Shown here in pieces: positions 1 through 64,000 of a stretch of 64,000 nt of DNA. The stretch covers positions 40,042-104,041 of the forward strand of contig JAQYET010000110.1 in NCBI GenBank assembly GCA_028723525.1. Reading direction: 5' to 3'. The notes beneath the pieces are model-generated. The model did not search any database. It was not told the DNA's origin and saw nothing but the letters and a program-made list of their open reading frames with translations. The position numbers and the translations under genes are program-made. Positions within the stretch are counted from its first letter, which is position 1; each line of letters starts with the position of its first letter. This DNA comes from Prevotellaceae bacterium (GTDB taxonomy: Bacteria; Bacteroidota; Bacteroidia; Bacteroidales; Bacteroidaceae).

Positions 1-270
1 GACCATGTAGTGTTGCTTGACGAAAGGGGCAGCGAATTGCGAAGTGTGGAGTTCGCTAAATGGCTGCAAAAAAAACAAATGGCTGCAAAGAGACTGTTGT
101 TTGTCATCGGTGGTGCGTATGGATTTTCCAATAAGGTTTATGAACGTGCCAACGAGAAAATATCATTATCCCGAATGACGTTCTCACACCAAATGGTAAG
201 GCTGTTTTTTACAGAACAAATCTACCGTGCATACACGATAATCAAGGGCGAACCATACCACCACGAATGA
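1..270 (+). CDS. rlmH: 23S rRNA pseudouridine-1915 N3-methyltransferase, C-terminal part (window edge)
   Basis: This is the last 89 codons of RlmH, the SPOUT-fold enzyme that methylates pseudouridine 1915 in helix 69 of 23S rRNA. The reading frame is open from base 1, so the gene begins outside the window; the GTG at base 10 is internal. The family's glycine-rich SAM-binding segment (FVIGGAYGF) and the C-terminal LYRAYTI...PYHHE tail are both present, and the usual Y-H-E ending is intact. A hairpin follows and separates it from the convergent peptidase gene. Confidence 0.93.
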   Translation, partial: DHVVLLDERGSELRSVEFAKWLQKKQMAAKRLLFVIGGAYGFSNKVYERANEKISLSRMTFSHQMVRLFFTEQIYRAYTIIKGEPYHHE

Positions 271-313
271 GAAACTGATGCCGGAACATTGAGAGGGAAA
301 TACCCCATAAAAA

Positions 314-354
314 GCATGCAGGACGACAAGCCTAAGCCACACCGTCCCGCATGT
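314..354. terminator. Bidirectional terminator hairpin between rlmH and the S9 peptidase
   Basis: The arms GCATGCAGGACG (314-325) and CGTCCCGCATGT (343-354) pair over about 12 bp with two imperfect positions and enclose a 17-nt loop. A T-rich run follows on the plus side and A-rich sequence lies on the other, so it could end both convergent transcripts. Confidence 0.7.
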
Positions 355-360
355 TTATTT

Positions 361-2565
361 TTATTTTAAGGTCTTTATGAAATGATTAGCGATTTGTCTC
401 AGCAAGTGGTTGCGCGTATTCCCACCATAAATACTATGGTTTCTGTTTGTATAAACGTTCATTTTGAAGTCCTTTCCTGCCTGCACAAGGCTTTCGGTAT
501 ATTCATACGTGTTCTGCGGATGCACGTTATCGTCTGCCAAACCTTGGCAAATGAGCAGTTCTCCGGTCAGGTTCGCAGCACGGGCTATAGGATTGGTGTC
601 ATAGCCTGAAGGATTTTCCTGCGGCGTACGCATGTACCTCTCGGTATATACCGTGTCGTAGAGTCGCCAGTCGGTGGGTGGTGCCACTGCTACACCAGCC
701 GCAAACGCTCCCCTGCCCTCACTCATACTCATAAGGGTGTTGAACCCTCCGAAACTCCAACCCCATATTCCGATGTGTTCACCGTCAACAAACGGCAACG
801 ACTTCAGATAGAGGGCTGTCTCTACTTGGTCTTTAGACTCCAGCAGTCCTAAGTTGAGGTATATACATTTCTCAAACTCTGCCCCTCTCGCACCGGTGCC
901 TCGACCATCCACACAGACAAGGATAAAGTCTTTTTCCGCAAGATAATGGTCGTACAGAGCCCCCTGTCCCATCGAACCCACACGCCATGAATTGACCACC
1001 TGTTGGCTGCCCGGTCCTCCATATTGCCACATTATGACAGGATATTTGCGTGAAGCATCAAAGTTGCTCGGCTTCACCATTATACCATTAAGTTCCACTC
1101 CTTCAGAAGTTTTAAACTTGAAGAACTCCTTCTTTCCGAGTGACAACCGGGCTAAAGTTGCCTTCAGTTGCGCATTATCTATCAGCGTAGAAATGGTCTT
1201 TCCGGCGTTGTTACATATGCTGAAGCGGTAAGGCGTGTCGCAGTCGCTCCATGTATTGACGAAGTATTTGAAGTTTTTGCTGAACACGGCATCGTTCCAA
1301 CCTTTGTCACTCGCCAACTTGCTAACCTTCCCTTTTTTGTCTGAAGAGTATATTTCGCGGTTCATTGCGTCATTACCGGCAGCCTGATAATACACCGTTC
1401 CTGTCGCTTCGTCATATCCGTAGAGCCTTGTCACATCATTGTTTCCAGTTGTCAACTGACGCTCCATATTACCATTCTGTGCGTAAAGGTAAAGTTGCAT
1501 GTGTCCGCTTCTGTCACTTGGCATCACAATATGGCTCGAGGTGATGATTATATTGTCCATCGCCTCCTCCTTAATATATTTATCCACCTTCTCTTTCACC
1601 AGCAACTTGCTTATCGTGGAATACGGATTTACGGCATACAGGGAGAGTTCGTCCTGATGACGGTTCATCGTATATACAATAATCCTTTCCGGATTGTCGG
1701 TGCTCTTTATCCTTGGTATATATCCATCGGCAGGCAGTGGCACGTCGAGTGTCCTCGTCTTGTGCGACTTGATTTCGTAACTCAACACGCTGACCTTAGA
1801 GTTTTCCTGTCCGGCTTTCGGATATTTGTAGGAATATTCCCCGGGATATGTGCCCCATTCCTTGTGTTCAGGATATGCACCTTTGAACATTTGCAGCGAA
1901 TAGGTCTTGACGTTGCTCTCATCATATCTTATCCACGAGAGAGACGAACCGTCGGCATTGAATGTCATGGCGGTGGCAAATCCGAACTCCTCTTCGTTTA
2001 CCCAGTCGGGAATACCGTTTATGATCTCATTGAATTTTCCGTCTTTCGTAACCTGACTTTCCGAGTTATCATAGAGCAGTTTCACAAGGAAAATGTTGTT
2101 GTTTCGCACAAACGCCACCTGATTTCCATCCTCCGACCACACCGGTGACTGCTGCGGACCATTGTCAGAGAGTTTTTCCAACCACTTGTTAGCGATGTTG
2201 TATATGTAATATTCCGCCGTGAAAGAATGTCGATAGATGCGTTTTGTTTTAGTCTGAATGAGCATTTTCTTCCCGTCGGGACTCAATAGATAGCCATCGA
2301 AGTCGTCGATTTTTAGATTTACCGTCGTGTTAACGTCGAACAACACTGCTGTTTTCTTGCCATTATTGAACGCAAATTGCAGTATTTGCTTTCCGTCTTC
2401 GCTTATCTGTGCATAACTGTCGCCATCGGGCATCGGCGTTATGGCACTGAGATATTGCGGTGAATACTTGCCCGAATTGATGTCTTCCAACTTGAGTTCG
2501 GACTGTGCATGCAAACTTATTGCAGATATGAATGCTGCAGCTAAAACTATAAGAAGTCTTTTCAT
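361..2565 (-). CDS. S9B prolyl peptidase (dipeptidyl peptidase IV / prolyl tripeptidyl peptidase type), exported
   Basis: This serine peptidase removes di- or tripeptides after proline from peptide N-termini, outside the cytoplasm. Residues 1-21 form a signal peptide ending LHAQ. The N-terminal half is the beta-propeller (DPPIV_N) domain and the C-terminal third is the alpha/beta hydrolase. The visible triad is Ser604 in GWSFGG, Asp678/679 in GLADDNVH and His710 in NRNHSIYGG. The acidic EEE at 191-193, after DWVN, matches the residues that bind the substrate N-terminus in this subfamily. The length of 734 aa fits both DPP-IV and PtpA of Porphyromonas, and sequence alone does not separate them. 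It is monocistronic, facing rlmH and divergent from the radical SAM gene. Confidence 0.9.
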   Translation of the reverse strand: MKRLLIVLAAAFISAISLHAQSELKLEDINSGKYSPQYLSAITPMPDGDSYAQISEDGKQILQFAFNNGKKTAVLFDVNTTVNLKIDDFDGYLLSPDGKKMLIQTKTKRIYRHSFTAEYYIYNIANKWLEKLSDNGPQQSPVWSEDGNQVAFVRNNNIFLVKLLYDNSESQVTKDGKFNEIINGIPDWVNEEEFGFATAMTFNADGSSLSWIRYDESNVKTYSLQMFKGAYPEHKEWGTYPGEYSYKYPKAGQENSKVSVLSYEIKSHKTRTLDVPLPADGYIPRIKSTDNPERIIVYTMNRHQDELSLYAVNPYSTISKLLVKEKVDKYIKEEAMDNIIITSSHIVMPSDRSGHMQLYLYAQNGNMERQLTTGNNDVTRLYGYDEATGTVYYQAAGNDAMNREIYSSDKKGKVSKLASDKGWNDAVFSKNFKYFVNTWSDCDTPYRFSICNNAGKTISTLIDNAQLKATLARLSLGKKEFFKFKTSEGVELNGIMVKPSNFDASRKYPVIMWQYGGPGSQQVVNSWRVGSMGQGALYDHYLAEKDFILVCVDGRGTGARGAEFEKCIYLNLGLLESKDQVETALYLKSLPFVDGEHIGIWGWSFGGFNTLMSMSEGRGAFAAGVAVAPPTDWRLYDTVYTERYMRTPQENPSGYDTNPIARAANLTGELLICQGLADDNVHPQNTYEYTESLVQAGKDFKMNVYTNRNHSIYGGNTRNHLLRQIANHFIKTLK

Positions 2566-2586
2566 TTATACAGATTATATTGTTAA

Positions 2587-2621
2587 TTTGCGGCAAAGTT
2601 AAGAATTATTTGCTACATTTG
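2587..2621. promoter_or_regulatory. Divergent promoters for the S9 peptidase and the radical SAM gene
   Basis: On the plus strand TTTG (2587-2590) precedes TACATTTG (2614-2621), a Bacteroidetes TAnnTTTG -7 box, with a slightly long 23-bp spacer. On the minus strand TAACTTTG (complement of 2594-2601) is a second -7 box, 29 bp before the peptidase ATG. The two boxes are interleaved in the 82-bp gap between the genes. Confidence 0.6.
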
Positions 2622-2647
2622 CAAAGTTTATATCATAAAATCGGTTC

Positions 2648-3565
2648 ATGGAAAAAAAGCATTACAACGACTTTGGCTCATGGATAAGGGAACGGCTCGG
2701 AGGCAAGGTTCAGAAAATTAGTATCGATGCGGGATTTTCGTGTCCCAATAGAGACGGCGCGAAGGGTGTCGGCGGATGTATCTTTTGTGACAACAAGACC
2801 TTTTCTCCGTCTTATTGCCGAGGAACAAAAAACGTTAGAGAGCAACTTACAGAGGGGATTAACTTCTTCAAAAGAAAATATAACGATGTGAAGTATATGG
2901 CTTATTTCCAGTCTTATACCAACACTTATGCCTCCGTAGAGAAACTTAAACGACTGTATGAGGAGGCTCTCAACGTGGAGAATGTTGTCGGAATAGTTAT
3001 CGGAACGCGCCCCGATTGCGTTCCCAATACGACTCTCGACTATCTCGAACAACTCAACAGGCAGGTATTCATGATTGTGGAATATGGGATTGAGAGTGTC
3101 AACAACCACACTCTTGCAAAAATCAGGCGAGGACATACATTCGAATGTTCGCAGGATGCCATAGCGCGCACAGCGGAAAGGGGAATACTCGTTGGCGGGC
3201 ATCTCATTCTTGGCTTGCCGGGAGAGACGCGGGAAGATAACATCAAGGCGGCAGAAGAAATAAGCAAGACGCGGATTGACATTCTTAAACTTCACCAACT
3301 GCAGGTGGTGAAAGACACTGCTCTCGCCGACGAATACATGAAAGAGCGATTTCACGTGTATGATGTTGACGAATACATCGAACTTGTTGCGTCGTTCATA
3401 CAGCACACAAGGCATGATATAGTGTTCGATAGGTTTGCGTCACAATCGCCTTCCGACATGGTGATTGCTCCAAAATGGGGAATAAAAAGCCATGAGTTCA
3501 CAGACAAACTCGACAATCACCTAAGATTAAATGAAATATTCCAAGGACAACTGATAACAGATTGA
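2648..3565 (+). CDS. TIGR01212-family radical SAM protein (YhcC-like)
   Basis: This is a cytoplasmic radical SAM protein of the YhcC family, whose reaction is not firmly established. The cluster-binding cysteines are Cys32, Cys44 and Cys47 in the family pattern CPNRDG-x6-CIFC, which has a longer first gap than the classic CxxxCxxC. Further family marks are YFQSYTNTY, GTRPDC, EYGIES and the glycine-rich GGHLILGLPGE. The length of 305 aa is normal. The ATG lies 27 bp after the -7 box. The stop is only 6 bp from the convergent stop of the GldB-like gene. Confidence 0.9.
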   Translation: MEKKHYNDFGSWIRERLGGKVQKISIDAGFSCPNRDGAKGVGGCIFCDNKTFSPSYCRGTKNVREQLTEGINFFKRKYNDVKYMAYFQSYTNTYASVEKLKRLYEEALNVENVVGIVIGTRPDCVPNTTLDYLEQLNRQVFMIVEYGIESVNNHTLAKIRRGHTFECSQDAIARTAERGILVGGHLILGLPGETREDNIKAAEEISKTRIDILKLHQLQVVKDTALADEYMKERFHVYDVDEYIELVASFIQHTRHDIVFDRFASQSPSDMVIAPKWGIKSHEFTDKLDNHLRLNEIFQGQLITD

Positions 3566-3571
3566 AACACA

Positions 3572-4387
3572 TTATTCTATACCTGTCTTCTTTATAATAT
3601 CATCATGATCGTTTTCAAGAAGCAACTGCAGCACAGTCAACGATGAGTGTTTGCGCATGTAGGCGTCTATACATTCAACATATTTTGTCCTGAAAACATT
3701 CTTTCCCACTACGAGATTAGACACCCACATTATCTTGCCGGTATGTAGGTCGCGGTCTAACTGCGACCTGTTTTCAAGATTATCAAGCGGATAAAGGCTG
3801 AGCAAATAGAAGCAGATACAGTCGGAAGTGATGTTGCCGCGCGTCATGCTTTCGCGCTGATTATGGTTGTAATATTTGCGGTATATGGGATAATTCTCAC
3901 CCATATATTTGTCGAGTGATATTCCAACCATGCCATCTCCGATTATGATACTATGCTCAAGGTCGCCTATTTGGGCATAAAATTCGGGCGTTTGAATATC
4001 CGGAATGTATGTTCTCAACTTACCGAAAGCATCGTTGAGACTCTTGTTGATATCGTCAATATTTGCATACTCCACCTCAACATCAGCCATGATAACCTGC
4101 AACGTGCTGTCTTGATAATATTTCAACAATGTCTTACTTATTTCCGGGTCGTCAACTTCTCCTATGTGCAAGATGTCTTCTATCAGTGTGCGTGTCTCTA
4201 TCGGGAACTCCGTGTTCATTTGTTGCAATGCCGAGAAATCCCCTGTAGTGAGATACTGACTCTGCAGACGGTCGTAACGTTTTATCTCTATCTTTTTACG
4301 GTCGGTATCATCATTCGGACGCAATTTATACTCGCATCCGGAACAAAACACCATGACCCAAATTATAATAAAATAAAACTTCCGCAC
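3572..4387 (-). CDS. gldB: GldB-like lipoprotein
   Basis: This is a predicted outer-envelope lipoprotein related to GldB, which in gliding Bacteroidetes is needed for motility and the associated type IX secretion. Homologues also occur in non-gliding species, where the role is unclear. The N-terminus is hydrophobic and ends at Cys18 in a loose lipobox (CSGC). The middle part carries the family-type segment VGISLDKYMGENYPIY around residues 155-170. No catalytic motif is visible. No other gld genes are nearby, so the role here rests on similarity alone; the match is from memory of the family. Confidence 0.68.
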   Translation of the reverse strand: MRKFYFIIIWVMVFCSGCEYKLRPNDDTDRKKIEIKRYDRLQSQYLTTGDFSALQQMNTEFPIETRTLIEDILHIGEVDDPEISKTLLKYYQDSTLQVIMADVEVEYANIDDINKSLNDAFGKLRTYIPDIQTPEFYAQIGDLEHSIIIGDGMVGISLDKYMGENYPIYRKYYNHNQRESMTRGNITSDCICFYLLSLYPLDNLENRSQLDRDLHTGKIMWVSNLVVGKNVFRTKYVECIDAYMRKHSSLTVLQLLLENDHDDIIKKTGIE

Positions 4388-4412
4388 AAATGAATAGAAT
4401 TAAAAACTGTTG

Positions 4413-4444
4413 CAAAATTACAAAATACATCTCAAACATCCAAA
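4413..4444 (-). promoter_or_regulatory. Promoter of the GldB-like gene
   Basis: Read on the minus strand, TTTG (complement of 4441-4444) is followed after 20 bp by TAATTTTG (complement of 4413-4420). This is an exact Bacteroidetes -33/-7 arrangement ending 25 bp before the ATG. Confidence 0.7.
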
Positions 4445-4790
4445 CTTTTACTAAAAAAGTTAAACTAAAATAAGTTTGTTTAACCTTCTTAGAGTCAATG
4501 GCGAATTCCATAAGCACACCTTATACCGCTAAATATTGTGAAAACTGCATCTCTTTTGCGAATTTTGTGGTACGCCAAGGTCTTTATGTGAACATTTTTT
4601 TAGTATCTTTGTCGCCAGAAAATATCAATAATAATTTCCTCCTACAATAATGCCTACTACCATCACCCAACGCCTGATGTGTCAAAATCTCAATGTTGGT
4701 GTAAGCCATGACAAAATGGAGGGTGCATAAAACACCACACTGGTATGAAATTAAACGTTGTTATCTTTCAATAGAATTATCATACATTAA
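4445..4790. other. Intergenic region with one promoter and no recognised gene
   Basis: A plus-strand -7 box TATCTTTG lies at 4604-4611. About 40 bp later there is a 26-codon open frame (4650-4730, starting MPTTITQRLM) that I cannot assign; it may be a leader or a gene scrap. The rest is A/T-rich and without clear structure. The arrangement suggests that the promoter once served the SMR gene whose remnant follows. Confidence 0.4.
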
Positions 4791-4994
4791 ATAAACTGGA
4801 TTGTTTTAATTTTGGCAGGACTTTGCGAGGTTGGTTTTACTTACAGCCTTGGCAGGGCTAAATCCGTAGAGGGCACGGCATGGTGGACGTGGATAACAGT
4901 GTTCGGACTGTTATATGTGCTGAGTGCCGTATTGCTGGCAAAAGCAACACAGACAATTCCTTTGGATATTATTAGGCATCATCAACAAAAATGA
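4791..4994 (+). pseudogene. Remnant of an SMR-family (SugE/QacE-type) efflux transporter
   Basis: The frame from 4791 reads I-N-W-I-V-L-I-L-A-G-L-C-E-V-G-F-T, the first membrane helix of a small multidrug resistance protein with its essential glutamate (in AGLCEVG). A second helix follows (WWTWITVFGLLYVLSAVLLA) and then AKATQTIPL. At this point family members continue with G-T-A-Y-A and two more helices, but here the frame shifts into DIIRHHQQK and stops. The expected ATG is ATA. About half of the roughly 105-residue protein is therefore missing, and the start is damaged. The TGA overlaps the ATG of the next gene (ATGA at 4991). Confidence 0.75.
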
Positions 4995-5743
4995 GACTGA
5001 CTTATATATTCCATAGTGGTTTTGTGCTTGAAAGCGATAAATCCATTCTGGTATTTGATTATTGGATAGACCCTGCAAGTGTGATGCAGAGCGTACTCCG
5101 AAGCGAAAAACCGCTGTATGTCTTCTCCAGCCACTTTCATGAAGACCACTTCACAAAAGAAATCTTTGAGTGGAGAAAGCGCAAAGAGAACGTGACCTAT
5201 ATCCTGAGCAAAGATATTCTCAGACACAGGAGAGCCTGTAAAGAAGAAGTTAATGCTTGGTTGGCAAAAGGTGCTTCGTGGTCAGACGGACTTGTTTCCG
5301 TCAAAGCATCAGGCAGTACAGACAGTGGTGTGTCTTGGATTATTGAGACCGAGGGTAAGCGCATCTTCCACGCCGGCGACTTAAACAACTGGTATGCAAG
5401 GTTCCTACCCGAAGCAGTACCGAACCAAACCATTTATAGCGAAGAATTTGATGAGGACATCGACCCGATAGCTCATGAAAAGCAATACCTTGGAGAACTG
5501 AAGGACATCCGCAAAGCGGCAGACAGTTTCGACATTGTGATGTTCCCAATAGATAGCCGCATCGGGAATGGCTATACTCTTGGTGGCAGACAGTTCATCG
5601 AGCGTTTCAAAATAGGCATGTTCGTTCCCATGCACTTCGTAGCCGGTGGCTTTAAATCGTCATGGCGCATGAAGGAGTTTACGGATGAAAAGAACATCCC
5701 ATTTTGGAAGATAACCAAAGAAGGAGAGATGATAGAGTTATGA
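4991..5743 (+). CDS. Metallo-beta-lactamase-fold hydrolase
   Basis: This is a cytoplasmic MBL-superfamily protein of 250 aa. The metal motif HxHxDH is complete at His48, His50, Asp52 and His53 (SSHFHEDHF), and a second metal site is likely at the RIFHAGDLN segment. A C-terminal VPMHF supplies the last histidine. The short single-domain form resembles UlaG/YtnP-like hydrolases, but the substrate cannot be told from sequence. It starts inside the stop of the degraded SMR gene and is followed by a VOC protein and a winged-helix protein on the same strand, probably as one transcript. Confidence 0.85.
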   Translation: MRLTYIFHSGFVLESDKSILVFDYWIDPASVMQSVLRSEKPLYVFSSHFHEDHFTKEIFEWRKRKENVTYILSKDILRHRRACKEEVNAWLAKGASWSDGLVSVKASGSTDSGVSWIIETEGKRIFHAGDLNNWYARFLPEAVPNQTIYSEEFDEDIDPIAHEKQYLGELKDIRKAADSFDIVMFPIDSRIGNGYTLGGRQFIERFKIGMFVPMHFVAGGFKSSWRMKEFTDEKNIPFWKITKEGEMIEL

Positions 5744-5792
5744 CAAACAATAAAAACATGTATCTTACGTTATAACAGAAACTTAATGAGAT

Positions 5793-6182
5793 ATGGATAA
5801 GAAAGAAAAGAAAGTAACAGGGTTGGGTGGTATTATGTTCAAAAGCAAAGCCCCTGACGCAACGCGTAAATGGTATGAGAATATGCTTGGTATTGAGGAT
5901 GATCCATACGGGTATAAGTTTGAGTGGATTGATAAGGAGGATACCGGCAAGACCGGCGTAACCGTATGGAGTCCGATGCCTGAAGACTCTGACTATCTCG
6001 GTGATGCAGACCAGCAATACATGATTAACTATCGTGTACATAATCTTGAGAGATTAACTGTACAACTTCGAGAGAATGGTGTTGTTATCCTTGACGAGAT
6101 TGAGGAGTATGAAGGACTTGGCAAGTTCCTGCATATAATTGATATAGACGGGCGTAGGGTCGAGCTTTGGGAACCGGCATAA
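5793..6182 (+). CDS. VOC-family (glyoxalase/bleomycin-resistance fold) protein
   Basis: This 129-residue protein has two beta-alpha-beta-beta-beta repeats: the first around FKSKAPDATRKWYENMLG, the second ending in DIDGRRVELWEP, whose glutamate is the typical metal ligand. VOC proteins bind a divalent metal and act on, or bind, small electrophiles and drugs. Nothing here identifies the substrate. It lies 49 bp after the MBL gene and 6 bp before the winged-helix gene, so co-transcription is likely. Confidence 0.85.
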   Translation: MDKKEKKVTGLGGIMFKSKAPDATRKWYENMLGIEDDPYGYKFEWIDKEDTGKTGVTVWSPMPEDSDYLGDADQQYMINYRVHNLERLTVQLRENGVVILDEIEEYEGLGKFLHIIDIDGRRVELWEPA

Positions 6183-6188
6183 CGGTAT

Positions 6189-7223
6189 ATGAATCCAATA
6201 TCCATCAGACTGCTCAATCAGCAACTTATATCTCCGCAGTTCAACACCCCCGAGGAAGTTGTTCACTATATGTGTGCCATGCAATCTCAGGAGTATCGCA
6301 TGATGCGTTGGGCTGTAGGCATGCGTTGCAAACAACCATCATATAAGTTGTTCAAGAAAGCCTTCGATACCGGCAGCATAATTCGTTTTCACCTCATGCG
6401 AGGCACATGGCAACTGGTATCAGCCGAGAATTATTGGTGGTTGTTGGAACTATGCTCCCCAAAGGCAATCAGTGTTACCAAAGGTTGGATGAGCAGCAGG
6501 GTTCATATCTCTGAGAAAGAACACATGTTGGTGCAAGAAATACTTGCACAGGCTGCGGCGGACAAAGGTAGTGCCACAAAGGACGACTTCGTACAGGCAT
6601 TGGCAAAAAAGAATATCCTACTGGATAAATACCGTTTGAGTTACCATGTTCGTATGTGCGAGATGAACGGTGTGCTCTGCAGTGGTAATCTTCTGCCAAT
6701 GAAAACCACCTACGCACTTACCGCTAACAAGTTGAAACCACGAGTATCAATAGATAGAGATGAAGCATTGATACGCCTAACGCGCATGTACTTCAAAAGC
6801 CGCCAACCTGCCACTTTAGAAGACTTTGTATGGTGGTCGGGACTGAATGTAAGCGATTGTCGCAAGGGCATCCAACTATCCGGCAATTATCTTCACAAAG
6901 AGAAATATCTTGGCAGAGAGTTCTATCTCACCGACGATTGCCGCACCAGAGGTTTCCGCAAAGGTAAGTACCTACTGATACCACCATACGATGAATATCT
7001 TATAAGTTATAAAAGCCGCGACATTGTTCTTTCACCCGAGTATAAGCATAAAGCCCATAACAACAGCGGTATCTTCCAACCGGTTATTGCACACGACGGG
7101 ATAATCTGTGGTAATTGGAGCCCTTTCAAGGAGAGTTGCCAATCAGGTTATTTCATGGGAAATCATGCGGCAAACAGCATACATGACGCATGGTTAGAAT
7201 ACAGGGAGTATATGCGGAAATGA
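6189..7223 (+). CDS. Winged-helix DNA-binding protein (HTH_42 / AlkZ-YcaQ related)
   Basis: This 344-residue protein resembles the HTH_42 family, whose characterised members AlkZ and YcaQ are DNA glycosylases that unhook interstrand crosslinks. Early motifs RLLNQQL and AMQSQEYRMMRWAVG and a central LMRGTWQLVSAENYWW match the family layout, including the hydrophobic, tryptophan-rich core. I could not confirm the QxQ catalytic residues of AlkZ, so a repair activity is not claimed. It is the last gene of the MBL-VOC-winged-helix run; its TGA lies inside the following hairpin. Confidence 0.8.
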   Translation: MNPISIRLLNQQLISPQFNTPEEVVHYMCAMQSQEYRMMRWAVGMRCKQPSYKLFKKAFDTGSIIRFHLMRGTWQLVSAENYWWLLELCSPKAISVTKGWMSSRVHISEKEHMLVQEILAQAAADKGSATKDDFVQALAKKNILLDKYRLSYHVRMCEMNGVLCSGNLLPMKTTYALTANKLKPRVSIDRDEALIRLTRMYFKSRQPATLEDFVWWSGLNVSDCRKGIQLSGNYLHKEKYLGREFYLTDDCRTRGFRKGKYLLIPPYDEYLISYKSRDIVLSPEYKHKAHNNSGIFQPVIAHDGIICGNWSPFKESCQSGYFMGNHAANSIHDAWLEYREYMRK

Positions 7224-7260
7224 CAGGGAAATACCTATTTCAGATACTTTCCTGTCATTT
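7218..7260. terminator. Hairpin at the end of the winged-helix gene
   Basis: AAATGACAGG (7218-7227) pairs perfectly with CCTGTCATTT (7251-7260). The left arm contains the stop codon of the preceding gene. No long U-run follows on the plus side. It separates two convergent genes, so termination on either strand is plausible. Confidence 0.6.
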
Positions 7261-7296
7261 CAAATACATAATCTTCACGTATGTTCTAACCTCGGG

Positions 7297-8463
7297 CTAC
7301 AAACTCTCTTTGAGAATTTCAATCACTTCTTCACGAGTAAGTTTATGGTAGCCGGCATCAAATATAATGGTGCTATCGGCAATAGCACTGATGTTTTGAT
7401 TGGTAACACCGAGTTCAGCCGAGTGCATCACCACGCCTATCTCCTTCATCCATGATTCGAGGGCAGCGATACCTGCGTCTGCCAATTCGCGGTCAGTCTT
7501 GCCATCTGCAACTATGCCCCACACGGCAGTGGCAAAACGAGCAAATTTCTTCAGTCCAAACTGCGACACATATTTATAATAAGGTATAGAGACCGCTGCA
7601 AGTGTCATGCCGTGGGTGGCATCGGTATGAGCACCGATAGCCTGACCAATCATGTGCACCATCCAGTCGCCTCCCTTACCGCTCTTCAGCAATGTGTTAA
7701 GTGCCCAAGTTGCTGTCCACATGATGTTTGAACGAGCCTCGTAATCCTGTGGGTTCTTAACTGCGATACGGCTTGAATGTACAAGTGAACGCATCAGTCC
7801 CTCGGCAATATAGTCGGTGGTGTAATCTCCTTCGCCTTGAAAATATTGTTCCATGATATGACTCATTATATCAAAGAAGCCAGCCACCATCTGATATTGA
7901 GGAACCGTGAAAGTAAACTTAGGATTGAGCACAGTAAACTTAGGGAAGGCATACGAGCCAAACACCTTGCCAATCTTCATTCCAACCTTGCGATTGGTAA
8001 TCACCGAGCCGCCATTCATCTCAGAACCCGTGCCCACCATTGTCAGCACTGCACCAATCGGGATTACTCGACAGTCTGCCTCCTGCTGTTCCACATAATA
8101 TTTCTGCCACGGGTCACTCTCGCACCACGCAGAGCAACTCACACCCTTGGCATAGTCGATTGTGGAGCCGCCACCCACCGCGAGAATGAGATCCACATTG
8201 TTTTCACGTGCTATCCTTGCTCCTTCATAAAGTTTCTCCACAGTAGGATTGGGCATAACGCCGGCATCCTCTACAATGGTCTTATCTACCTCTTTTAGGG
8301 CATTAACTACTGCATCGTATATACCATTCCGCTTGATACTTCCACCGCCATAGCACAGTTGCACCACAGGTCCATACTGTTTCAGTTCGTCACTTAAATA
8401 CTTCAGCGCGTCCTCACCGAAATACAGTTTTGTAGGATTGTAATAAGAAAAATTTCCTTCCAT
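7297..8463 (-). CDS. Iron-containing alcohol dehydrogenase (YqhD/butanol dehydrogenase type)
   Basis: This 388-residue group III alcohol dehydrogenase reduces aldehydes with NAD(P)H in the cytoplasm. The nucleotide-binding GGGSTIDYAKG follows an N-terminal segment beginning NFSYYNPTKLYFG. The metal ligands appear as Asp and His in FFDIMSHIMEQYF and His in the region MVHMIGQAIGAHTDATHG. The full length agrees with YqhD (387 aa). It is flanked by convergent genes on one side and the pyrF terminator on the other, so it is probably transcribed alone. Confidence 0.93.
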   Translation of the reverse strand: MEGNFSYYNPTKLYFGEDALKYLSDELKQYGPVVQLCYGGGSIKRNGIYDAVVNALKEVDKTIVEDAGVMPNPTVEKLYEGARIARENNVDLILAVGGGSTIDYAKGVSCSAWCESDPWQKYYVEQQEADCRVIPIGAVLTMVGTGSEMNGGSVITNRKVGMKIGKVFGSYAFPKFTVLNPKFTFTVPQYQMVAGFFDIMSHIMEQYFQGEGDYTTDYIAEGLMRSLVHSSRIAVKNPQDYEARSNIMWTATWALNTLLKSGKGGDWMVHMIGQAIGAHTDATHGMTLAAVSIPYYKYVSQFGLKKFARFATAVWGIVADGKTDRELADAGIAALESWMKEIGVVMHSAELGVTNQNISAIADSTIIFDAGYHKLTREEVIEILKESL

Positions 8464-8611
8464 AACTCTTTTGATTTTATATTGTACTTACTTTGCAACC
8501 AATTCTTTGTTATTTACGAGTTCCTTTCTTTTATTTAGAATGGCTGTTTTCCTATTCTTGATTTGCATTACAAAAACAAGTATTAGGCAGAGAAAGTTTA
8601 AATTTTACGCA

Positions 8612-8645
8612 AAAAACTACCGCGTTTCATTTAAAATGCGGTAGT
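8612..8645 (-). terminator. Intrinsic terminator overlapping the 3' end of pyrF
   Basis: On the minus strand ACTACCGC (complement of 8638-8645) lies within the last codons of pyrF and pairs exactly with GCGGTAGT (complement of 8617-8624), followed by TTTTTT. The stop codon sits in the loop. This closes the phoH-to-pyrF operon. Confidence 0.88.
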
Positions 8646-9454
8646 AATGCTTGCATCTGTTGTTGAAGTTCTTTTGTCTTGCTTGCCGCAACCTCTGCAA
8701 AATCATCTCCAGAGGAGGCATATATTATGTTGCGTGAGGAGTTGACGAGCAAGCCGCAGTCGTCGGTCATTCCGAAACGGCATACCTCTTCAAGCGACCC
8801 ACCCTGTGCACCGATGCCCGGAACGAGGAAGAAACTATTGGGAGCGAGGCGTCTTACGTTCTCAAACATCCTGCCCTGCGTTGCCCCTACCACGAACATC
8901 AGGTTGTCTTCGTTTCCCCATTCCTGCGCTTTCTTAATCACTTTTTCAAACAGTTTCTCGCCGTTCTTATTCTCCGTGAGTTGGAAATCATAACTGCCCT
9001 TATTACTCGTAAGTGCAAGCAGCACAATCCATTTACCGTCATAACCGAGGAATGGAGTCACACTGTCCTCCCCCATGTACGGAGCCACGGTGAGCGCATC
9101 GATGTCATACTCTTCAAAGAACGTGCGGGCATACATCGCACTCGTGTTTCCGATGTCGCCACGTTTTGCATCAGCAATGATGAAATGATCAGGATAATTC
9201 TTCTTCAGATAGCCAACGGTCTTTTCGAATGAAACCATTCCCTTTATCCCGGCAGCCTCATAGAACGCGAGATTAGGTTTATATGCCACGCAGTAAGGTG
9301 CGGTGGAGTCGATGATTGCCCTGTTGAAGTCGAAAATCGGGTCTTCATTGGAAAGCAGGCACTGCGGAATTTTCCTTATATCCGTATCTAATCCCACGCA
9401 AAGGAACGAGTTCTTCTTGAATATTTGTTCCGTAATCTCTTTTCTTGTCATCAT
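8627..9454 (-). CDS. pyrF: Orotidine 5'-phosphate decarboxylase
   Basis: It decarboxylates OMP to UMP, the last step of de novo pyrimidine synthesis. At 275 aa it belongs to the longer OMPDC subfamily. The catalytic signature [11 protein letters not shown] carries the Asp/Lys/Asp charge network, and the phosphate-binding end is the segment from VPGIGAQGG to VNSSRNI. It is the last gene of the operon that begins with phoH, 11 bp after prfA. A second ATG (codon 2) could also serve as the start. Confidence 0.96.
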
Positions 9455-9465
9455 ATTCTATGGTG

Positions 9466-10578
9466 TTATAGTTCGTTTTCCTTCATTCTTTCGGTATTCT
9501 CAACCACAATCAGAGCGTCAATCATGCTCTGTATGTCGCCACCAAGAAAGCCTTGCAGGTCGTGTGTTGTAAATCCGATGCGGTGGTCGGTGACACGTCC
9601 CTGCGGGAAGTTGTAGGTTCTGATCTTTGCACTCCGGTCGCCGCTCGACACAAGACTCTTTCGCCTGCTTGCGATGTCATCGATATATTTTTGGTGCTCC
9701 TTGTCGTAGATGAAAGTATAAAGTCGCGACAGTGCACGTTCCTTGTTCTTAGGCTGGTCGCGCGTTTCGGTGCACTCAATGAGAATTTCCTCCGTCTCTC
9801 CGGTGTTCGGATTTTTCCACATATATCGCAGTCTGACACCCGACTCCACCTTGTTGACATTCTGCCCTCCTGCTCCGGAACTTCTGAACGTGTCCCACTT
9901 TATCTCTCCCTCGTTGATATTCACCTCAAACTTGTCTGCTTCCGGGAGCACAGCCACCGTTGCCGCAGATGTCTGCATCCTGCCATTCGACTCGGTCACG
10001 GGCACTCTCTGCACCCGGTGCACCCCCGACTCATATTTCAGCGTGCCATAGACGTCGGCACCCGACACGGCAAAGTCTATTTCCTTATATCCGCCGACAG
10101 CCCCCTCGTTGAAGTCGGTAACAGATACCTGCCAGCCTTTCGACTCACAGTAACGTTTATACATCAGAAACAGGTCGCCTGCAAACAGACAAGCCTCATC
10201 GCCTCCTGTTCCGGCACGAATTTCCATTTGCACGTTTTTCGCATCCTCCGGATCCTTAGGTATCAGTGCAATCTTTATCTCCTCTTCAAGTTTCGGCTGC
10301 AGTTGTTCGTTGAGAGCAAGTTCCTCACGCGCCATTTCTTTCATTTCTGGGTCGCTCTCGTTTGCAAGAATATCCTTCGCCTCCTTTATTCCGTTCAGGC
10401 AGTCGATGTAGCGTTTCCTTGCACTCATTATGTCGCCGAGATCCTTATATTCCTTTGTAAGTTTCACGAAACGTTTCTGGTCGGCAATCACTGCGGGGTC
10501 GGTAATCAGTGTTGTTACCTCCTCGTAGCGTGCTTCAAGGCCGTCAAGTTTCTGCAGTATGTTGTTGTTTTCTATCAT
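9466..10578 (-). CDS. prfA: Peptide chain release factor 1
   Basis: RF1 recognises UAA and UAG in the ribosomal A site and triggers peptide release. The GGQ tripeptide that enters the peptidyl-transferase centre is present (SGAGGQNVNK), as is the stop-codon-reading PxT motif in the form PVT (RVPVTES), which identifies RF1 rather than RF2. The length of 370 aa is normal, and no programmed frameshift is expected or seen. It sits between purM and pyrF in the operon. Confidence 0.97.
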   Translation of the reverse strand: MIENNNILQKLDGLEARYEEVTTLITDPAVIADQKRFVKLTKEYKDLGDIMSARKRYIDCLNGIKEAKDILANESDPEMKEMAREELALNEQLQPKLEEEIKIALIPKDPEDAKNVQMEIRAGTGGDEACLFAGDLFLMYKRYCESKGWQVSVTDFNEGAVGGYKEIDFAVSGADVYGTLKYESGVHRVQRVPVTESNGRMQTSAATVAVLPEADKFEVNINEGEIKWDTFRSSGAGGQNVNKVESGVRLRYMWKNPNTGETEEILIECTETRDQPKNKERALSRLYTFIYDKEHQKYIDDIASRRKSLVSSGDRSAKIRTYNFPQGRVTDHRIGFTTHDLQGFLGGDIQSMIDALIVVENTERMKENEL

Positions 10579-10597
10579 TGTCGATTATGGTATGTAT

Positions 10598-11800
10598 TTA
10601 GTAATCAAACTCTCCGAACTCGCTCCTTATCGTGAGGCTCTTTCTCCCCTCCTCCACTCGTCCCACAATCCGGGCATCTATGTTGAAACTCCGTGCTATC
10701 TCTATAACCCTGTCGGCATATTCAGGACTGAGATAAATTTCCATGCGATGCCCCATGTTGAACACCTTATACATCTCTTTCCAGTCGGTTCCGCTCTGTT
10801 CTTTTATCAGACGGAAAAGCGGTGGAACGTCGAACATGTTATCCTTAACCACGCGGCAATTCTCTCCCACGAAATGAAGCACCTTAGTCTGCGCTCCTCC
10901 GGTGCAATGCACCATTCCGTATATCTTCTCACGCATTTCGTCGAGCAGTTTCCTTATCACCGGGGCGTATGTTCTCGTGGGCGAAAGCACGAGTTTCCCT
11001 GCCGTTATTTCCGTTGAAACCTCCTTTCCATCGGGAGTGTTATATGTCACCGCTACCGGTGTGTCGAGTCTGCAACCACCGCTATACACAAGTTCTTCGG
11101 GCACTCTCTTGTCGAAACTTTCGGGATATTTCTCTGCGAGATATTTAGAGAACACATCGTGACGGGCAGAAGTCAGTCCGTTGCTTCCCATTCCTCCGTT
11201 GTATTGTTTTTCGTATGATGCCTGCCCCGTTGACGACAATCCCACTATCACATCACCCGGGCGGATGTTTGCATTGTCGATAACCTCGCTTCGCTTCATC
11301 CTGCATGTCACCGTGGAATCCACTATTATGGTTCTCACGAGGTCGCCCACGTCAGCCGTTTCGCCACCGGTGGGATGTATGCCGATACCGGAAGCCCTCA
11401 GTTCGGCAAGCAACTCGTCTGTACCATTGATTATTGCCGATACCACTTCACCCGGAATGAGCATCTTGTTGCGCCCTATCGTGCTCGACACAAGGATGTT
11501 ATCTACCGCCCCTACACAGAGCAGGTCGTCGGTGTTCATCACTATCGCATCTTGTGCAATGCCCTTCCATACAGACAGGTCACCCGTTTCTTTCCAGTAC
11601 ATATATGCAAGACTCGACTTCGTTCCGGCACCGTCGGCATGCATTATGTTGCAATACTCCGGGTCGCCACCGAGAATGTCGGGTATAATCTTGCAGAATG
11701 CCAAGGGGAAAATGCCCTTATCAATGTTTTTTATCGCGTTGTGCACGTCTTCTTTTGCAGCACTCACCCCGCGCATCATATATCTTTCAGACTTATTCAT
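10598..11800 (-). CDS. purM: Phosphoribosylformylglycinamidine cyclo-ligase (AIR synthetase)
   Basis: It forms the imidazole ring of AIR from FGAM with ATP in purine synthesis. The 400-residue protein follows the Bacteroidetes form of PurM, which is longer and diverged from the E. coli enzyme. Visible marks are MHADGAGTKSSLA, the Asp-rich metal segment MNTDDLLCVGA, GGETADVGD and the C-terminal FNMGHRMEIY. Spacing to prfA is 19 bp and to aroE 32 bp. Confidence 0.93.
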   Translation of the reverse strand: MNKSERYMMRGVSAAKEDVHNAIKNIDKGIFPLAFCKIIPDILGGDPEYCNIMHADGAGTKSSLAYMYWKETGDLSVWKGIAQDAIVMNTDDLLCVGAVDNILVSSTIGRNKMLIPGEVVSAIINGTDELLAELRASGIGIHPTGGETADVGDLVRTIIVDSTVTCRMKRSEVIDNANIRPGDVIVGLSSTGQASYEKQYNGGMGSNGLTSARHDVFSKYLAEKYPESFDKRVPEELVYSGGCRLDTPVAVTYNTPDGKEVSTEITAGKLVLSPTRTYAPVIRKLLDEMREKIYGMVHCTGGAQTKVLHFVGENCRVVKDNMFDVPPLFRLIKEQSGTDWKEMYKVFNMGHRMEIYLSPEYADRVIEIARSFNIDARIVGRVEEGRKSLTIRSEFGEFDY

Positions 11801-11832
11801 TTATGCTTATTATATGAAAATTCTTTAAACAC

Positions 11833-12585
11833 TTATCTATCAGACTCTTCATTCCAAAATTCCCACGACGCAAAAGCCTGCAGCAGGAGCATCTCAAGTC
11901 CGTTTTTCACCGTAGCTCCCCTATCTGCTCCTTTCTCCATAAAGAGGGTAAGGTCGGGGTTATAAATCAAGTCGTAGAGTATGTTATGCTCGTCGATGGC
12001 TTCGTATGGGATATTAGGACATTCATCGGTGTGCGGATACATTCCGCATGGCGTGCAGTTCACTATAACGTTATACTCTTTCACCATTTCCGGAGTGACA
12101 TCGTCATACCTTATTGCTCCGGGGCGATTGAAGCGACTCACGAAAATCGTTTCAAGTCCGAGCGATTTCAGTCCGTAGTCAACTGCCTTTGCCGCGCCTC
12201 CTGTCCCCAATATCATCGCTTTCTTATGGAAACGCTCAAGCATAGGTTCCACGCTTTTGGTAAACCCCACCACATCGCTGTTGAAGCCTTTCAGTATGGT
12301 TTTAGTGCCCTTGTGCCTCACCTTTATCACGTTCACTGCCCCGATGCTCCTCGTCTCCGGACTGATGCTATCGAGGAACGGGATTACCTTTTCCTTGTAA
12401 GGTCTTGTCACATTAAGCCCCCGCAGTTCCGGATTTCTTGCCAACACCTCTGCCAAGCCATCTATTGAGGGTATCTCGAAGTTCATGTAACGCGCGTCGA
12501 TTCTCTCGTTCTCAAACTTCTCATTGAAGAAATTTCTTGAGAACGAATGCACCAAGGGGTAGCCTATCAAACCATACTTGTCCAT
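11833..12585 (-). CDS. aroE: Shikimate dehydrogenase
   Basis: It reduces 3-dehydroshikimate to shikimate with NADPH, for chorismate and hence for aromatic amino acids and menaquinone. Substrate-binding VHSFSRNFFN and NVTRPYKEK, the catalytic lysine in the latter, and the nucleotide loop GTGGAAKAV are all present. The start is placed at ATG 12585 (MDKYGLIGYPLVHS). A longer frame exists to 12657 but it would overlap menG and add 24 residues not seen in the family. The protein is 250 aa. Confidence 0.95.
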   Translation of the reverse strand: MDKYGLIGYPLVHSFSRNFFNEKFENERIDARYMNFEIPSIDGLAEVLARNPELRGLNVTRPYKEKVIPFLDSISPETRSIGAVNVIKVRHKGTKTILKGFNSDVVGFTKSVEPMLERFHKKAMILGTGGAAKAVDYGLKSLGLETIFVSRFNRPGAIRYDDVTPEMVKEYNVIVNCTPCGMYPHTDECPNIPYEAIDEHNILYDLIYNPDLTLFMEKGADRGATVKNGLEMLLLQAFASWEFWNEESDR

Positions 12586-12629
12586 AATGTTCTGTTTATA
12601 ATATGTAATAATGTGGCGTATAGATAAAT

Positions 12630-13364
12630 TCACTTCGTTGCAAGATACAGCGTGCAAGTGCCGAAAGTGAGTCGTTTGAACCTCGCCTTGCCAAACCCTG
12701 CCTTCTTCAGTATCTCCATCATCGCCTCGCCTTGCGGAAACGCCTCTATCGTGGCAGTGAGATACCTGTACGCACTGCTGTCTTTCGAAATCATCTTTCC
12801 ATAGACCGGCAGTATCGTGTGACTGTAAATCCGAAACAGTTGCTTCATCGGGAAACCTACCGGCTGCGACAGTTCAACTATGCTCAGATGTCCGCCCGGT
12901 TTCAGCACACGGCACATCTCGGCAAGTCCGCGGTCGAGGTTTTTGAAGTTTCTTATGCCGAATGCCGCCGTGACAGCATCGAAAGAGTTGTCGGCAAATG
13001 TCAGGTTCATGCAGTCTTCTTTCCTGAAAGAGATTATGTCGTTGAGCGATGCCTGCTCCACCTTCTTTCTGCCTATCTCCATCATCCCTTCCGAAATGTC
13101 TGCACCGATGAGCGAAGCGGGCTTCAGCATCTGTGCAGCCAGTATTGCGAAGTCGCCGGTGCCGGTGGCTATGTCGAGCATTCGTTGTGGAGCATATTGT
13201 GCCAACTGGCTTATTGCCTTGCGCCGCCACCCCTTGTCGATGTCTAACGACAGCCGGTGGTTCAGAGTGTCGTAGGTGGGGGCGATGTTGTCGAACATCT
13301 CCTCCACCTGCTTTGTCTTGTCCTCGCCTTTATCGTAAGGCTTTATCGTCTCTTGCTTATACAC
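12630..13364 (-). CDS. menG: Demethylmenaquinone methyltransferase (UbiE/MenG)
   Basis: It is a SAM-dependent C-methyltransferase that makes menaquinone from demethylmenaquinone. SAM motif I is [10 protein letters not shown], and further family blocks are the AFGIRNF region and [14 protein letters not shown]. The length of 244 aa is typical. The organism most likely makes menaquinone only, because menI-menF-menD are also in this window, so menG is preferred over ubiE. It lies 8 bp after purC. Confidence 0.95.
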
Positions 13365-13371
13365 AGAATGA

Positions 13372-14352
13372 TTATTTTCGTGTTGCGAGATATTCTCTCA
13401 CGTTCTTTTCTATACGTTCTGCTATACCGCCGTTCTCCGACTCATCACACCGGCATGAACAGCATGTTGCAGAACGCTCGAACTTCTCTCCCGTAATTCT
13501 TTCATAGAGTTCGATGTAGCGTTCGCTCACGCTTTCGGCATATTCGTCGGTTATTTCGGGCATCACCTGTCCCGGTTCGTTCATGAAGTTGTGCTCTATG
13601 AGCCACTGTCTTACGAACTCTTTCGACAACTGACGCTGCGGTTCGCCCTTTTCAAACTTCTCCTCGTATCCGTCGGCATAGAAATATCGGCTCGAGTCGG
13701 GGGTGTGTATTTCGTCGATGAGATACACCTTACCGTCGCGTTTGCCGAACTCATATTTCGTATCGACGAGTATCAGACCATGTTTTGCAGCAATTTCCTG
13801 TCCGCGTGCGAAAATCCTGCGGGTGTAGTTTTCCATCACCTCATAGTCTTCTTTCGAAACCAATCCCTGTGCGATGATTTCTTCTTTTGATATATTCATG
13901 TCGTGCCCCTCGTCGGCTTTGGTAGTAGGGGTTATGATCGGTTCCGGGAAACGTTCGTTCTCACGCATTCCGTCGGGCAGTTTCACTCCGCACAGTTCGC
14001 GGCATCCGTTCCTGTATTCGCGCCATGCAGAGCCGGTAAGTATAGAGCGGATTATCATTTCCACGCGAAATCCCTCGCATCTGAGTCCCACTGTCACCAT
14101 TGGGTCGGGTGTGGCAAGTTTCCAGTTGGGGCAGATGTCGGTAGTGGTGTCGAGGAATTTCGCGGCAATGAGGTTCAGCACCTGTCCCTTGAACGGAATT
14201 CCTTTAGGCAGCACTACGTCGAATGCCGAAATTCTGTCGGTTGCAATCATTACGATAAGGTCGTCGTTAATGTTGTAAACGTCGCGCACCTTGCCGTGAT
14301 AAACACTCTTCTGTCCTTCGAAATGGAAATCTGTGTTTGTTAATGCTTTCAT
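13372..14352 (-). CDS. purC: SAICAR synthase (phosphoribosylaminoimidazole-succinocarboxamide synthase)
   Basis: It joins CAIR and aspartate with ATP in purine synthesis. The N-terminal block YHGKVRDVY and [10 protein letters not shown], the central GSAWREY and the DTKYEFG signature are intact. Near the C-terminus, residues 297-302 hold a dense cysteine group (C-C-x-C-x-C) followed by an acidic DESENGG stretch before the final helix. I do not associate this with the family, and it may be a short insertion. The length is 326 aa. It follows phoH by 36 bp. Confidence 0.95.
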
Positions 14353-14388
14353 CTTGTTATATATGATTTAGGGGTTACAAATTGTTTT

Positions 14389-15369
14389 TCAGCCGTTGCC
14401 CGTATGCGTCGCCGCACCTTCTCTGTGCCCTGTTGCCTTGTCGTGAACCTCGTAAGCATTCACTATCCGGGTGACGAGTTTATGGCGCACGATGTCTTTC
14501 TTGTTGAATTCTACAAACGATATGCCCTCCACTCCTTTCAGTATTCCTATAGCCTCGCGCAGTCCGCTGCGTGTGTTGTTGGGCAGGTCAATCTGTGTCA
14601 TGTCGCCCGTGATTATCATCTTGGTGTTCCAACCCATTCTCGTGAGGAACATCCGCAACTGCGCCGAGGTGGTGTTCTGCGCTTCGTCGAGTATTACCAC
14701 GGCGTCGCTAAGCGTTCTTCCGCGCATGAATGCGAGCGGTGCGATTTGTATGATGTGTTTGTCCATCATGTCCTGCAGCTTCGCTGCGGGTATCATGTCT
14801 TCGAGCGAGTCATAGAGTGGCTGCAGATAGGGGTCTATTTTGTCTTTCATGTCGCCCGGCAGAAATCCGAGTTTCTCTCCTGCTTCCACCGCAGGGCGCG
14901 ACAGGATTATCTTCTTTGCCTGCTTCTCCTTCATCGCTTTCACGGCAAGTGCGATGCTCAGATATGTCTTTCCCGTTCCGGCAGGTCCCACGGCGAATAT
15001 CATGTCGCTGTTGTCGAAAGCATCCACGAGTTTCTGCTGGTTTTCGCTGCGTGCCTTTATCGGGCGTCCCGATATGCTGTATGCCACGACGTCTTTCACC
15101 GCGTCGCCCTTTGTTGTCCTCCCATTGGCAATGTCGAGGATGTCTTCTTCGGTTATGGAGTTGAACTTCAGCACGTGAAGTCGCATTGTTTCTATTGTTT
15201 TCTCGAACAGAGCCATTTGCTCGTTGTCGCCTATCACTCGCAGCACATTGTCGCGCGCCACGATGCGCAGTTTCGGAAAGAGTGCCTTTATCATCTGAAG
15301 ATGACTGTTGCCAACACCGTAGAACACTACGGAATCTATGTCTTCGAGTACTATATGCTTCTCTATCAC
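14389..15369 (-). CDS. phoH: PhoH-family P-loop ATPase
   Basis: This 326-residue PhoH-like ATPase is related to the N-terminal half of superfamily 1 helicases and probably acts in RNA metabolism. The Walker A motif is GPAGTGKTYL and the Walker B region is VVILDEAQNTT. The start is placed at GTG 15369 (V-I-E-K-H-I-V-L-E-D) because an AGGAAGGA sequence lies just upstream. The longer frame to 15435 would start inside the likely -7 box. It is the first gene of the seven-gene operon. Confidence 0.9.
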   Translation of the reverse strand: MIEKHIVLEDIDSVVFYGVGNSHLQMIKALFPKLRIVARDNVLRVIGDNEQMALFEKTIETMRLHVLKFNSITEEDILDIANGRTTKGDAVKDVVAYSISGRPIKARSENQQKLVDAFDNSDMIFAVGPAGTGKTYLSIALAVKAMKEKQAKKIILSRPAVEAGEKLGFLPGDMKDKIDPYLQPLYDSLEDMIPAAKLQDMMDKHIIQIAPLAFMRGRTLSDAVVILDEAQNTTSAQLRMFLTRMGWNTKMIITGDMTQIDLPNNTRSGLREAIGILKGVEGISFVEFNKKDIVRHKLVTRIVNAYEVHDKATGHREGAATHTGNG

Positions 15370-15432
15370 GTTGTTTCTTTCCTTCCTGATTGTGGTATTA
15401 TTATAAAAATAATAAGGTGTAAAACTCACGTG

Positions 15433-15440
15433 CAAAATTA
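15433..15440 (-). promoter_or_regulatory. -7 box of the phoH-pyrF operon
   Basis: TAATTTTG on the minus strand lies 63 bp before the chosen GTG start of phoH. A TTTG (complement of 15453-15456) is nearby but only 12 bp away, so the -33 element is not clear. Confidence 0.5.
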
Positions 15441-15840
15441 CAAAAATAATTCCAAACCACGCTTTCTTATCCTTTTATTTTATCGGTGTCTGCCAAAACT
15501 TTTTGTATATCATATATTGGGGTTGAATTTCCCGCTTGAAATAATACGCCGTTTGTGTGTTTCGGACACACGAGAATAAATCAAACAGCCAAACGATTTT
15601 TGCTTTATTCGTTTCTCACTGATTATCTATCATTTGGAGAAAGCATATCTTTGATGAAGTAAAATCGGCGAAATTGGTAGGTAAAATCGGCGATTTTGGT
15701 CAGCAATTTCGCCGATTTTGCTTTGTATTACATATCAAAACGCATAGCCGTTGGGCATGTATCAAGTGCCGGATGGGTATGAAGCAGGATTTTCCTCGGT
15801 GACTATCAATAAAAAAGGAAGCCTGTGAAGACTTCCCTTT
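15441..15840. other. Intergenic stretch between phoH and tRNA-Ser
   Basis: About 400 bp without a gene. It contains the 22-bp-periodic repeat at 15661-15719. The remaining sequence is A/T-rich; I see no convincing open frame, promoter or terminator in it apart from downstream sequence of the tRNA. Confidence 0.6.
15661..15719. repeat. Periodic palindromic intergenic repeat, copy A (3 units)
   Basis: Three 15-bp near-palindromes are centred at 15668, 15690 and 15712, exactly 22 bp apart: AAAATCGGCGAAATT, AAAATCGGCGATTTT and AATTTCGCCGATTTT. The first and third are exact inverted copies around the middle unit. The 7-bp spacers differ (GGTAGGT, GGTCAGC). Copies B and C are at 34424-34504 and 54511-54598. 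Confidence 0.9.
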
Positions 15841-15931
15841 TGGCGGAAGGTGAGGGATTCAAACCCCCGATACCCGAAAGGGGTATACCGGATTTCGAGT
15901 CCAGCGCGATCGATCACTCTGCCAACCTTCC
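15841..15931 (-). tRNA. tRNA-Ser (CGA)
   Basis: Read on the minus strand, a 91-nt class II tRNA with a GGAAGGT/ACCTTCC acceptor stem, anticodon loop CTCGAAA (anticodon CGA), a long variable arm (TACCC...GGGTA) and an encoded 3' CCA. The T-loop GGTTTGAATCC is normal. Confidence 0.95.
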
Positions 15932-15993
15932 TTGTAAATGTGAGTGCAAAGGTAACGCTTTTAGGCGATAACACAAAATTTTTCTTTCGTTTT

Positions 15994-16578
15994 TTATTCA
16001 AAAGACAGTTTGTCAAGACGCATCTTCAACTGCTCGGCAGCCGATTTCCTGATTGACAACGAGATGAGACAGGTGTTGTCATAGGTTTGTGACAGCACGC
16101 GCGGTTGCAGGTCTTTGACCACCTTCATCACCTTATCCATCATAACGTATGGGAACTCAAAATCGACTCTTTCTTCCACTATCTTGTCTGTTATCTCCGA
16201 ATTTCTTATGGCATCTGCCGCCGCCTCGCGATATGCCACTATCAATCCGCCCGTGCCGAGGTTTACTCCTCCGTAGTATCTCACCACCACGACGAGCACC
16301 TCCGTGAGTTCGTTGCTGTTTATCTGTCCGAGTATCGGTTTACCCGCCGTGCTGCTCGGTTCGCCGTCATCGTTAGCCCGAAACTCTGTCCGCTCCGCTC
16401 CAAGCATATAGGCATAGCACACGTGGCGGGCATCAAAATATTTTTTCCGATAATGAGCCAGCAACTGCTTCACATCATCAACGCTTTCCACATGATGCGC
16501 AAAGGCGAGGAACTTACTCCGTTTCTCGGTATAATATCCCTCGCCTTCTTTGCTTATTGTTCTGAAACTGTCTTCCAA
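15994..16578 (-). CDS. YigZ/IMPACT-family protein (UPF0029)
   Basis: This 194-residue member of the YigZ family has an N-terminal Impact domain (EKRSKFLAFAH, ARHVCYAYMLG, DDGEPSSTAGKPIL) and the usual C-terminal ferredoxin-like domain. Its molecular role in bacteria is uncertain; a link to translation or ribosome quality control is suggested by eukaryotic IMPACT. It starts 13 bp after the DUF1015 gene on the same strand. Confidence 0.92.
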   Translation of the reverse strand: MEDSFRTISKEGEGYYTEKRSKFLAFAHHVESVDDVKQLLAHYRKKYFDARHVCYAYMLGAERTEFRANDDGEPSSTAGKPILGQINSNELTEVLVVVVRYYGGVNLGTGGLIVAYREAAADAIRNSEITDKIVEERVDFEFPYVMMDKVMKVVKDLQPRVLSQTYDNTCLISLSIRKSAAEQLKMRLDKLSFE

Positions 16579-16591
16579 TATTGTTTGAATA

Positions 16592-17839
16592 TTAAGAAAG
16601 TTTGTGGATTACAAGACCTGAACGCAGCTTCGGTTCAAACCATGTTGCCTTAGGAGGCATGATTTTGCCGCTGTCGGCGATGTCCATAATCTGCTTCATA
16701 CTTACAGGGTATAATGCCAATGCCATGCGCATCTCACCGCTGTCAACGCGACGCTTCAGTTCGCCGAGTCCGCGCAGACCGCCCACGAAGTCAATTCTGT
16801 TGCTTGAGCGAAGGTCTTTTATTTCGAGAATTTCATCGAGGATAAGGCGACTTGAGATGTCAACGTCGAGAACTCCGATTGGGTCGTTGTTGTCGTACGT
16901 GCCTTCCTTTGCAATGAGCGAATACCACTTGCCGTCGAGATACATAGAAAACTCGTGGAGATTAGCCGGTTTGTAGATGTCAGCTCCCTTCAATTCTACG
17001 ATGAAGTTCTTGTTCAGTGCTTCAAGGAACTGCTCTGATGTCAAGCCGTTAAGGTCTTTCACAACACGGTTGTAGTCGAGGATGGTGAGTTGTGATGCTT
17101 GGAAACATACAGCCATGAAGTAGTTGTACTCTTCGTCGCCCTTATGGTTAGGATTTTGCTTCTGCTTCTCTGCGCCAACAAGGGCTGCCGCAGCAGAGCG
17201 GTGGTGTCCGTCGGCGATGTACAGTGCCGGCATGCCTGCGAACTGTTCTGTTATCACGTTGATGTCGTTAGCGTCAGAGATAACCCACAACTGATGACGG
17301 AAACCGTCAATCGGAGCGATGAAGTCATACTCCGGTTCGCCTGCAGCATATTTCTTTATCAGTTTATCAAGCACGTCGTTGTCAGGATATGCGAAGAATA
17401 CCGGCTCGATGTTTGCGTTGTTCACGCGAACATGCTTCATTCTGTCTTCTTCTTTGTCGCGACGAGTGAGTTCGTGCTTCTTGATTACACCCTTTGCATA
17501 GTCGTCACAATGTGCGCAAACCACGAGACCGAACTGTGTCTTGCCTTCCATTGTCTGTGCGTAAATGTAGTATTTCTCGGTGTCATCCTGAACCAGCCAA
17601 CCCTTCTCTTGGAACATCTTGAAATTCTCGGCTGCCTTTTCATAGACACGTGGATCGTATTCGCTTGTTCCTTCGGGGAAGTCTATTTCGGGCTTTATTA
17701 TATGATAAAGCGACTTCTCGTTGCCTTCTGCTTCGCTCCTTGCTTCTTCCGAGTTGAGCACGTCGTATGGGCGGCTCTCAACCTGTTCTACAAATTCTTT
17801 CGGAGGGCGAACGCCTTTGAATGGTTTTATTATTGCCAT
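16592..17839 (-). CDS. DUF1015 protein associated with serine biosynthesis
   Basis: This 415-residue member of DUF1015, a family found next to serA/serC in Bacteroidetes and Firmicutes and of unproven function, is cytoplasmic with no signal peptide. Recognisable blocks are the N-terminal PFKGVRPP, the central YIADGHHRSAAA with paired histidines, and the C-terminal FVGGLRGLGELKRRVDSGE. Here too it follows serC and serA on the same strand, separated from serA by a terminator-like hairpin that may let only part of the transcripts through. Confidence 0.88.
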   Translation of the reverse strand: MAIIKPFKGVRPPKEFVEQVESRPYDVLNSEEARSEAEGNEKSLYHIIKPEIDFPEGTSEYDPRVYEKAAENFKMFQEKGWLVQDDTEKYYIYAQTMEGKTQFGLVVCAHCDDYAKGVIKKHELTRRDKEEDRMKHVRVNNANIEPVFFAYPDNDVLDKLIKKYAAGEPEYDFIAPIDGFRHQLWVISDANDINVITEQFAGMPALYIADGHHRSAAAALVGAEKQKQNPNHKGDEEYNYFMAVCFQASQLTILDYNRVVKDLNGLTSEQFLEALNKNFIVELKGADIYKPANLHEFSMYLDGKWYSLIAKEGTYDNNDPIGVLDVDISSRLILDEILEIKDLRSSNRIDFVGGLRGLGELKRRVDSGEMRMALALYPVSMKQIMDIADSGKIMPPKATWFEPKLRSGLVIHKLS

Positions 17840-17911
17840 GATTTTAATTTTTATTGTTAAATAATAGATAATGAGTATCTTTTTATCCTTGATTTAACGG
17901 ACTAAAGATAA

Positions 17912-17947
17912 AAAGCCTCCCCCTTGCGGGAACAAGAAGGAGGCTTT
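17912..17947 (-). terminator. Terminator or attenuator between serA and DUF1015
   Basis: AAAGCCTCC (17912-17920) pairs exactly with GGAGGCTTT (17939-17947). On the minus strand the stem is followed by TTTTTATC. It lies 20 bp after serA and would end the serC-serA transcript, wholly or in part. Confidence 0.85.
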
Positions 17948-17967
17948 GATTTTTTGTCTTAAAAAGA

Positions 17968-18885
17968 TTATTTGTTTACTTGGAACTTGGTATCACCGTC
18001 CTTGAAGTAAGCATTGATTTGCTTTGCGGCTGCGATACCGGCATTGATGTTCGCCTCTGCTGTCTGTGCTCCCATCTTCTTAGGAGTACTGAAATAGCGA
18101 CCCTCGAACTTCATGAACTCTTCATCCTTGTCAGGCTTAATGTCGGTGACAAACTTGAGGTCTTCACGCTCGCCGAGCAGTTTGATGAGTTCAGCCTCGT
18201 TGATAACTTCCTTGCGCGCGGTGTTCACGAGGATACCGCCCTTGTTGAGTTTGTTAACGAGTGCGTAGTTGATGCTCTCCTTTGTCTCTGCAGTTGCAGG
18301 GATATGGAGCGAAACGATGTCGCAAGTCTCGAACAGGATGTCTTGAGAATCTACCGCCTTAACGCCTGATTGCTCAATAACTTCCTTCGGGCAGAATGCG
18401 TCGTATGCGTAAACTTCCATTCCGAAGCCCTTAGCAATGCGAGCCACGTTGCGACCAACATTACCGTAAGCGAGAATACCGAGCTTCTTTCCCATGAGTT
18501 CCGAGCCGCTCTTTCCGTTGTAGAAATTGCGCACGGCAAAAACGAGGAAACCGAAAACCAATTCCGCAACGGCATTTGAGTTCTGCCCCGGGGTATTTTC
18601 TGCGATTACGTTGTGTGCCGTAGCAGCAGCCAAGTCGATGTTGTCGTAGCCCGCACCTGCACGAACCACAATCTTCAACTGCTTTGCAGCATCGAGAACT
18701 TCTGCATCAACCTTGTCTGAGCGGATAATCATTGCATCAGCATCCTTTACAGCATCAAGCAACTGAGACTTCTCTGTGTATTTCTCAAGCAATACGAGTT
18801 CGTTGCCTGCAGCCTCAATTTCCTTTCTTATACCATTAACGGCTGCCGCTGCGAATGGCTTTTCTGTAGCAACTAATACTTTCAT
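17968..18885 (-). CDS. serA: D-3-phosphoglycerate dehydrogenase, short form
   Basis: It oxidises 3-phosphoglycerate to 3-phosphohydroxypyruvate, the first step of serine synthesis. The protein has the 2-hydroxyacid dehydrogenase fold with NAD-binding segment LAYGNVGRNVARIA. With about 305 residues it lacks the C-terminal ACT or ASB regulatory domain, so serine feedback through that domain is not expected. The start is placed at ATG 18885 (MKVLVATEKPF); the frame extends 11 codons further but into the intergenic gap after serC. Confidence 0.93.
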   Translation of the reverse strand: MKVLVATEKPFAAAAVNGIRKEIEAAGNELVLLEKYTEKSQLLDAVKDADAMIIRSDKVDAEVLDAAKQLKIVVRAGAGYDNIDLAAATAHNVIAENTPGQNSNAVAELVFGFLVFAVRNFYNGKSGSELMGKKLGILAYGNVGRNVARIAKGFGMEVYAYDAFCPKEVIEQSGVKAVDSQDILFETCDIVSLHIPATAETKESINYALVNKLNKGGILVNTARKEVINEAELIKLLGEREDLKFVTDIKPDKDEEFMKFEGRYFSTPKKMGAQTAEANINAGIAAAKQINAYFKDGDTKFQVNK

Positions 18886-18901
18886 AATCTGCTGTACTTT
18901 T

Positions 18902-19969
18902 TTAGTGATTTGCTTCAAATTCCTTCATACACTTCACGAGAGCCTCAACGCCTTCGATTGTCTGTGCATTGTAGCAGCTTGCACGGAAACCACCAACAGA
19001 ACGGTGTCCCTTGATACCTACCATGCCACGCTCGGTTGCGAAGTCGAAGAATGGCTTCTCAAGTTCTTTGTACTCGTCGTTCATTACGAAGCAGATGTTC
19101 ATCAGTGAGCGGTCTTCTTCTGCCACTGTGCCACGGAACAGTTTGTTGCGGTCAATTTCGTTGTAAACGATTTCTGCACGCTCCTTAGCCAACTTGTCCA
19201 TAGCAACCATACCACCATTTGCCTTGAGCCAACGGAGTGTCTCGAGTGCACTGTAGATAGGAACTACAGGAGGAGTGTTGAACATAGAACCCTTCTCTAC
19301 GTGTGTGCGATAGTCGAGCATCGTAGGAATTTCACGCGGAGCAAATCCGAGTTTGTCGGTCTTGAGGATTACGAGAGTAACACCTGCCATAGCGAGGTTC
19401 TTCTGTGCACCACCGTAGATAACATCATACTTAGCAACGTCGATCGGACGGCTGAAGATGTCTGAAGACATGTCGCAAATCATTGGAACGGGAACGTCCA
19501 AATCCTTACGTATTTCAGTACCGTAGATAGTGTTGTTGCTCGTAACGTGGAGGTAGTCAACGTCTGTCGGGCATGTCCAATCCTTAGGAATGTATGTGTA
19601 GTTTGCGTCGGCAGAAGAAGCTACTTCTACTACTTCACCAAACAGTTTAGCTTCTTTCATAGCTTTCTTTGCCCAAACACCGGTGTTCAGATAAGCAGCT
19701 TTCTTAATCAAGAAGTTGTAAGGGAGCATGCAGAACTCAAGCGATGCACCACCGCCGAGGAACAACACAGAGTATCCTTCCGGAATTTCGAGCAGTTCTT
19801 TAATCAAAGCTTCTGCCTCGTCAAGAACCGGCTGGAAATACTTAGCGCGGTGGCTTATTTCCATGAGTGACAGACCCGTGTCTTGGAATTCCAGACATTG
19901 TTTAGCAGTGTTTTCAATCACTTCACGCGGGAGCATTGAAGGACCGGCATTAAAATTGTACTTTTTCAT
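18902..19969 (-). CDS. serC: Phosphoserine aminotransferase
   Basis: This PLP enzyme converts 3-phosphohydroxypyruvate and glutamate to phosphoserine. The N-terminal FNAGPSMLP, the cofactor lysine in YGGAQKNLA and substrate residues around [12 protein letters not shown] are intact over 355 aa. It precedes serA by 16 bp. A TAACTTCG sequence about 45 bp upstream of the ATG is a likely, one-base-off -7 box. Phosphoserine phosphatase (serB) is not in the window. Confidence 0.96.
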
Positions 19970-20085
19970 TGTTACTTTAATTTTGGTTATTAGGTTAATG
20001 AATTTTCAATGGCGCGAAGTTACGCATTAAAAGTGATACGACCAAATATTTTGTGACAATTTACAAATAATATTTTTTTATTAGT

Positions 20086-21405
20086 CTATTTGACAAGTTC
20101 AACCACCGTTTTCATCCCCTTTATCTTTTCTCCTTGTGTTTTTTTGAGAACATCCCTACTGCATCTGCGCGAAATTGCAACATAGCAATAACGTTCTTTT
20201 ACGTCTATCTTCCCAATGTCTTTTTTGTCCATGCCGCCTTTTTGGCACAGGAAACCAACTATATCCACCTTTGAGATTTTGTCCTTCTTGCCTTTTCCTA
20301 TATATACCGTCACCATTTTGGGCAATGCCGGCGATGGTAGTTTGGCAGGAATGGTTAATTCAGAGTGGGTTCCTTTAACAAACTCCGGAATATATTCTTC
20401 GGGACCTAATATAAAATAGGTGTTACCGACAGCGTCCCAACGGGCGGTTCGCCCCACCCTATGTATGTAGGCATCTTCTCCTAAAGGCAAATGGTAATGC
20501 ACTATGTTCTCTACGTCGGGGATGTCGAGCCCTCGCGAGGCAAGGTCTGTCGCCACCAGCACGTTTGAAGAGCCGTTGCTGAACATATATAGAGCGGCTT
20601 CGCGCTCTATCTGTTCAAGTCCTCCGTGAAAAGCCGAAGTGGAAAAGCCCAGCGATTTGAGATATTCCTCTGTCCGTTCCACGCTTTCTCGGAAATTAAG
20701 GAATACGATTGTGCTCCTGTCGCCGAAACTACGCAACAGGCATTGCAGGGTGTCGAGTTTGTCCTTATTCGGACTTCTCACTATGTTTATGTCCACCCTG
20801 TCGGGTACTTGCTCGTCATCTGTAAGGAAATCTATCCTTGACACCTTCCTGATATTAACGAAAGAAGGTATTTCCTCGGCATCTGTGGCAGACATAAGCA
20901 CTCGTCTTTTGACATTGCCGAGCCGCTCTATGGCTTTTGACATTTCGTTGCGGAAGCCCATTTCAAGGCATTTGTCAAACTCGTCAATAACAATCCATTC
21001 CACGTTCTGCACACTAACGTTTTCTTTGTCCAAATGGTCGTTGAGCCGCCCCGGTGTGGAGAATATTATATGGGGATTGATTTTAACTATCTGCCTATGC
21101 TCATCCATCGTTGGTCTGCCACCGTAAAGAGCCATTGAACGCAGTCCCGTGCCCATGTTTGCCAGCACTTGTTGAGACTGCAACGCCAACTCCCTGCCGG
21201 GAACAATTACCACTGCCTGAAGTTCATCGGTATCAGCCTTCAGTCGCTCCGTTATCGGCAACAGGTAAGCCAAAGTCTTTCCGCTGCCGGTAGGCGACAA
21301 CACCAGAACATCGTTGGGCGAATAAAGTATAGCTTTGGCAGTCTCCTGCTGCATCATGTTAAGTTCCTCAATGCCGAGTTTGCTCAATATCTTTTCAGTA
21401 TCCAT
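20086..21405 (-). CDS. DbpA-like DEAD-box RNA helicase
   Basis: This ATP-dependent RNA helicase probably acts in ribosome assembly. RecA-like domain 1 has motif I SPTGSGKT, a motif II that reads DEFD instead of DEAD, and motif III SAT. Domain 2 has ATDLASRGLDIP and HRVGRTAR. The last 75 residues resemble the DbpA RNA-binding domain that docks on 23S rRNA hairpin 92. The length of 439 aa fits. It sits upstream of serC on the same strand with a 116-bp gap. Confidence 0.9.
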   Translation of the reverse strand: MDTEKILSKLGIEELNMMQQETAKAILYSPNDVLVLSPTGSGKTLAYLLPITERLKADTDELQAVVIVPGRELALQSQQVLANMGTGLRSMALYGGRPTMDEHRQIVKINPHIIFSTPGRLNDHLDKENVSVQNVEWIVIDEFDKCLEMGFRNEMSKAIERLGNVKRRVLMSATDAEEIPSFVNIRKVSRIDFLTDDEQVPDRVDINIVRSPNKDKLDTLQCLLRSFGDRSTIVFLNFRESVERTEEYLKSLGFSTSAFHGGLEQIEREAALYMFSNGSSNVLVATDLASRGLDIPDVENIVHYHLPLGEDAYIHRVGRTARWDAVGNTYFILGPEEYIPEFVKGTHSELTIPAKLPSPALPKMVTVYIGKGKKDKISKVDIVGFLCQKGGMDKKDIGKIDVKERYCYVAISRRCSRDVLKKTQGEKIKGMKTVVELVK

Positions 21406-21410
21406 AGTTG

Positions 21411-21418
21411 CAAAATTA
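21411..21418 (-). promoter_or_regulatory. -7 box directly before the DbpA-like gene
   Basis: TAATTTTG on the minus strand ends only 5 bp before the ATG (TAATTTTG-CAACT-ATG). If used, transcription would start at or within a few bases of the start codon, giving an almost leaderless mRNA. Confidence 0.5.
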
Positions 21419-21472
21419 CTAAATTTATTTCATTTCTTCACCATTGACGTGTTTTTTATCGTTTATTTTTCA

Positions 21473-21480
21473 TATTTTTG
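21473..21480 (+). promoter_or_regulatory. -7 box of the folK-like/M64/TPR genes
   Basis: TATTTTTG lies 36 bp before the ATG of the FolK-like gene. The region 19-21 bp upstream is T-rich (TTTTTT) but does not contain a clear TTTG. Confidence 0.5.
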
Positions 21481-21516
21481 CAAACGTATTCCTACTTTCA
21501 TGTCAGAAAATAAGAA

Positions 21517-21915
21517 ATGGAAAAGAAGAAACTATTGTTTGCCATTGGCACCAACTCCTCTTTGTCAGACGAACGACTTATGTTGATGAAGGCTTGTGTT
21601 TTCAGGCTTTTTCAAGACGATATACGTTTCACGTCGCTAAAAAAGACTGCCCCGATAGGTATCGATTCGCTGGAATTTACGAATTGTCTCGGCATGGCAT
21701 ACACGGCATTACCGCTTCCAATCGTAAAGGAAGAGTTCAAGAGAATAGAGCAGGTATGTGAAGACACAGCCGATAAGCGACTTGCGAATATCATCGAGAT
21801 GGATATTGACATTCTGGAGTATGACGGCAGGCGTTACCACGAAAAGGACTGGAGCCGCGGCTATATCATAGAAATGCTCAATGAGGCAGAATGTCTGAAA
21901 CAAGAATTATTATGA
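21517..21915 (+). CDS. Short FolK-like (HPPK-fold) protein
   Basis: This 132-residue protein is similar to 6-hydroxymethyl-7,8-dihydropterin pyrophosphokinase, which makes a folate precursor. The N-terminal LLFAIGTNSS and the metal-binding pair Asp96/Asp98 (MDIDIL) agree with HPPK. It is about 30 residues shorter than usual, and the arginine/tryptophan-rich catalytic loop (RPWGPR-type) is not recognisable. It may be a diverged HPPK or a non-catalytic relative. It is the first gene of a run with an M64 peptidase and a TPR protein, neither of which is a folate gene. Confidence 0.65.
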   Translation: MEKKKLLFAIGTNSSLSDERLMLMKACVFRLFQDDIRFTSLKKTAPIGIDSLEFTNCLGMAYTALPLPIVKEEFKRIEQVCEDTADKRLANIIEMDIDILEYDGRRYHEKDWSRGYIIEMLNEAECLKQELL

Positions 21916-21938
21916 ATAAATAACAAATAAAATCGATT

Positions 21939-23207
21939 ATGAGAACACTGTTTATTTTATTGTTGTGCGTGGTTGCAAATACAGCCGGGGCACAAAACTT
22001 TGATGAGTATTTCGAAGACAAGACCCTGAGGATTGATTATATCTTCTCCGGTAACAAAGCGTCGCAGGAAATTTCCCTTGACTGTCTGAACCTTTCTTCG
22101 CGTTGGTATGGCAAACGTAAACGTCTTTCGGAAGTTCCGGTAGAGGGGAATGGAACCATCACGGTTAAAGACCGCGCAACATCAAAGGTTATTTACAAGA
22201 ACTCTTTCTCCACATTATTTCAGGAATGGCTCACCACAGAGGAGGCCGGAGTCACCACAAAGGCCTTCGAGAACGTATTCCTTGTGCCTATGCCTAAGCA
22301 GCCTGTTGACGTTACCGTAGAACTGAGGAATAACAGACGTGAAACGATAGCCAAGATGACACACGCCGTTGACCCGACAGACATCTTGATAAGGGATATT
22401 GGGGAACACAAGACAAAGTATGAAACAATGCTAAAAGCGGCTGACCCGGAGAACTGTATAAACATTGCATTCGTTGCCGAAGGTTACACAGAAGCAGAGA
22501 TGCCGATATTCCTCGAAGACGTGAACAAATCCCTCGGTGCACTATTCGCTCACGAACCGTTCAAGAGCAGAAAGGCTTCGTTCAACATTATCGCCGTGGA
22601 AGCTGCATCTGAAGACAGCGGTACAAGTGTTCCGCGTGATGGTATATGGAAGCGCACGGCACTCGGCTCTCACTTCGATACGTTCTACAGCAGCAGATAT
22701 CTCACAACACTGCATCTCAAGAAATTGCATGATGTGCTTGCCGGACTTCCCTACGAGCATATCATAATACTCGTGAATACCGAAGTGTATGGCGGTGGCG
22801 GTATCCTCAACTCCTACAATCTCTCGGCAGCCCACAACCCAAAGACCTTGCCTGTGGTTGTGCATGAGTTCGGACATAGTTTCGCCGGACTGGGAGACGA
22901 ATATGCTTACGAGAACGAGGCGATACCGATGTACCCGACAGATGTTGAACCTTGGGAACCGAACTTAACCACTATGGTTGATTTCAAGTCGAAATGGGCG
23001 TCGTTAATAGATAAGAACACACCCGTCCCGACACCTGCAAATGAGAAGTACGCAGACAAAGTGGGAGTCTTTGAAGGTGCGGGATATAGCCTTAAAGGAG
23101 TGTATCGCCCGATGCAAGACTGCCGTATGCGTACCAATGAAAATCCTGATTTCTGCCCGGTGTGCCGGCAGGCTATTGACAGACTCATCAGTTTCTATGT
23201 AGAATGA
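21939..23207 (+). CDS. Secreted M64-family metallopeptidase
   Basis: This exported zinc peptidase belongs to the IgA-peptidase M64 family. It has a signal peptide (cleavage near GAQN, residue 20), an N-terminal beta-sandwich (M64_N) domain to about residue 150, and a catalytic domain with HEFGHSFAGLGDEY, where His309 and His313 are zinc ligands and E310 the catalytic base. The substrate in commensal Bacteroidales is mostly unknown, so IgA cleavage is not claimed. It is 23 bp after the FolK-like gene and overlaps the TPR gene by 4 bp. Confidence 0.9.
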   Translation: MRTLFILLLCVVANTAGAQNFDEYFEDKTLRIDYIFSGNKASQEISLDCLNLSSRWYGKRKRLSEVPVEGNGTITVKDRATSKVIYKNSFSTLFQEWLTTEEAGVTTKAFENVFLVPMPKQPVDVTVELRNNRRETIAKMTHAVDPTDILIRDIGEHKTKYETMLKAADPENCINIAFVAEGYTEAEMPIFLEDVNKSLGALFAHEPFKSRKASFNIIAVEAASEDSGTSVPRDGIWKRTALGSHFDTFYSSRYLTTLHLKKLHDVLAGLPYEHIIILVNTEVYGGGGILNSYNLSAAHNPKTLPVVVHEFGHSFAGLGDEYAYENEAIPMYPTDVEPWEPNLTTMVDFKSKWASLIDKNTPVPTPANEKYADKVGVFEGAGYSLKGVYRPMQDCRMRTNENPDFCPVCRQAIDRLISFYVE

Positions 23208-23785
23208 CACACACGTTCCGCGTTATATTGACATTGCTCGCATTTACATTCCCTACTTTCTCACAGGCTCAAAAGGCAGATAAGAATGAAGCAACGGAGA
23301 AATTGGGTATGGCAATAGATTATTTCACGGCAGGCAAATATCATGAGGCGCTGTTGATTTTCAGTCGTCTTGATAAGGAGTTCAAGTTAAACCCGCGGTT
23401 TCATGCCTACATGGGAGTATGTCAATATTACGAATGGAACTTCCCAGAAGCAACCAAACTGCTCAGCGAGGCAATCCCTCTTCTCGGAGGACTTGCCCCG
23501 CATGAGCGTAGCGTTTATTATTACGCATGCGCCGAAAGTTTCTTCAATCAGGAGAAATATGCCGAGGCTATACCCTACTACGAACAGCACCTGAACGTAT
23601 GTTACGACAACGAGAAAGGCGATTCGCTCTACCGCATCGCCTTCTGCCACCTTTTCGGAGAGGATGAAGCCACTGCCTGTGAGTATTTCGAGTCGTCACT
23701 GGCTTATTATGAACAGTATAACAGCAGCGCAACAGCGCGCATAGCACAACTTAAAAACATGATAAACGGGTTAAAATCCAACTGA
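23204..23785 (+). CDS. Exported TPR protein
   Basis: This 193-residue protein has a signal peptide (hydrophobic to about residue 20, ending FSQAQ) and several tetratricopeptide-like repeats, visible as repeated alanine/glycine and tyrosine positions in YFTAGKYHEALLIFSRL, YYACAESFFNQEKYAEAIPY and similar helices. It probably is a periplasmic scaffold. The ATG overlaps the stop of the M64 gene (ATGA), so the two are translationally coupled and may work together. Confidence 0.82.
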   Translation: MTHTFRVILTLLAFTFPTFSQAQKADKNEATEKLGMAIDYFTAGKYHEALLIFSRLDKEFKLNPRFHAYMGVCQYYEWNFPEATKLLSEAIPLLGGLAPHERSVYYYACAESFFNQEKYAEAIPYYEQHLNVCYDNEKGDSLYRIAFCHLFGEDEATACEYFESSLAYYEQYNSSATARIAQLKNMINGLKSN

Positions 23786-23976
23786 AACGTTTTCGTAATA
23801 ACGACCACATGTTCATAAAGTTAGGCAGAAGTGTGTTATACTCTCCCAACACGTTCTGCATTTCTTGGATATAAAAGTACAAAGACATCTTATCTTGTAG
23901 GGCAACATAATTGCTAATCACTCCCGAAAGTAGATAAATCTACGGTAGAGAAAAAAAAAACTTCAAGTTTATCCTC

Positions 23977-25188
23977 TCAATAGTTATACATTACTTTCCG
24001 GTAACTTATACCATCGTGAACAATCTTGATACCTTTGGCGTTCTTGCTGACTCTCTGACCCTGTAGATTGAAATAGCACTCTGTGTCCACATTGTCGAGG
24101 ACTGTCCTTTCGATACCTGTAGTCACGCCGAAAGCAAGCAGTGCTGCGGAGGGTTGCCCATACTCATTGAAGGCCCCATGATTGGTTACTTTCACACCGT
24201 ACTGACCTTTGTTACCTTCTTTCCATGTGCCATCATCAAGCAACTGCCGTGCTTCCCATCCACCATAGACTTCCGGTTCCCAATATAGGACTCCTGCACA
24301 TCCTTCTTCCTGTTCCATCTTACTTAGTAGGTCTTTCATCACGCGCTCCGCACGCTTCTCATCCCATGTGGAATATCCCGTCTCAACTATCATGACGGGG
24401 ACAGCGAAGGCATCATGAAGTTTCCTCAGATTGCTGGCAGCCGTGGTGTTCGAGATGCTCCACGTCTCCCAGTCGGGATAATGAGAAAGGCCTATCATGT
24501 CGAACTTACCTCCATATTTCTTGAATGCCTCGTAGAACCATACGTTGTCGTGAATGGCATTATCATGATGCACTATCACGCTGGTCTTGGGCAGCACTTG
24601 CTTAACGGCATCGTAACCAGCATTGCTGAGCGCAACATAGTTAAGCCACCGTTCGCTCTCGGGTAGGTTCCAGTCTATTCGACCATCTTCCCATACCATG
24701 CCGCTCGCAGTCTCGTTTCCCACTTGCACCCAAAGAGGCTCTATTCCTTCGGCTTTCAACGCTTGCAGCACATCCTTTGTGTGATTTCCCAATGCCGTCT
24801 TTGTATCTTCAAATGAAAACCCGCTCCATGCCGATGGCTTGGTCTGCCGTCCAGGATCGGCAAAGTAATCGCTGTAGTGGAAGTCTATCATCAGACTCAG
24901 CCCATGCTGCTTGGCTCTTTGTGCCTTGGCTAACACATCCGCCTTGTCACTCCACGCCCCATAGCCCGTTTCTGGATTGACCCATACCCTCAACCGTATG
25001 GCATTCATACCAATCTGCTTCATCAAGAGAAAAATATCCGTCTCCTGACCATTAAAATTATAAAACCTCATTCCGGCGGCCTCCATCTCTGAGCACCAAC
25101 TAATGTCTGCCCCACGGGCAAAATCTATACTTTGAGCCGTAAGGTTCAAACAGCCAAACAAAAGAATGTAGACTAAACTTTGACGCAT
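23977..25188 (-). CDS. Arabinogalactan endo-beta-1,4-galactanase (GH53)
   Basis: This exported glycoside hydrolase cleaves beta-1,4-galactan side chains of pectin. After a signal peptide (residues 1-19, ending LTAQ) comes a GH53 TIM barrel beginning ARGADISWCSEME. The acid/base is Glu159 (VGNETASG) and the nucleophile Glu269 (VETGYS). The C-terminal 40 residues (FNLQGQRVSKNAKGIKIV) form the short tail common on secreted Prevotella proteins. The start is ATG 25188; a longer frame to 25308 would run through the VOC gene. It lies 16 bp after that gene. Confidence 0.93.
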   Translation of the reverse strand: MRQSLVYILLFGCLNLTAQSIDFARGADISWCSEMEAAGMRFYNFNGQETDIFLLMKQIGMNAIRLRVWVNPETGYGAWSDKADVLAKAQRAKQHGLSLMIDFHYSDYFADPGRQTKPSAWSGFSFEDTKTALGNHTKDVLQALKAEGIEPLWVQVGNETASGMVWEDGRIDWNLPESERWLNYVALSNAGYDAVKQVLPKTSVIVHHDNAIHDNVWFYEAFKKYGGKFDMIGLSHYPDWETWSISNTTAASNLRKLHDAFAVPVMIVETGYSTWDEKRAERVMKDLLSKMEQEEGCAGVLYWEPEVYGGWEARQLLDDGTWKEGNKGQYGVKVTNHGAFNEYGQPSAALLAFGVTTGIERTVLDNVDTECYFNLQGQRVSKNAKGIKIVHDGISYRKVMYNY

Positions 25189-25204
25189 ATAAATTCCGAT
25201 TTGT

Positions 25205-25591
25205 CTATTCCGTAATTTCAATTTGTATTCCCTCTGGTCCGAGAACGCAACTCTCATAGTAGCCGTCACCCGTGACGCGAGGACCACTGACAACCATGTA
25301 ACCAGCATTTAGCAAGTCACGCGTCTTATTGTCAACGGCTTCTTTGCTGCCAACGGCAAACGAGATATGGATATAGCCGATGCTCGCTTGCGAGGGGTCT
25401 ATATCCAGCGTGTCCGGGCGTAGCATCAGTTCCAATCTTGTTTCGCCGTCAGGGAAGGTCAAGATGTATGTCCGCAATTCCGTCCGAGGATTATGGTACT
25501 GTTCGTTGCTTGTCGCCTCGAACCAGTCAAGAAAGAACTGCCGCATCTGCTCCAGATCCCTGCAGAAGAGGGCTACATGGTCTATTCTCAT
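25205..25591 (-). CDS. VOC-family protein (lactoylglutathione-lyase-like)
   Basis: This 128-residue two-module VOC protein starts at ATG 25591 (MRIDHVALFCRDLEQM). The C-terminal DGYYESCVLGPEGIQIEI carries the usual metal-ligand glutamate. A further 15 codons are open upstream but have no family similarity. It resembles the small glyoxalase/SMU1112c-like proteins of Bacteroidetes; the substrate is unknown. It is co-directional with the cupin-DUF438-YecH group and the GH53 gene. Confidence 0.87.
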   Translation of the reverse strand: MRIDHVALFCRDLEQMRQFFLDWFEATSNEQYHNPRTELRTYILTFPDGETRLELMLRPDTLDIDPSQASIGYIHISFAVGSKEAVDNKTRDLLNAGYMVVSGPRVTGDGYYESCVLGPEGIQIEITE

Positions 25592-25772
25592 TCTATCTAT
25601 AATTTTTGTTTGTAATTTTACTCCGTTCGAGAACACTTGAGTTCCTTTCCCTGCTTGTCATACTGCTTACGCTTGCCGATGGACGCATCCGTTAGGGTTA
25701 TCTTCACCACCGCCATCCGTTCAAGGATGCTGCCACCTCTACCTTTCCGATAGCCGTTGCAGACTTATGACA
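25592..25772 (-). other. Decayed region downstream of the broken DUF488 gene
   Basis: On the minus strand a frame ending at 25618 reads ...LERMAVVKITLTDASIGKRK and onward, about 48 codons after the last stop, but it has no good start and I do not recognise it. It may be the tail of another gene joined here by a deletion. Confidence 0.3.
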
Positions 25773-25880
25773 GGGTGCGTCTTTTGATATACCGCGAGAC
25801 TACAGACGGTCTATCAGTATGCGGTAGCCGTCTGTGTTTTCTATTGACTCGTACGCACTTTTGATTCTGAGTTCTTGCAT
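25773..25880 (-). pseudogene. Broken DUF488 (YeaO-like) gene
   Basis: From ATG 25880 the minus strand reads MQELRIKSAYESIENTDGY, then RILIDRL, a TAG at codon 27 (25800-25802), and SRGISKDAP. Intact DUF488 proteins read VDRLWPRGISK here, so the TAG replaces the conserved TGG tryptophan codon, and similarity is lost soon after. The remaining roughly 80 residues of the family are missing. It lies within a co-directional group, 51 bp after the YecH-like gene, which suggests it was once a member of that operon. Confidence 0.75.
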
Positions 25881-25931
25881 GACAATCCCTTCGTTCTGAA
25901 GACTGTCGCATAAGTTATGCCATACCTATAT

Positions 25932-26165
25932 TTATTGCTCGTGGTCACAAACATTCGATGTGTCAACAGTGAAGCCATCGTCCATTGGCATGAACTTGCC
26001 ATGCTCCTTCAGGAAGTCGATAAGACCCTGTGCCGTAAGATTCTCGGCACTGCATGTATAGAACCGTTCATCTGATCCAAACCGCTCGGAGATAGCCTTC
26101 AGCAATCCTTCTTCTGTATAAGTTTTGCCTTGCATCATGGCAAGGACTTCGTGTCCATGTATCAT
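25932..26165 (-). CDS. YecH-like small metal-binding protein
   Basis: This 77-residue protein matches the YecH family: IHGHEVLAMM at the N-terminus, then FYTCSAENLTAQGLIDFL, then a C-terminal FTVDTSNVCDHEQ. The conserved histidines and two cysteines are consistent with binding a metal ion, but the function is unknown. It follows the DUF438 gene by 42 bp on the same strand. Confidence 0.85.
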   Translation of the reverse strand: MIHGHEVLAMMQGKTYTEEGLLKAISERFGSDERFYTCSAENLTAQGLIDFLKEHGKFMPMDDGFTVDTSNVCDHEQ

Positions 26166-26207
26166 TATTCTTCGTTTTAAAAATGTGACTTTTTAGTTTG
26201 TATATAC

Positions 26208-27653
26208 CTATTTGAAATGCTCCTTGGCAAAGGTCATGTCCTGCACCAGTTCCATTGTGCCGAGGTATTGGTGCTGCTTGTCACGGACGGCCATGTAAGT
26301 GACAAGCATCGGATGCCCGTACTTTTCCATCCAGATGGGTACGCTGTCACGACGACCAGCCCGGAAGTCCTCGATGATGGTCCTGACCATCGGCTCTATC
26401 TTTGGTGGATGGCAAGAGAACACCTCACGGTCAATGGCCATCAGTGGACGCTTAAACACTTTAGGCCCGTTGTCGTTGAAGAAGCGGTTGATGTTGTCGG
26501 CATCCACAAAGGTAATCTCCATCGGCAGGGTGTTGAGCATGGCGGTGAGTTGTTCTGCGGTGAGGTGTCCGCCTGCCAACACAATCTCTCCTTCATGGAG
26601 TAACTCTCGCTGCTCCGTCCTTTCCGCTTCTGCCCACGTCTTTGGCTCCACGCCAAGGCAGGTCTCATACTGCTTGCTGTCCCGATAGATGCCGTGCCAC
26701 TCGTCAGACGTGAAGTTGGTTGCACAGAGTGGAAACAGGATGTTGTTTTCCTTGAAAATCATCTCATCGGCACGTTTCAGCACAGCCTCGGCTCGTGTCG
26801 TCCATGCCTCGTCATGCTCCGTAGCTTGCGACAGCTTGGCGAGTTCGTCTCTTATCTCATCGTCCACCGTCCACATCACCTGCGAAGGACCCGTAATGTC
26901 ATACTTGACCCTAAGCAACGGGAAAAGCAAATCGCCCTTCTTTGCATAGTGAATCCTGATATCACGCACTCTCCTCACCTTCTCGTCCTGCGGACAGTCC
27001 ATGTCAAGCAAGGTTCTCAGAGCCTCGTTCTCTGCATAGAACGTCTGCAAGGGATGACCGTCGATGGCTGCAAGCGACAGCGCAACATCAGCATAGTCCT
27101 TAGCCATCGCCACATTCCGCTTCTCCTCCTGCGCACTCTCCTTATGGAACAATGCCGAATGTACGTCGCACATCTTCTTGACTTCCTTCAACGGCATCCC
27201 CTCCTTCAACAGACCCTGCTCGGCCAGCATAATCTCTTCGGAAGACACATCGCTGAAGTGGCGCACGAAGTCAGCCCGCACACTCTCCAAATTCTCACCG
27301 GCCGACAGACGGCGTAGGTAGCCTTTAATCTGTTCCGTCCTGTCGTTGACAGTCGCAGATGCTACGTATGTGAACTGCGGTTTCTGTTCTAACGCCACTT
27401 TCTGGTTGTCGGCACGCTCTCCTTCAATGTCAACAATCTCAAAACCCTTTTTCTCGAAGGCACTGACGATGCGCTCCATCGGAATCTTCTTCATTTTGGC
27501 ACCCCTCGGTACCGTCATCAACTTCCCCACGGAGTTTAGCATCACCTTTTTCGTAATCTCTGTGAAACCAACGTCGGTCATTACCTCGATCAACTCGGGA
27601 TGCTCGTTGGCTAACTCATACACGGTCTTGGTGAAATCTATTTGCTTTGCCAT
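26208..27653 (-). CDS. DUF438 protein with hemerythrin-like and PAS domains
   Basis: This 481-residue multi-domain protein has, in order, an N-terminal DUF1858-like segment (about 1-65), a DUF438 domain (about 95-165), a hemerythrin-like four-helix region with histidine and glutamate ligands (about 175-320) and a PAS-like C-terminus (about 360-480). Such proteins bind diiron or haem-type cofactors and are thought to sense or scavenge oxygen or nitric oxide. The architecture is read from the sequence; the role is inferred. It lies between the cupin and YecH-like genes, downstream of an operator-bearing promoter. Confidence 0.85.
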   Translation of the reverse strand: MAKQIDFTKTVYELANEHPELIEVMTDVGFTEITKKVMLNSVGKLMTVPRGAKMKKIPMERIVSAFEKKGFEIVDIEGERADNQKVALEQKPQFTYVASATVNDRTEQIKGYLRRLSAGENLESVRADFVRHFSDVSSEEIMLAEQGLLKEGMPLKEVKKMCDVHSALFHKESAQEEKRNVAMAKDYADVALSLAAIDGHPLQTFYAENEALRTLLDMDCPQDEKVRRVRDIRIHYAKKGDLLFPLLRVKYDITGPSQVMWTVDDEIRDELAKLSQATEHDEAWTTRAEAVLKRADEMIFKENNILFPLCATNFTSDEWHGIYRDSKQYETCLGVEPKTWAEAERTEQRELLHEGEIVLAGGHLTAEQLTAMLNTLPMEITFVDADNINRFFNDNGPKVFKRPLMAIDREVFSCHPPKIEPMVRTIIEDFRAGRRDSVPIWMEKYGHPMLVTYMAVRDKQHQYLGTMELVQDMTFAKEHFK

Positions 27654-27677
27654 ATTCCTTTAGTATTTGATTTTTCG

Positions 27678-28001
27678 TTATCCTCTTATCATTATGAGCA
27701 TCATCTTGAAACGCGTCTTGGCGTTGACAGCATGAGGATGATTGGCTGGCATGATGAGCATATCGCCTGCCTTAGGATAGTGAACTATGCCGTCGATGAA
27801 TATCTCAGGTTCACCATCGATAACGCTAATAATTGCATCAAACGGTGCCGAGTGCTCTGACAGTTGTTGTCCCTCGTCAAACGAGAACAACGTGACACTG
27901 CCGGCATGAGAGTGTACAAGTTCCTTACTTACGATGCCACCGGCGGCATACTCGATTGTCTCATTCGGTATAAACACCTTTCCTTTTTCTACTATTGCCA
28001 T
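27678..28001 (-). CDS. Small cupin-domain protein
   Basis: This single-domain cupin of 107 residues has motif 1 HSHAGSVTLFSFDEGQQLSEH with metal-binding histidines and glutamate, and motif 2 PKAGDMLIMPANHPHAV. Small cupins of this type bind a metal ion; the ligand or reaction is unknown. It is the first gene of the cupin-DUF438-YecH-(DUF488) group and begins 36 bp after the -7 box. Confidence 0.9.
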   Translation of the reverse strand: MAIVEKGKVFIPNETIEYAAGGIVSKELVHSHAGSVTLFSFDEGQQLSEHSAPFDAIISVIDGEPEIFIDGIVHYPKAGDMLIMPANHPHAVNAKTRFKMMLIMIRG

Positions 28002-28036
28002 ACTTTGCTTGTTTATATTTTAAAAGTTCGATGTGG

Positions 28037-28080
28037 CAAAAGTACACATTATAATATTATCAGATGGTAACATATGTTAC
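28037..28080 (-). promoter_or_regulatory. Promoter with palindromic operator upstream of the cupin operon
   Basis: A -7 box TACTTTTG lies at the complement of 28037-28044, and no TTTG is found at the -33 position. Instead a perfect 14-bp palindrome GTAACATATGTTAC lies at 28067-28080. Its centre is about 33 bp upstream of the -7 box centre, near -40. That is the place where a class II CRP/FNR-type activator binds. Confidence 0.6.
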
Positions 28081-28177
28081 ATTTTAGGAATTTTAACGTG
28101 ATTTTTTCAATCATACCCATTGAGGTTGAAAAGTGTATCTTTTTCCTTGAAATGAGCAGCCATCTATTTTACGAAGT

Positions 28178-28215
28178 TAGGCGGAAATCCCAACACCGAT
28201 GGGGACTTCCGCCTA
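28178..28215 (-). terminator. Terminator of ppdK
   Basis: TAGGCGGAAATCCC (28178-28191) pairs with GGGGACTTCCGCCTA (28201-28215) with one bulge and a short loop. It lies 26 bp past the ppdK stop on the minus strand. Confidence 0.75.
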
Positions 28216-28241
28216 ATTTAAATTATTCTAATAGTTCAGTC

Positions 28242-30962
28242 TTATGCCTCGACTGCTGCCTGTGCCGCTGCCAAACGTGCGATTGGAACGCGGAAAGGAG
28301 AACATGAAGCGTAGTCCATGCCAATCTTAGCACAGAACTTCACAGAACTTGGTTCGCCGCCGTGCTCGCCACAGATACCGCAACGCAGTTCCGGACGAAC
28401 GGCACGTCCTTCGTTCACGGCATACTTTATAAGTCTGCCAACACCGTCTTGGTCGAGAACTTGGAACGGGTCAACCTTGAGTATCTTCTTGTCGAGATAT
28501 ACAGGCAGGAACGATGCGATGTCGTCGCGGCTGTAACCGAAAGTCATCTGGGTAAGGTCGTTCGTACCGAATGAGAAGTACTGTGCCTCCTTAGCAATCA
28601 GGTCGGCAGTAAGGGCAGCACGCGGAATTTCAATCATCGTACCAACCTCATATTCAACCTCTGTGCCATATTCGGCAAACACTTCCTTGGCTGTTGCATA
28701 TATAATATCTTTCTGCTGTTTCAACTCTTGGTATGTACCGATGAGCGGAACCATGATTTCCGGCATCGGGTTCTTGCCTTCCTTCTTCAGTTCGCATGCT
28801 GCACCGAGGATGGCGCGTGTCTGCATTGCAGTGATTTCAGGGAATGTTATACCCAGACGGCAACCACGGTGACCGAGCATTGGGTTGTTCTCTGCCAGAG
28901 AATCTACACGACGTTTGATTGTAGCGAGGTCAACCCCCATTTCCTTTGCCATAACCTCCTGTCCGGCAATATCATGCGGAACAAACTCGTGAAGTGGCGG
29001 ATCGAGGAGACGAATGTTCACAGGCAGCCCGTCCATTGCGTCGAGTATGCCCTTGAAGTCGGCTTTCTGATACGGCAACAACTTAGCCAAAGCCTTCTCG
29101 CGACCCTCAACGGTATCAGAGAGAATCATCTCGCGCATTGCCACAATCTTCTTATCTTCGAAGAACATGTGCTCTGTACGTGTCAGACCGATACCCTGTG
29201 CGCCGAACTCACGTGCCACCCTTGCATCGTGCGGGGTGTCTGCATTGGTGCGAACGAGCAACTTAGTGTATTTGTCGCAAAGATCCATCAGTTCCTTGAA
29301 GTCTCCCGACAGTTCTGCAGCCTTTGTAGGAATTTCTCCTGCATAAACCTGACCGGTAGAACCGTTCAGCGAGATGTATTCACCTTCTTTATATACCACG
29401 CCGTCTATCTCAACGGTCTTTGATTTGTAGTCAACGTTTATACCGCCTGCACCAGACACGCAGCACTTGCCCATACCGCGTGCAACCACTGCAGCGTGAG
29501 AGGTCATACCGCCGCGCGCTGTGAGGATACCCTCGGCAGCAGCCATACCAGCCAAATCCTCCGGAGAGGTTTCTACGCGAACCATTACAACCCTGCGGCC
29601 GTCATCATGCCAAGCCTTTGCATCGTCGGCGTGGAACACTATCTGTCCGCAAGCGGCACCGGGAGAAGCGGGAAGTCCTTGTGTGATGACCTTTGCATTC
29701 ATCAGAGCCTTCTTGTCGAACACCGGATGGAGCAGTTCGTCAAGTTTCTGCGGCTCGCAACGCATTATGGCAGTCTTCTCGTCAATCATGCCTTCGTGCA
29801 GAAGGTCGATAGCGATTTTCACCATTGCAGTACCCGTGCGCTTACCATTACGTGTCTGAAGGAACCACAGTTTGCCCTCCTGAACGGTGAACTCCATGTC
29901 CTGCATGTCATGATAGTGCTGCTCCAGTTTGTTCTGTATAGCGTCAAGTTCCTTATAAATCTCCGGCATTGTCTCCTCCATAGAGGGGTATTTTGCCACG
30001 CGCTCTTCTTCAGAGATGCCTGCACGCTCTGCCCAACGCTGCGAACCAATCTTAGTAATCTGCTGCGGTGTGCGAATACCTGCAACAACGTCCTCGCCCT
30101 GTGCGTTCACGAGATACTCTCCGTTGAACAGGTTTTCACCATTACCGGCATCACGGCTGAAGCAAACTCCCGTTGCAGAAGTCTCGCCCATGTTTCCGAA
30201 CACCATTGCCATAACCGAAACGGCTGTACCCCACTCATCGGGAATACCTTCCATCTTACGATAAAGAATGGCACGCTCGTTCATCCAACTGCGGAACACG
30301 GCACATACCGCACCCCACAACTGCTCTACCGGGTCGTTAGGGAAATCTTTTCCTGTGCGCTCCTTTATTGCTGCCTTGAACAGTTTCACGAGGTCTTTCA
30401 GTTCGTCAACGCTCATGTCCTTGTCAAGTGTTATGCCGCGGCGAGCTTTCACCTCTTCTATAATTTCCTCAAACGGGTCCATGTCTTCCTTGTTTACCGG
30501 CTTCATTTCGAGCACCACGTCGCCATACATCTGAACGAAACGGCGATATGAGTCGTAAACGAAGTGCGGGTTGCCGGTCTTCCTTACCATTCCCTCAGCC
30601 ACCTCATCGTTCAGACCGAGGTTGAGAATGGTGTCCATCATTCCGGGCATCGAAGCACGCGCACCGGAGCGAACGCTCATCAACAGCGGGTTCTGTGCGT
30701 CGCCAAACTTAGAGTTCATCAGCGTCTCTACGTTCTTAATGGCTGCCATAACCTCGTCGTTGAGCAGACTTATAATTTTTTCCTGACCTACCTCATAATA
30801 CTCGTTACAACAATCTGTAGTGATTGTAAAACCCGGAGGAACAGGCACTCCAATAAGGTTCATTTCTGCAAGGTTAGCACCCTTGCCACCGAGTTTCTCT
30901 CTCATCGTTGCATTACCCTCAGCTTTGCCATTGCCGAACAGGTAAACTCTTTTTTCACTCAT
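28242..30962 (-). CDS. ppdK: Pyruvate, phosphate dikinase
   Basis: It interconverts pyruvate, ATP and phosphate with PEP, AMP and pyrophosphate, in glycolysis or gluconeogenesis. The N-terminal ATP-grasp domain begins LGGKGANLAEMN. The swivelling domain carries the phospho-histidine His489 in GGMTSHAAVV. The C-terminal PEP barrel ends with LRCGICGEHGGEP, whose cysteine is the general acid. The length of 906 aa is normal. It is monocistronic. Together with pfkA in this window it fits a glycolysis in which part of the flux uses pyrophosphate. Confidence 0.97.
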   Translation of the reverse strand: MSEKRVYLFGNGKAEGNATMREKLGGKGANLAEMNLIGVPVPPGFTITTDCCNEYYEVGQEKIISLLNDEVMAAIKNVETLMNSKFGDAQNPLLMSVRSGARASMPGMMDTILNLGLNDEVAEGMVRKTGNPHFVYDSYRRFVQMYGDVVLEMKPVNKEDMDPFEEIIEEVKARRGITLDKDMSVDELKDLVKLFKAAIKERTGKDFPNDPVEQLWGAVCAVFRSWMNERAILYRKMEGIPDEWGTAVSVMAMVFGNMGETSATGVCFSRDAGNGENLFNGEYLVNAQGEDVVAGIRTPQQITKIGSQRWAERAGISEEERVAKYPSMEETMPEIYKELDAIQNKLEQHYHDMQDMEFTVQEGKLWFLQTRNGKRTGTAMVKIAIDLLHEGMIDEKTAIMRCEPQKLDELLHPVFDKKALMNAKVITQGLPASPGAACGQIVFHADDAKAWHDDGRRVVMVRVETSPEDLAGMAAAEGILTARGGMTSHAAVVARGMGKCCVSGAGGINVDYKSKTVEIDGVVYKEGEYISLNGSTGQVYAGEIPTKAAELSGDFKELMDLCDKYTKLLVRTNADTPHDARVAREFGAQGIGLTRTEHMFFEDKKIVAMREMILSDTVEGREKALAKLLPYQKADFKGILDAMDGLPVNIRLLDPPLHEFVPHDIAGQEVMAKEMGVDLATIKRRVDSLAENNPMLGHRGCRLGITFPEITAMQTRAILGAACELKKEGKNPMPEIMVPLIGTYQELKQQKDIIYATAKEVFAEYGTEVEYEVGTMIEIPRAALTADLIAKEAQYFSFGTNDLTQMTFGYSRDDIASFLPVYLDKKILKVDPFQVLDQDGVGRLIKYAVNEGRAVRPELRCGICGEHGGEPSSVKFCAKIGMDYASCSPFRVPIARLAAAQAAVEA

Positions 30963-31002
30963 AAATATTCTTTGATTTTTCTTTGGTGTATTATTCGTGT
31001 TG

Positions 31003-31010
31003 CAAAAATA
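31003..31010 (-). promoter_or_regulatory. -7 box of ppdK
   Basis: TATTTTTG on the minus strand lies 40 bp before the ATG. Twenty bases further upstream is CTTG, a one-base variant of the -33 TTTG. Confidence 0.55.
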
Positions 31011-31379
31011 CCAATTTAAAATAAATCACGCAAGAAAAACTTATGAAAATCGTAACTTACACCTTATATTTAAGTATTTCCATTGCACAGATAACGTTTT
31101 TTTATATAAAAAATCATGCAAAATAAGATTTTTAAACACATTCACAATGGGTATAAAAACAGGTGCCTCTTAACGACAAGCAATCTCTCACAAGCGCATG
31201 CAGGAATATTTCCAAACATGTCTTGCAAGAACAAGAATATGCAACCTCGGCTCCTATCAGCCCCCGGTTGTCTGACTCCAAAGCAAATATTTTTCGGATA
31301 AGCCAAAAAAAATCTACATTATTAGCCGGTATTTCATAAAAAACAAATAACTTTGCGTCTTCAAAAATAAAATAATACA
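31011..31379. other. Intergenic region between ppdK and the PurF-like gene
   Basis: About 370 bp of mostly A/T-rich sequence. A plus-strand -7 box TAACTTTG is at 31348-31355, 24 bp before the PurF-like ATG. I see no convincing riboswitch fold and no gene; short open frames here look like chance. Confidence 0.55.
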
Positions 31380-32813
31380 ATGGGCGGTTTTTTTGGAACA
31401 ATTTCTATCAAAGACTGTGTTAACGATTTGTTCTACGGAACAGACTACAACTCACACCTTGGAACTAAACGTGCAGGTCTTGTAACTTACGACGAAGAGC
31501 GTGGCTTCTCTCGCTCTATCCACTCCTTAGAGCGAGACTATTTCCGCTCTCGCTTCGAAAAAGAACTTGATAACTTCTCCGGCAATGCAGGTATCGGAGT
31601 GATAAGCGACACCGACCCGCAGCCTATACTAATCAACTCTCACTTAGGGCGTTACGCCGTTGTCACTGTGGCAAAGGTAAACAATGCCCGTGAGATTGCG
31701 CAGGAATTGCTGGACATGCGCATGCACCTCAGCGAGATGAGTGCCAACAACATCAACCAGACCGAACTCATTGCGCTGTTGATAAACACCGGCGACACCT
31801 TTGAAGACGGTATCAACAACGTATATAAAAAGGTGAAAGGCTCTTGTTCGATGCTCATACTTACCGAAGACGGTATAATTGCGGCGCGCGATGCCTTGGG
31901 TCGCACTCCCATCGTAATCGGGCAAAGGGAGGGGGCATACGCAGCGACGAGCGAAACCACGGCTTTGCCCAACCTTGGCTTCAAACCGGTAAAAGACGTT
32001 GCTCCGGGAGAGATTGTCAGGATTAGGGCAAATGGCTTGGAGGTGTTGAAGAAGCCGTTCAGCAAGTGTCAGATATGTTCTTTACTTTGGGTATATTACG
32101 GTTTCCCGGCGAGCGATTTTGAAGGTATAAACACCGAGTACGTGCGCGAATGTAACGGCAAGGCTATGGGAGAAGAAGATGACACGGTGGCTGATTGCGT
32201 CTGCGGAATACCAGACAGCGGCATCGGCACGGCGTTGGGATATGCCGAAGGTCATCGCATCCCCTACAAGCGTTCTGTTCTGAAATACACTCCCACATGG
32301 CCGAGGAGTTTCACTCCGGGCAACCAGAGCCGCCGCTCATTGGTGGCAAAGATGAAACTGATACCCAACCGAGCACTGCTTGAGGGTCAGCGCGTGGTGA
32401 TGTGCGACGACTCTATCGTCAGGGGGACGCAGTTGCGCGACAACGTCAGGGAGTTTTTCGAGTACGGAGCAAAGGAAGTGCATGCCCGAATTTCATGCCC
32501 GCCACTGATATACAGTTGTCCGTTTGTGGGCTTCACCGCCTCAAAGGGAGACATGGAACTCATCACCCGTCAGGTGATTAACGATTTCGAGGGCGATGCC
32601 AATAAGAATATCGACAAATACTCCACCACCAACGCGCCCGAATACAAGCGCATGGTTGACGAGATTGGCAGGCGACTCGGATTGTCAAGTCTTAAATTCA
32701 ACAAGATAGAAACATTGATTAAAGCCATCGGACTGCCTAAAGAGCGTGTCTGTACACACTGTTTCGACGGGTCGAGTTACTTCTTCGACATTGCCGAGGA
32801 GGAAGGCAAATAA
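31380..32813 (+). CDS. Amidophosphoribosyltransferase paralogue lacking the N-terminal cysteine
   Basis: PurF makes phosphoribosylamine from PRPP and glutamine. This 477-residue protein has the same two domains: a class II glutaminase-like half and a type I phosphoribosyltransferase half with the PRPP loop VVMCDDSIVRGTQ. The protein begins M-G-G-F-F-G, so the catalytic Cys that follows Met in PurF (M-C-G) is a glycine. The cysteines that hold the 4Fe-4S cluster in the Bacillus enzyme appear kept (Cys230 or 233, Cys380, Cys458, Cys461). It may use free ammonia or have another role. A comEC gene follows. Confidence 0.82.
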   Translation: MGGFFGTISIKDCVNDLFYGTDYNSHLGTKRAGLVTYDEERGFSRSIHSLERDYFRSRFEKELDNFSGNAGIGVISDTDPQPILINSHLGRYAVVTVAKVNNAREIAQELLDMRMHLSEMSANNINQTELIALLINTGDTFEDGINNVYKKVKGSCSMLILTEDGIIAARDALGRTPIVIGQREGAYAATSETTALPNLGFKPVKDVAPGEIVRIRANGLEVLKKPFSKCQICSLLWVYYGFPASDFEGINTEYVRECNGKAMGEEDDTVADCVCGIPDSGIGTALGYAEGHRIPYKRSVLKYTPTWPRSFTPGNQSRRSLVAKMKLIPNRALLEGQRVVMCDDSIVRGTQLRDNVREFFEYGAKEVHARISCPPLIYSCPFVGFTASKGDMELITRQVINDFEGDANKNIDKYSTTNAPEYKRMVDEIGRRLGLSSLKFNKIETLIKAIGLPKERVCTHCFDGSSYFFDIAEEEGK

Positions 32814-32834
32814 AACATGAGTTACAAGTAAGAA

Positions 32835-34388
32835 TTGCGACGTTCAACAAGTTTTCTTGAAAGGGCAAAGTTGTATCCGCTGGCGAAAGTGGCTGTCCTG
32901 CTCATCGTTGGGATAGTTCTCGGGAGTCGTTTTGCATTTTCACTGCCGGTCACAGTCTCGTTGCTCGTCGCATTTCTGCTTGTATCTCTCCTCTCTCATC
33001 GCAACCTCATCGTAAGAGACATTTTCTTTTACATCGGCGTTGTCACCTTCGGTGTGGTGCTTCATAACGACACCTCCAACCGCCTTTCCGTTCCTTCTTC
33101 ATCTTCATCGAAGTTCCATGCCGTGCTCCTGTCACAGCCAAAAGAGCATGGCAAGGTTATAAGTTGCGACATCATTGTCACATCGGGCGAAATGACCGGC
33201 AAAAGATTGCGGGCAAGCATACTGCGAGACACCATATATAATAGGTACAAGAGTTTGGGCGTTGGCAGCGGTATCGTTGCCAATGCGGTGACAGAACCGC
33301 CAAAGAACTTCAAGGAAGGCAATTTCGACTACGCCACTTTCTTGAAGAGCCGGGGCATTTCGGGCACGGCATTCATCATGGCAGACAAGTGGAAACCTAA
33401 GCGACTGCCACTCGCCTCGCTGTCAACTCTCGACCTGCTGCAGCTGAAAGCCTTGGAATATCGCGAGCAACTTGTAGGCAAATACCGCATTTCGGGATTG
33501 AACGACACCGGACTTGCCATTGTGTCGGCAATCACCTTGGGCGACAAGTCGATGTTAGACGCCCAAATACGCGACCTGTTCTCCGTCACCGGTGCCTCCC
33601 ACGTTCTTGCCATGTCGGGACTTCACCTCAGCATCCTCTATCTTTTTCTCACCTACGCTTGGGGCAGACGCAAGCGGTGGGTTGCCGTGTCGCTTGTCAA
33701 CATTGTTCTCGTGTGGGCGTTTGTATTCATTGCCGGGATGCCGGTATCTCTGGTTCGTTCAGCCATAATGCTCAGCGTCTATTGCATGCTCGACGTGATA
33801 CATCGCAACACCCAACCGCTCAACACATTGGCTTTGGCAGCAATCATTGTCTTGATTGGCAATCCGATGAGCATTTTCGACATCGGTTTTCAGATGTCTT
33901 TCATGGCAGTACTGTTCATCCTGCTTCTCTGTCCGGGATTGCTTGCTGCGGGTTGGCGTTTCGCAGCTTTCCGTTTCGCCCTCGTCAGGGTCTGCTGGAA
34001 TTTCGTTGCGGTGTCTTGCGTGGCACAGTTGGCTGTCGCTCCGCTCGTGGCACACTATTTCGGGCGTGTGTCTTGCTACTTCTTGCTTGCCAACGTTGTC
34101 GTGATACCTTCCACCTACGTTGTCCTTGTCTGTGCCATGTTGCTGCTCCTCGTTCCGTTCTCCGCCATACAGCATACCATTGCCGAGGTGCTGTCGTTCA
34201 CTGTAAACGCCACCTACAACTCGCTTTCGTGGCTGGCATCGCTGCCCGGAGTGAGTGTAGAGAACGTCAGACCGGGCAGCCTCGGCTTAGTCATTATCTA
34301 TATATTGCTCGTTGCAGGCAGCCTCTACTTCAACGCGATGATAAGCCGAACCGCCTTCAGAGAGCGTCTTTCGACTGCCGTTTCATAG
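32835..34388 (+). CDS. ComEC/Rec2-family DNA uptake channel protein
   Basis: This 517-residue polytopic inner-membrane protein of the ComEC family carries single-stranded DNA across the membrane in transformation. It has N-terminal helices, an OB-like DUF4131 part, and the competence domain opening GASHVLAMSGLHLSI, followed by about eight helices. The C-terminal MBL-fold domain of longer ComEC proteins is absent, as in many Bacteroidetes. The only start is TTG 32835, just after an in-frame TAA. Frame and context support it, 21 bp after the PurF-like gene. Confidence 0.85.
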   Translation: MRRSTSFLERAKLYPLAKVAVLLIVGIVLGSRFAFSLPVTVSLLVAFLLVSLLSHRNLIVRDIFFYIGVVTFGVVLHNDTSNRLSVPSSSSSKFHAVLLSQPKEHGKVISCDIIVTSGEMTGKRLRASILRDTIYNRYKSLGVGSGIVANAVTEPPKNFKEGNFDYATFLKSRGISGTAFIMADKWKPKRLPLASLSTLDLLQLKALEYREQLVGKYRISGLNDTGLAIVSAITLGDKSMLDAQIRDLFSVTGASHVLAMSGLHLSILYLFLTYAWGRRKRWVAVSLVNIVLVWAFVFIAGMPVSLVRSAIMLSVYCMLDVIHRNTQPLNTLALAAIIVLIGNPMSIFDIGFQMSFMAVLFILLLCPGLLAAGWRFAAFRFALVRVCWNFVAVSCVAQLAVAPLVAHYFGRVSCYFLLANVVVIPSTYVVLVCAMLLLLVPFSAIQHTIAEVLSFTVNATYNSLSWLASLPGVSVENVRPGSLGLVIIYILLVAGSLYFNAMISRTAFRERLSTAVS

Positions 34389-34423
34389 TCTTTCATTCCA
34401 CGGCAGTTACCATATCGCAGGGC

Positions 34424-34504
34424 AAATTCGCCGATTTTGGCAAACAATTTCGCCTATTTTACTCTGTAATTTCGGCGATTTTACTTTGCAAATTCGCCGA
34501 TTTT
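34424..34504. repeat. Periodic palindromic intergenic repeat, copy B (4 units)
   Basis: Four 15-bp units are centred at 34431, 34453, 34475 and 34497, again exactly 22 bp apart: AAATTCGCCGATTTT, AATTTCGCCTATTTT, AATTTCGGCGATTTT and AAATTCGCCGATTTT. The first and last are identical direct copies. Spacers are GGCAAAC, ACTCTGT and ACTTTGC. The array starts 35 bp past the comEC stop and ends 65 bp before the menI promoter. Confidence 0.9.
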
Positions 34505-34568
34505 GCAAAGAGAAACATTTCCTACCATAGGTTTTATGATTACCTTTCGGGATAAATAAGGATATATT

Positions 34569-34599
34569 TTTGAAATATCAAATTATTATGCTACATTTG
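34569..34599 (+). promoter_or_regulatory. Promoter of menI-menF-menD
   Basis: TTTG (34569-34572), a 19-bp spacer and TACATTTG (34592-34599) match the Bacteroidetes consensus. The leader to the menI ATG is about 75 nt. Confidence 0.75.
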
Positions 34600-34677
34600 C
34601 AGTGCGAAAACCTAACCATGAAAATTGATATTACTGTCATGGGATGAGGAGCAATGACAATTTGAAAACTTATAATA

Positions 34678-35103
34678 ATGAATGTCGAAAAGATAAAGGA
34701 ACTAATCGAAAAGCAGCCTAACCTGTCAACAATTCTCGGCATGAACTTTATCAGTACGCCCGAAGACGACATGTGCATGGCAACGATGAAAGTGGATGAG
34801 CGCAACCGGCAGCCATTCGGTTTCCTGAGTGGCGGGGCATCGCTGGCACTTGCCGAAAACCTTGCCGGTGTGGGGTCGAGTTCCATTTGTCCGGGGAAGA
34901 TATGCGTGGGAGTGAGTGTAAGCGGCGAGCATGTGAAAGCTGTGGCAGAGGGCGATACGGTGACTGCAAGGGCAACACTTGTGAGCAAGGGTCGGAAACT
35001 CCATGTATGGGACGTGCGGATAACCGACACCGACGGGAATTTGATTTCCACAGTGCATGTCACCAACTATGTCATAGAGCCCAAGAAAGGTGATAAAGAA
35101 TGA
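34678..35103 (+). CDS. menI: Hotdog thioesterase, probable 1,4-dihydroxy-2-naphthoyl-CoA hydrolase
   Basis: This 141-residue PaaI-type hotdog-fold thioesterase has the helix motif LSGGASLALAENLAG, with the catalytic glutamate at about residue 61 and the usual glycine-rich turn. Its stop overlaps the menF start (ATGA), and menD follows. The position points to hydrolysis of DHNA-CoA in menaquinone synthesis, the MenI step. The fold call is firm; the substrate is from context. Confidence 0.87.
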   Translation: MNVEKIKELIEKQPNLSTILGMNFISTPEDDMCMATMKVDERNRQPFGFLSGGASLALAENLAGVGSSSICPGKICVGVSVSGEHVKAVAEGDTVTARATLVSKGRKLHVWDVRITDTDGNLISTVHVTNYVIEPKKGDKE

Positions 35104-36206
35104 GGGCCTTTGCTTTTTTCAGACTTCCAAAAGAAAGTAAATGCACGCTGGTGGTGCAGAGAAGCGGAGAGCCGGAGCGCATGGCGTCGCCCGGCGAACT
35201 GAATGGCAGGAGCGGCTTTGTGGTTGCGCCGTTCAGTGTTTCGCGCCTCACTCCCCTACTGCTGATACGCCCGGAAGAACAGCATGTGTATGATGAGGTC
35301 TCAAATGTCACCGGCGAAATCATCGCGGAGGTGGAAAAGTGCGCACAGCGAAACAACATCGGGCACACTGCCTATCACCATGACGAGAGCGAGCGTGAAC
35401 TCTATGGCAGAGCTTTCGGCACGTTCCATTCCCGGCTGATGCAGGGGACATTCCGCAAGATTGTACTGGCGAGGTGTCATAAGGCGAAGGGCGACACATC
35501 CAATCTGTTCAACCTGTTCAGAAGGGCATGCGAGGAATATCCGCGGATGTATGTATCGCTGTTCTCCACCAACACCGGCGGAACGTGGCTTATTGCCACT
35601 CCGGAGGTGTTGTTGGAGGGAGACAGCTGCCGGTGGAAGACCATCGCCTTAGCCGGAACGATGAAACCCGATGACGGTGTGGCACAATGCACTGCCGACG
35701 ATGCCGAATATTCCCCCGGGCTTCGCAGCGGAATATCGTGGAATGAGAAAAACATCAAGGAACAAAGGATTGTGGCAGATTACATGAAGGATTGTCTCGA
35801 CAACTTCTCAGACGACGTTGAGGAGGAAGGTCCGCTAACGGCAAGGGCAGGAAACCTGTTGCATCTAAGGAGCGATTTTGCTTTTTCACTCAGGAGCAAC
35901 GCCGTTTTGGGCGACTTGATTGATGCCATACATCCCCCGCCGGCGGTTTGCGGACGGCCTAAAAGCGACTCTAAGGAGTTCATCATGACCAACGAAGTCT
36001 TTCCGCGACGTTATTACAGCGGGTTTTGCGGACCGCTACTGGGCGACTGCGGAACCCACCTCTTCGTTGCGCTGCGGTGCATGCAGGTGGTGAACGACGG
36101 ATTTCTGCTCTATGCAGGAAGCGGACTTTTGCCCGACAGCACAGAGCAGCAGGAGTGGGAGGAGACAGAAGCGAAACTCGAAACGATGAAGAAAATCATA
36201 AGTTGA
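35100..36206 (+). CDS. menF: Isochorismate synthase
   Basis: It isomerises chorismate to isochorismate, the first committed step to menaquinone. The 368-residue protein has the chorismate-binding fold with KIVLARCHKAKG, the central IALAGTMKPDDG segment, and the C-terminal HPPPAVCGRPK and RRYYSGFCGPL. Translation is coupled to menI by a 4-bp overlap. The sequence does not match an anthranilate synthase, and menD lies 22 bp downstream. Confidence 0.95.
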   Translation: MRAFAFFRLPKESKCTLVVQRSGEPERMASPGELNGRSGFVVAPFSVSRLTPLLLIRPEEQHVYDEVSNVTGEIIAEVEKCAQRNNIGHTAYHHDESERELYGRAFGTFHSRLMQGTFRKIVLARCHKAKGDTSNLFNLFRRACEEYPRMYVSLFSTNTGGTWLIATPEVLLEGDSCRWKTIALAGTMKPDDGVAQCTADDAEYSPGLRSGISWNEKNIKEQRIVADYMKDCLDNFSDDVEEEGPLTARAGNLLHLRSDFAFSLRSNAVLGDLIDAIHPPPAVCGRPKSDSKEFIMTNEVFPRRYYSGFCGPLLGDCGTHLFVALRCMQVVNDGFLLYAGSGLLPDSTEQQEWEETEAKLETMKKIIS

Positions 36207-36228
36207 AGGCTGCAATAAACCAATAGAA

Positions 36229-37836
36229 GTGTATAGCGACAAAGTTAATGTGAACATACTCACCTCGCTGCTCGTGTCTCACGGCATAAAGCATGTGGTG
36301 GTTTGCCCGGGGAGTCGGAATGCTCCCTTGGTGCATAATTTCAACGAGTGTCCCGAACTTACGTGCCACTCCGTGACCGACGAGCGTTCTGCGGGCTTCT
36401 TTGCCCTTGGCATCGCGCAAGCCACCGATGCTCCGGTGGCAGTGTGTGTGACGTCGGGAACGGCGATTCTCAATCTCTCGCCCGCCGTGGCAGAGGCTGC
36501 TTATAGGCATTATCCGTTGGTGGTGATTAGTGCCGACCGCCCCACGGCGTGGATTGGTCAGCTCGACGGGCAGACCATGCCGCAGCAGAATGTCTTTGGG
36601 GAGTTTGTGGGCTGCAAGGTCAGTCTGCCGGAAGTGACCGATGAGAATGGCCGGTGGCACTGCAACCGACTTGCAAACGAGGCTCTCATTGCCACGCGGA
36701 GGAATGGTGGGAAACCTGTTCATATCAACGTGCCGATAAGCGAACCTCTGTTTGGTCTTACTTCCGTGACTCTTCCCGAAGAGCGGAAAATAGACTATAT
36801 CGAACCACACTGCAGTGTTACGGAGCGCGAAATTGAGCCTTTTATCAGGGCACACCGACCGCTGATAGTAGTGGGACAGATGAAGCGAAACAAGCTTTTG
36901 GATGATGTCATAAACGAACTGAAGAAACGCTTCATTGTTCTATACGAGCCTTTGTCTCAAGACGATAATGCAACTTGGTTCGATGAAATGTTCGGCGTAG
37001 TGAACAACAATCCGTCTTTCGCACCCGACTACGTTTTATATATCGGCGAAACGGTGGTGAGCGGGTTGCTTAAAAAATATTTGCGCGGGCTTTGCGGGGT
37101 CGGCGTTTGCATGGTTGGCAATGACGGCGAGGTGCACGATGTGACGATGCACATGAACAGACTCATCGCTTGTGACCCCGTTCAAGTGCTTTCGGCGATA
37201 GCGAAACACACTGTGTCCGGCGGCTACGACCTGCGATTTCACGCACTTTGGAACGCGGAGACAGGGCGGTGTCGGAACGATTTAAGGCGCATAGCACACG
37301 GTGGCTTGTTCGGAGAAACGGTAAGGTTGTTTGAGGAGGAAATTTGTAAACGTAAGGAAAAACCATGCGTTCACTATGCCAACAGCAGTTCGGTAAGATA
37401 TGGCTGTCGCTACGCAGGACATTATATATATGTGAACCGAGGGATAAACGGCATCGAAGGGTCGCTATCCGCGGCGGCAGGTTTTTCTGTTGCAGCAGGT
37501 CGGAAGACGTTCCTCGTCATCGGAGACCTGTCATTCTTCTACGACGTTAACGGTCTGTGGAACACCGGCATCAACGGAAATCTGCGCATCATATTGCTGA
37601 ACGACGGTGGCGGAGGGATATTCGGAAGGCTGAAGGGACTGGAAAACAGCAAGGCGCGCGACAAATACGTTGCTGCAAGGCACGACACCTTGGCTGAGGG
37701 TATATGCAAATCCTACGGTGTGGAGTACATCTCGGCAACCACGATAGAGGATGTGAAGAGGGCATTGCCGCAGATTATCGACGGCGTTTCTGCCACTCCC
37801 ATGCTGCTTGAAGTGAACATAAGGAGGGAAAAATAG
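36229..37836 (+). CDS. menD: SEPHCHC synthase (MenD)
   Basis: This thiamine-diphosphate enzyme joins isochorismate with 2-oxoglutarate. The N-terminal domain has VVCPGSRNAPL and the TPP glutamate region TDERSAGFFALG. The C-terminal TPP-binding part has GDLSFFYDVNGLWN and LLNDGGGGIF. The protein is 535 aa and starts at GTG 36229. It is the last gene of the men run here; menB, menC, menE and menA are not in the window, while menG lies at 12.6-13.4 kb in another operon. Confidence 0.96.
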   Translation: MYSDKVNVNILTSLLVSHGIKHVVVCPGSRNAPLVHNFNECPELTCHSVTDERSAGFFALGIAQATDAPVAVCVTSGTAILNLSPAVAEAAYRHYPLVVISADRPTAWIGQLDGQTMPQQNVFGEFVGCKVSLPEVTDENGRWHCNRLANEALIATRRNGGKPVHINVPISEPLFGLTSVTLPEERKIDYIEPHCSVTEREIEPFIRAHRPLIVVGQMKRNKLLDDVINELKKRFIVLYEPLSQDDNATWFDEMFGVVNNNPSFAPDYVLYIGETVVSGLLKKYLRGLCGVGVCMVGNDGEVHDVTMHMNRLIACDPVQVLSAIAKHTVSGGYDLRFHALWNAETGRCRNDLRRIAHGGLFGETVRLFEEEICKRKEKPCVHYANSSSVRYGCRYAGHYIYVNRGINGIEGSLSAAAGFSVAAGRKTFLVIGDLSFFYDVNGLWNTGINGNLRIILLNDGGGGIFGRLKGLENSKARDKYVAARHDTLAEGICKSYGVEYISATTIEDVKRALPQIIDGVSATPMLLEVNIRREK

Positions 37837-37847
37837 TCACAAGAGGT

Positions 37848-37879
37848 TTTGTTATTCTCCTTGTTTTATATTATCTTTG
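37848..37879 (+). promoter_or_regulatory. Promoter of the ZIP transporter gene
   Basis: TTTG (37848-37851), a 20-bp spacer and TATCTTTG (37872-37879), 19 bp before the ATG. It separates the ZIP gene from menD. Confidence 0.72.
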
Positions 37880-37898
37880 CATTTGAAAAATGTGATTT

Positions 37899-38678
37899 AT
37901 GGAAGGAATTATCTTAGGTTTATTCATACCTCTGCTGGGCACAGTTATCGGTTCGGCGTTTGTCTTCTTCATGAAAAAGGATATGCCGGCACTGCTTCAA
38001 AAGACGCTGCTCGGCTTCGCCTCGGGGGTGATGGTGGCTGCTGCGGTGTGGTCGTTGCTCATTCCGGCAATGGATATGGCTGCCGACAACGGCAAGTGGG
38101 CTGTGTTTCCCGCAGCTTTAGGCTTCTGCCTGGGAATTGCCTTTCTACTTCTGATTGATTATATCACGCCCCACTTACATATCGACTCCAAAACTCCGGA
38201 AGGTCCGCGGGCGCATCTGTCCCGCACTACGATGCTCTCGCTTGCCGTCACAATCCACAACCTGCCCGAGGGAATGGCTGTTGGAGTGGTGCTTGCCGGT
38301 GCGCTGCAAGACGGCGTGGGCATTTCCACGGCTGCGGCGTTGGTAATGTCGCTGGGCATAGCGATACAGAATGTTCCCGAAGGGGCTATCATTTCCATGC
38401 CGATGAGGGCTGAGGGGAATAGCCGGTTGAAGTCGTTCGTGATAGGCAGTTTGAGTGGAGTTGTCGAGCCTATCGGTGGCATTATAGTAATTCTTCTGGC
38501 ATCAACGACGACTCCGACACTGCCTTATCTGCTGGCTTTTGCCGCCGGAGCGATGATGTATGTGGTGGTTGAGGAACTCATCCCGGAAGCATCGGAGGGC
38601 AGCCACAGCAACCTTGGCACGATAGGTTTTGCCATAGGTTTCGTGCTTATGATGATACTCGATGTGGTGTTGGCATAA
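37899..38678 (+). CDS. ZIP-family metal ion permease
   Basis: This is a 259-residue inner-membrane transporter with about eight helices. The ZIP signature in helix IV is AVTIHNLPEGMAVGV (His-Asn-xx-Pro-Glu-Gly), and helix V carries IAIQNVPEGAII, together forming the binuclear metal site. ZupT-like proteins import zinc and other divalent metals. No metal-regulator site was recognised in the promoter. A perfect 19-bp hairpin ends the transcript. Confidence 0.93.
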   Translation: MEGIILGLFIPLLGTVIGSAFVFFMKKDMPALLQKTLLGFASGVMVAAAVWSLLIPAMDMAADNGKWAVFPAALGFCLGIAFLLLIDYITPHLHIDSKTPEGPRAHLSRTTMLSLAVTIHNLPEGMAVGVVLAGALQDGVGISTAAALVMSLGIAIQNVPEGAIISMPMRAEGNSRLKSFVIGSLSGVVEPIGGIIVILLASTTTPTLPYLLAFAAGAMMYVVVEELIPEASEGSHSNLGTIGFAIGFVLMMILDVVLA

Positions 38679-38689
38679 CATCGAGGCAT

Positions 38690-38738
38690 AAAACGAAAAA
38701 GGACTGCACCCACTTGAGATGCAGTCCTTTTTCGTTTT
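38690..38738. terminator. Bidirectional terminator between the ZIP gene and rpoD
   Basis: A perfect 19-bp inverted repeat (38690-38708 with 38720-38738) encloses an 11-nt loop. The arms begin AAAACGAAAAAGG and end CCTTTTTCGTTTT, so U-rich tails are built in for both strands. Confidence 0.92.
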
Positions 38739-38749
38739 ATAATGTTTTC

Positions 38750-39622
38750 TTATCCGAGATATTTCATCAGTATCTTTGCGTTGCCGCTGTCGCGAAGTTT
38801 GGCAATGCTCTTCTCGCGTATCTGTCGCACACGTTCACGGGTCAGCCCGAGTTGGTCGCCAATTTCTTCGAGTCCTTTCTCCGGGCAACCGATGCCGAAA
38901 CACTCGCGTATTATGGTTATCTCTCTGTCTTTAAGCACCTTTGTGAGAACTGTTTCAAGTTCTTGTGCCATTGATTCGTGGTCAACATAGCGGTCGGTAC
39001 GGCTGTCGTCGCCACTCGCCATAACGTCGAGCATGCAGTTGTCTTCGCCGTCTTGAAACGGTGCATCAATGCTCACATGATGCCCGTCGGCAGCAAGGCT
39101 CTGCCCGATTTTCTCCTCGTCGATGTTTGTTTTTTCCGACAGTTCGGTCACAGAGGGGTGACGCTGGTTCTGTTGCTCAAACTTGTTTATCTCGTGGTTT
39201 ATCTTGCTGAGCGACCCTACCTGATTGAGCGGCAGGCGCACTATGCGACTCTGCTCGGCTATTGCCTGCAGAATGCTTTGGCGAATCCACCATACTGCAT
39301 AAGAGATGAACTTGAATCCACGTGTTTCATCAAATTTTTGAGCTGCTTTTATCAGACCTATATTACCTTCGTCGATAAGGTCGGTAAGCGTGAGACCTTG
39401 GTGCTGATATTGCTTTGCGACAGAAACCACGAAACGGAGGTTTGCCGTCACAAGTTTGTCTTTGGCTCTTTCGCCTTCTCGCCCGCCCTTTTTTATCTTC
39501 TGTGCAAGCTCTATCTCCTCGTCGATGGAAATGAGCGGGGCACGTCCGATTTCCACAAGATACTTGTCAAGTGCCTCACTCGAGCGGTTTGTAATACTTT
39601 TCTGAATCTTTAATTGTCTCAT
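38750..39622 (-). CDS. rpoD: Primary RNA polymerase sigma factor
   Basis: This is the housekeeping sigma factor of Bacteroidetes type (290 aa, without the long region 1.1/NCR of E. coli sigma-70), which recognises the TTTG/TAnnTTTG promoters seen across the window. Region 1.2 is DKYLVEIGRAPLIS. Region 2 is TDLIDEGNIGLIKAAQKFD to FISYAVWWIRQSI. Region 4 has the helix-turn-helix LEEIGDQLGLTRERVRQIRE. A -7 box TAATTTTG is at the complement of 39696-39703, 73 bp upstream of the ATG. Confidence 0.97.
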   Translation of the reverse strand: MRQLKIQKSITNRSSEALDKYLVEIGRAPLISIDEEIELAQKIKKGGREGERAKDKLVTANLRFVVSVAKQYQHQGLTLTDLIDEGNIGLIKAAQKFDETRGFKFISYAVWWIRQSILQAIAEQSRIVRLPLNQVGSLSKINHEINKFEQQNQRHPSVTELSEKTNIDEEKIGQSLAADGHHVSIDAPFQDGEDNCMLDVMASGDDSRTDRYVDHESMAQELETVLTKVLKDREITIIRECFGIGCPEKGLEEIGDQLGLTRERVRQIREKSIAKLRDSGNAKILMKYLG

Positions 39623-39695
39623 CTCTTCTTCTCCCCTAAAATGTATAACTACCTGACTTTCAAATAAATAATCTAAAGTTTAGCGCAATTCTTTG

Positions 39696-39703
39696 CAAAA
39701 TTA
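39696..39703 (-). promoter_or_regulatory. -7 box of rpoD
   Basis: TAATTTTG on the minus strand, 73 bp before the rpoD ATG. No TTTG is present 19-21 bp further upstream. Confidence 0.45.
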
Positions 39704-39818
39704 AGGAAAAAACCATTAAGTTGTATGCCGTAATCTCGTTATTTATTGTTTTTTAACGGTTTGACATTTTTTATGAATAACTTAAAAAAACGTAATCTTT
39801 AAGGATAGAAACACAAAA

Positions 39819-39847
39819 GCCCCACGGCTGAAATCAAACCGTGGGGC
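39819..39847 (-). terminator. Terminator of rpsA
   Basis: GCCCCACGG (39819-39827) pairs exactly with CCGTGGGGC (39839-39847). On the minus strand the stem is followed by TTTTGTG. It lies 26 bp past the rpsA stop. Confidence 0.88.
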
Positions 39848-39873
39848 ATTGTTTTCTGGAAAAACGCGGTGTA

Positions 39874-41652
39874 TTATTCGCCTTTTTCGAGTTTTGCCTT
39901 CAGTTCTGCAAGACCTGCGATGTCGCCGAGAGTGGTGCTTGCTGCAACATTGTTGATTGCAGGAGCTGCCTCCTCTTTCTTTGCTGCGCGTGGTTTGCGT
40001 GCTGCTTTCTTGGCATCTTCTTTAACATCCTCGAACGTGCGGCTGTGAGAAAGGATAATGCGCTTGGTGTCTTTGACAAACTCTATTACCTTGAACTCAA
40101 GTTCTTCGCCGAGCTGAGCCTGCGAACCGTCTTCCTTGATGAGGTGCTTAGGAGTAGCAAAACCTTCTCCACCTTCGTTGAGGGCAATAACTGCTCCCCT
40201 ATCGATAACCTCGGTAATCTTACCGGTGTGTACCGAACCCGGAGTGTAGAGTGTTTCGTAAGTGTCCCAAGGGTTGTCTTCGAGTTGCTTATGACCGAGT
40301 GAGAGGCGACGGTTTTCCTTGTCTATTTCGAGCACGATTACATCAATCTCTGCACCAACCTGTGTGAACTCTGATGGGTGCTTAACCTTCTTTGTCCAAG
40401 AGAGGTCGCTGATGTGGATAAGCCCATCGACACCTTCTTCAAGCTCAACAAAGATACCGAAGTTTGTGAAGTTGCGCACTTTGGCTGTGTGCTTGCTGCC
40501 TACCGGGTACTTCACTTCGATTGTTTCCCACGGGTCTTCCTTGAGTTGCTTGATGCCGAGAGACATCTTGCGCTCCTCGCGGTCGAGTGTGAGGATTACT
40601 GCTTCTACCTCGTCGCCAACGTGCATGAATTCCTGTGCGCTGCGGAGGTGCTGGCTCCACGACATCTCCGACACGTGGATGAGACCTTCAACGCCCGGAG
40701 CAATCTCAACGAATGCACCGTAGTCTGCCATAACGACAACCTTACCTTTGACATGGTCACCAACCTGCAGTTCCGAACTGAGGGCATCCCACGGGTGCGG
40801 TGTGAGCTGCTTCAGACCGAGAGCTATGCGCTTCTTCTCGTCATCGAAGTCGAGAATAACTACGTTTATCTTCTGTTCTAAGCTCACAACCTCGTGTGGG
40901 TCGCTCACACGCCCCCAAGAAAGGTCTGTGATATGGATGAGTCCGTCAACACCGCCGAGGTCAACGAATACTCCGTAAGAAGTGATGTTCTTAACGGTTC
41001 CTTCGAGAATCTGACCCTTTTCAAGCTTGCTGATAATCTCTTTCTTCTGAGCCTCAAGCTCTGCCTCGATGAGGGCTTTGTGTGAAACGACCACGTTGCG
41101 GTATTCTTGATTGATTTTCACAACCTTGAACTCCATTGTCTTGTCAACGAACACGTCGTAGTCGCGTATTGGGTGAACGTCGATTTGGCTTCCCGGCAGG
41201 AACGCCTCGATGCCAAATACATCTACAATCATACCGCCCTTAGTGCGGCACTTCACGTAACCCTGAATGATTTCGTTATTGTCAAGAGCAGCATTAACAC
41301 GCTCCCAACTCTTACTTACGCGGGCTTTCTTGTGTGAAAGCAGCAGTTGACCTTTGCGGTCTTCCTGATTTTCAACATAAACCTCTACAACATCGCCAAC
41401 CTTCAGGTCGGGATTGTAACGGAATTCGCTTGCCGGAATTACACCGTCGCTCTTGTAGCCGATGTTTACTATTACTTCTTTCTTGTCAATAGAGATTACT
41501 TTACCATTGACAACCTGATGTTCTGAAACCTTGTTCAAGGTTTCGTCGTAAGCCTTTTCGAGTTCTTCTTTGCTTACGTTTGCGCTGCTGCCATTCTCAA
41601 ATGCTTCCCAGTTGAAGTCTTCCAGTGGCTGAACGTTCTTGAAATCTGACAT
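39874..41652 (-). CDS. rpsA: 30S ribosomal protein S1
   Basis: This mRNA-binding ribosomal protein is needed to start translation of many messages. The 592-residue protein holds six S1 (OB-fold) domains; each shows a form of GxVxxxxxxGxFVxLxxGVDGLIHISDLSW, with the clearest copies at about residues 215-280, 300-365 and 385-450. The C-terminal tail is lysine/alanine-rich and low in complexity. It is transcribed alone between its own promoter and terminator. Confidence 0.97.
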   Translation of the reverse strand: MSDFKNVQPLEDFNWEAFENGSSANVSKEELEKAYDETLNKVSEHQVVNGKVISIDKKEVIVNIGYKSDGVIPASEFRYNPDLKVGDVVEVYVENQEDRKGQLLLSHKKARVSKSWERVNAALDNNEIIQGYVKCRTKGGMIVDVFGIEAFLPGSQIDVHPIRDYDVFVDKTMEFKVVKINQEYRNVVVSHKALIEAELEAQKKEIISKLEKGQILEGTVKNITSYGVFVDLGGVDGLIHITDLSWGRVSDPHEVVSLEQKINVVILDFDDEKKRIALGLKQLTPHPWDALSSELQVGDHVKGKVVVMADYGAFVEIAPGVEGLIHVSEMSWSQHLRSAQEFMHVGDEVEAVILTLDREERKMSLGIKQLKEDPWETIEVKYPVGSKHTAKVRNFTNFGIFVELEEGVDGLIHISDLSWTKKVKHPSEFTQVGAEIDVIVLEIDKENRRLSLGHKQLEDNPWDTYETLYTPGSVHTGKITEVIDRGAVIALNEGGEGFATPKHLIKEDGSQAQLGEELEFKVIEFVKDTKRIILSHSRTFEDVKEDAKKAARKPRAAKKEEAAPAINNVAASTTLGDIAGLAELKAKLEKGE

Positions 41653-41734
41653 AAAATGAAATTAAAATTGTTACTAATAAAGTTAGACTTTATGTGAATT
41701 CATACGTGCAATGCGGCTGACCGCAAAGCGTGTG

Positions 41735-41742
41735 CAAAGTTA
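41735..41742 (-). promoter_or_regulatory. -7 box of rpsA
   Basis: TAACTTTG on the minus strand, 82 bp before the rpsA ATG, leaving a leader of about 75 nt. A clear -33 TTTG is not seen. Confidence 0.5.
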
Positions 41743-41850
41743 CGAAGAATATTTTTAATTACCTTATCCTATTGAAAATCTTTATCTTGCATGGCTATAA
41801 TAAGGCACTTATTTAGGTAAAATTAACACATATTGTTGATATAAAACAAA

Positions 41851-41889
41851 AAAGCCATACCCGAGCCGTCTTTGGTAGGGCATGGCTTT
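41851..41889 (-). terminator. Terminator of the ATP synthase operon
   Basis: AAAGCCATACCC (41851-41862) pairs with GGGCATGGCTTT (41878-41889) with one wobble, followed on the minus strand by TTTTGTTTT. It lies 20 bp past atpG. Confidence 0.9.
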
Positions 41890-41909
41890 ATATTGTGTTT
41901 CCTTGACAC

Positions 41910-42878
41910 CTAATTCACAGAACCTCCTAAGATGTCAAGCAGTTCGCTCGTAATAGCCTGTTGTCTGCTCTTGTTATACTGCAAGTTCAATTCGCGCAGG
42001 ATTTCATCGGCATTGTCGGTTGCTGTCTGCATCGCCACCATGCGGGCTGCATGTTCTGAAGCGATAGAGTCGAGCAATGCGGTGTAAAGCATAAGGCGGG
42101 CAAGTTTCGGAATGAGTTTGTTCATCACAGAGTCGAGGTCAGGCTCAACGATGAAGTTGTCATTCAGTGGGAGAGCATCGTTCTCTCGCCTTTTAGCCTC
42201 CTGATTTTTATCGCGTTGCCGCAGGTATTCCACGGCTTCACGCGTTGCCACCTTCGATTTCAAGTCGCGCTCTTTGTCGGAATAGAGTTCGCTCTCGATG
42301 TCAATCGGCAGGAATGTCTTGCGAGTAAGGATTTGTGAGCCTGCGCTCTTGAAATGATGATAAATCATCTCCACGCGGTCAATCTCTCCCTTAGCATACA
42401 TTTCTCCGAGTTTGTCGGCGATATTACTGCAATCCTGTGCATTGGGCTTATCGATAAGAGTATTGTAGTTACCTGCAATGTTATAGCCGAGTTTCTTTAC
42501 CTTCTCTGCCACTTTTCTTCCTATCGGATAGATTACAATGTTCTCTTTTCCGAGATATTCGTAGTCTGCAATAGCTTTCTGCATCTCCTTTATTATATTG
42601 GCATTGAAGCCACCGCATAAGGAGGAATTGCTCGAATAGACAATCAGTGCCACTCGCTTCACCGGACGTTCCGCCACATACATGCTGCGCACATCAGCGT
42701 CTGAAGCAAGGAACGTTTTCAAGATATGCTCAAGCATCTTCTCGTATGGCAGCATGTTTTCTATCGCAACCTGTGCATGGTGCAATTTGGAAGAAGCAAC
42801 CATCTTCATGGCACTCGTTATCTTGCGAGTGCTGTTCACACTTGCTATTCGACCTTTTATCTCTTTCAGTGACGGCAT
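41910..42878 (-). CDS. atpG: ATP synthase gamma subunit
   Basis: This is the central rotor shaft of F1. The 322-residue protein begins with the family block MPSLKEIKGRIASVNSTRKITSAM and ends with the matching C-terminal helix (LQYNKSRQQAITSELLDI), which together form the coiled-coil shaft. It is somewhat longer than E. coli gamma (287 aa), with extra sequence in the middle, as in other Bacteroidetes. It is the last gene of the operon. Confidence 0.97.
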   Translation of the reverse strand: MPSLKEIKGRIASVNSTRKITSAMKMVASSKLHHAQVAIENMLPYEKMLEHILKTFLASDADVRSMYVAERPVKRVALIVYSSNSSLCGGFNANIIKEMQKAIADYEYLGKENIVIYPIGRKVAEKVKKLGYNIAGNYNTLIDKPNAQDCSNIADKLGEMYAKGEIDRVEMIYHHFKSAGSQILTRKTFLPIDIESELYSDKERDLKSKVATREAVEYLRQRDKNQEAKRRENDALPLNDNFIVEPDLDSVMNKLIPKLARLMLYTALLDSIASEHAARMVAMQTATDNADEILRELNLQYNKSRQQAITSELLDILGGSVN

Positions 42879-42884
42879 AAACTA

Positions 42885-44468
42885 TTACTTTTTGTATGTT
42901 TCGGCGATGTCTGCCATTGTAGATTCGATTACACCTGTGACAGTATCGTCTATCTTACCACTTCCCAACGTAGCGATAACCTCGGGATGTGCGGAGCGCA
43001 TCTTGTCGAGGAACGTGTTCTGACACTCGCGCACCTTCTCAACAGGCACGTCTGACATCAGACCGTGTGTTCCACAATAGAGTATTGCTACCTGCTCTCC
43101 AACCGGCATCGGACTATATTGCGGCTGTATCAGCAATTGGTTATTCTTGCGTCCTCGGTCGAGAGTCATTGCAGTGACGGCATCCATGTCGCTCGAGAAC
43201 TTAGAGAAAGCCTCAAGTTCACGATACTGTGCTTGGTCAATCTTCAATGTTCCGGCAACCTTCTTCATCGACTTTATCTGTGCAGAACCTCCCACACGAC
43301 TCACCGATATACCAACGTTGATAGCCGGTCGGAAACCTTGGTTGAAGAGGTCGGTCTCCAAATATATCTGACCGTCGGTGATAGAAATCACGTTAGTCGG
43401 GATATATGCCGACACGTCGCCTGCCTGAGTCTCTATGATTGGCAATGCCGTAAGCGAGCCTCCGCCCTTTACATGTCCCTCCATACATTTAGGAAGGTCG
43501 TTCATCTTCATTGCCACTTCGTTCTGGTCGTTTATGCGTGCAGCACGCTCGAGCAGACGGCTGTGCAGATAGAACACGTCGCCGGGGTAAGCCTCGCGTC
43601 CGGACGGACGGCGGAGAATCAACGATACCTCGCGGTATGCCACTGCCTGTTTTGAAAGGTCGTCGTAAACTACGAGTGCACTCTCGCCGCGGTCGCGGAA
43701 ATACTCACCTATTGCAGCACCCGCAAACGGAGCGTAATACTGCATGGCAGCAGGGTCGGCAGCCGTTGCAGACACTATGATAGTGTAAGGCAACGCACCA
43801 TGTTCCTTGAGGTTTGCCACGAGAGCAGCAACGGTTGAAGCCTTCTGTCCTATCGCAACGTAAATACAATACACCGGTTTGCCGGCGTCATAGAAACTCT
43901 TTTGGTTGATTATAGTATCAACAGCGATGGCTGTCTTTCCAGTCTGGCGGTCGCCGATGATCAACTCACGCTGTCCGCGACCGATAGGAATCATCGAGTC
44001 AACGGCTTTCAAACCTGTTTGCAGCGGTTCCTTTACCGGCTGGCGGTAAATCACACCGGGAGCCTTACGGTCGAGCGGCATTTCGAATGAGTTGGTAAGG
44101 TCTATGTCTCCGTTACCGTCTATTGGCTGACCGAGCGGGTTTATAACACGTCCGAGCATGTTATCGTTGACGCGGATGGAAGCGATGCGTTTTGTACGCT
44201 TCACCACCTGTCCTTCCTTTATGCCGGCAGTAGGACCAAGCAACACGCAGCCAACATTGTCTTCCTCTAAGTTCATCACGATGGCCATAGTGCCATTTTC
44301 GAACTCAAGCAATTCGTTGGCTTCTGCGTTGCGCAGACCGTAGATACGTGCCACACCGTCACTGACGGTGAGCACCGTTCCCACTTCTTCAAAGTCTTGT
44401 CCGGACCCGATGTCGTTAAGTTGTCGGAGCAATACCTCTGATACTTCGCTTGGTTTTATCTTATCCAT
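42885..44468 (-). CDS. atpA: ATP synthase alpha subunit
   Basis: This is the non-catalytic nucleotide-binding subunit of F1, 527 aa. The P-loop is [13 protein letters not shown], and the signature [14 protein letters not shown] is present. It lies 6 bp before atpG and 10 bp after atpH. Confidence 0.98.
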
Positions 44469-44478
44469 TATTCTTTAT

Positions 44479-45012
44479 TTATTTCAGCGTTTTCAAGATG
44501 TCGCGCAGTTTTGATTGCACAGAAGCATCCATTCTGTAAGTGTCGTACTCAAGAATAAAACCACCGATTATGTCGGGGTTCACCTCGGTGAGGAATTCCA
44601 CCGTGCCCTTTGTTTTATTCTGAACGATTTGCTTCATTCTTTGTTCAGTTGCAGGACTTACGGTAGTAGCGGTGATGAGTTTGCCATGAATAATGTTCCT
44701 CTGCTTACGATATAGTGTTATGTAGGACGAAGCGATGAACATCATGACCGTCTCTCTTCCCTCCTTAATCACCAAATCCACGAAACGTCGTGTTAGCGGG
44801 GTTACGTCTTCTCCGCATGCAGCAATGAGCAGTTGCTTCTTTTTCTCTTGGCTCAAGGTAGGGTTGTTTATGGTATGGCGCAGTTTTGGCACATCAACAA
44901 AAGACTTTGTCAACGTTGCCATATCCTGATACACCTTCTCGTCGCATCCTGTCTGCACAGAACTTTTCAACAAAGCACGCGCATAGCGAACCGAAATGAC
45001 ACCTATATCCAT
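44479..45012 (-). CDS. atpH: ATP synthase delta subunit
   Basis: This is the stator subunit that links F1 to the b subunits. It has 177 residues, beginning ISVRYARALLKSS, with the conserved C-terminal PDIIGGFILEYDTYRMDASV. It is placed between atpF and atpA as usual. Confidence 0.96.
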   Translation of the reverse strand: MDIGVISVRYARALLKSSVQTGCDEKVYQDMATLTKSFVDVPKLRHTINNPTLSQEKKKQLLIAACGEDVTPLTRRFVDLVIKEGRETVMMFIASSYITLYRKQRNIIHGKLITATTVSPATEQRMKQIVQNKTKGTVEFLTEVNPDIIGGFILEYDTYRMDASVQSKLRDILKTLK

Positions 45013-45021
45013 ATCCTACAA

Positions 45022-45540
45022 TTATTTAGCACTATAAGACAACTCATCCAGCAACTTATCAACATACTTCATCTGTTCTGCTTCGTCTGAAAGACGTTCA
45101 CGCAATATCTTCTCTGCAACGGAGATACTTATTTCGGCAACTTGTTTACGAATGTCGCTTATGGCACTCATTTTATCTGCCTCAATCTGCGCCTTAGCCT
45201 CAGATATAATACGTGTACCTTCCTCACGAGCCTTCGTATGGGCCTGCTCTATGATAGCATCGCGTGTCGATGCAGCCTCAGCAAGTATCTGAGCCTGACG
45301 CTCGCGTGCCTCTTTCAGCATGGTCTCGCCCTCTTTCTGTATGTTGGCAAGTTTTTCGTTAGCATCGTGTGCTTTGCGAAGGCTTTCATCTATGTATGCC
45401 TTGCGCTCTTCTACCATTTTGGTAATAACGGGGAAACCGTGCCTTGCCAAGAAATAGAAGATTACGAGAAATGCCAAAAGCATCCAGAAGAGGAGTCCCA
45501 AATCCGGTGTGAGTATGGATGGCAAATTCTGAAAATCCAT
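45022..45540 (-). CDS. atpF: ATP synthase b subunit
   Basis: This is the peripheral stalk. A single N-terminal membrane helix (LLFWMLLAFLVIFYFLARHGFP, about residues 16-36) is followed by a long charged coiled coil to residue 172. It lies 98 bp after atpE and 9 bp before atpH. Confidence 0.96.
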   Translation of the reverse strand: MDFQNLPSILTPDLGLLFWMLLAFLVIFYFLARHGFPVITKMVEERKAYIDESLRKAHDANEKLANIQKEGETMLKEARERQAQILAEAASTRDAIIEQAHTKAREEGTRIISEAKAQIEADKMSAISDIRKQVAEISISVAEKILRERLSDEAEQMKYVDKLLDELSYSAK

Positions 45541-45638
45541 TTACAATCAGTTGTTGTTGAGGTTAATAATATTAAGGTTTCACTTGTGGAGCCAATGAAT
45601 GATATTTCTATCCACAGGCTCCTAAGCATTAGACCCTA

Positions 45639-45896
<258 letters not shown>

Positions 45897-45951
45897 TTAT
45901 TACTAAATATTTGTTTTATCTTTCAATTATTCAAATCATCTGAATTCGGTT

Positions 45952-46983
45952 TTACGAACCGTGATGTTGCGGATGTGCCAACCCGATGAATACTGCCGAG
46001 AGCAGTGTGAACACATAAGCCTGCACGAAAGCCACAAGAATTTCCACGCAGTTCATGAATAGGAGCATCATGGCACTGAAAAGGTTCAGTCCGATACCCA
46101 TGCCTACGCCCAATGTCCAGCCGAGGAATATCACACACGTGAAACTCAATATTATAGCGTGACCTGCCATCATGTTGGCGAAGAGACGCACCATGAGCGC
46201 GAAAGGTTTAGTGAATATTCCAACCACTTCTATCAATGGTATCAACGGAGCGGGGTAAGCTTTCAGGAACAATGGAACTTCCGGCCAGAATATCTCTTTC
46301 CAATACTCCTTGCTTCCGAAGATGTTTACAACCAACATCGTACATATTGCGAGGAAGAAAGTGATGTTTATGTTTCCTGTGACGTTTGCTCCACCCGGAA
46401 ACAACGGCAACAGACCGAGCAAGTTGGTAACGAGGATGAAAAAGAACACGGTGAGCAGATAGGGAGCGAACTTCCTGTAATGCTTCTCTCCCACGCATCC
46501 CTTTACCACATCGTCGTGAATTAGCATTATAATCATCTCCATTGCACCCACGAAGCCACGCGGTGCCTCACTCGTACAATCACGTTTCTTGTACCATTTT
46601 GCGAGACTCAGGAACAACACAATGAGTATTATTGCCACAATCCAAATCTGGCATACCGTCTTGGTCATACTTATGTCAAACGGGCGTTTTACCGTTCCGT
46701 CAGGCATTCTCTCGTATATCTTTCCGTGGTGCGCCTCGTTGAAGAACAGGGTTTTGTGTTCCTCTATCCCCTTCGAAGTGCCGAAGAACCATCCGTCTTC
46801 CCCCTTCACGATGATAGGTAACGGAATGCTCACATCACCAGCCACGTGCCACTCGTAGGCATCCGACATGTGATGAAGCACAATCTCCGGAATGTCTATT
46901 GCCTTTTCTTTTTCTTCTGCGAAAAGGTTTAATGGCATCAGCGCAACAGCCAAAATGAGAATAATAGACTTGACGTGATTCAT
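45952..46983 (-). CDS. atpB: ATP synthase a subunit with long N-terminal extension
   Basis: This membrane subunit forms the proton half-channels. The essential arginine lies in the LMVRLFANMMAGH helix. At 343 aa it is about 70 residues longer than E. coli a. Residues 1-22 look like a signal sequence (ending NLFAEEKE), and about 80 soluble residues follow before the first family helix, a form seen in other Bacteroidetes. It lies 76 bp before atpE. Confidence 0.96.
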   Translation of the reverse strand: MNHVKSIILILAVALMPLNLFAEEKEKAIDIPEIVLHHMSDAYEWHVAGDVSIPLPIIVKGEDGWFFGTSKGIEEHKTLFFNEAHHGKIYERMPDGTVKRPFDISMTKTVCQIWIVAIILIVLFLSLAKWYKKRDCTSEAPRGFVGAMEMIIMLIHDDVVKGCVGEKHYRKFAPYLLTVFFFILVTNLLGLLPLFPGGANVTGNINITFFLAICTMLVVNIFGSKEYWKEIFWPEVPLFLKAYPAPLIPLIEVVGIFTKPFALMVRLFANMMAGHAIILSFTCVIFLGWTLGVGMGIGLNLFSAMMLLFMNCVEILVAFVQAYVFTLLSAVFIGLAHPQHHGS

Positions 46984-47021
46984 TTATTATGTATTAAATA
47001 TGGTTATTAACTTTAAAAGAT

Positions 47022-47417
47022 TTACTGCCGGGTGGTTATTTTCGAGAAATAAACGGTGTGATAGGCTATCATCACGATATAGTAAACCATGAACACCAGT
47101 ACGTAAGGGAGCATAGCATCCCTGCCGACCACCAAGAAACAGACGAACAGAGTGAAAAGTGCCAACACCATACGCAGTCCTGATACTACAGAGTAGAGAG
47201 TAGTTTGCGACTCCCTGTTACTTTTCATTATCCACCTCCACAAGAATGCGAACGATGTTAGGAAAACCACAGAGAAACCTACGCTTACCAATATCGGAAC
47301 ATTCATGTTCCATTCGGGACGAAGCAAAGAAAGCAACACACCTACGATTGTAAGTACTGCAACTACTACAGTGCCTATTATCACATAGCGTTTGGCAACT
47401 TTATCAACGTCCATCAT
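47022..47417 (-). CDS. Small membrane protein in the atp operon (AtpI-like position)
   Basis: This 131-residue protein has four predicted membrane helices (about 11-30, 39-62, 78-98 and 104-124). It overlaps atpC by 4 bp and is followed by atpB. No family motif is certain. Its size, topology and position suggest an AtpI-like or assembly role in placing the c ring, but this is inference. Confidence 0.75.
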   Translation of the reverse strand: MMDVDKVAKRYVIIGTVVVAVLTIVGVLLSLLRPEWNMNVPILVSVGFSVVFLTSFAFLWRWIMKSNRESQTTLYSVVSGLRMVLALFTLFVCFLVVGRDAMLPYVLVFMVYYIVMIAYHTVYFSKITTRQ

Positions 47418-47656
47418 ATCTCTACGCAGATATTGACCACGTTCTTCTTCACCGACACGAAGCCGTCCTTAACCTCCAGAGTTTTACTTCCTTCAGAGGT
47501 ACGGTATGTAACAGTGCCGCGTTCCAATGACGAGATGATGGGGGCATGGTGCACGAGAACTTCAAATTCGCCCACCGTACCCGGAACCTTCACGCTCTCT
47601 ACCTCTCCGTCAAATTCCACCCTTTCAGGCGAAACGATTTTAAGTTTAAGCATCAA
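47414..47656 (-). CDS. atpC: ATP synthase epsilon subunit, short form
   Basis: This 80-residue protein consists only of the N-terminal beta-sandwich (LKIVSPERVEFDGEVESV, GEFEVLVHHAPI). The C-terminal two-helix inhibitory domain of E. coli epsilon is missing, so the usual epsilon brake on ATP hydrolysis should be absent. The stop overlaps the next gene. Confidence 0.93.
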   Translation of the reverse strand: MMLKLKIVSPERVEFDGEVESVKVPGTVGEFEVLVHHAPIISSLERGTVTYRTSEGSKTLEVKDGFVSVKKNVVNICVEI

Positions 47657-47702
47657 TATTTATCTTTTTCTTTATTCTTTTCAAACCTACGTACACAAAA
47701 GG

Positions 47703-49232
<1,530 letters not shown>

Positions 49233-49269
49233 TTATATGTATTTAAGAGTTAAGCAAGTAATAATGGTG

Positions 49270-49301
49270 CAAAATTACTTAAATAATTTTTCTTGAACAA
49301 A
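49270..49301 (-). promoter_or_regulatory. Promoter of the ATP synthase operon
   Basis: TTTG (complement of 49298-49301), a 20-bp spacer and TAATTTTG (complement of 49270-49277), 40 bp before the atpD ATG. This is a full consensus promoter driving nine genes. Confidence 0.8.
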
Positions 49302-49354
49302 TTTTTCACTTATAAAATCTCCGTTATGTGTTTTTTGGCACCTGAAAAGTGTAT

Positions 49355-50332
49355 TTATATACTTAATTCATCAAGAACTTTTATCAGTTTTTTATCAAAA
49401 GGCTTGTCGCTTCTTATTGCCTCGTTGAACGGAACATAGACCACTTCGTTAAACCTCACGCCTACCATAATGTTCCTTTGTCCCTGCATGATTGCCTCAA
49501 TAGCCCCTACCCCGGTGCGTGCAGCCAGCACCCGGTCGTGAGCCGTCGGTCGTCCGCCTCGCTGCAGGTGTCCGAGTATCGACACGCGCACGTCATAGTC
49601 GGGAAATTCTTTCCTCACCCTGTCGGCATAATAGAGCGCACCGCATTTCTTGCTTTCCGAAACAATCACGATGCAACTTTTCTTCGATTTCCTTATTCCT
49701 CTCTTCATGAAGCGCGACAACTGGTCAACGTCTGTAGAATCTTCAGGTATTATGGCTGCCTCTGCTCCGCTTGCTATGGCACTGTTCTGCGCAAGGAAGC
49801 CGGCGTCCCGCCCCATCACCTCCACGAAGAATATTCTTTCGTGGCTCTGCGCCGTGTCTCTTATCCTATCGACACACTCCATGATGGTGTTCATCGTGGT
49901 GTCATAACCTATTGTGGAGTCGGTGCCATAGAGGTCGTTATCTATGGTTCCGGGCAGCCCGATGCAACAAACGTCATATTCTTCTGCGAATATCCTTGCA
50001 CCCGTAAGCGAGCCGTTACCGCCTATAATCACAAGCGCATCAATGCCCGCCTTCACCATATTGTCATAGGCTTTCTGCCTGCCTTCGGGTGTCATGAATT
50101 CGCTCGAGCGTGCCGATTTCAAGATAGTGCCACCCATCATTATTATACCTGAGACGTTCTCCGTGGTGAAGTCGCGTATCTCTCCGTTTATCAAGCCGTC
50201 CCAGCCACGATAAATACCTTTTATGTTAAATCCGTTGTATATTCCGGCACGTGTCACCGCACGTATTGCCGCATTCATTCCCGGCGCATCGCCACCTGAT
50301 GTCAGCACGCCGATAGTCTTTATCCTATTCAT
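49355..50332 (-). CDS. pfkA: ATP-dependent 6-phosphofructokinase
   Basis: It phosphorylates fructose 6-phosphate. The ATP site begins [15 protein letters not shown], the phosphoryl-transfer segment is [14 protein letters not shown] with the catalytic aspartate, and the fructose site is the EVMGRDAG region. The glycine at GGDAPG and the 325-residue length are typical of ATP-dependent PfkA. It lies 23 bp after the NhaD-type gene. Confidence 0.96.
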
Positions 50333-50355
50333 TATTTACCTTTTTTACAATAATA

Positions 50356-51753
50356 CTATAATGGCATCATACAAAGAAAAGCAATACCTATAAACCATGC
50401 AATCACCGAAACCCAGCCCACGTTCTTCATATACCAACCCACGTGTATGCGTTCCATCTTCATCAATGCCAAACCACTGAGCGAACCCACGAGCATGAAG
50501 TTGCCACCTATTGCCGTGCTATATGCTATTACCTTCCAGTAGTTTCCATTCTGAACAAACGACATCATGTAGCCGGCATCTGCCCATTCTGTTATCGGCT
50601 CGGCTCCTACAACCGGATAGAGTGAGATGAAACTCAACGAGGTGGCAAACGTGTCAACAATGCTGCTCATCACTGCCGACAGTGCCCCAAGCACCCAAAT
50701 GTTGTGCACATGATAGTCGATGTTTCGCGCGAGCCAGTCAACCGCCCCTGTTTCACACACCACTCCCACGGCGAGCATCATGCCCATAACAAAGAGCATC
50801 ATCTGAATTACGCCGTATTGGAGTGCTCGCGGCATCCTGCGCTGTATCATTTTATCCACGTCCATCAACTTGCGGTTGACTATTTCGTTAACAATCCACA
50901 ATAGCGAGAGCACACAAAGCGCACCGATAAACGGACTTAACTTTGTTATATTATGGAATGTCGGGATAAACCAAAGCCCGCCTATTCCCACGAAAAGCAT
51001 CATTATGCGCTGCCATCTCGACAGATTTGTATCGTCGCCACGGTAAGGCATTGCCCACTCTATGTCTATCCTTTCGGGCAACATCCTGCCAAGCACGAAC
51101 ACCGGGAGTGCACACGACACTATACATGGGACAGCCAGAGAAGCAGAGAAGCGCGTAGCCGTCACTGCTTCGCTGCTCCACAACAGAAGCCCGGTGGGGT
51201 CTCCGATTACAGTCAGTGCTCCACCGCAATTCGCAGCAATCACTATCGCGCAACCGTATATCATGCGGTGGCGGCGGTTGGGTATCAAGGAGTGCATCAC
51301 AACGAGCATCATTGTCGTAGTGGTGATATTGTCCAGATTTGCCGAAAGAAGGAACGTGATACATGTCATCATCCACAGCAGTTTCCTGCTGTTGCGAGTC
51401 CGCATCAGTTCGGCAAGGAAATCGAAACATCCGTTGTTGTTAAGTATCTCCACTATGGTCATCGTGGAAAGCAGGAACAGCACAATCTCGGCTCCCTTTC
51501 CAACATATTTCAGGAATATGTTCTGCGCGATGTAGTGCTTCACAGCTGTACTCGTAGGCACCGCACCGCCGAGAAAATCGGTATATTCGGAGGGATGTTG
51601 GCTCATCACGAAATCCGTTCCATAACATATATACAGCACCCACCCTACTGCGGCTGCAAAGATAGCAATCGCCGTCTTATTGACTTTTGTAAGGCTCGCA
51701 GTGGCTATCAAAAGATAACTCAAAATCAGTATTGCTGCAATTATCAGTGTCAT
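50356..51753 (-). CDS. NhaD-type sodium:proton antiporter
   Basis: This 465-residue inner-membrane protein of the ion transporter superfamily has about 12 helices. The family motif SANLDNITTTTMM and the second half GDPTGLLLW and SSIVDTFATSLSF match NhaD proteins, whose polar and charged helix breaks bind sodium. It probably exports Na+ or Li+ in exchange for protons. It is followed by pfkA on the same strand. Confidence 0.87.
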   Translation of the reverse strand: MTLIIAAILILSYLLIATASLTKVNKTAIAIFAAAVGWVLYICYGTDFVMSQHPSEYTDFLGGAVPTSTAVKHYIAQNIFLKYVGKGAEIVLFLLSTMTIVEILNNNGCFDFLAELMRTRNSRKLLWMMTCITFLLSANLDNITTTTMMLVVMHSLIPNRRHRMIYGCAIVIAANCGGALTVIGDPTGLLLWSSEAVTATRFSASLAVPCIVSCALPVFVLGRMLPERIDIEWAMPYRGDDTNLSRWQRIMMLFVGIGGLWFIPTFHNITKLSPFIGALCVLSLLWIVNEIVNRKLMDVDKMIQRRMPRALQYGVIQMMLFVMGMMLAVGVVCETGAVDWLARNIDYHVHNIWVLGALSAVMSSIVDTFATSLSFISLYPVVGAEPITEWADAGYMMSFVQNGNYWKVIAYSTAIGGNFMLVGSLSGLALMKMERIHVGWYMKNVGWVSVIAWFIGIAFLCMMPL

Positions 51754-51761
51754 TTCAACCG

Positions 51762-51792
51762 CAAAAGTAGCACTTTCTTGGCTAACAGCAAA
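51762..51792 (-). promoter_or_regulatory. Promoter of the NhaD-type gene and pfkA
   Basis: TTTG (complement of 51789-51792), 19 bp and TACTTTTG (complement of 51762-51769). The -7 box ends only 8 bp before the ATG, so the mRNA leader is very short. Confidence 0.7.
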
Positions 51793-51822
51793 GTTTTATC
51801 TTGAATTTTTCAAATTCTTCTT

Positions 51823-52803
51823 TCAAATTCTGCCCGTAAGTTTCTTCAGGGTGAAGTATATTTCTTCCTGCAGCCGAAACATTTTCCACGAGAAACGCAT
51901 CGGCATATATCCGAACTTTCTCTTCAACGACGGTTCTATTCTGGCTGTCTCTATCGTTGTCCAGACGCGTTTCATTTCATTCAAGCCAAACTTCGCATCT
52001 TCTGCCGGAAGTAGTTTACGGTTAAGGAAATAGAACATATACGTGTCAACCAATACGAGCCACCTCACCTTCTCATATATACGCATCACCTCTTCGCCCA
52101 CGCCGAAAGACACGAGTTGCTTTTTCATCGACTCGTTTGCCCGGATATAGTCGAACCTTCTCACGCTCGGTTTGTGGGTTACGGACAGTTCGTTCTTGTA
52201 GTAATAGTACACTCCCTCGCAGCACCTTACCTCTCGCGAGTGATAATAGTGTGTGCGCGTGGTATTGTCGTCGCTGTATGAGCGGCAGGTATCATCGTAT
52301 GGGAATTGTTTGTGGAGTGTAGTCCGTGTGACATAGCATCCGTGTATCTTCCACGTGAGCGATGCAACGAAAGCCTCGTAGCCTGTCATCACTTCAAACT
52401 GAGACATGGGATAGTCTTCTTCCTTCTCTCCTTCCACCGTCTTCACCGTCAGCAGCACGCAGTCTGTTTCCCTGTGGCTTTCAAACACGCCCACGGCTTT
52501 CTCCAGTGCGTCGGCAGACAGACGGTCGTCGCAGTCGAGAAAGCAAACATAGTCGCCCGTAGCCTCTGCCAGTCCGCGGTTTCTTGCCACCGCCTGTCCG
52601 CGGTTCTCCGGCTGTCTGAAAACCTTTATCCTGTTGTCGCGGCGGGCATACTCGTCGAGCAGCGATGCGGAATTGTCGGTCGAACAGTCGTCAACACACA
52701 GCACCTCGATGTCTCCATGTGTCTGCGACAGCAACGAGTCGAGACATCGCCGCAGTGTCGTCTCACCGTTATAGACAGCCACGAGTACGCTAACCTTTGC
52801 CAT
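51823..52803 (-). CDS. Family 2 glycosyltransferase
   Basis: This 326-residue GT-A enzyme begins VSVLVAVYNGETTLRRCL and has the nucleotide-sugar Asp in VDDCSTDNS and a metal-binding FLDCDDR (DxD). The C-terminal half is lineage-specific. It probably adds a sugar to a cell-surface glycan at the cytoplasmic face. The start overlaps the end of the flippase gene by 14 bp, so the two are coupled. Confidence 0.9.
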   Translation of the reverse strand: MAKVSVLVAVYNGETTLRRCLDSLLSQTHGDIEVLCVDDCSTDNSASLLDEYARRDNRIKVFRQPENRGQAVARNRGLAEATGDYVCFLDCDDRLSADALEKAVGVFESHRETDCVLLTVKTVEGEKEEDYPMSQFEVMTGYEAFVASLTWKIHGCYVTRTTLHKQFPYDDTCRSYSDDNTTRTHYYHSREVRCCEGVYYYYKNELSVTHKPSVRRFDYIRANESMKKQLVSFGVGEEVMRIYEKVRWLVLVDTYMFYFLNRKLLPAEDAKFGLNEMKRVWTTIETARIEPSLKRKFGYMPMRFSWKMFRLQEEIYFTLKKLTGRI

Positions 52804-54304
52804 GTTTCTTTTTCGTTTGCGGCTTAAACCTGTTCAATAACTTGCCGCTGACGATTTCCCACAGCCCGGTATTCCGTCTGATTACGAACAGCGAAAAGAG
52901 CAGACTTACAAAAAACATCAGTGCCCCGGCAACCCAATACAACCACCCTTGCGAGAAAAACGTAAGTGCAAAAGCGCATACTCCGAGCGGAGTCTGCACA
53001 AGCAGGAATTTCACTATCCTGTTGCTGAACACGTATGAATATCTTATCCTAAGATAGAATATTGTGAACAGCACGTCGATAATTCCCACAACCGTAACGG
53101 CAGCACCTGCCCCGGTTAGCCCGCAGCGGTCGTAGAGCAGTGCCGTGGCAATGAAAAGCAGCACGTCATAGACGGCTTCGAGCAGAAGATAGGAGCGCGA
53201 GTCGCCGCGCGAGAGCGGAAGATACTGCATCGGCAACACCACTGCGCGGCAGTATAGCGATAGTGCCATTATCTGCATCATGCCGATAGACGAAACGAAC
53301 TTCGAACTGAGCAACAGCGGAACTATTATGGGCATGAAGACTATGAATGCCACTATCATGGGCGAGATGAGCAGCAGCAACACCTCTATCTGGTTGTTTA
53401 TGGCTATGTTGCGGGCAGCTGTGTCGCAGGTGATTGCCGACAACCGCGGAAAATAGTCAGACTCCATTGCCGAGAACACCATGCCCGCATAGGTCAGCGT
53501 CATCACATAACCGGCATTATACAAGCCCACCGTGTCGAGTGCTCCATAGTTGTTAAGCAGCGAGCGTATGCCGAAATCCACGCCACTGCCCATTATTCCT
53601 GCCGAAACGAAAGCGATGCCGAGCTTTATCATTCCCGCGCCCTTGCCGAGCGTTTCTTTCGAGAAGTCGAACTTTAAAGGATAGAACCGGAGCGAATGTC
53701 TGATAGTGAGCAGCATCTGTATCACCGCAACCACCACAAGCGAAGGGATGATAGCCATTTCGCCCCATACGTAATACATTGGCACGGTGGTTATGAGAGC
53801 GAGGAAGATATTGAGCGAAGACACGGCAGCAAGTCCGCGCAACTGTTGCGTGCCTTTGAGTATGGCGGTTTCTCCTCCGGTGATTGCCATCATGCCGACT
53901 ATCGGCGAGAGCAGTACGAAGTGCAGGGTATGGTCGCCCCAACTGAACGCAACGTTGTCAACCAACGGTCCGGCAAGCATACACACGAGCATGCCCAACA
54001 GTGCCACAAGGATGCTCCACGACCTCACTATGACGATGTTTCGCTCCACCTCGCGAGAGTCGTTCTTGCTGAATGCCTCCGAAATGTTCTTTACGGCACT
54101 TATCTGAATACCGAAGTTGGTGGAGTCGGACACCAGTTTTATGGTGGAATTGAACAGCGAAACGAGCCCCATTCCTTCAGGACCGAGTATCAACGCCACG
54201 AATTTGTTGCGTATAAGGGCAAAAAGGATATTGATTACCTGTATGCCGCCAAATATGCCGGTATATTTCAATATATGATTATAACTGCCCTTATTGTCCC
54301 CCAT
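52790..54304 (-). CDS. Wzx-type polysaccharide flippase
   Basis: This 504-residue inner-membrane protein has about 14 helices and belongs to the MOP/Wzx exporter superfamily. The N-terminus has GGIQVINILFALIRNKFVA and FNSTIKLVSDSTNFGI, a pattern common to O-antigen and oligosaccharide translocases. It would flip lipid-linked sugar units for capsule or O-antigen. It is the first gene of a pair with the GT2 gene and is divergent from a second glycosyltransferase pair. Confidence 0.88.
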   Translation of the reverse strand: MGDNKGSYNHILKYTGIFGGIQVINILFALIRNKFVALILGPEGMGLVSLFNSTIKLVSDSTNFGIQISAVKNISEAFSKNDSREVERNIVIVRSWSILVALLGMLVCMLAGPLVDNVAFSWGDHTLHFVLLSPIVGMMAITGGETAILKGTQQLRGLAAVSSLNIFLALITTVPMYYVWGEMAIIPSLVVVAVIQMLLTIRHSLRFYPLKFDFSKETLGKGAGMIKLGIAFVSAGIMGSGVDFGIRSLLNNYGALDTVGLYNAGYVMTLTYAGMVFSAMESDYFPRLSAITCDTAARNIAINNQIEVLLLLISPMIVAFIVFMPIIVPLLLSSKFVSSIGMMQIMALSLYCRAVVLPMQYLPLSRGDSRSYLLLEAVYDVLLFIATALLYDRCGLTGAGAAVTVVGIIDVLFTIFYLRIRYSYVFSNRIVKFLLVQTPLGVCAFALTFFSQGWLYWVAGALMFFVSLLFSLFVIRRNTGLWEIVSGKLLNRFKPQTKKKHGKG

Positions 54305-54510
54305 AGTCTGAACTTACTAACGCATAAATCGCATTTTTATTACTTTATGCCGCCTTTTTTCATAAAAAATCCTGCTATGGTTTGCAAAATATTTTGAGGC
54401 AATGCCGGGCTTTACTTCACCCGCTTGACAATGCCCGCCACCGAGGTTTGGCACTATCCTGCCTGCGGTTTGCGATATAATGCAGCACATCGGGATATGT
54501 ATCAAAATGT
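54305..54510. other. Left part of the intergenic region between divergent glycan operons
   Basis: The whole gene-free stretch runs from 54305 to 54801. This part is A/T-rich without a recognised gene. The repeat array at 54511-54598 follows, then about 170 bp of unassigned sequence, then the promoter of the plus-strand pair. Confidence 0.5.
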
Positions 54511-54598
54511 AAAACCGCCCAAATTGCAAAGTAAAATCGGCGATTTTGCTGACCAAAATCGGCGAAATTGGTCGGCAAAATCGCCGATTTTACTTTGC
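54511..54598. repeat. Periodic palindromic intergenic repeat, copy C (4 units, 73-nt palindrome)
   Basis: Units are centred at 54518 (degenerate, AAAACCGCCCAAATT), 54540 (AAAATCGGCGATTTT), 54562 (AAAATCGGCGAAATT) and 54584 (AAAATCGCCGATTTT), all 22 bp apart. In addition 54526-54549 and 54575-54598 are exact 24-bp inverted copies, so 54526-54598 is a palindrome with only three mismatched pairs in 36. Confidence 0.92.
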
Positions 54599-54770
54599 CG
54601 AAGAGATGCTTTCTGCAAACGATAGACAGTGAGTGGGAAAGCCGGTCATATAATATCGGGATTGCACAATGCCGGGACTTACGGCTCATAAGCCCGAAAC
54701 GGCATTAGGAATATAACCTGACAGCCGAAAAATATTTGCGCCACTATTGTTCTTTTTCAAATCAAAGTAG

Positions 54771-54778
54771 TAACTTTG
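54771..54778 (+). promoter_or_regulatory. -7 box of the plus-strand glycosyltransferase pair
   Basis: TAACTTTG lies 23 bp before the ATG of the GT2 gene. About 20 bp upstream is ATTG, a weak -33. Confidence 0.55.
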
Positions 54779-54801
54779 CAAACGATTAACAAACAACCGC
54801 G

Positions 54802-55791
54802 ATGCCAAGTAATATTAGTGCCAAGGAACAAACGCCACTCGTGAGTTTCATTATCACGACATACAATCTGCCCGAAACATTACTCAAGGAATGTTTACAA
54901 AGCATTCTCGCCCTGTCGCTGAACAGCAGAGAGGTGGAGATAATCATCGTTGACGACGGGTCTGACGAGAGCATGCTTGCGCAAATGGAGGAGGTAAGAG
55001 ACCGCATAATCTATCTGTGGCAGCCCAACAGGGGCGTAAGCGTGGCACGCAACATGGGGCTGAAGATTGCGAGCGGAAAATACATACAGTTCGTTGACGG
55101 CGACGACAAACTAATTCAGGCAGGCTATGAGCACTGTCTTGACATCGTGAGATTTCAAGACCCCGACATCGTTCTGTTCAACTTCACCGACAAAGACGAC
55201 GACATCGACACGCCCTATCTCTTCGACGGACCGGTGAGCGGAGACGAATATATGAAGCGCAACAACATCAAGGCCTCGGTGTGGAGCTATGTTTTCAGTC
55301 GCAGAATTTTGGCAGACTTGAAGTTCACGCCGGGTGTTGAGTTCGGAGAAGACGAGGAGTTCACACCGCAACTCATACTGAGTGCTGAACGACTGTATGC
55401 GACGGACACTTGCGCTTATTTCTACCGACCGAACCACAACTCGGTTACTCGCAGACACGGGAAGAGGAGACTCGTCAAACGACTTGCCGACACAGAGCAG
55501 GTGATATATAATCTTTTCAACCTCGCAGGCACTCTGCCCGTACAGGAGTCGGCTGCCCTGCGTCGCCGTGTGGCACAACTGACTATGGACTATATCTACA
55601 ACACGATAGTGCTAACGCGCTCGAAACATCAACTGAACAGGCGGATTGGGGACCTGAAAAAGCACGGGCTATACCCTCTTCCGCCCGAGAATTATACTTG
55701 GAAATATCGTATGTTCGGAAAATTGATGAAATCGGAAATGGGGAAAAAACTGCTGCTTCTGACGCTGCCGATATTGAAACGCGAGAGATGA
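54802..55791 (+). CDS. Family 2 glycosyltransferase
   Basis: This 329-residue GT-A enzyme begins VSFIITTYNLPETLLKECL and has VDDGSDES and the DxD-type QFVDGDDK. It probably acts in the same surface-glycan pathway as the minus-strand GT2. Its TGA overlaps the ATG of the next gene (ATGA at 55788). Confidence 0.92.
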   Translation: MPSNISAKEQTPLVSFIITTYNLPETLLKECLQSILALSLNSREVEIIIVDDGSDESMLAQMEEVRDRIIYLWQPNRGVSVARNMGLKIASGKYIQFVDGDDKLIQAGYEHCLDIVRFQDPDIVLFNFTDKDDDIDTPYLFDGPVSGDEYMKRNNIKASVWSYVFSRRILADLKFTPGVEFGEDEEFTPQLILSAERLYATDTCAYFYRPNHNSVTRRHGKRRLVKRLADTEQVIYNLFNLAGTLPVQESAALRRRVAQLTMDYIYNTIVLTRSKHQLNRRIGDLKKHGLYPLPPENYTWKYRMFGKLMKSEMGKKLLLLTLPILKRER

Positions 55792-56894
55792 GAATACTTC
55801 TGTTGGGGGAATACAGCAATGTGCATGCCACACTCGCCGAAGGACTGCGGACACTCGGGAACGAAGTGGTGGTGGCAAGCAACGGTGACTTCTGGAAAGA
55901 CTACCCCCGCGACATCGACCTTGCACGCAAACCGGGGAAAATAGGAGGTTTAAGTCTTTATGCAAAGATATTGTCTATCTTGCCGAGAATGAGAAACTTC
56001 GACGTTGTGCAACTGATAAACCCGATGTTCTTGGAACTGAAGGCACAGCGCATCGCTCCCATATACAGGCAACTGAAGCGCAGCAATGGAAAGGTGTTTT
56101 TGGGGGCGTTCGGAATGGATTATTATTGGGCTAAGATTAACTCCGAACAAATGCCCTTGAGATACAGCGATTTCAACATCGGCAAGAGGCTGAGAATGAA
56201 TGCCGATGCTGTGAAAGAACGCAAAGACTGGATTGGAACGCCTAAGGAAAGGCTTAACCGCAGGATTGCCGAAGAATGTGACGGAATTATAGCCGGACTG
56301 TATGAATATTATGCAACATATAGCAATGTGTTCCCCGAAAAGACGCGGTTTATTCCCATGCCGATAAATACCGGCGGCGTGAAAGCGCACGACATCGCAC
56401 CGCATGAGGGAAAGATAAAGATATTCATCGGAATAAGTCGCGGAAGGAGCGAATATAAAGGAACCGACATAATGCTGGAAGCGGCTCTCGAAGTGGCGCA
56501 ACGCCACTCGCAGGAAATGGAGATTGTGAAGGCAGAAGGTCTGCCCTTCCGCGAATACAGGCGAAGAATGGAAGGGAGCGACGCGATACTCGACCAACTG
56601 TATTCCTACACCCCGAGCATGAACTCGCTGCTGGCAATGAGCAAGGGTATAATCTGCATCGGAGGGGGAGAACCGGAAAACTACGACATACTGAACGAAA
56701 CGGAACTGCGACCTATAATAAACGTGCAACCGTGTCGTGAAAGCGTGGTGGAACAGCTCGAATGGTTGCTGGCACACAAGAAGGACATCACACAACTGAA
56801 ACGCGACAGCGTGGAATATGTATGCCGCCACCACGACCACATAAACGTGGCGTGCCGCTATCTCGAATTTTGGAACTCCGAGAGTTCTTTGTAG
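55788..56894 (+). CDS. GT-B glycosyltransferase (group 1-like)
   Basis: This 368-residue protein begins MRILLLGEYSNVHATLAEGL, the N-terminal Rossmann domain of GT4-like enzymes. The donor-side domain contains IFIGISRGRSEYKGTDIML and the GEPENYD region, where the usual EPFG-type acidic motif sits. The start is placed at ATG 55788, coupled to the preceding GT2. Its last 37 bp overlap the 3' end of the convergent maf gene. Confidence 0.85.
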   Translation: MRILLLGEYSNVHATLAEGLRTLGNEVVVASNGDFWKDYPRDIDLARKPGKIGGLSLYAKILSILPRMRNFDVVQLINPMFLELKAQRIAPIYRQLKRSNGKVFLGAFGMDYYWAKINSEQMPLRYSDFNIGKRLRMNADAVKERKDWIGTPKERLNRRIAEECDGIIAGLYEYYATYSNVFPEKTRFIPMPINTGGVKAHDIAPHEGKIKIFIGISRGRSEYKGTDIMLEAALEVAQRHSQEMEIVKAEGLPFREYRRRMEGSDAILDQLYSYTPSMNSLLAMSKGIICIGGGEPENYDILNETELRPIINVQPCRESVVEQLEWLLAHKKDITQLKRDSVEYVCRHHDHINVACRYLEFWNSESSL

Positions 56895-57430
56895 ATACGC
56901 TGCACAGGAAGTCCCATTACGTTGAAGTAACTTCCGCTGATTGACTCCACACCCACAAGTCCTATCCACTCCTGAATACCGTATGCACCGGCTTTGTCGA
57001 AGGGTTTGTAGTGGTCAACGTAGTGGTCTATCTCCCACGATGAGAGGTTCTTGAACGTCACGTCGGTAGTCACCGAGAAACTGCGTTCTCTCGTTTTGGT
57101 CTTCATGCACACGCCGGTTATGACACGATGGGTGCGCCCGCTTATCATTCTCAACATCGAGCGGGCATCGTCTGCATCAACAGGTTTTCCGAGAATTCTG
57201 TCGTCAACCACTACGATTGTGTCTGCCGTAATAAGTAGTTCGTCGTCGGCAATGTTTTCGGCATAAGCCGCTGACTTGGTGTGTGCTATACATTCTGCAA
57301 TCTTGTCGGTCGGTGTGTCTGCCGGGTAACTTTCGTCTATTCCCGGCAACAGCCTCACTTCAAAATCAATTTCGAGTCCGGACAGCAGTTCTTTTCTTCT
57401 CGGACTGCCCGATGCCAATATTATCTTCAT
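56858..57430 (-). CDS. maf: Maf-family nucleotide pyrophosphatase
   Basis: It hydrolyses non-canonical or excess nucleoside triphosphates (dTTP/UTP type in the YhdE subgroup) and has been linked to septum control. The N-terminal ILASGSPRRKELL and the middle ADTIVVVDDRILGKP with its catalytic aspartate are complete, as is SGRTHRVITGVC. The start is ATG 57430 (MKIILASGSPRR); an upstream extension to 57469 would overlap kdsC. The length is 190 aa. Confidence 0.94.
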   Translation of the reverse strand: MKIILASGSPRRKELLSGLEIDFEVRLLPGIDESYPADTPTDKIAECIAHTKSAAYAENIADDELLITADTIVVVDDRILGKPVDADDARSMLRMISGRTHRVITGVCMKTKTRERSFSVTTDVTFKNLSSWEIDHYVDHYKPFDKAGAYGIQEWIGLVGVESISGSYFNVMGLPVQRIYKELSEFQNSR

Positions 57431-57446
57431 TCTCAATATTTTTTTA

Positions 57447-57965
57447 CTACCACCCGAAAGCGCGGGCATCGCTGAGCCACTTGCCCTGCGCCCGGAGCAC
57501 TTGTTCTATAACATCCCTGCCACAACCCTGTCCTCCGCACCTGTCGCTGATGTATATGCAGGCTTGCTTCACCTCTGCACAGGCATCGGCAGGACAGCAC
57601 GGACATCCGCACCGGCGCAGAACCTGAAGGTCGGGGATGTCATCGCCAATGAAAAGGACTTCCTCGTCGGAATATCCGTAGCGTTGCTTAAATTCCTCGT
57701 AAGTCTTAACCTTTACGGTGCATTTCATGTAAATGTCTTCCACGCCGAGCCGCTCGTATCTCAGTCTCACTGCCTCTGTGTTGGCACCGGTTATTATTGC
57801 GATGCGCAATCCCAGCTTTTGGGCTAACTGTATGGCATAACCGTCTTTTATGTTTACTGTTCGCATCGGCTCTCCATCAGGGTGCAGGGGGATAGTTTCG
57901 GAACTTAACACTCCGTCAACATCAAACACTATCGTCTTTATCTTGCTTAAATCGTAGTTTATCAT
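57447..57965 (-). CDS. kdsC: KdsC-type HAD phosphatase (KDO 8-phosphate phosphatase)
   Basis: It removes phosphate from KDO 8-phosphate in the lipopolysaccharide inner-core pathway. It is a minimal HAD fold without a cap: motif I FDVDGVLS, motif [11 protein letters not shown] and motif [14 protein letters not shown]. The protein is 172 aa from ATG 57965 and lies 16 bp before maf. A cysteine-rich stretch near residues 140-150 (CGCPCCPAD) is common in Bacteroidetes homologues. Confidence 0.88.
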
Positions 57966-57996
57966 TGCTTTATATAGATATAAATATATCAGGGAG

Positions 57997-58833
57997 TTAT
58001 AATCGTTTGGCAGCACTTCGATGTGTTTCGGGGCTGTGCGCATCTGCCGGCAGCGAGTCGGTTCTCATTATGCTTTTGCTCATCAGTTCATAAATGTCCT
58101 GCGTGGTGCGGTCGTCGATGAGTTCGGCGTGCTTTCTCATGATGTCTGTGTCTTTTCTTACGGCGGGTCCGGTCTGTGCATCTCTGGGAGAAAGAACATC
58201 GAGTTTGCCAACGGTTTCTCTTATCAGTGGCAGCATGACATCAAACGAGATGTTGTTATGACGCAGTATTTCGTCTGCCAACGCGAAGCAGTGGTTTGCG
58301 AAGTTGCAGGCAAAGACGGCTGCGAGATGCAGATAGCGACGCTTGTCGGAGTCGAGAAGATAGACGTTATCGGTGAGTTCGCGGGCTAAATTCTCAAGGT
58401 CTGTGCATGTTTTCTCGTCTGAGGCTTCCACGAAAATGGATATTTCTCTGAAGTCAACCACTTTCTGCTTGCTGAACGTCTGCATCGGATAGAACACTCC
58501 ACGGCGGGCATCGGAGTTGCCGAAAACGCTCATAGGAACACTCCCTGCGGTATGTGCCACGATGCCCCCCACCGTTTTCTTCACCACTTCTTGGAGAACC
58601 GGAGCGAGCACGCTGTCTTTCACCGCAACGATATACAGGTCGGCATCGGTGGAGATGTCGTCAAATGAAGTAGTCCAAGCGCAGTGAAGCCTGTCTGCCA
58701 ATGCCTTAGCCGATGCTTCCGTGCGACTGAACACTTGCTCCACCCTCCTGCCACATCGCAGCAAGGCCTCTCCGAGGTTGGTCGCAAGGTTGCTTGCACC
58801 GACGATTACGATGCGTTCAATATCGCCCGACAT
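57997..58833 (-). CDS. Rossmann-fold DUF2520 protein
   Basis: This 278-residue protein has an N-terminal NADP-type Rossmann domain ([30 protein letters not shown]) and a C-terminal helical DUF2520 domain, resembling ProC-like and ketopantoate-type reductases. The substrate is unknown. The start is uncertain between ATG 58839 and ATG 58833. It overlaps the nitroreductase gene by 17-23 bp and precedes kdsC by 31 bp. Confidence 0.85.
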
Positions 58834-59344
58834 GCACATTCTCCCACTTCAAACGGTCTTCGTTCTGCGGCTTCCTCTCGTCTGCCTTATGACCGAAAGC
58901 GAGGACACAGAGACATGACAAATTCTCTGGGATGTCGAGAATGCCACGTATCACGGCATCTGCGCTGGTGCCATCGGTGAGTCCGCGCCCTCGCATCTGA
59001 ACCCAGCACGAGCCAAGCCCGAGGTCTTCTGCCTGATATTGCATTGAAATGGCTGCGATGGAGGCGTCTTCTATCCAGCAGTCGTTTGTCAATGGGTCGC
59101 CCAAAACGACAACCACTAATGGGGCATCTTTGATAAACTGCGATCCGAGACTTTTCGCATCGGAAATTTTCTCTATGTCAGTCTTATCATCAACAACCAC
59201 GAACTGCCACTCTCGCCTACCCTTGCTTGTGGGCGACATGAGTGCCGCACGGAGAATTAACCTCACTTCTTCCGGCGAAATTTCCTCTTCGGTGAACTTG
59301 CGATGACTGCGGCGTAACTGCGCCAATGTATTGAAATCACTCAT
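58817..59344 (-). CDS. Nitroreductase-family flavoprotein
   Basis: This 175-residue FMN enzyme has RRSHRKFTEEEIS at the N-terminus, where the arginines bind the FMN phosphate, and the C-terminal LCVLAFGHK segment with GLGSCWVQMRG. It probably uses NAD(P)H to reduce quinones or nitro-aromatics. It is the first gene of the run nitroreductase-DUF2520-kdsC-maf. Confidence 0.9.
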   Translation of the reverse strand: MSDFNTLAQLRRSHRKFTEEEISPEEVRLILRAALMSPTSKGRREWQFVVVDDKTDIEKISDAKSLGSQFIKDAPLVVVVLGDPLTNDCWIEDASIAAISMQYQAEDLGLGSCWVQMRGRGLTDGTSADAVIRGILDIPENLSCLCVLAFGHKADERKPQNEDRLKWENVHVGRY

Positions 59345-59433
59345 CTTTGTATGTTTTATCGTTATTTCTTAGAACTTATTCGTTTTGTCGGAGCAAAAAA
59401 TATCATGCCTTACACCCGACCACTTGATTACTG

Positions 59434-59464
59434 CAAAGGTACGAATAAAATCTTTATGCACAAA
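59434..59464 (-). promoter_or_regulatory. Promoter of the nitroreductase-maf operon
   Basis: TTTG (complement of 59461-59464), 19 bp and TACCTTTG (complement of 59434-59441), giving a leader of about 85 nt to the nitroreductase ATG. Confidence 0.7.
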
Positions 59465-59550
59465 TAAAACATGATTAAAATATTAAAGGTTAAAAGCTGA
59501 CAACAAGCGGATAAACACACGTTCAACTTTTAACCCTTACTTATATGTTG

Positions 59551-59624
59551 AGCCTCTTGTCGGATTCGAACCAACGACCCCGAGATTACAAATCACGTGC
59601 TCTGGCCAACTGAGCTAAAGAGGC
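59551..59624 (-). tRNA. tRNA-Thr (TGT)
   Basis: A 74-nt tRNA on the minus strand with a GCCTCTT/AAGAGGC acceptor stem, D-arm TAGCTCAGTTGGCCAGAGCA, anticodon loop TTTGTAA (anticodon TGT) and T-loop GGTTCGAATCC. The 3' CCA is not encoded. It begins 4 bp after the SRP RNA. Confidence 0.95.
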
Positions 59625-59628
59625 GGGT

Positions 59629-59724
59629 GGGCAAGCTATCTGCATCGCACCGCTACAACCGACTACCTTTGCTACGTTCCCGTCCTGGAGGATTCGAAGG
59701 GAGCTGGTCGTGCAAGACTTGCCC
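59629..59724 (-). ncRNA. ffs: Signal recognition particle RNA, small bacterial type
   Basis: This 96-nt RNA scaffolds Ffh in co-translational membrane targeting. On the minus strand it begins GGGCAAGTCTTGC and ends GCTTGCCC, closing the long stem. The apical domain contains CCAGGACGGGAACGTAGCAA with the conserved asymmetric GGAA...AGCA internal loop. tRNA-Thr follows after 4 nt on the same strand, so both probably come from one primary transcript. Confidence 0.9.
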
Positions 59725-59737
59725 ATTTTAGCGGCTG

Positions 59738-59745
59738 CAAAGTTA
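59738..59745 (-). promoter_or_regulatory. -7 box of the SRP RNA-tRNA-Thr transcript
   Basis: TAACTTTG on the minus strand, 13 bp before the first base of the SRP RNA stem. The -33 TTTG is not evident. Confidence 0.55.
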
Positions 59746-59971
59746 GTGATTTATTTCTTAATTCTTCGCGTTTAATATAAGAAAATATGCCTTTTAACCT
59801 TTTTTGTGTTTGTTCTGAATTTAATGACTGCACATTGCCGGAAAACAAAAGAGTGAGCACGACATCTTGTGGTATGCCCTCTCTTTCAGTTCTTTATATC
59901 CCAAAAGAGCACCGCCCTCAGACCATAATTGGTTTTGTCGAAAGTTTTTTTGTTAAATACTTTAGTTTTCT
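59746..59971. other. Gene-free, A/T-rich sequence at the start of the accessory region
   Basis: About 225 bp between the SRP RNA promoter and the next plus-strand promoter. A short frame from 59787 is open for 83 codons but has no recognisable similarity and runs through the promoter. I see no gene here. Confidence 0.5.
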
Positions 59972-60002
59972 TTTGGAATATTGTAGAAAAATTATATCTT
60001 TG
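59972..60002 (+). promoter_or_regulatory. Consensus promoter of the accessory module
   Basis: TTTG (59972-59975), a 19-bp spacer and TATCTTTG (59995-60002). This is one of the best consensus promoters in the window and lies about 270 bp before the first gene, so a long leader RNA is expected. Confidence 0.8.
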
Positions 60003-60007
60003 CAATC

Positions 60008-60271
60008 GAGCGTATTATATGCTCATATTTTTTGGTAAAAAAGAGGCGTTATGTCTTCTTCTTGTATGTGAAAAGCGTCGGAAACTATTCACTAATATAG
60101 ACAAGAGATGGCTTAATGGTCTCCACGCGTATAGCGTGGGGCTGTTATTCCCACATCTGTCTATAGAGGTACTCCGACCACCTTCACATTAAGACGTGGA
60201 TATACAGTTCCACGCTTCTGCATTTTAACTTAAATGGTCTATGGGAATTGTACGACCTGAAAAAATCTATT
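60008..60271 (+). ncRNA. Putative structured leader RNA of the accessory module
   Basis: Several pairings can be seen: GAGC/GCTC (60008-60011/60021-60024), CTTAATG (60112-60118) with CATTAAG (60187-60193), CCACGC/GCGTGG (60123-60128/60134-60139), GTGGG/CCCAC (60135-60139/60149-60153) and CGTGG/CCACG (60195-60199/60210-60214). The second and third local hairpins share bases, so they exclude each other, as in a switch. GACA...GATG (60100 region) can also meet CATCTGTC. I do not recognise the family. It could be a regulatory leader or a free RNA. Confidence 0.5.
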
Positions 60272-60577
60272 ATGGCAATTTCAATGATTGAACCTCGTAG
60301 TGCTTGGTATGACATTATCAATGAACAAGGGAAAAAAGTAAAAACATTATCGCAAACTATTGGTGAAGTGGTCGGTTATGGTCCTCACTTCTTTATAGTT
60401 AGGCGCAGTGCTTGGTATGACCTCTATGATGAAAGTGGTAAAAAGTACAAAACATTAAGTGAGACTATCGGAATTATCGTCAGTGTTACAGGCGACACTT
60501 TCGTAGCGCGGCGCAGTGCATGGCTAGACACCTATGACCGCTTCGGGAAGAAGATAAACACACGTTCTGCACGTTAA
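60272..60577 (+). CDS. Small protein of three SAW-YD-GKK repeats
   Basis: This 101-residue protein starts at ATG 60272 and is built of repeats of about 36-37 residues with the core RSAWYDxYDExGKKxKTLSxTIG. The three copies begin near residues 9, 46 and 83; the last is cut short. The pattern resembles WG-type beta repeats, in which each unit forms a beta-hairpin. No signal peptide or catalytic motif is seen. I do not know its function. It is the first gene of the module, upstream of the DUF262 gene by about 60 bp. Confidence 0.7.
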   Translation: MAISMIEPRSAWYDIINEQGKKVKTLSQTIGEVVGYGPHFFIVRRSAWYDLYDESGKKYKTLSETIGIIVSVTGDTFVARRSAWLDTYDRFGKKINTRSAR

Positions 60578-60592
60578 ACCTTTTCTATTAGT

Positions 60593-60619
60593 CCCCAATT
60601 CAAAATATCAGAATTGGGG
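60593..60619 (+). promoter_or_regulatory. Hairpin just before the DUF262 gene
   Basis: CCCCAATTC (60593-60601) and GAATTGGGG (60611-60619) form a perfect 9-bp stem with a 9-nt loop, 19 bp before the DUF262 ATG. No U-run follows, so it looks like a partial terminator, an RNA-processing site or a translation control element rather than a full terminator. Confidence 0.65.
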
Positions 60620-60638
60620 GCTACAATTGAACAGCATC

Positions 60639-62333
60639 ATGGAATCATATACAAACATATCAACACTGTTGGCAGGAAAGTCAATTAGTGTGCCTAACTA
60701 TCAACGTGCTTATTCGTGGGAAACAGACCTTACAGATAAAAGTCAAAAGCAAGTCAATACATTTCTGTCAGATTTGCAGGATTATGTAAACAGCCATTCT
60801 TCTACGCCATACTATTTCGGTCATTTTCTCTTTGAGGAGAAAGGAGAGAACGAGTATGCTATCATAGACGGACAGCAGCGATTGACAACAACCGTTATCT
60901 TTCTGTCTGCCCTCTATAAGCGATTGAAGGAGATTAGAAGCATTGAAAAGGTAGAAGATTTCGATGATGACTTGTATATAGCCTATTGCAACACCATCAA
61001 GCAGAGAAGTCAATATCGCTTTTCAACAGTGGATTATGACAATCAGATGTTCCGGGACTACATAATAGACCAGACATCCAATAATCATAGCGACATAGAT
61101 ACGCTCTCAAAGGCAAGAATTGCGGATGCATTTGATTATTTTACAGCACAGCTTGCAGATATTGAAGAAAAAGACCTTCTAGCTCTTCTCAACGCCATTA
61201 CCCATGCTTCATGCACTACGCATGTGGTAAAGGATGCCGCAGAGGCTATACAGATGTTTATCTTTCAAAACAACCGTGGGAAGAAACCTACCAAATTGGA
61301 AATCATTAAGGCTCAGTTTATGTATCATATACATTTACATGCACCAGCTGAAGAAACAGAATCCATTTTGGCAGACATGACAGAGAGATTTGAGCATATC
61401 TATAAATCAATTAGTCTAATAGAGAGCTATCTCGATGAAGATAATATTCTGAATTATAGCGTCAAGATTTGTAGAAATAATTTGGATGATATCAGTTCCG
61501 CAGACTTTGTAAATGAAAATTTAGATAAAGCCGATAGTATTGCTTTTATACGTGACTTCACACGTTTATTGGCTTCTTGCTTTACCCAAGCTGCTAAATT
61601 CCTCCAGCAAGAAAAAGGAAATATGGTCTATCATGCTTTGTTGGTGTCGGCAGACAAAGGTATCATGTTCCCATTTGTTATTAAAGCCATGCGTAATGGT
61701 ATGGAACAAGATGGACTAAACCTATTGGCAAAATCTTTGGAACAAATATTCTTGCGCAATCGTATTATCGGTACTCGTGCGAATTTACTGTGGCGTCTCA
61801 ACAAATGCTATCAGGAAATGGAATCTAATGCTATGATGGTTGTCAATCATATTGAATGGATGAAGAGTCGAAATGATTGGTGGGGATTTTGGAATAATGA
61901 AGAACTTGCTCGTTGCCTCAATATGGGGATGAATCATCAAACCGCAAAGATTCTCTTATGGAAATACGAAAACTATCTGATAGCAAGCGGAAAGTCTGGT
62001 TATAGTCCTGTCAGATATGACAGCATTGCGACTCCACACCTTGAGCACATTGCACCACAAACCGAAAACACAGAAGCTGATAATGGTTATTGCCCTTATG
62101 ATGAAGAGTTCTATAACCGATATTTGGAATGTTTGGGCAACTATTTGCTGCTGTCTGGCAGTCATAATATGTCATTGAGCAATGGCAGATTTCAGATAAA
62201 GCGTGATAGTTACACATACCTACAACAACAGTCAGAAGTTCAGAGAATGACGGAGAATGACCTACTTTGGGACAAAGAGAAAATTCATCAGCGTCACTTA
62301 AAGATAGTCAACTTTTTGATACAAGCACTTTAA
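60639..62333 (+). CDS. DUF262-DUF1524 protein (GmrSD-like)
   Basis: This 564-residue protein joins an N-terminal DUF262 (ParB/Srx-like NTPase) domain with VPNYQRAYSWE and the signature DGQQRLTT at Asp77-Gly-Gln-Gln-Arg81, and a C-terminal DUF1524 HNH-type nuclease domain with His467-Leu-Glu-His470-Ile-Ala-Pro. The same pair forms GmrSD, a type IV restriction enzyme that cuts glucosylated hydroxymethylcytosine phage DNA. Defence is therefore the leading guess; the target is unknown. ATG 60639 is preferred to TTG 60627. Base composition is A/T-rich against the housekeeping genes. Confidence 0.88.
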   Translation: MESYTNISTLLAGKSISVPNYQRAYSWETDLTDKSQKQVNTFLSDLQDYVNSHSSTPYYFGHFLFEEKGENEYAIIDGQQRLTTTVIFLSALYKRLKEIRSIEKVEDFDDDLYIAYCNTIKQRSQYRFSTVDYDNQMFRDYIIDQTSNNHSDIDTLSKARIADAFDYFTAQLADIEEKDLLALLNAITHASCTTHVVKDAAEAIQMFIFQNNRGKKPTKLEIIKAQFMYHIHLHAPAEETESILADMTERFEHIYKSISLIESYLDEDNILNYSVKICRNNLDDISSADFVNENLDKADSIAFIRDFTRLLASCFTQAAKFLQQEKGNMVYHALLVSADKGIMFPFVIKAMRNGMEQDGLNLLAKSLEQIFLRNRIIGTRANLLWRLNKCYQEMESNAMMVVNHIEWMKSRNDWWGFWNNEELARCLNMGMNHQTAKILLWKYENYLIASGKSGYSPVRYDSIATPHLEHIAPQTENTEADNGYCPYDEEFYNRYLECLGNYLLLSGSHNMSLSNGRFQIKRDSYTYLQQQSEVQRMTENDLLWDKEKIHQRHLKIVNFLIQAL

Positions 62334-62343
62334 AAATAATAGC

Positions 62344-62856
62344 ATGAGTAATAAATTAGAAAAGGCTATAGAGTGGTGTGTCTTTCAAAGTAGATGGCTT
62401 CAAGTTCCTGTATATCTTGGTATGTGCGTCGTGATGGGAATGTATTCTTACGTTTTTTGTAAAGAAGTCATACATAGCCTGATAAACATAGAGACTTTCA
62501 CAGAAGAAACGATGCTTATGCTGGCCATAGGTATTGTGGATGTTTCAATGGTTTTGAATTTAATCATTGTGTGCGTAATTGGAGGATACTGGTCGTTTGT
62601 CAGCAGACTGGAGATTATTGAGAAAGACAAGGATAGTAATCAGTTCGGTTATCTTGGTAAGATAAGTCCCAATGCTTTAAAGCATAAATTGATGATTTCG
62701 CTTATAAGTATTTCTGCCGTTCATTTGCTGGAAACATTTGTAGCTGAGAAAATTGACACACAACACACAATTATGCAAATTAGTATTCATATCGTATTCG
62801 TTTTGTCTGCTTTAGGTATTACATACATGGATAAAATCGGGCATACACAACATTAA
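62344..62856 (+). CDS. YqhA-family (UPF0114) membrane protein
   Basis: This 170-residue inner-membrane protein has about four helices and matches E. coli YqhA along its length: FQSRWLQVPVYLGMC at the N-terminus, GGYWSFVSRLE, LGKISPNALKHKLMISLISISAVHLLE and a final helix before YMDKIGH. The function of the family is unknown. It lies 10 bp after the DUF262 gene and is the last gene before a strong terminator, so it belongs to the same transcript. Confidence 0.9.
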   Translation: MSNKLEKAIEWCVFQSRWLQVPVYLGMCVVMGMYSYVFCKEVIHSLINIETFTEETMLMLAIGIVDVSMVLNLIIVCVIGGYWSFVSRLEIIEKDKDSNQFGYLGKISPNALKHKLMISLISISAVHLLETFVAEKIDTQHTIMQISIHIVFVLSALGITYMDKIGHTQH

Positions 62857-62880
62857 ATACAGGATAGAGAATAAATGTTA

Positions 62881-62924
62881 GAGTGAAGGAGAACGTCTAT
62901 ACAGCATTTCCTTCACTCGTTTTT
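62881..62924 (+). terminator. Intrinsic terminator of the accessory module
   Basis: GAGTGAAGGA (62881-62890) pairs exactly with TCCTTCACTC (62909-62918), followed by GTTTTT. It closes the module just before the insertion sequence. Confidence 0.9.
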
Positions 62925-64000
62925 AGAGGATGTCATCTGAACTGTGTCAAAGACAAAGACAATAAATTTATCCTGGCTCTGTTTCATAGAGCATAAATAA
63001 TTAGTACAATGACACAAGAAGAGTACACGAAGATGTTGGCTGCGGCCAAAGAGCAGTTCAAGTCCGGTAAGCCCTTGTTTGGGAAAGACGGGGCTTTCCA
63101 TCAAGTATTGGAGGACTTCCTTAACGCCGCCATGGAGGGTGAGATGGAGAGCCATCTTGAGGCAACTAAGCCTGTAAGCGGTAATCGCCGTAATGGCAAG
63201 ATGCACAAGCTTCTCCAAACGGAGTATGGTCCTGTAGATATCGAGACACCTCGTGACCGTGATGGCAGCTTTGACCCCGAAACGGTGAAGAAACGTCAGA
63301 CGTTCCTTGCCGAGGGACTTTCCGACAAGATCATCAGTCTTTACGCCAGTGGTCAGAGCATGCAGCAGATCAGCAACTTCATCGAGGAAAACTATGGCAG
63401 CAGGCTCTCCAAGGAAACCATCAGCAACATCACCGAGAAGGTGTGGGACGAGATTAAGTCCTGGCGCAACCGTCCTCTGGATGCGGTTTATCCCATCGTC
63501 TGGATGGACGCTATCCATTACAAGGTGCGCAACGACAAAGGCTCCGCCGAGTCGCGTGCCATTTATAATGTCATCGGCATTGACAAGAGCGGTCGCAAGG
63601 ACTTACTGGGAATGTATGTATCTCATAGTGAGGGTGCTAACTTCTGGCTCGGTGTCCTGACCGACCTTCAGAACCGTGGCGTGAGGGACATTCTCATTGC
63701 CTGCGTGGACGGCCTTTCGGGCTTTCCCGATGCCATTGGGAGCGTATTACCCGATACGGACGTGCAACTGTGTATCGTCCATCAGATACGCAATTCCCTG
63801 AAGTATGTGGGCAGTAAGAACCAGAAGGATTTTCTCCGGGACCTGAAGCTGGTCTATGCCGCTGACACAAAGGAAAAAGCGGAAACGGAACTCGACCGTC
63901 TGGAGGAGAAGTGGGGCGGACTTTATCCCATCGTCATCAAGTCGTGGAGAGACAAGTGGGAGCTGCTGAGCTGCTATTTTCAATATACCGCGCCCATCCG
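62925..64000 (+). mobile_element. IS256-family insertion sequence, right part beyond the window
   Basis: The element begins between the preceding terminator and the transposase; the GAGGATGTCATCTGAACTGT-like sequence from about 62926 is a likely left end, but the right inverted repeat and target duplication are outside the window, so the boundary is approximate. Confidence 0.75.
63009..64000 (+). CDS. IS256-family transposase, N-terminal 330 residues (window edge)
   Basis: This mutator-type DDE transposase is open to the window end. The N-terminal part has LEDFLNAAMEGEMESHL and RRNGKM, typical of the family. The first two catalytic aspartates are Asp167 (WMDAIHYK) and Asp234 (CVDGLSGFP); the third residue (Glu) is expected past the window. 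The visible frame is intact with no stop, so the element may be active. Confidence 0.93.
   Translation, partial: MTQEEYTKMLAAAKEQFKSGKPLFGKDGAFHQVLEDFLNAAMEGEMESHLEATKPVSGNRRNGKMHKLLQTEYGPVDIETPRDRDGSFDPETVKKRQTFLAEGLSDKIISLYASGQSMQQISNFIEENYGSRLSKETISNITEKVWDEIKSWRNRPLDAVYPIVWMDAIHYKVRNDKGSAESRAIYNVIGIDKSGRKDLLGMYVSHSEGANFWLGVLTDLQNRGVRDILIACVDGLSGFPDAIGSVLPDTDVQLCIVHQIRNSLKYVGSKNQKDFLRDLKLVYAADTKEKAETELDRLEEKWGGLYPIVIKSWRDKWELLSCYFQYTAPI

Follow-up and report, generated by a model that had tools for sequence, protein, structure and literature searches.

Intergenic palindrome arrays with an exact 22-bp period recur across a Prevotellaceae genome and carry species-specific cores

Three intergenic regions in a 64,000-nt window (the whole stretch of DNA analysed here) from a Prevotellaceae genome each carry a run of short near-palindromes, raising the question of what these arrays are and what keeps their period fixed. 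An earlier note on this sequence had offered three answers: selection on spacing, for example by proteins bound along one DNA face; a defined RNA fold; or a REP/BIME-like mobile repeat. The three loci it described, with 3, 4 and 4 units whose centres are exactly 22 bp apart, were found again at their coordinates, save that the third array ends at 54591 rather than at 54598. The arrays and their extended elements are as follows:

Array 1, 15661..15719, no strand: three 15-bp units (15661-15675, 15683-15697, 15705-15719), one of the 7 three-unit arrays among 80; a PhoH-like ORF (14389-15435, minus strand) lies on one side and a tRNA (15844-15931, minus strand) on the other.
Array 2, 34424..34504, no strand: four 15-bp units starting at 34424, 34446 (core TCGCCTA), 34468 and 34490, between a ComEC-like ORF (32835-34388, plus strand) and a thioesterase-like ORF (34678-35103, plus strand).
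Extended 217-bp element of array 2, 34356..34572, no strand: the four strong boxes are flanked on either side by three weaker ones that keep the 22-bp period, according to the profile of 73 four-unit arrays.
Array 3, 54511..54591, no strand: four 15-bp units starting at 54511 (degenerate), 54533, 54555 and 54577, between divergent ORFs (52790-54304, minus strand; 54802-55791, plus strand).
Extended 217-bp element of array 3, 54443..54659, no strand: placed with the same base profile as the array 2 element.

Units in the window share the core TCGSCGA, flanked left and right by three A/T letters, and two of the eleven are degenerate (54511, AAAACCGCCCAAATT, and 34446). Matches to the unit with two mismatches or fewer number 21 in the window, a figure that includes both strands and so counts most units twice, against a mean of 3.1 and a maximum of 9 in 100 shuffles.

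The arrays are one genome-wide element, larger than the three window loci. In the host genome (G000, 2.804 Mb in 151 contigs, 99.98% complete) a pair of units linked at 22 bp occurs 395 times with up to two mismatches and 259 times exactly, with a count of 0 in the reversed control in both cases. The array census covered 1.247 of the 2.804 Mb including the window (44%, stretches with N skipped) and returned 80 arrays at an exact 22-bp period, 73 with four units and 7 with three, one of the latter beginning at a contig end; no array of two or of five or more units occurred among them. Extrapolation from this sample gives ~180 copies in the whole genome. An 87-bp scoring matrix placed 80 sites above +46, with the next best at -43.5 and the best reversed-control score at -35.6; with nothing between +46 and -43 in the 1.247-Mb sample, no decayed or partial copies were detected. 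A two-unit matrix applied outside the arrays performed no better than on the reversed control. The earlier note had been ready to call the family a coincidence if units at 22-bp spacing showed no excess over shuffled sequence or were equally common in coding regions. Linked pairs are in excess and 0 of the 80 arrays overlap a gene called by the analysis's own simple gene finder, so its placement of the arrays outside genes extends to the genome-wide sample.

In the base profile of the 73 four-unit arrays the signal extends 69 bp to either side, where T, G and C recur in the same 22-bp phase. The whole element thus spans ~217 bp and comprises ten boxes, of which four are strong. Mean information is 0.31-0.33 bits in the flanks vs 0.04-0.05 further out, and the left flank and the reverse-complemented right flank, computed separately, agree with r 0.917. 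The 7-bp spacers do vary, as the earlier note had it (130 different forms among 233), although within a constraint it had not described, the pattern R-S-NNN-S-Y between T and A. Spacers and flanks diverge strongly between copies, and the cores do not. The A/T letters flanking each core form A-tracts every 11 bp in which TpA is nearly absent (2/281 in left tracts vs 50 expected, 2/275 in right tracts vs 56 expected), and a wedge model predicts a bend of 83 degrees per 90 bp vs 41.5 in shuffles and flanks.

Folded as RNA, the three window arrays score well (z -8.2, -3.3 to -3.6 and -10.5) because their consensus is symmetric. Complementarity about the array centre averages 31.5 of 44 pairs in true arrays vs 33.1 in chimeras built from halves of different arrays (z -5.3), and 0 of 73 arrays exceed the 95th percentile of the chimeras; around other centres no difference beyond noise was seen. 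Within units, matching palindrome-arm pairs are depleted (41 vs 62.5 expected). Long hairpins were rejected on the first of these results and local 15-nt hairpins on the second, and the proposal of a defined RNA fold fails with them. The tracts on either side of a spacer keep their strand sense (P ~1e-17), which together with the lack of selection for hairpins fits double-stranded DNA read by a protein.

Arrays are distributed across the chromosome independently of gene function or orientation, lying outside genes, in all three orientation contexts and at even spacing. The flanking genes could be classified for 79 arrays and are codirectional at 37 of them, convergent at 22 and divergent at 20; in the background set, all 335 intergenic regions no shorter than 150 bp, the corresponding numbers are 182, 48 and 105. 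Convergent regions are thus over-used (22 of 48, P 0.0004), and the median distance from an array is 94 bp to a stop codon and 231 bp to a start. Adjacent arrays within a contig are separated by gaps (n=71) of 5.5 to 35 kb (minimum 5,515 bp), with a mean of 14.4 kb and a CV of 0.46, and no gap is shorter than 5 kb. Random choice of intergenic regions gave a CV of ~0.87 and 18-19 gaps below 5 kb; in six settings of 2,000-4,000 simulations each, none was as low as observed.

Prevotella koreensis, represented by a single 2.685-Mb contig, shows the same short-gap exclusion as the host, though sampled incompletely. Only 2 of 93 gaps between its 94 array clusters fall below 5 kb vs 14.9 expected under uniform placement, a cruder null than the intergenic one used for the host. 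The gap CV is only slightly low (0.82 vs 0.99 expected, P 0.03), as expected because the two pattern searches used to place its arrays miss some of them.

The geometry is common among relatives and the palindrome is not. Among 301 genomes of the family the exact host core occurs in only two, the host and G270; in a scan of named genomes the matches listed include P. koreensis and several Prevotella MAGs, among them rumen ones, whose arrays comprise 2 to 4 units according to the caller used for the host. Searching with the core masked recovered 10 arrays in 100 kb of G136, with the core AGCAWTGCT, and four in 60 kb of G206. An agnostic detector, which knows only palindromy, similarity and lag and recovers 28/28 host arrays on two contigs, was applied to 20 further genomes of the genus and gave 52 hits at lag 22 vs 26 in total over 24 other lags (~1 each). 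Some of the 52, in G056 and G150, are tandem repeats, exact or direct, of a different class. Without P. koreensis and G270 the figures are 28 at lag 22 vs 20 at other lags. At least one lag-22 hit was found in 11 of the 20 genomes, in a scan that left out G122 and G192 (2-3 kb fetched) and covered only 5-11 kb of G258, G220 and G281. Outside the genus, two of five genomes from other genera of the family had hits (G003, G002), and nine genomes from other families of the order (360 kb) gave one borderline hit and no lag-22 excess.

Palindromes recovered in this way include TGAAYAGGCYRTTCA in G033, TGGAACNNNGTTCCA in G178 and GGCAGCGGCCGCTGCC in G246, and some species-specific cores lack A-tracts. 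With exact tandem repeats dropped, unit profiles in most genomes with enough arrays fall on both sides from four strong units to background. Whole-genome counts are similarly specific: the G136 core occurs 308 times in G136, 49 times in G005 and 2-16 times in eight others; the G033 core 124 and 98 times on the two strands of G033 and 0-2 times in nine others; for the P. koreensis core the counts are 96 and 94, against 0 in the control. G005 carries its 49 copies of the G136 core (control 5) and yet yielded no array in 60 kb, as did an equal length of G075.

We compared positions between genomes at testable sites, defined as intergenic regions of 100 bp or more whose two bordering genes are neighbours in each of the genomes compared. 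All 3 testable arrays of P. koreensis are matched by a host array (17 regions have neither), as are all 4 of G270 (2 regions are host-only and 12 have neither), so that 7/7 testable arrays of these two genomes lie at orthologous host sites. None of 2 arrays is matched between the host and G136 (69% median protein identity), where 2 regions have neither. Matched sites in close relatives and none in G136 indicate inheritance across short evolutionary distances, with gain or loss of arrays once the distance is greater. In aligned orthologous arrays the core letters differ, suggesting that the core may change across a whole genome while the sites partly stay in place. One host array sits in a ~300-bp block absent from G270.

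From the geometry, copy number, intergenic position, even spacing, lack of decayed copies, species-specific cores and partial positional conservation, we infer that the arrays may be double-stranded sites for a chromosome-wide DNA-binding protein. We give this reading, covering both binding and function, an even chance of being right, since both the protein and its task are putative. Each unit would be bound by a symmetric, probably dimeric, sequence-specific protein, four copies of which would sit side by side on one helix face, two turns apart, on DNA that may be bent or wrapped, with weaker contacts extending to ~217 bp. Four symmetric units on one face at two turns would explain the fixed period, the fixed number, the variable spacers and the absence of hairpin selection. 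Selection on spacing with proteins on one DNA face, as first suggested, agrees with a period of exactly 22 bp in arrays of four (73/80) or three (7/80) units, 0/80 of them in genes. The recurrence of arrays at 5-35 kb (mean 14 kb) would reflect selection on the spacing itself; even spacing, indifference to gene orientation and the lack of relics point to a task at the scale of the chromosome and not to local gene control; nucleoid organisation, topological domains and segregation are possible examples. Species-specific cores at a common geometry suggest that the specificity of the protein changes and the assembly does not; recognition would shift between species, with the sites following, partly in place.

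Several observations count against the binding-site reading. No binding protein was found, the ParB HTH family giving a single match in the host. G136 shares none of its two testable sites, which shows site turnover; for two host arrays G270 has no counterpart; a block such as the ~300 bp missing there is also expected of a mobile element; G005 and G075 are array-free in the 60 kb sampled from each; arrays within one genome carry different palindromes in G002 and G056; and the convergent excess is also predicted by a role at transcription ends.

The arrays might instead set supercoiling domains as sites of gyrase or some other general DNA-wrapping protein, without a dedicated sequence-specific partner. 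The A/T tracts every 11 bp, a predicted bend twice that of shuffles, the ~217-bp length and the preference for convergent gene ends would all suit such a protein, and the array spacing is near the 10-15 kb of supercoiling domains. A near-invariant TCGSCGA here and quite different cores in other species, however, argue for specific recognition, and we regard general wrapping as unlikely.

A miniature mobile element (REP/BIME, REPIN or MITE) is another reading: the arrays are numerous, intergenic, palindromic and species-specific, and the ~300-bp presence/absence block and the 0/2 sites common to G136 are in keeping with movement. Target immunity of its transposase over several kb, a property of Mu, Tn3 and Tn7, would yield an exclusion zone and with it even spacing. 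Against this, no Y1/RAYT transposase (PF01797) was found in the host, the family being present in 4 of 11 genomes searched and undetected in 6 further ones, and no Tn3 transposase in 10/10 genomes searched, host included; a search for Mu-type transposase also gave no match and carries no weight, as its control matched nothing anywhere. Decayed or partial copies were not detected; the parts that diverge between copies are the spacers (130/233 different) and flanks, not the cores; and arrays at orthologous sites have different cores. A search of 2.9 million viral contigs for the exact host pattern found none, and array DNA had no match among phages and one chance hit among plasmids (E 0.7). As to MITE-type ends (terminal inverted repeats with target-site duplication and clean empty sites), the observations are flanks symmetric on average and the one presence/absence block, in relatives too distant to define ends. 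The REP/BIME-like repeat of the earlier note therefore finds little in its favour, given the missing Y1/RAYT in the host, the lack of decayed copies, the exclusion distance of at least 5.5 kb and the 7/7 orthologous sites, and we consider mobility of any such kind improbable.

Operators of one large regulon would be highly unlikely. Cooperative operators often repeat at two helical turns, and the 20 divergent and 37 codirectional arrays of the 79 could reach promoters. The 22/79 between convergent genes have no promoter there, however, the even chromosomal spacing is not expected of operators, and the three window arrays have neighbour genes of unrelated kinds; that all three gene orientations occur does not fit promoter control. 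A role at the RNA level, as tandem hairpins, as bidirectional terminators or at 3' ends, is likewise highly unlikely, for although the window arrays fold well, convergent ends are favoured and stop codons lie nearer than starts, the folding follows from the symmetric consensus, chimeras pair as well or better, matching arms are depleted, 20/79 arrays lie between divergent genes, and the arrays have no Rfam match at the gathering threshold.

If the binding-site reading is correct, the arrays have partial counterparts among known systems. Noc, MatP/matS and SlmA are chromosome-organising proteins with dispersed sites that are single short palindromes, and we know of no chromosome-organising protein with fixed four-unit, 22-bp, mutually excluding sites that change between species. 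CdbA of Myxococcus xanthus is reported to have 569 ChIP peaks, to bind as a likely tetramer, to bend DNA and to have only a modest effect on transcription; its site is described as a degenerate direct repeat of moderate specificity that also occurs inside genes (PMC7156744). The arrays resemble the sites of these four proteins in being many across the chromosome, with bending likely, and differ in their fixed four-unit 22-bp form, in keeping a minimum distance from one another and in having a different core in each species.

REP/BIME elements are extragenic, species-specific palindromes in more than 100 copies, associated with RAYT and said to co-evolve with a protein (PMC2817692, PMC3733652). 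The arrays share the extragenic, palindromic, numerous and species-specific character and differ in a host without detected RAYT, in complementarity that is not kept, in a fixed unit number, in mutual exclusion and in lacking, in consensus and base profile, a GTAG- or CGTC-type head by the palindrome as defined in those accounts (PMC3733652, PMC2817692). The BrickBuilt MITE of Porphyromonas gingivalis is an intergenic array of 23-nt repeats with the consensus AGAYCATARTATCCTCTCRTRTG, direct, variable in number and bounded by IS-like terminal inverted repeats (PMC4596501). It is likewise a Bacteroidales element made of intergenic repeat arrays, although the repeat sequence is unrelated.

ParR/parC and iteron arrays consist of ~20-22-bp repeats bound side by side, differ between relatives and number one or a few per replicon. 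The ~22-bp period and the sequence that varies by relative are common to both; ~180 evenly spaced copies are not. For the form of the element, namely fixed four-unit, 22-bp, mutually excluding, species-specific arrays, no description was found in the open-access literature searched, a body that leaves most subscription journals outside; should the function be nucleoid organisation, the functional kind is already known and only the form would be new.

If the spacing and species-specific cores hold, this bacterial family, common in the gut and mouth, would possess an undescribed layer of chromosome architecture that keeps a ruler-like period and has a partner protein waiting to be found. The elements are short, numerous and easily recognised, and they open questions about bacterial chromosome domains, self-recognition and the rapid co-evolution of a protein with ~180 sites. 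A further possibility, speculative and rather doubtful, is a dispersed, evenly spaced, centromere-like identity code in which a four-dimer site every ~10-40 kb would be read by a fast-evolving protein, each species having its own palindrome. The role of such a code could be in distributed segregation or looping, or in telling self DNA from incoming DNA that lacks arrays; self-DNA marking would explain the absence of the host core from viral, phage and plasmid collections.

Two further ideas found no support. A second ParB/Noc-like protein as partner was set aside, the ParB HTH family (the sole family searched) having a single HTH_ParB match in the host. Long gaps between arrays had been considered as inserted foreign DNA, but the longest (C23, 35 kb) holds ribosomal, RNA polymerase, EF-Tu and MreB/MreC genes; one phage-integrase match is also present among the 22 proteins scanned. 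Finally, three arrays in G301 have near-identical neighbours and look like local duplications.

The longest array-free stretch of the host genome sample contained genes for ribosomal proteins, RNA polymerase, EF-Tu and rod shape. Ten intergenic regions 150 bp or longer were free within it; highly transcribed DNA may exclude arrays.

C23:7140-42163 (host contig), longest array-free stretch

Across the whole comparison genome G005, AAAGCAWTGCTTT, the array palindrome core of the relative G136, was counted 49 times versus 5 for the control, yet despite these copies no tetrad was detected in 60 kb. Another genome, G056, carried exact 22-bp tandem repeats along with several near-identical copies of a four-unit array, which could represent a mobile version of the element.

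L143:3986-4160, L143:4285-4417 and several places in stretches L142/L143, 22-bp tandem repeats or near-identical four-unit arrays

A GACAKAAAGACAWAA-type repeat run adjoins an array in both Prevotella relative P. koreensis and the host. Judged by eye, its spacing in both is also near 22 bp, and it is possibly a second 22-bp family.

L063 about 5990-6130, GACAKAAAGACAWAA-type run (spacing judged by eye)
L097 about 5154-5884 (host C34:85154-85884), GACAKAAAGACAWAA-type run (spacing judged by eye)

Two small RNA genes adjoin each other in the window.

59625-59731, minus strand, Bacteroidales small SRP RNA
59551-59624, adjoining tRNA
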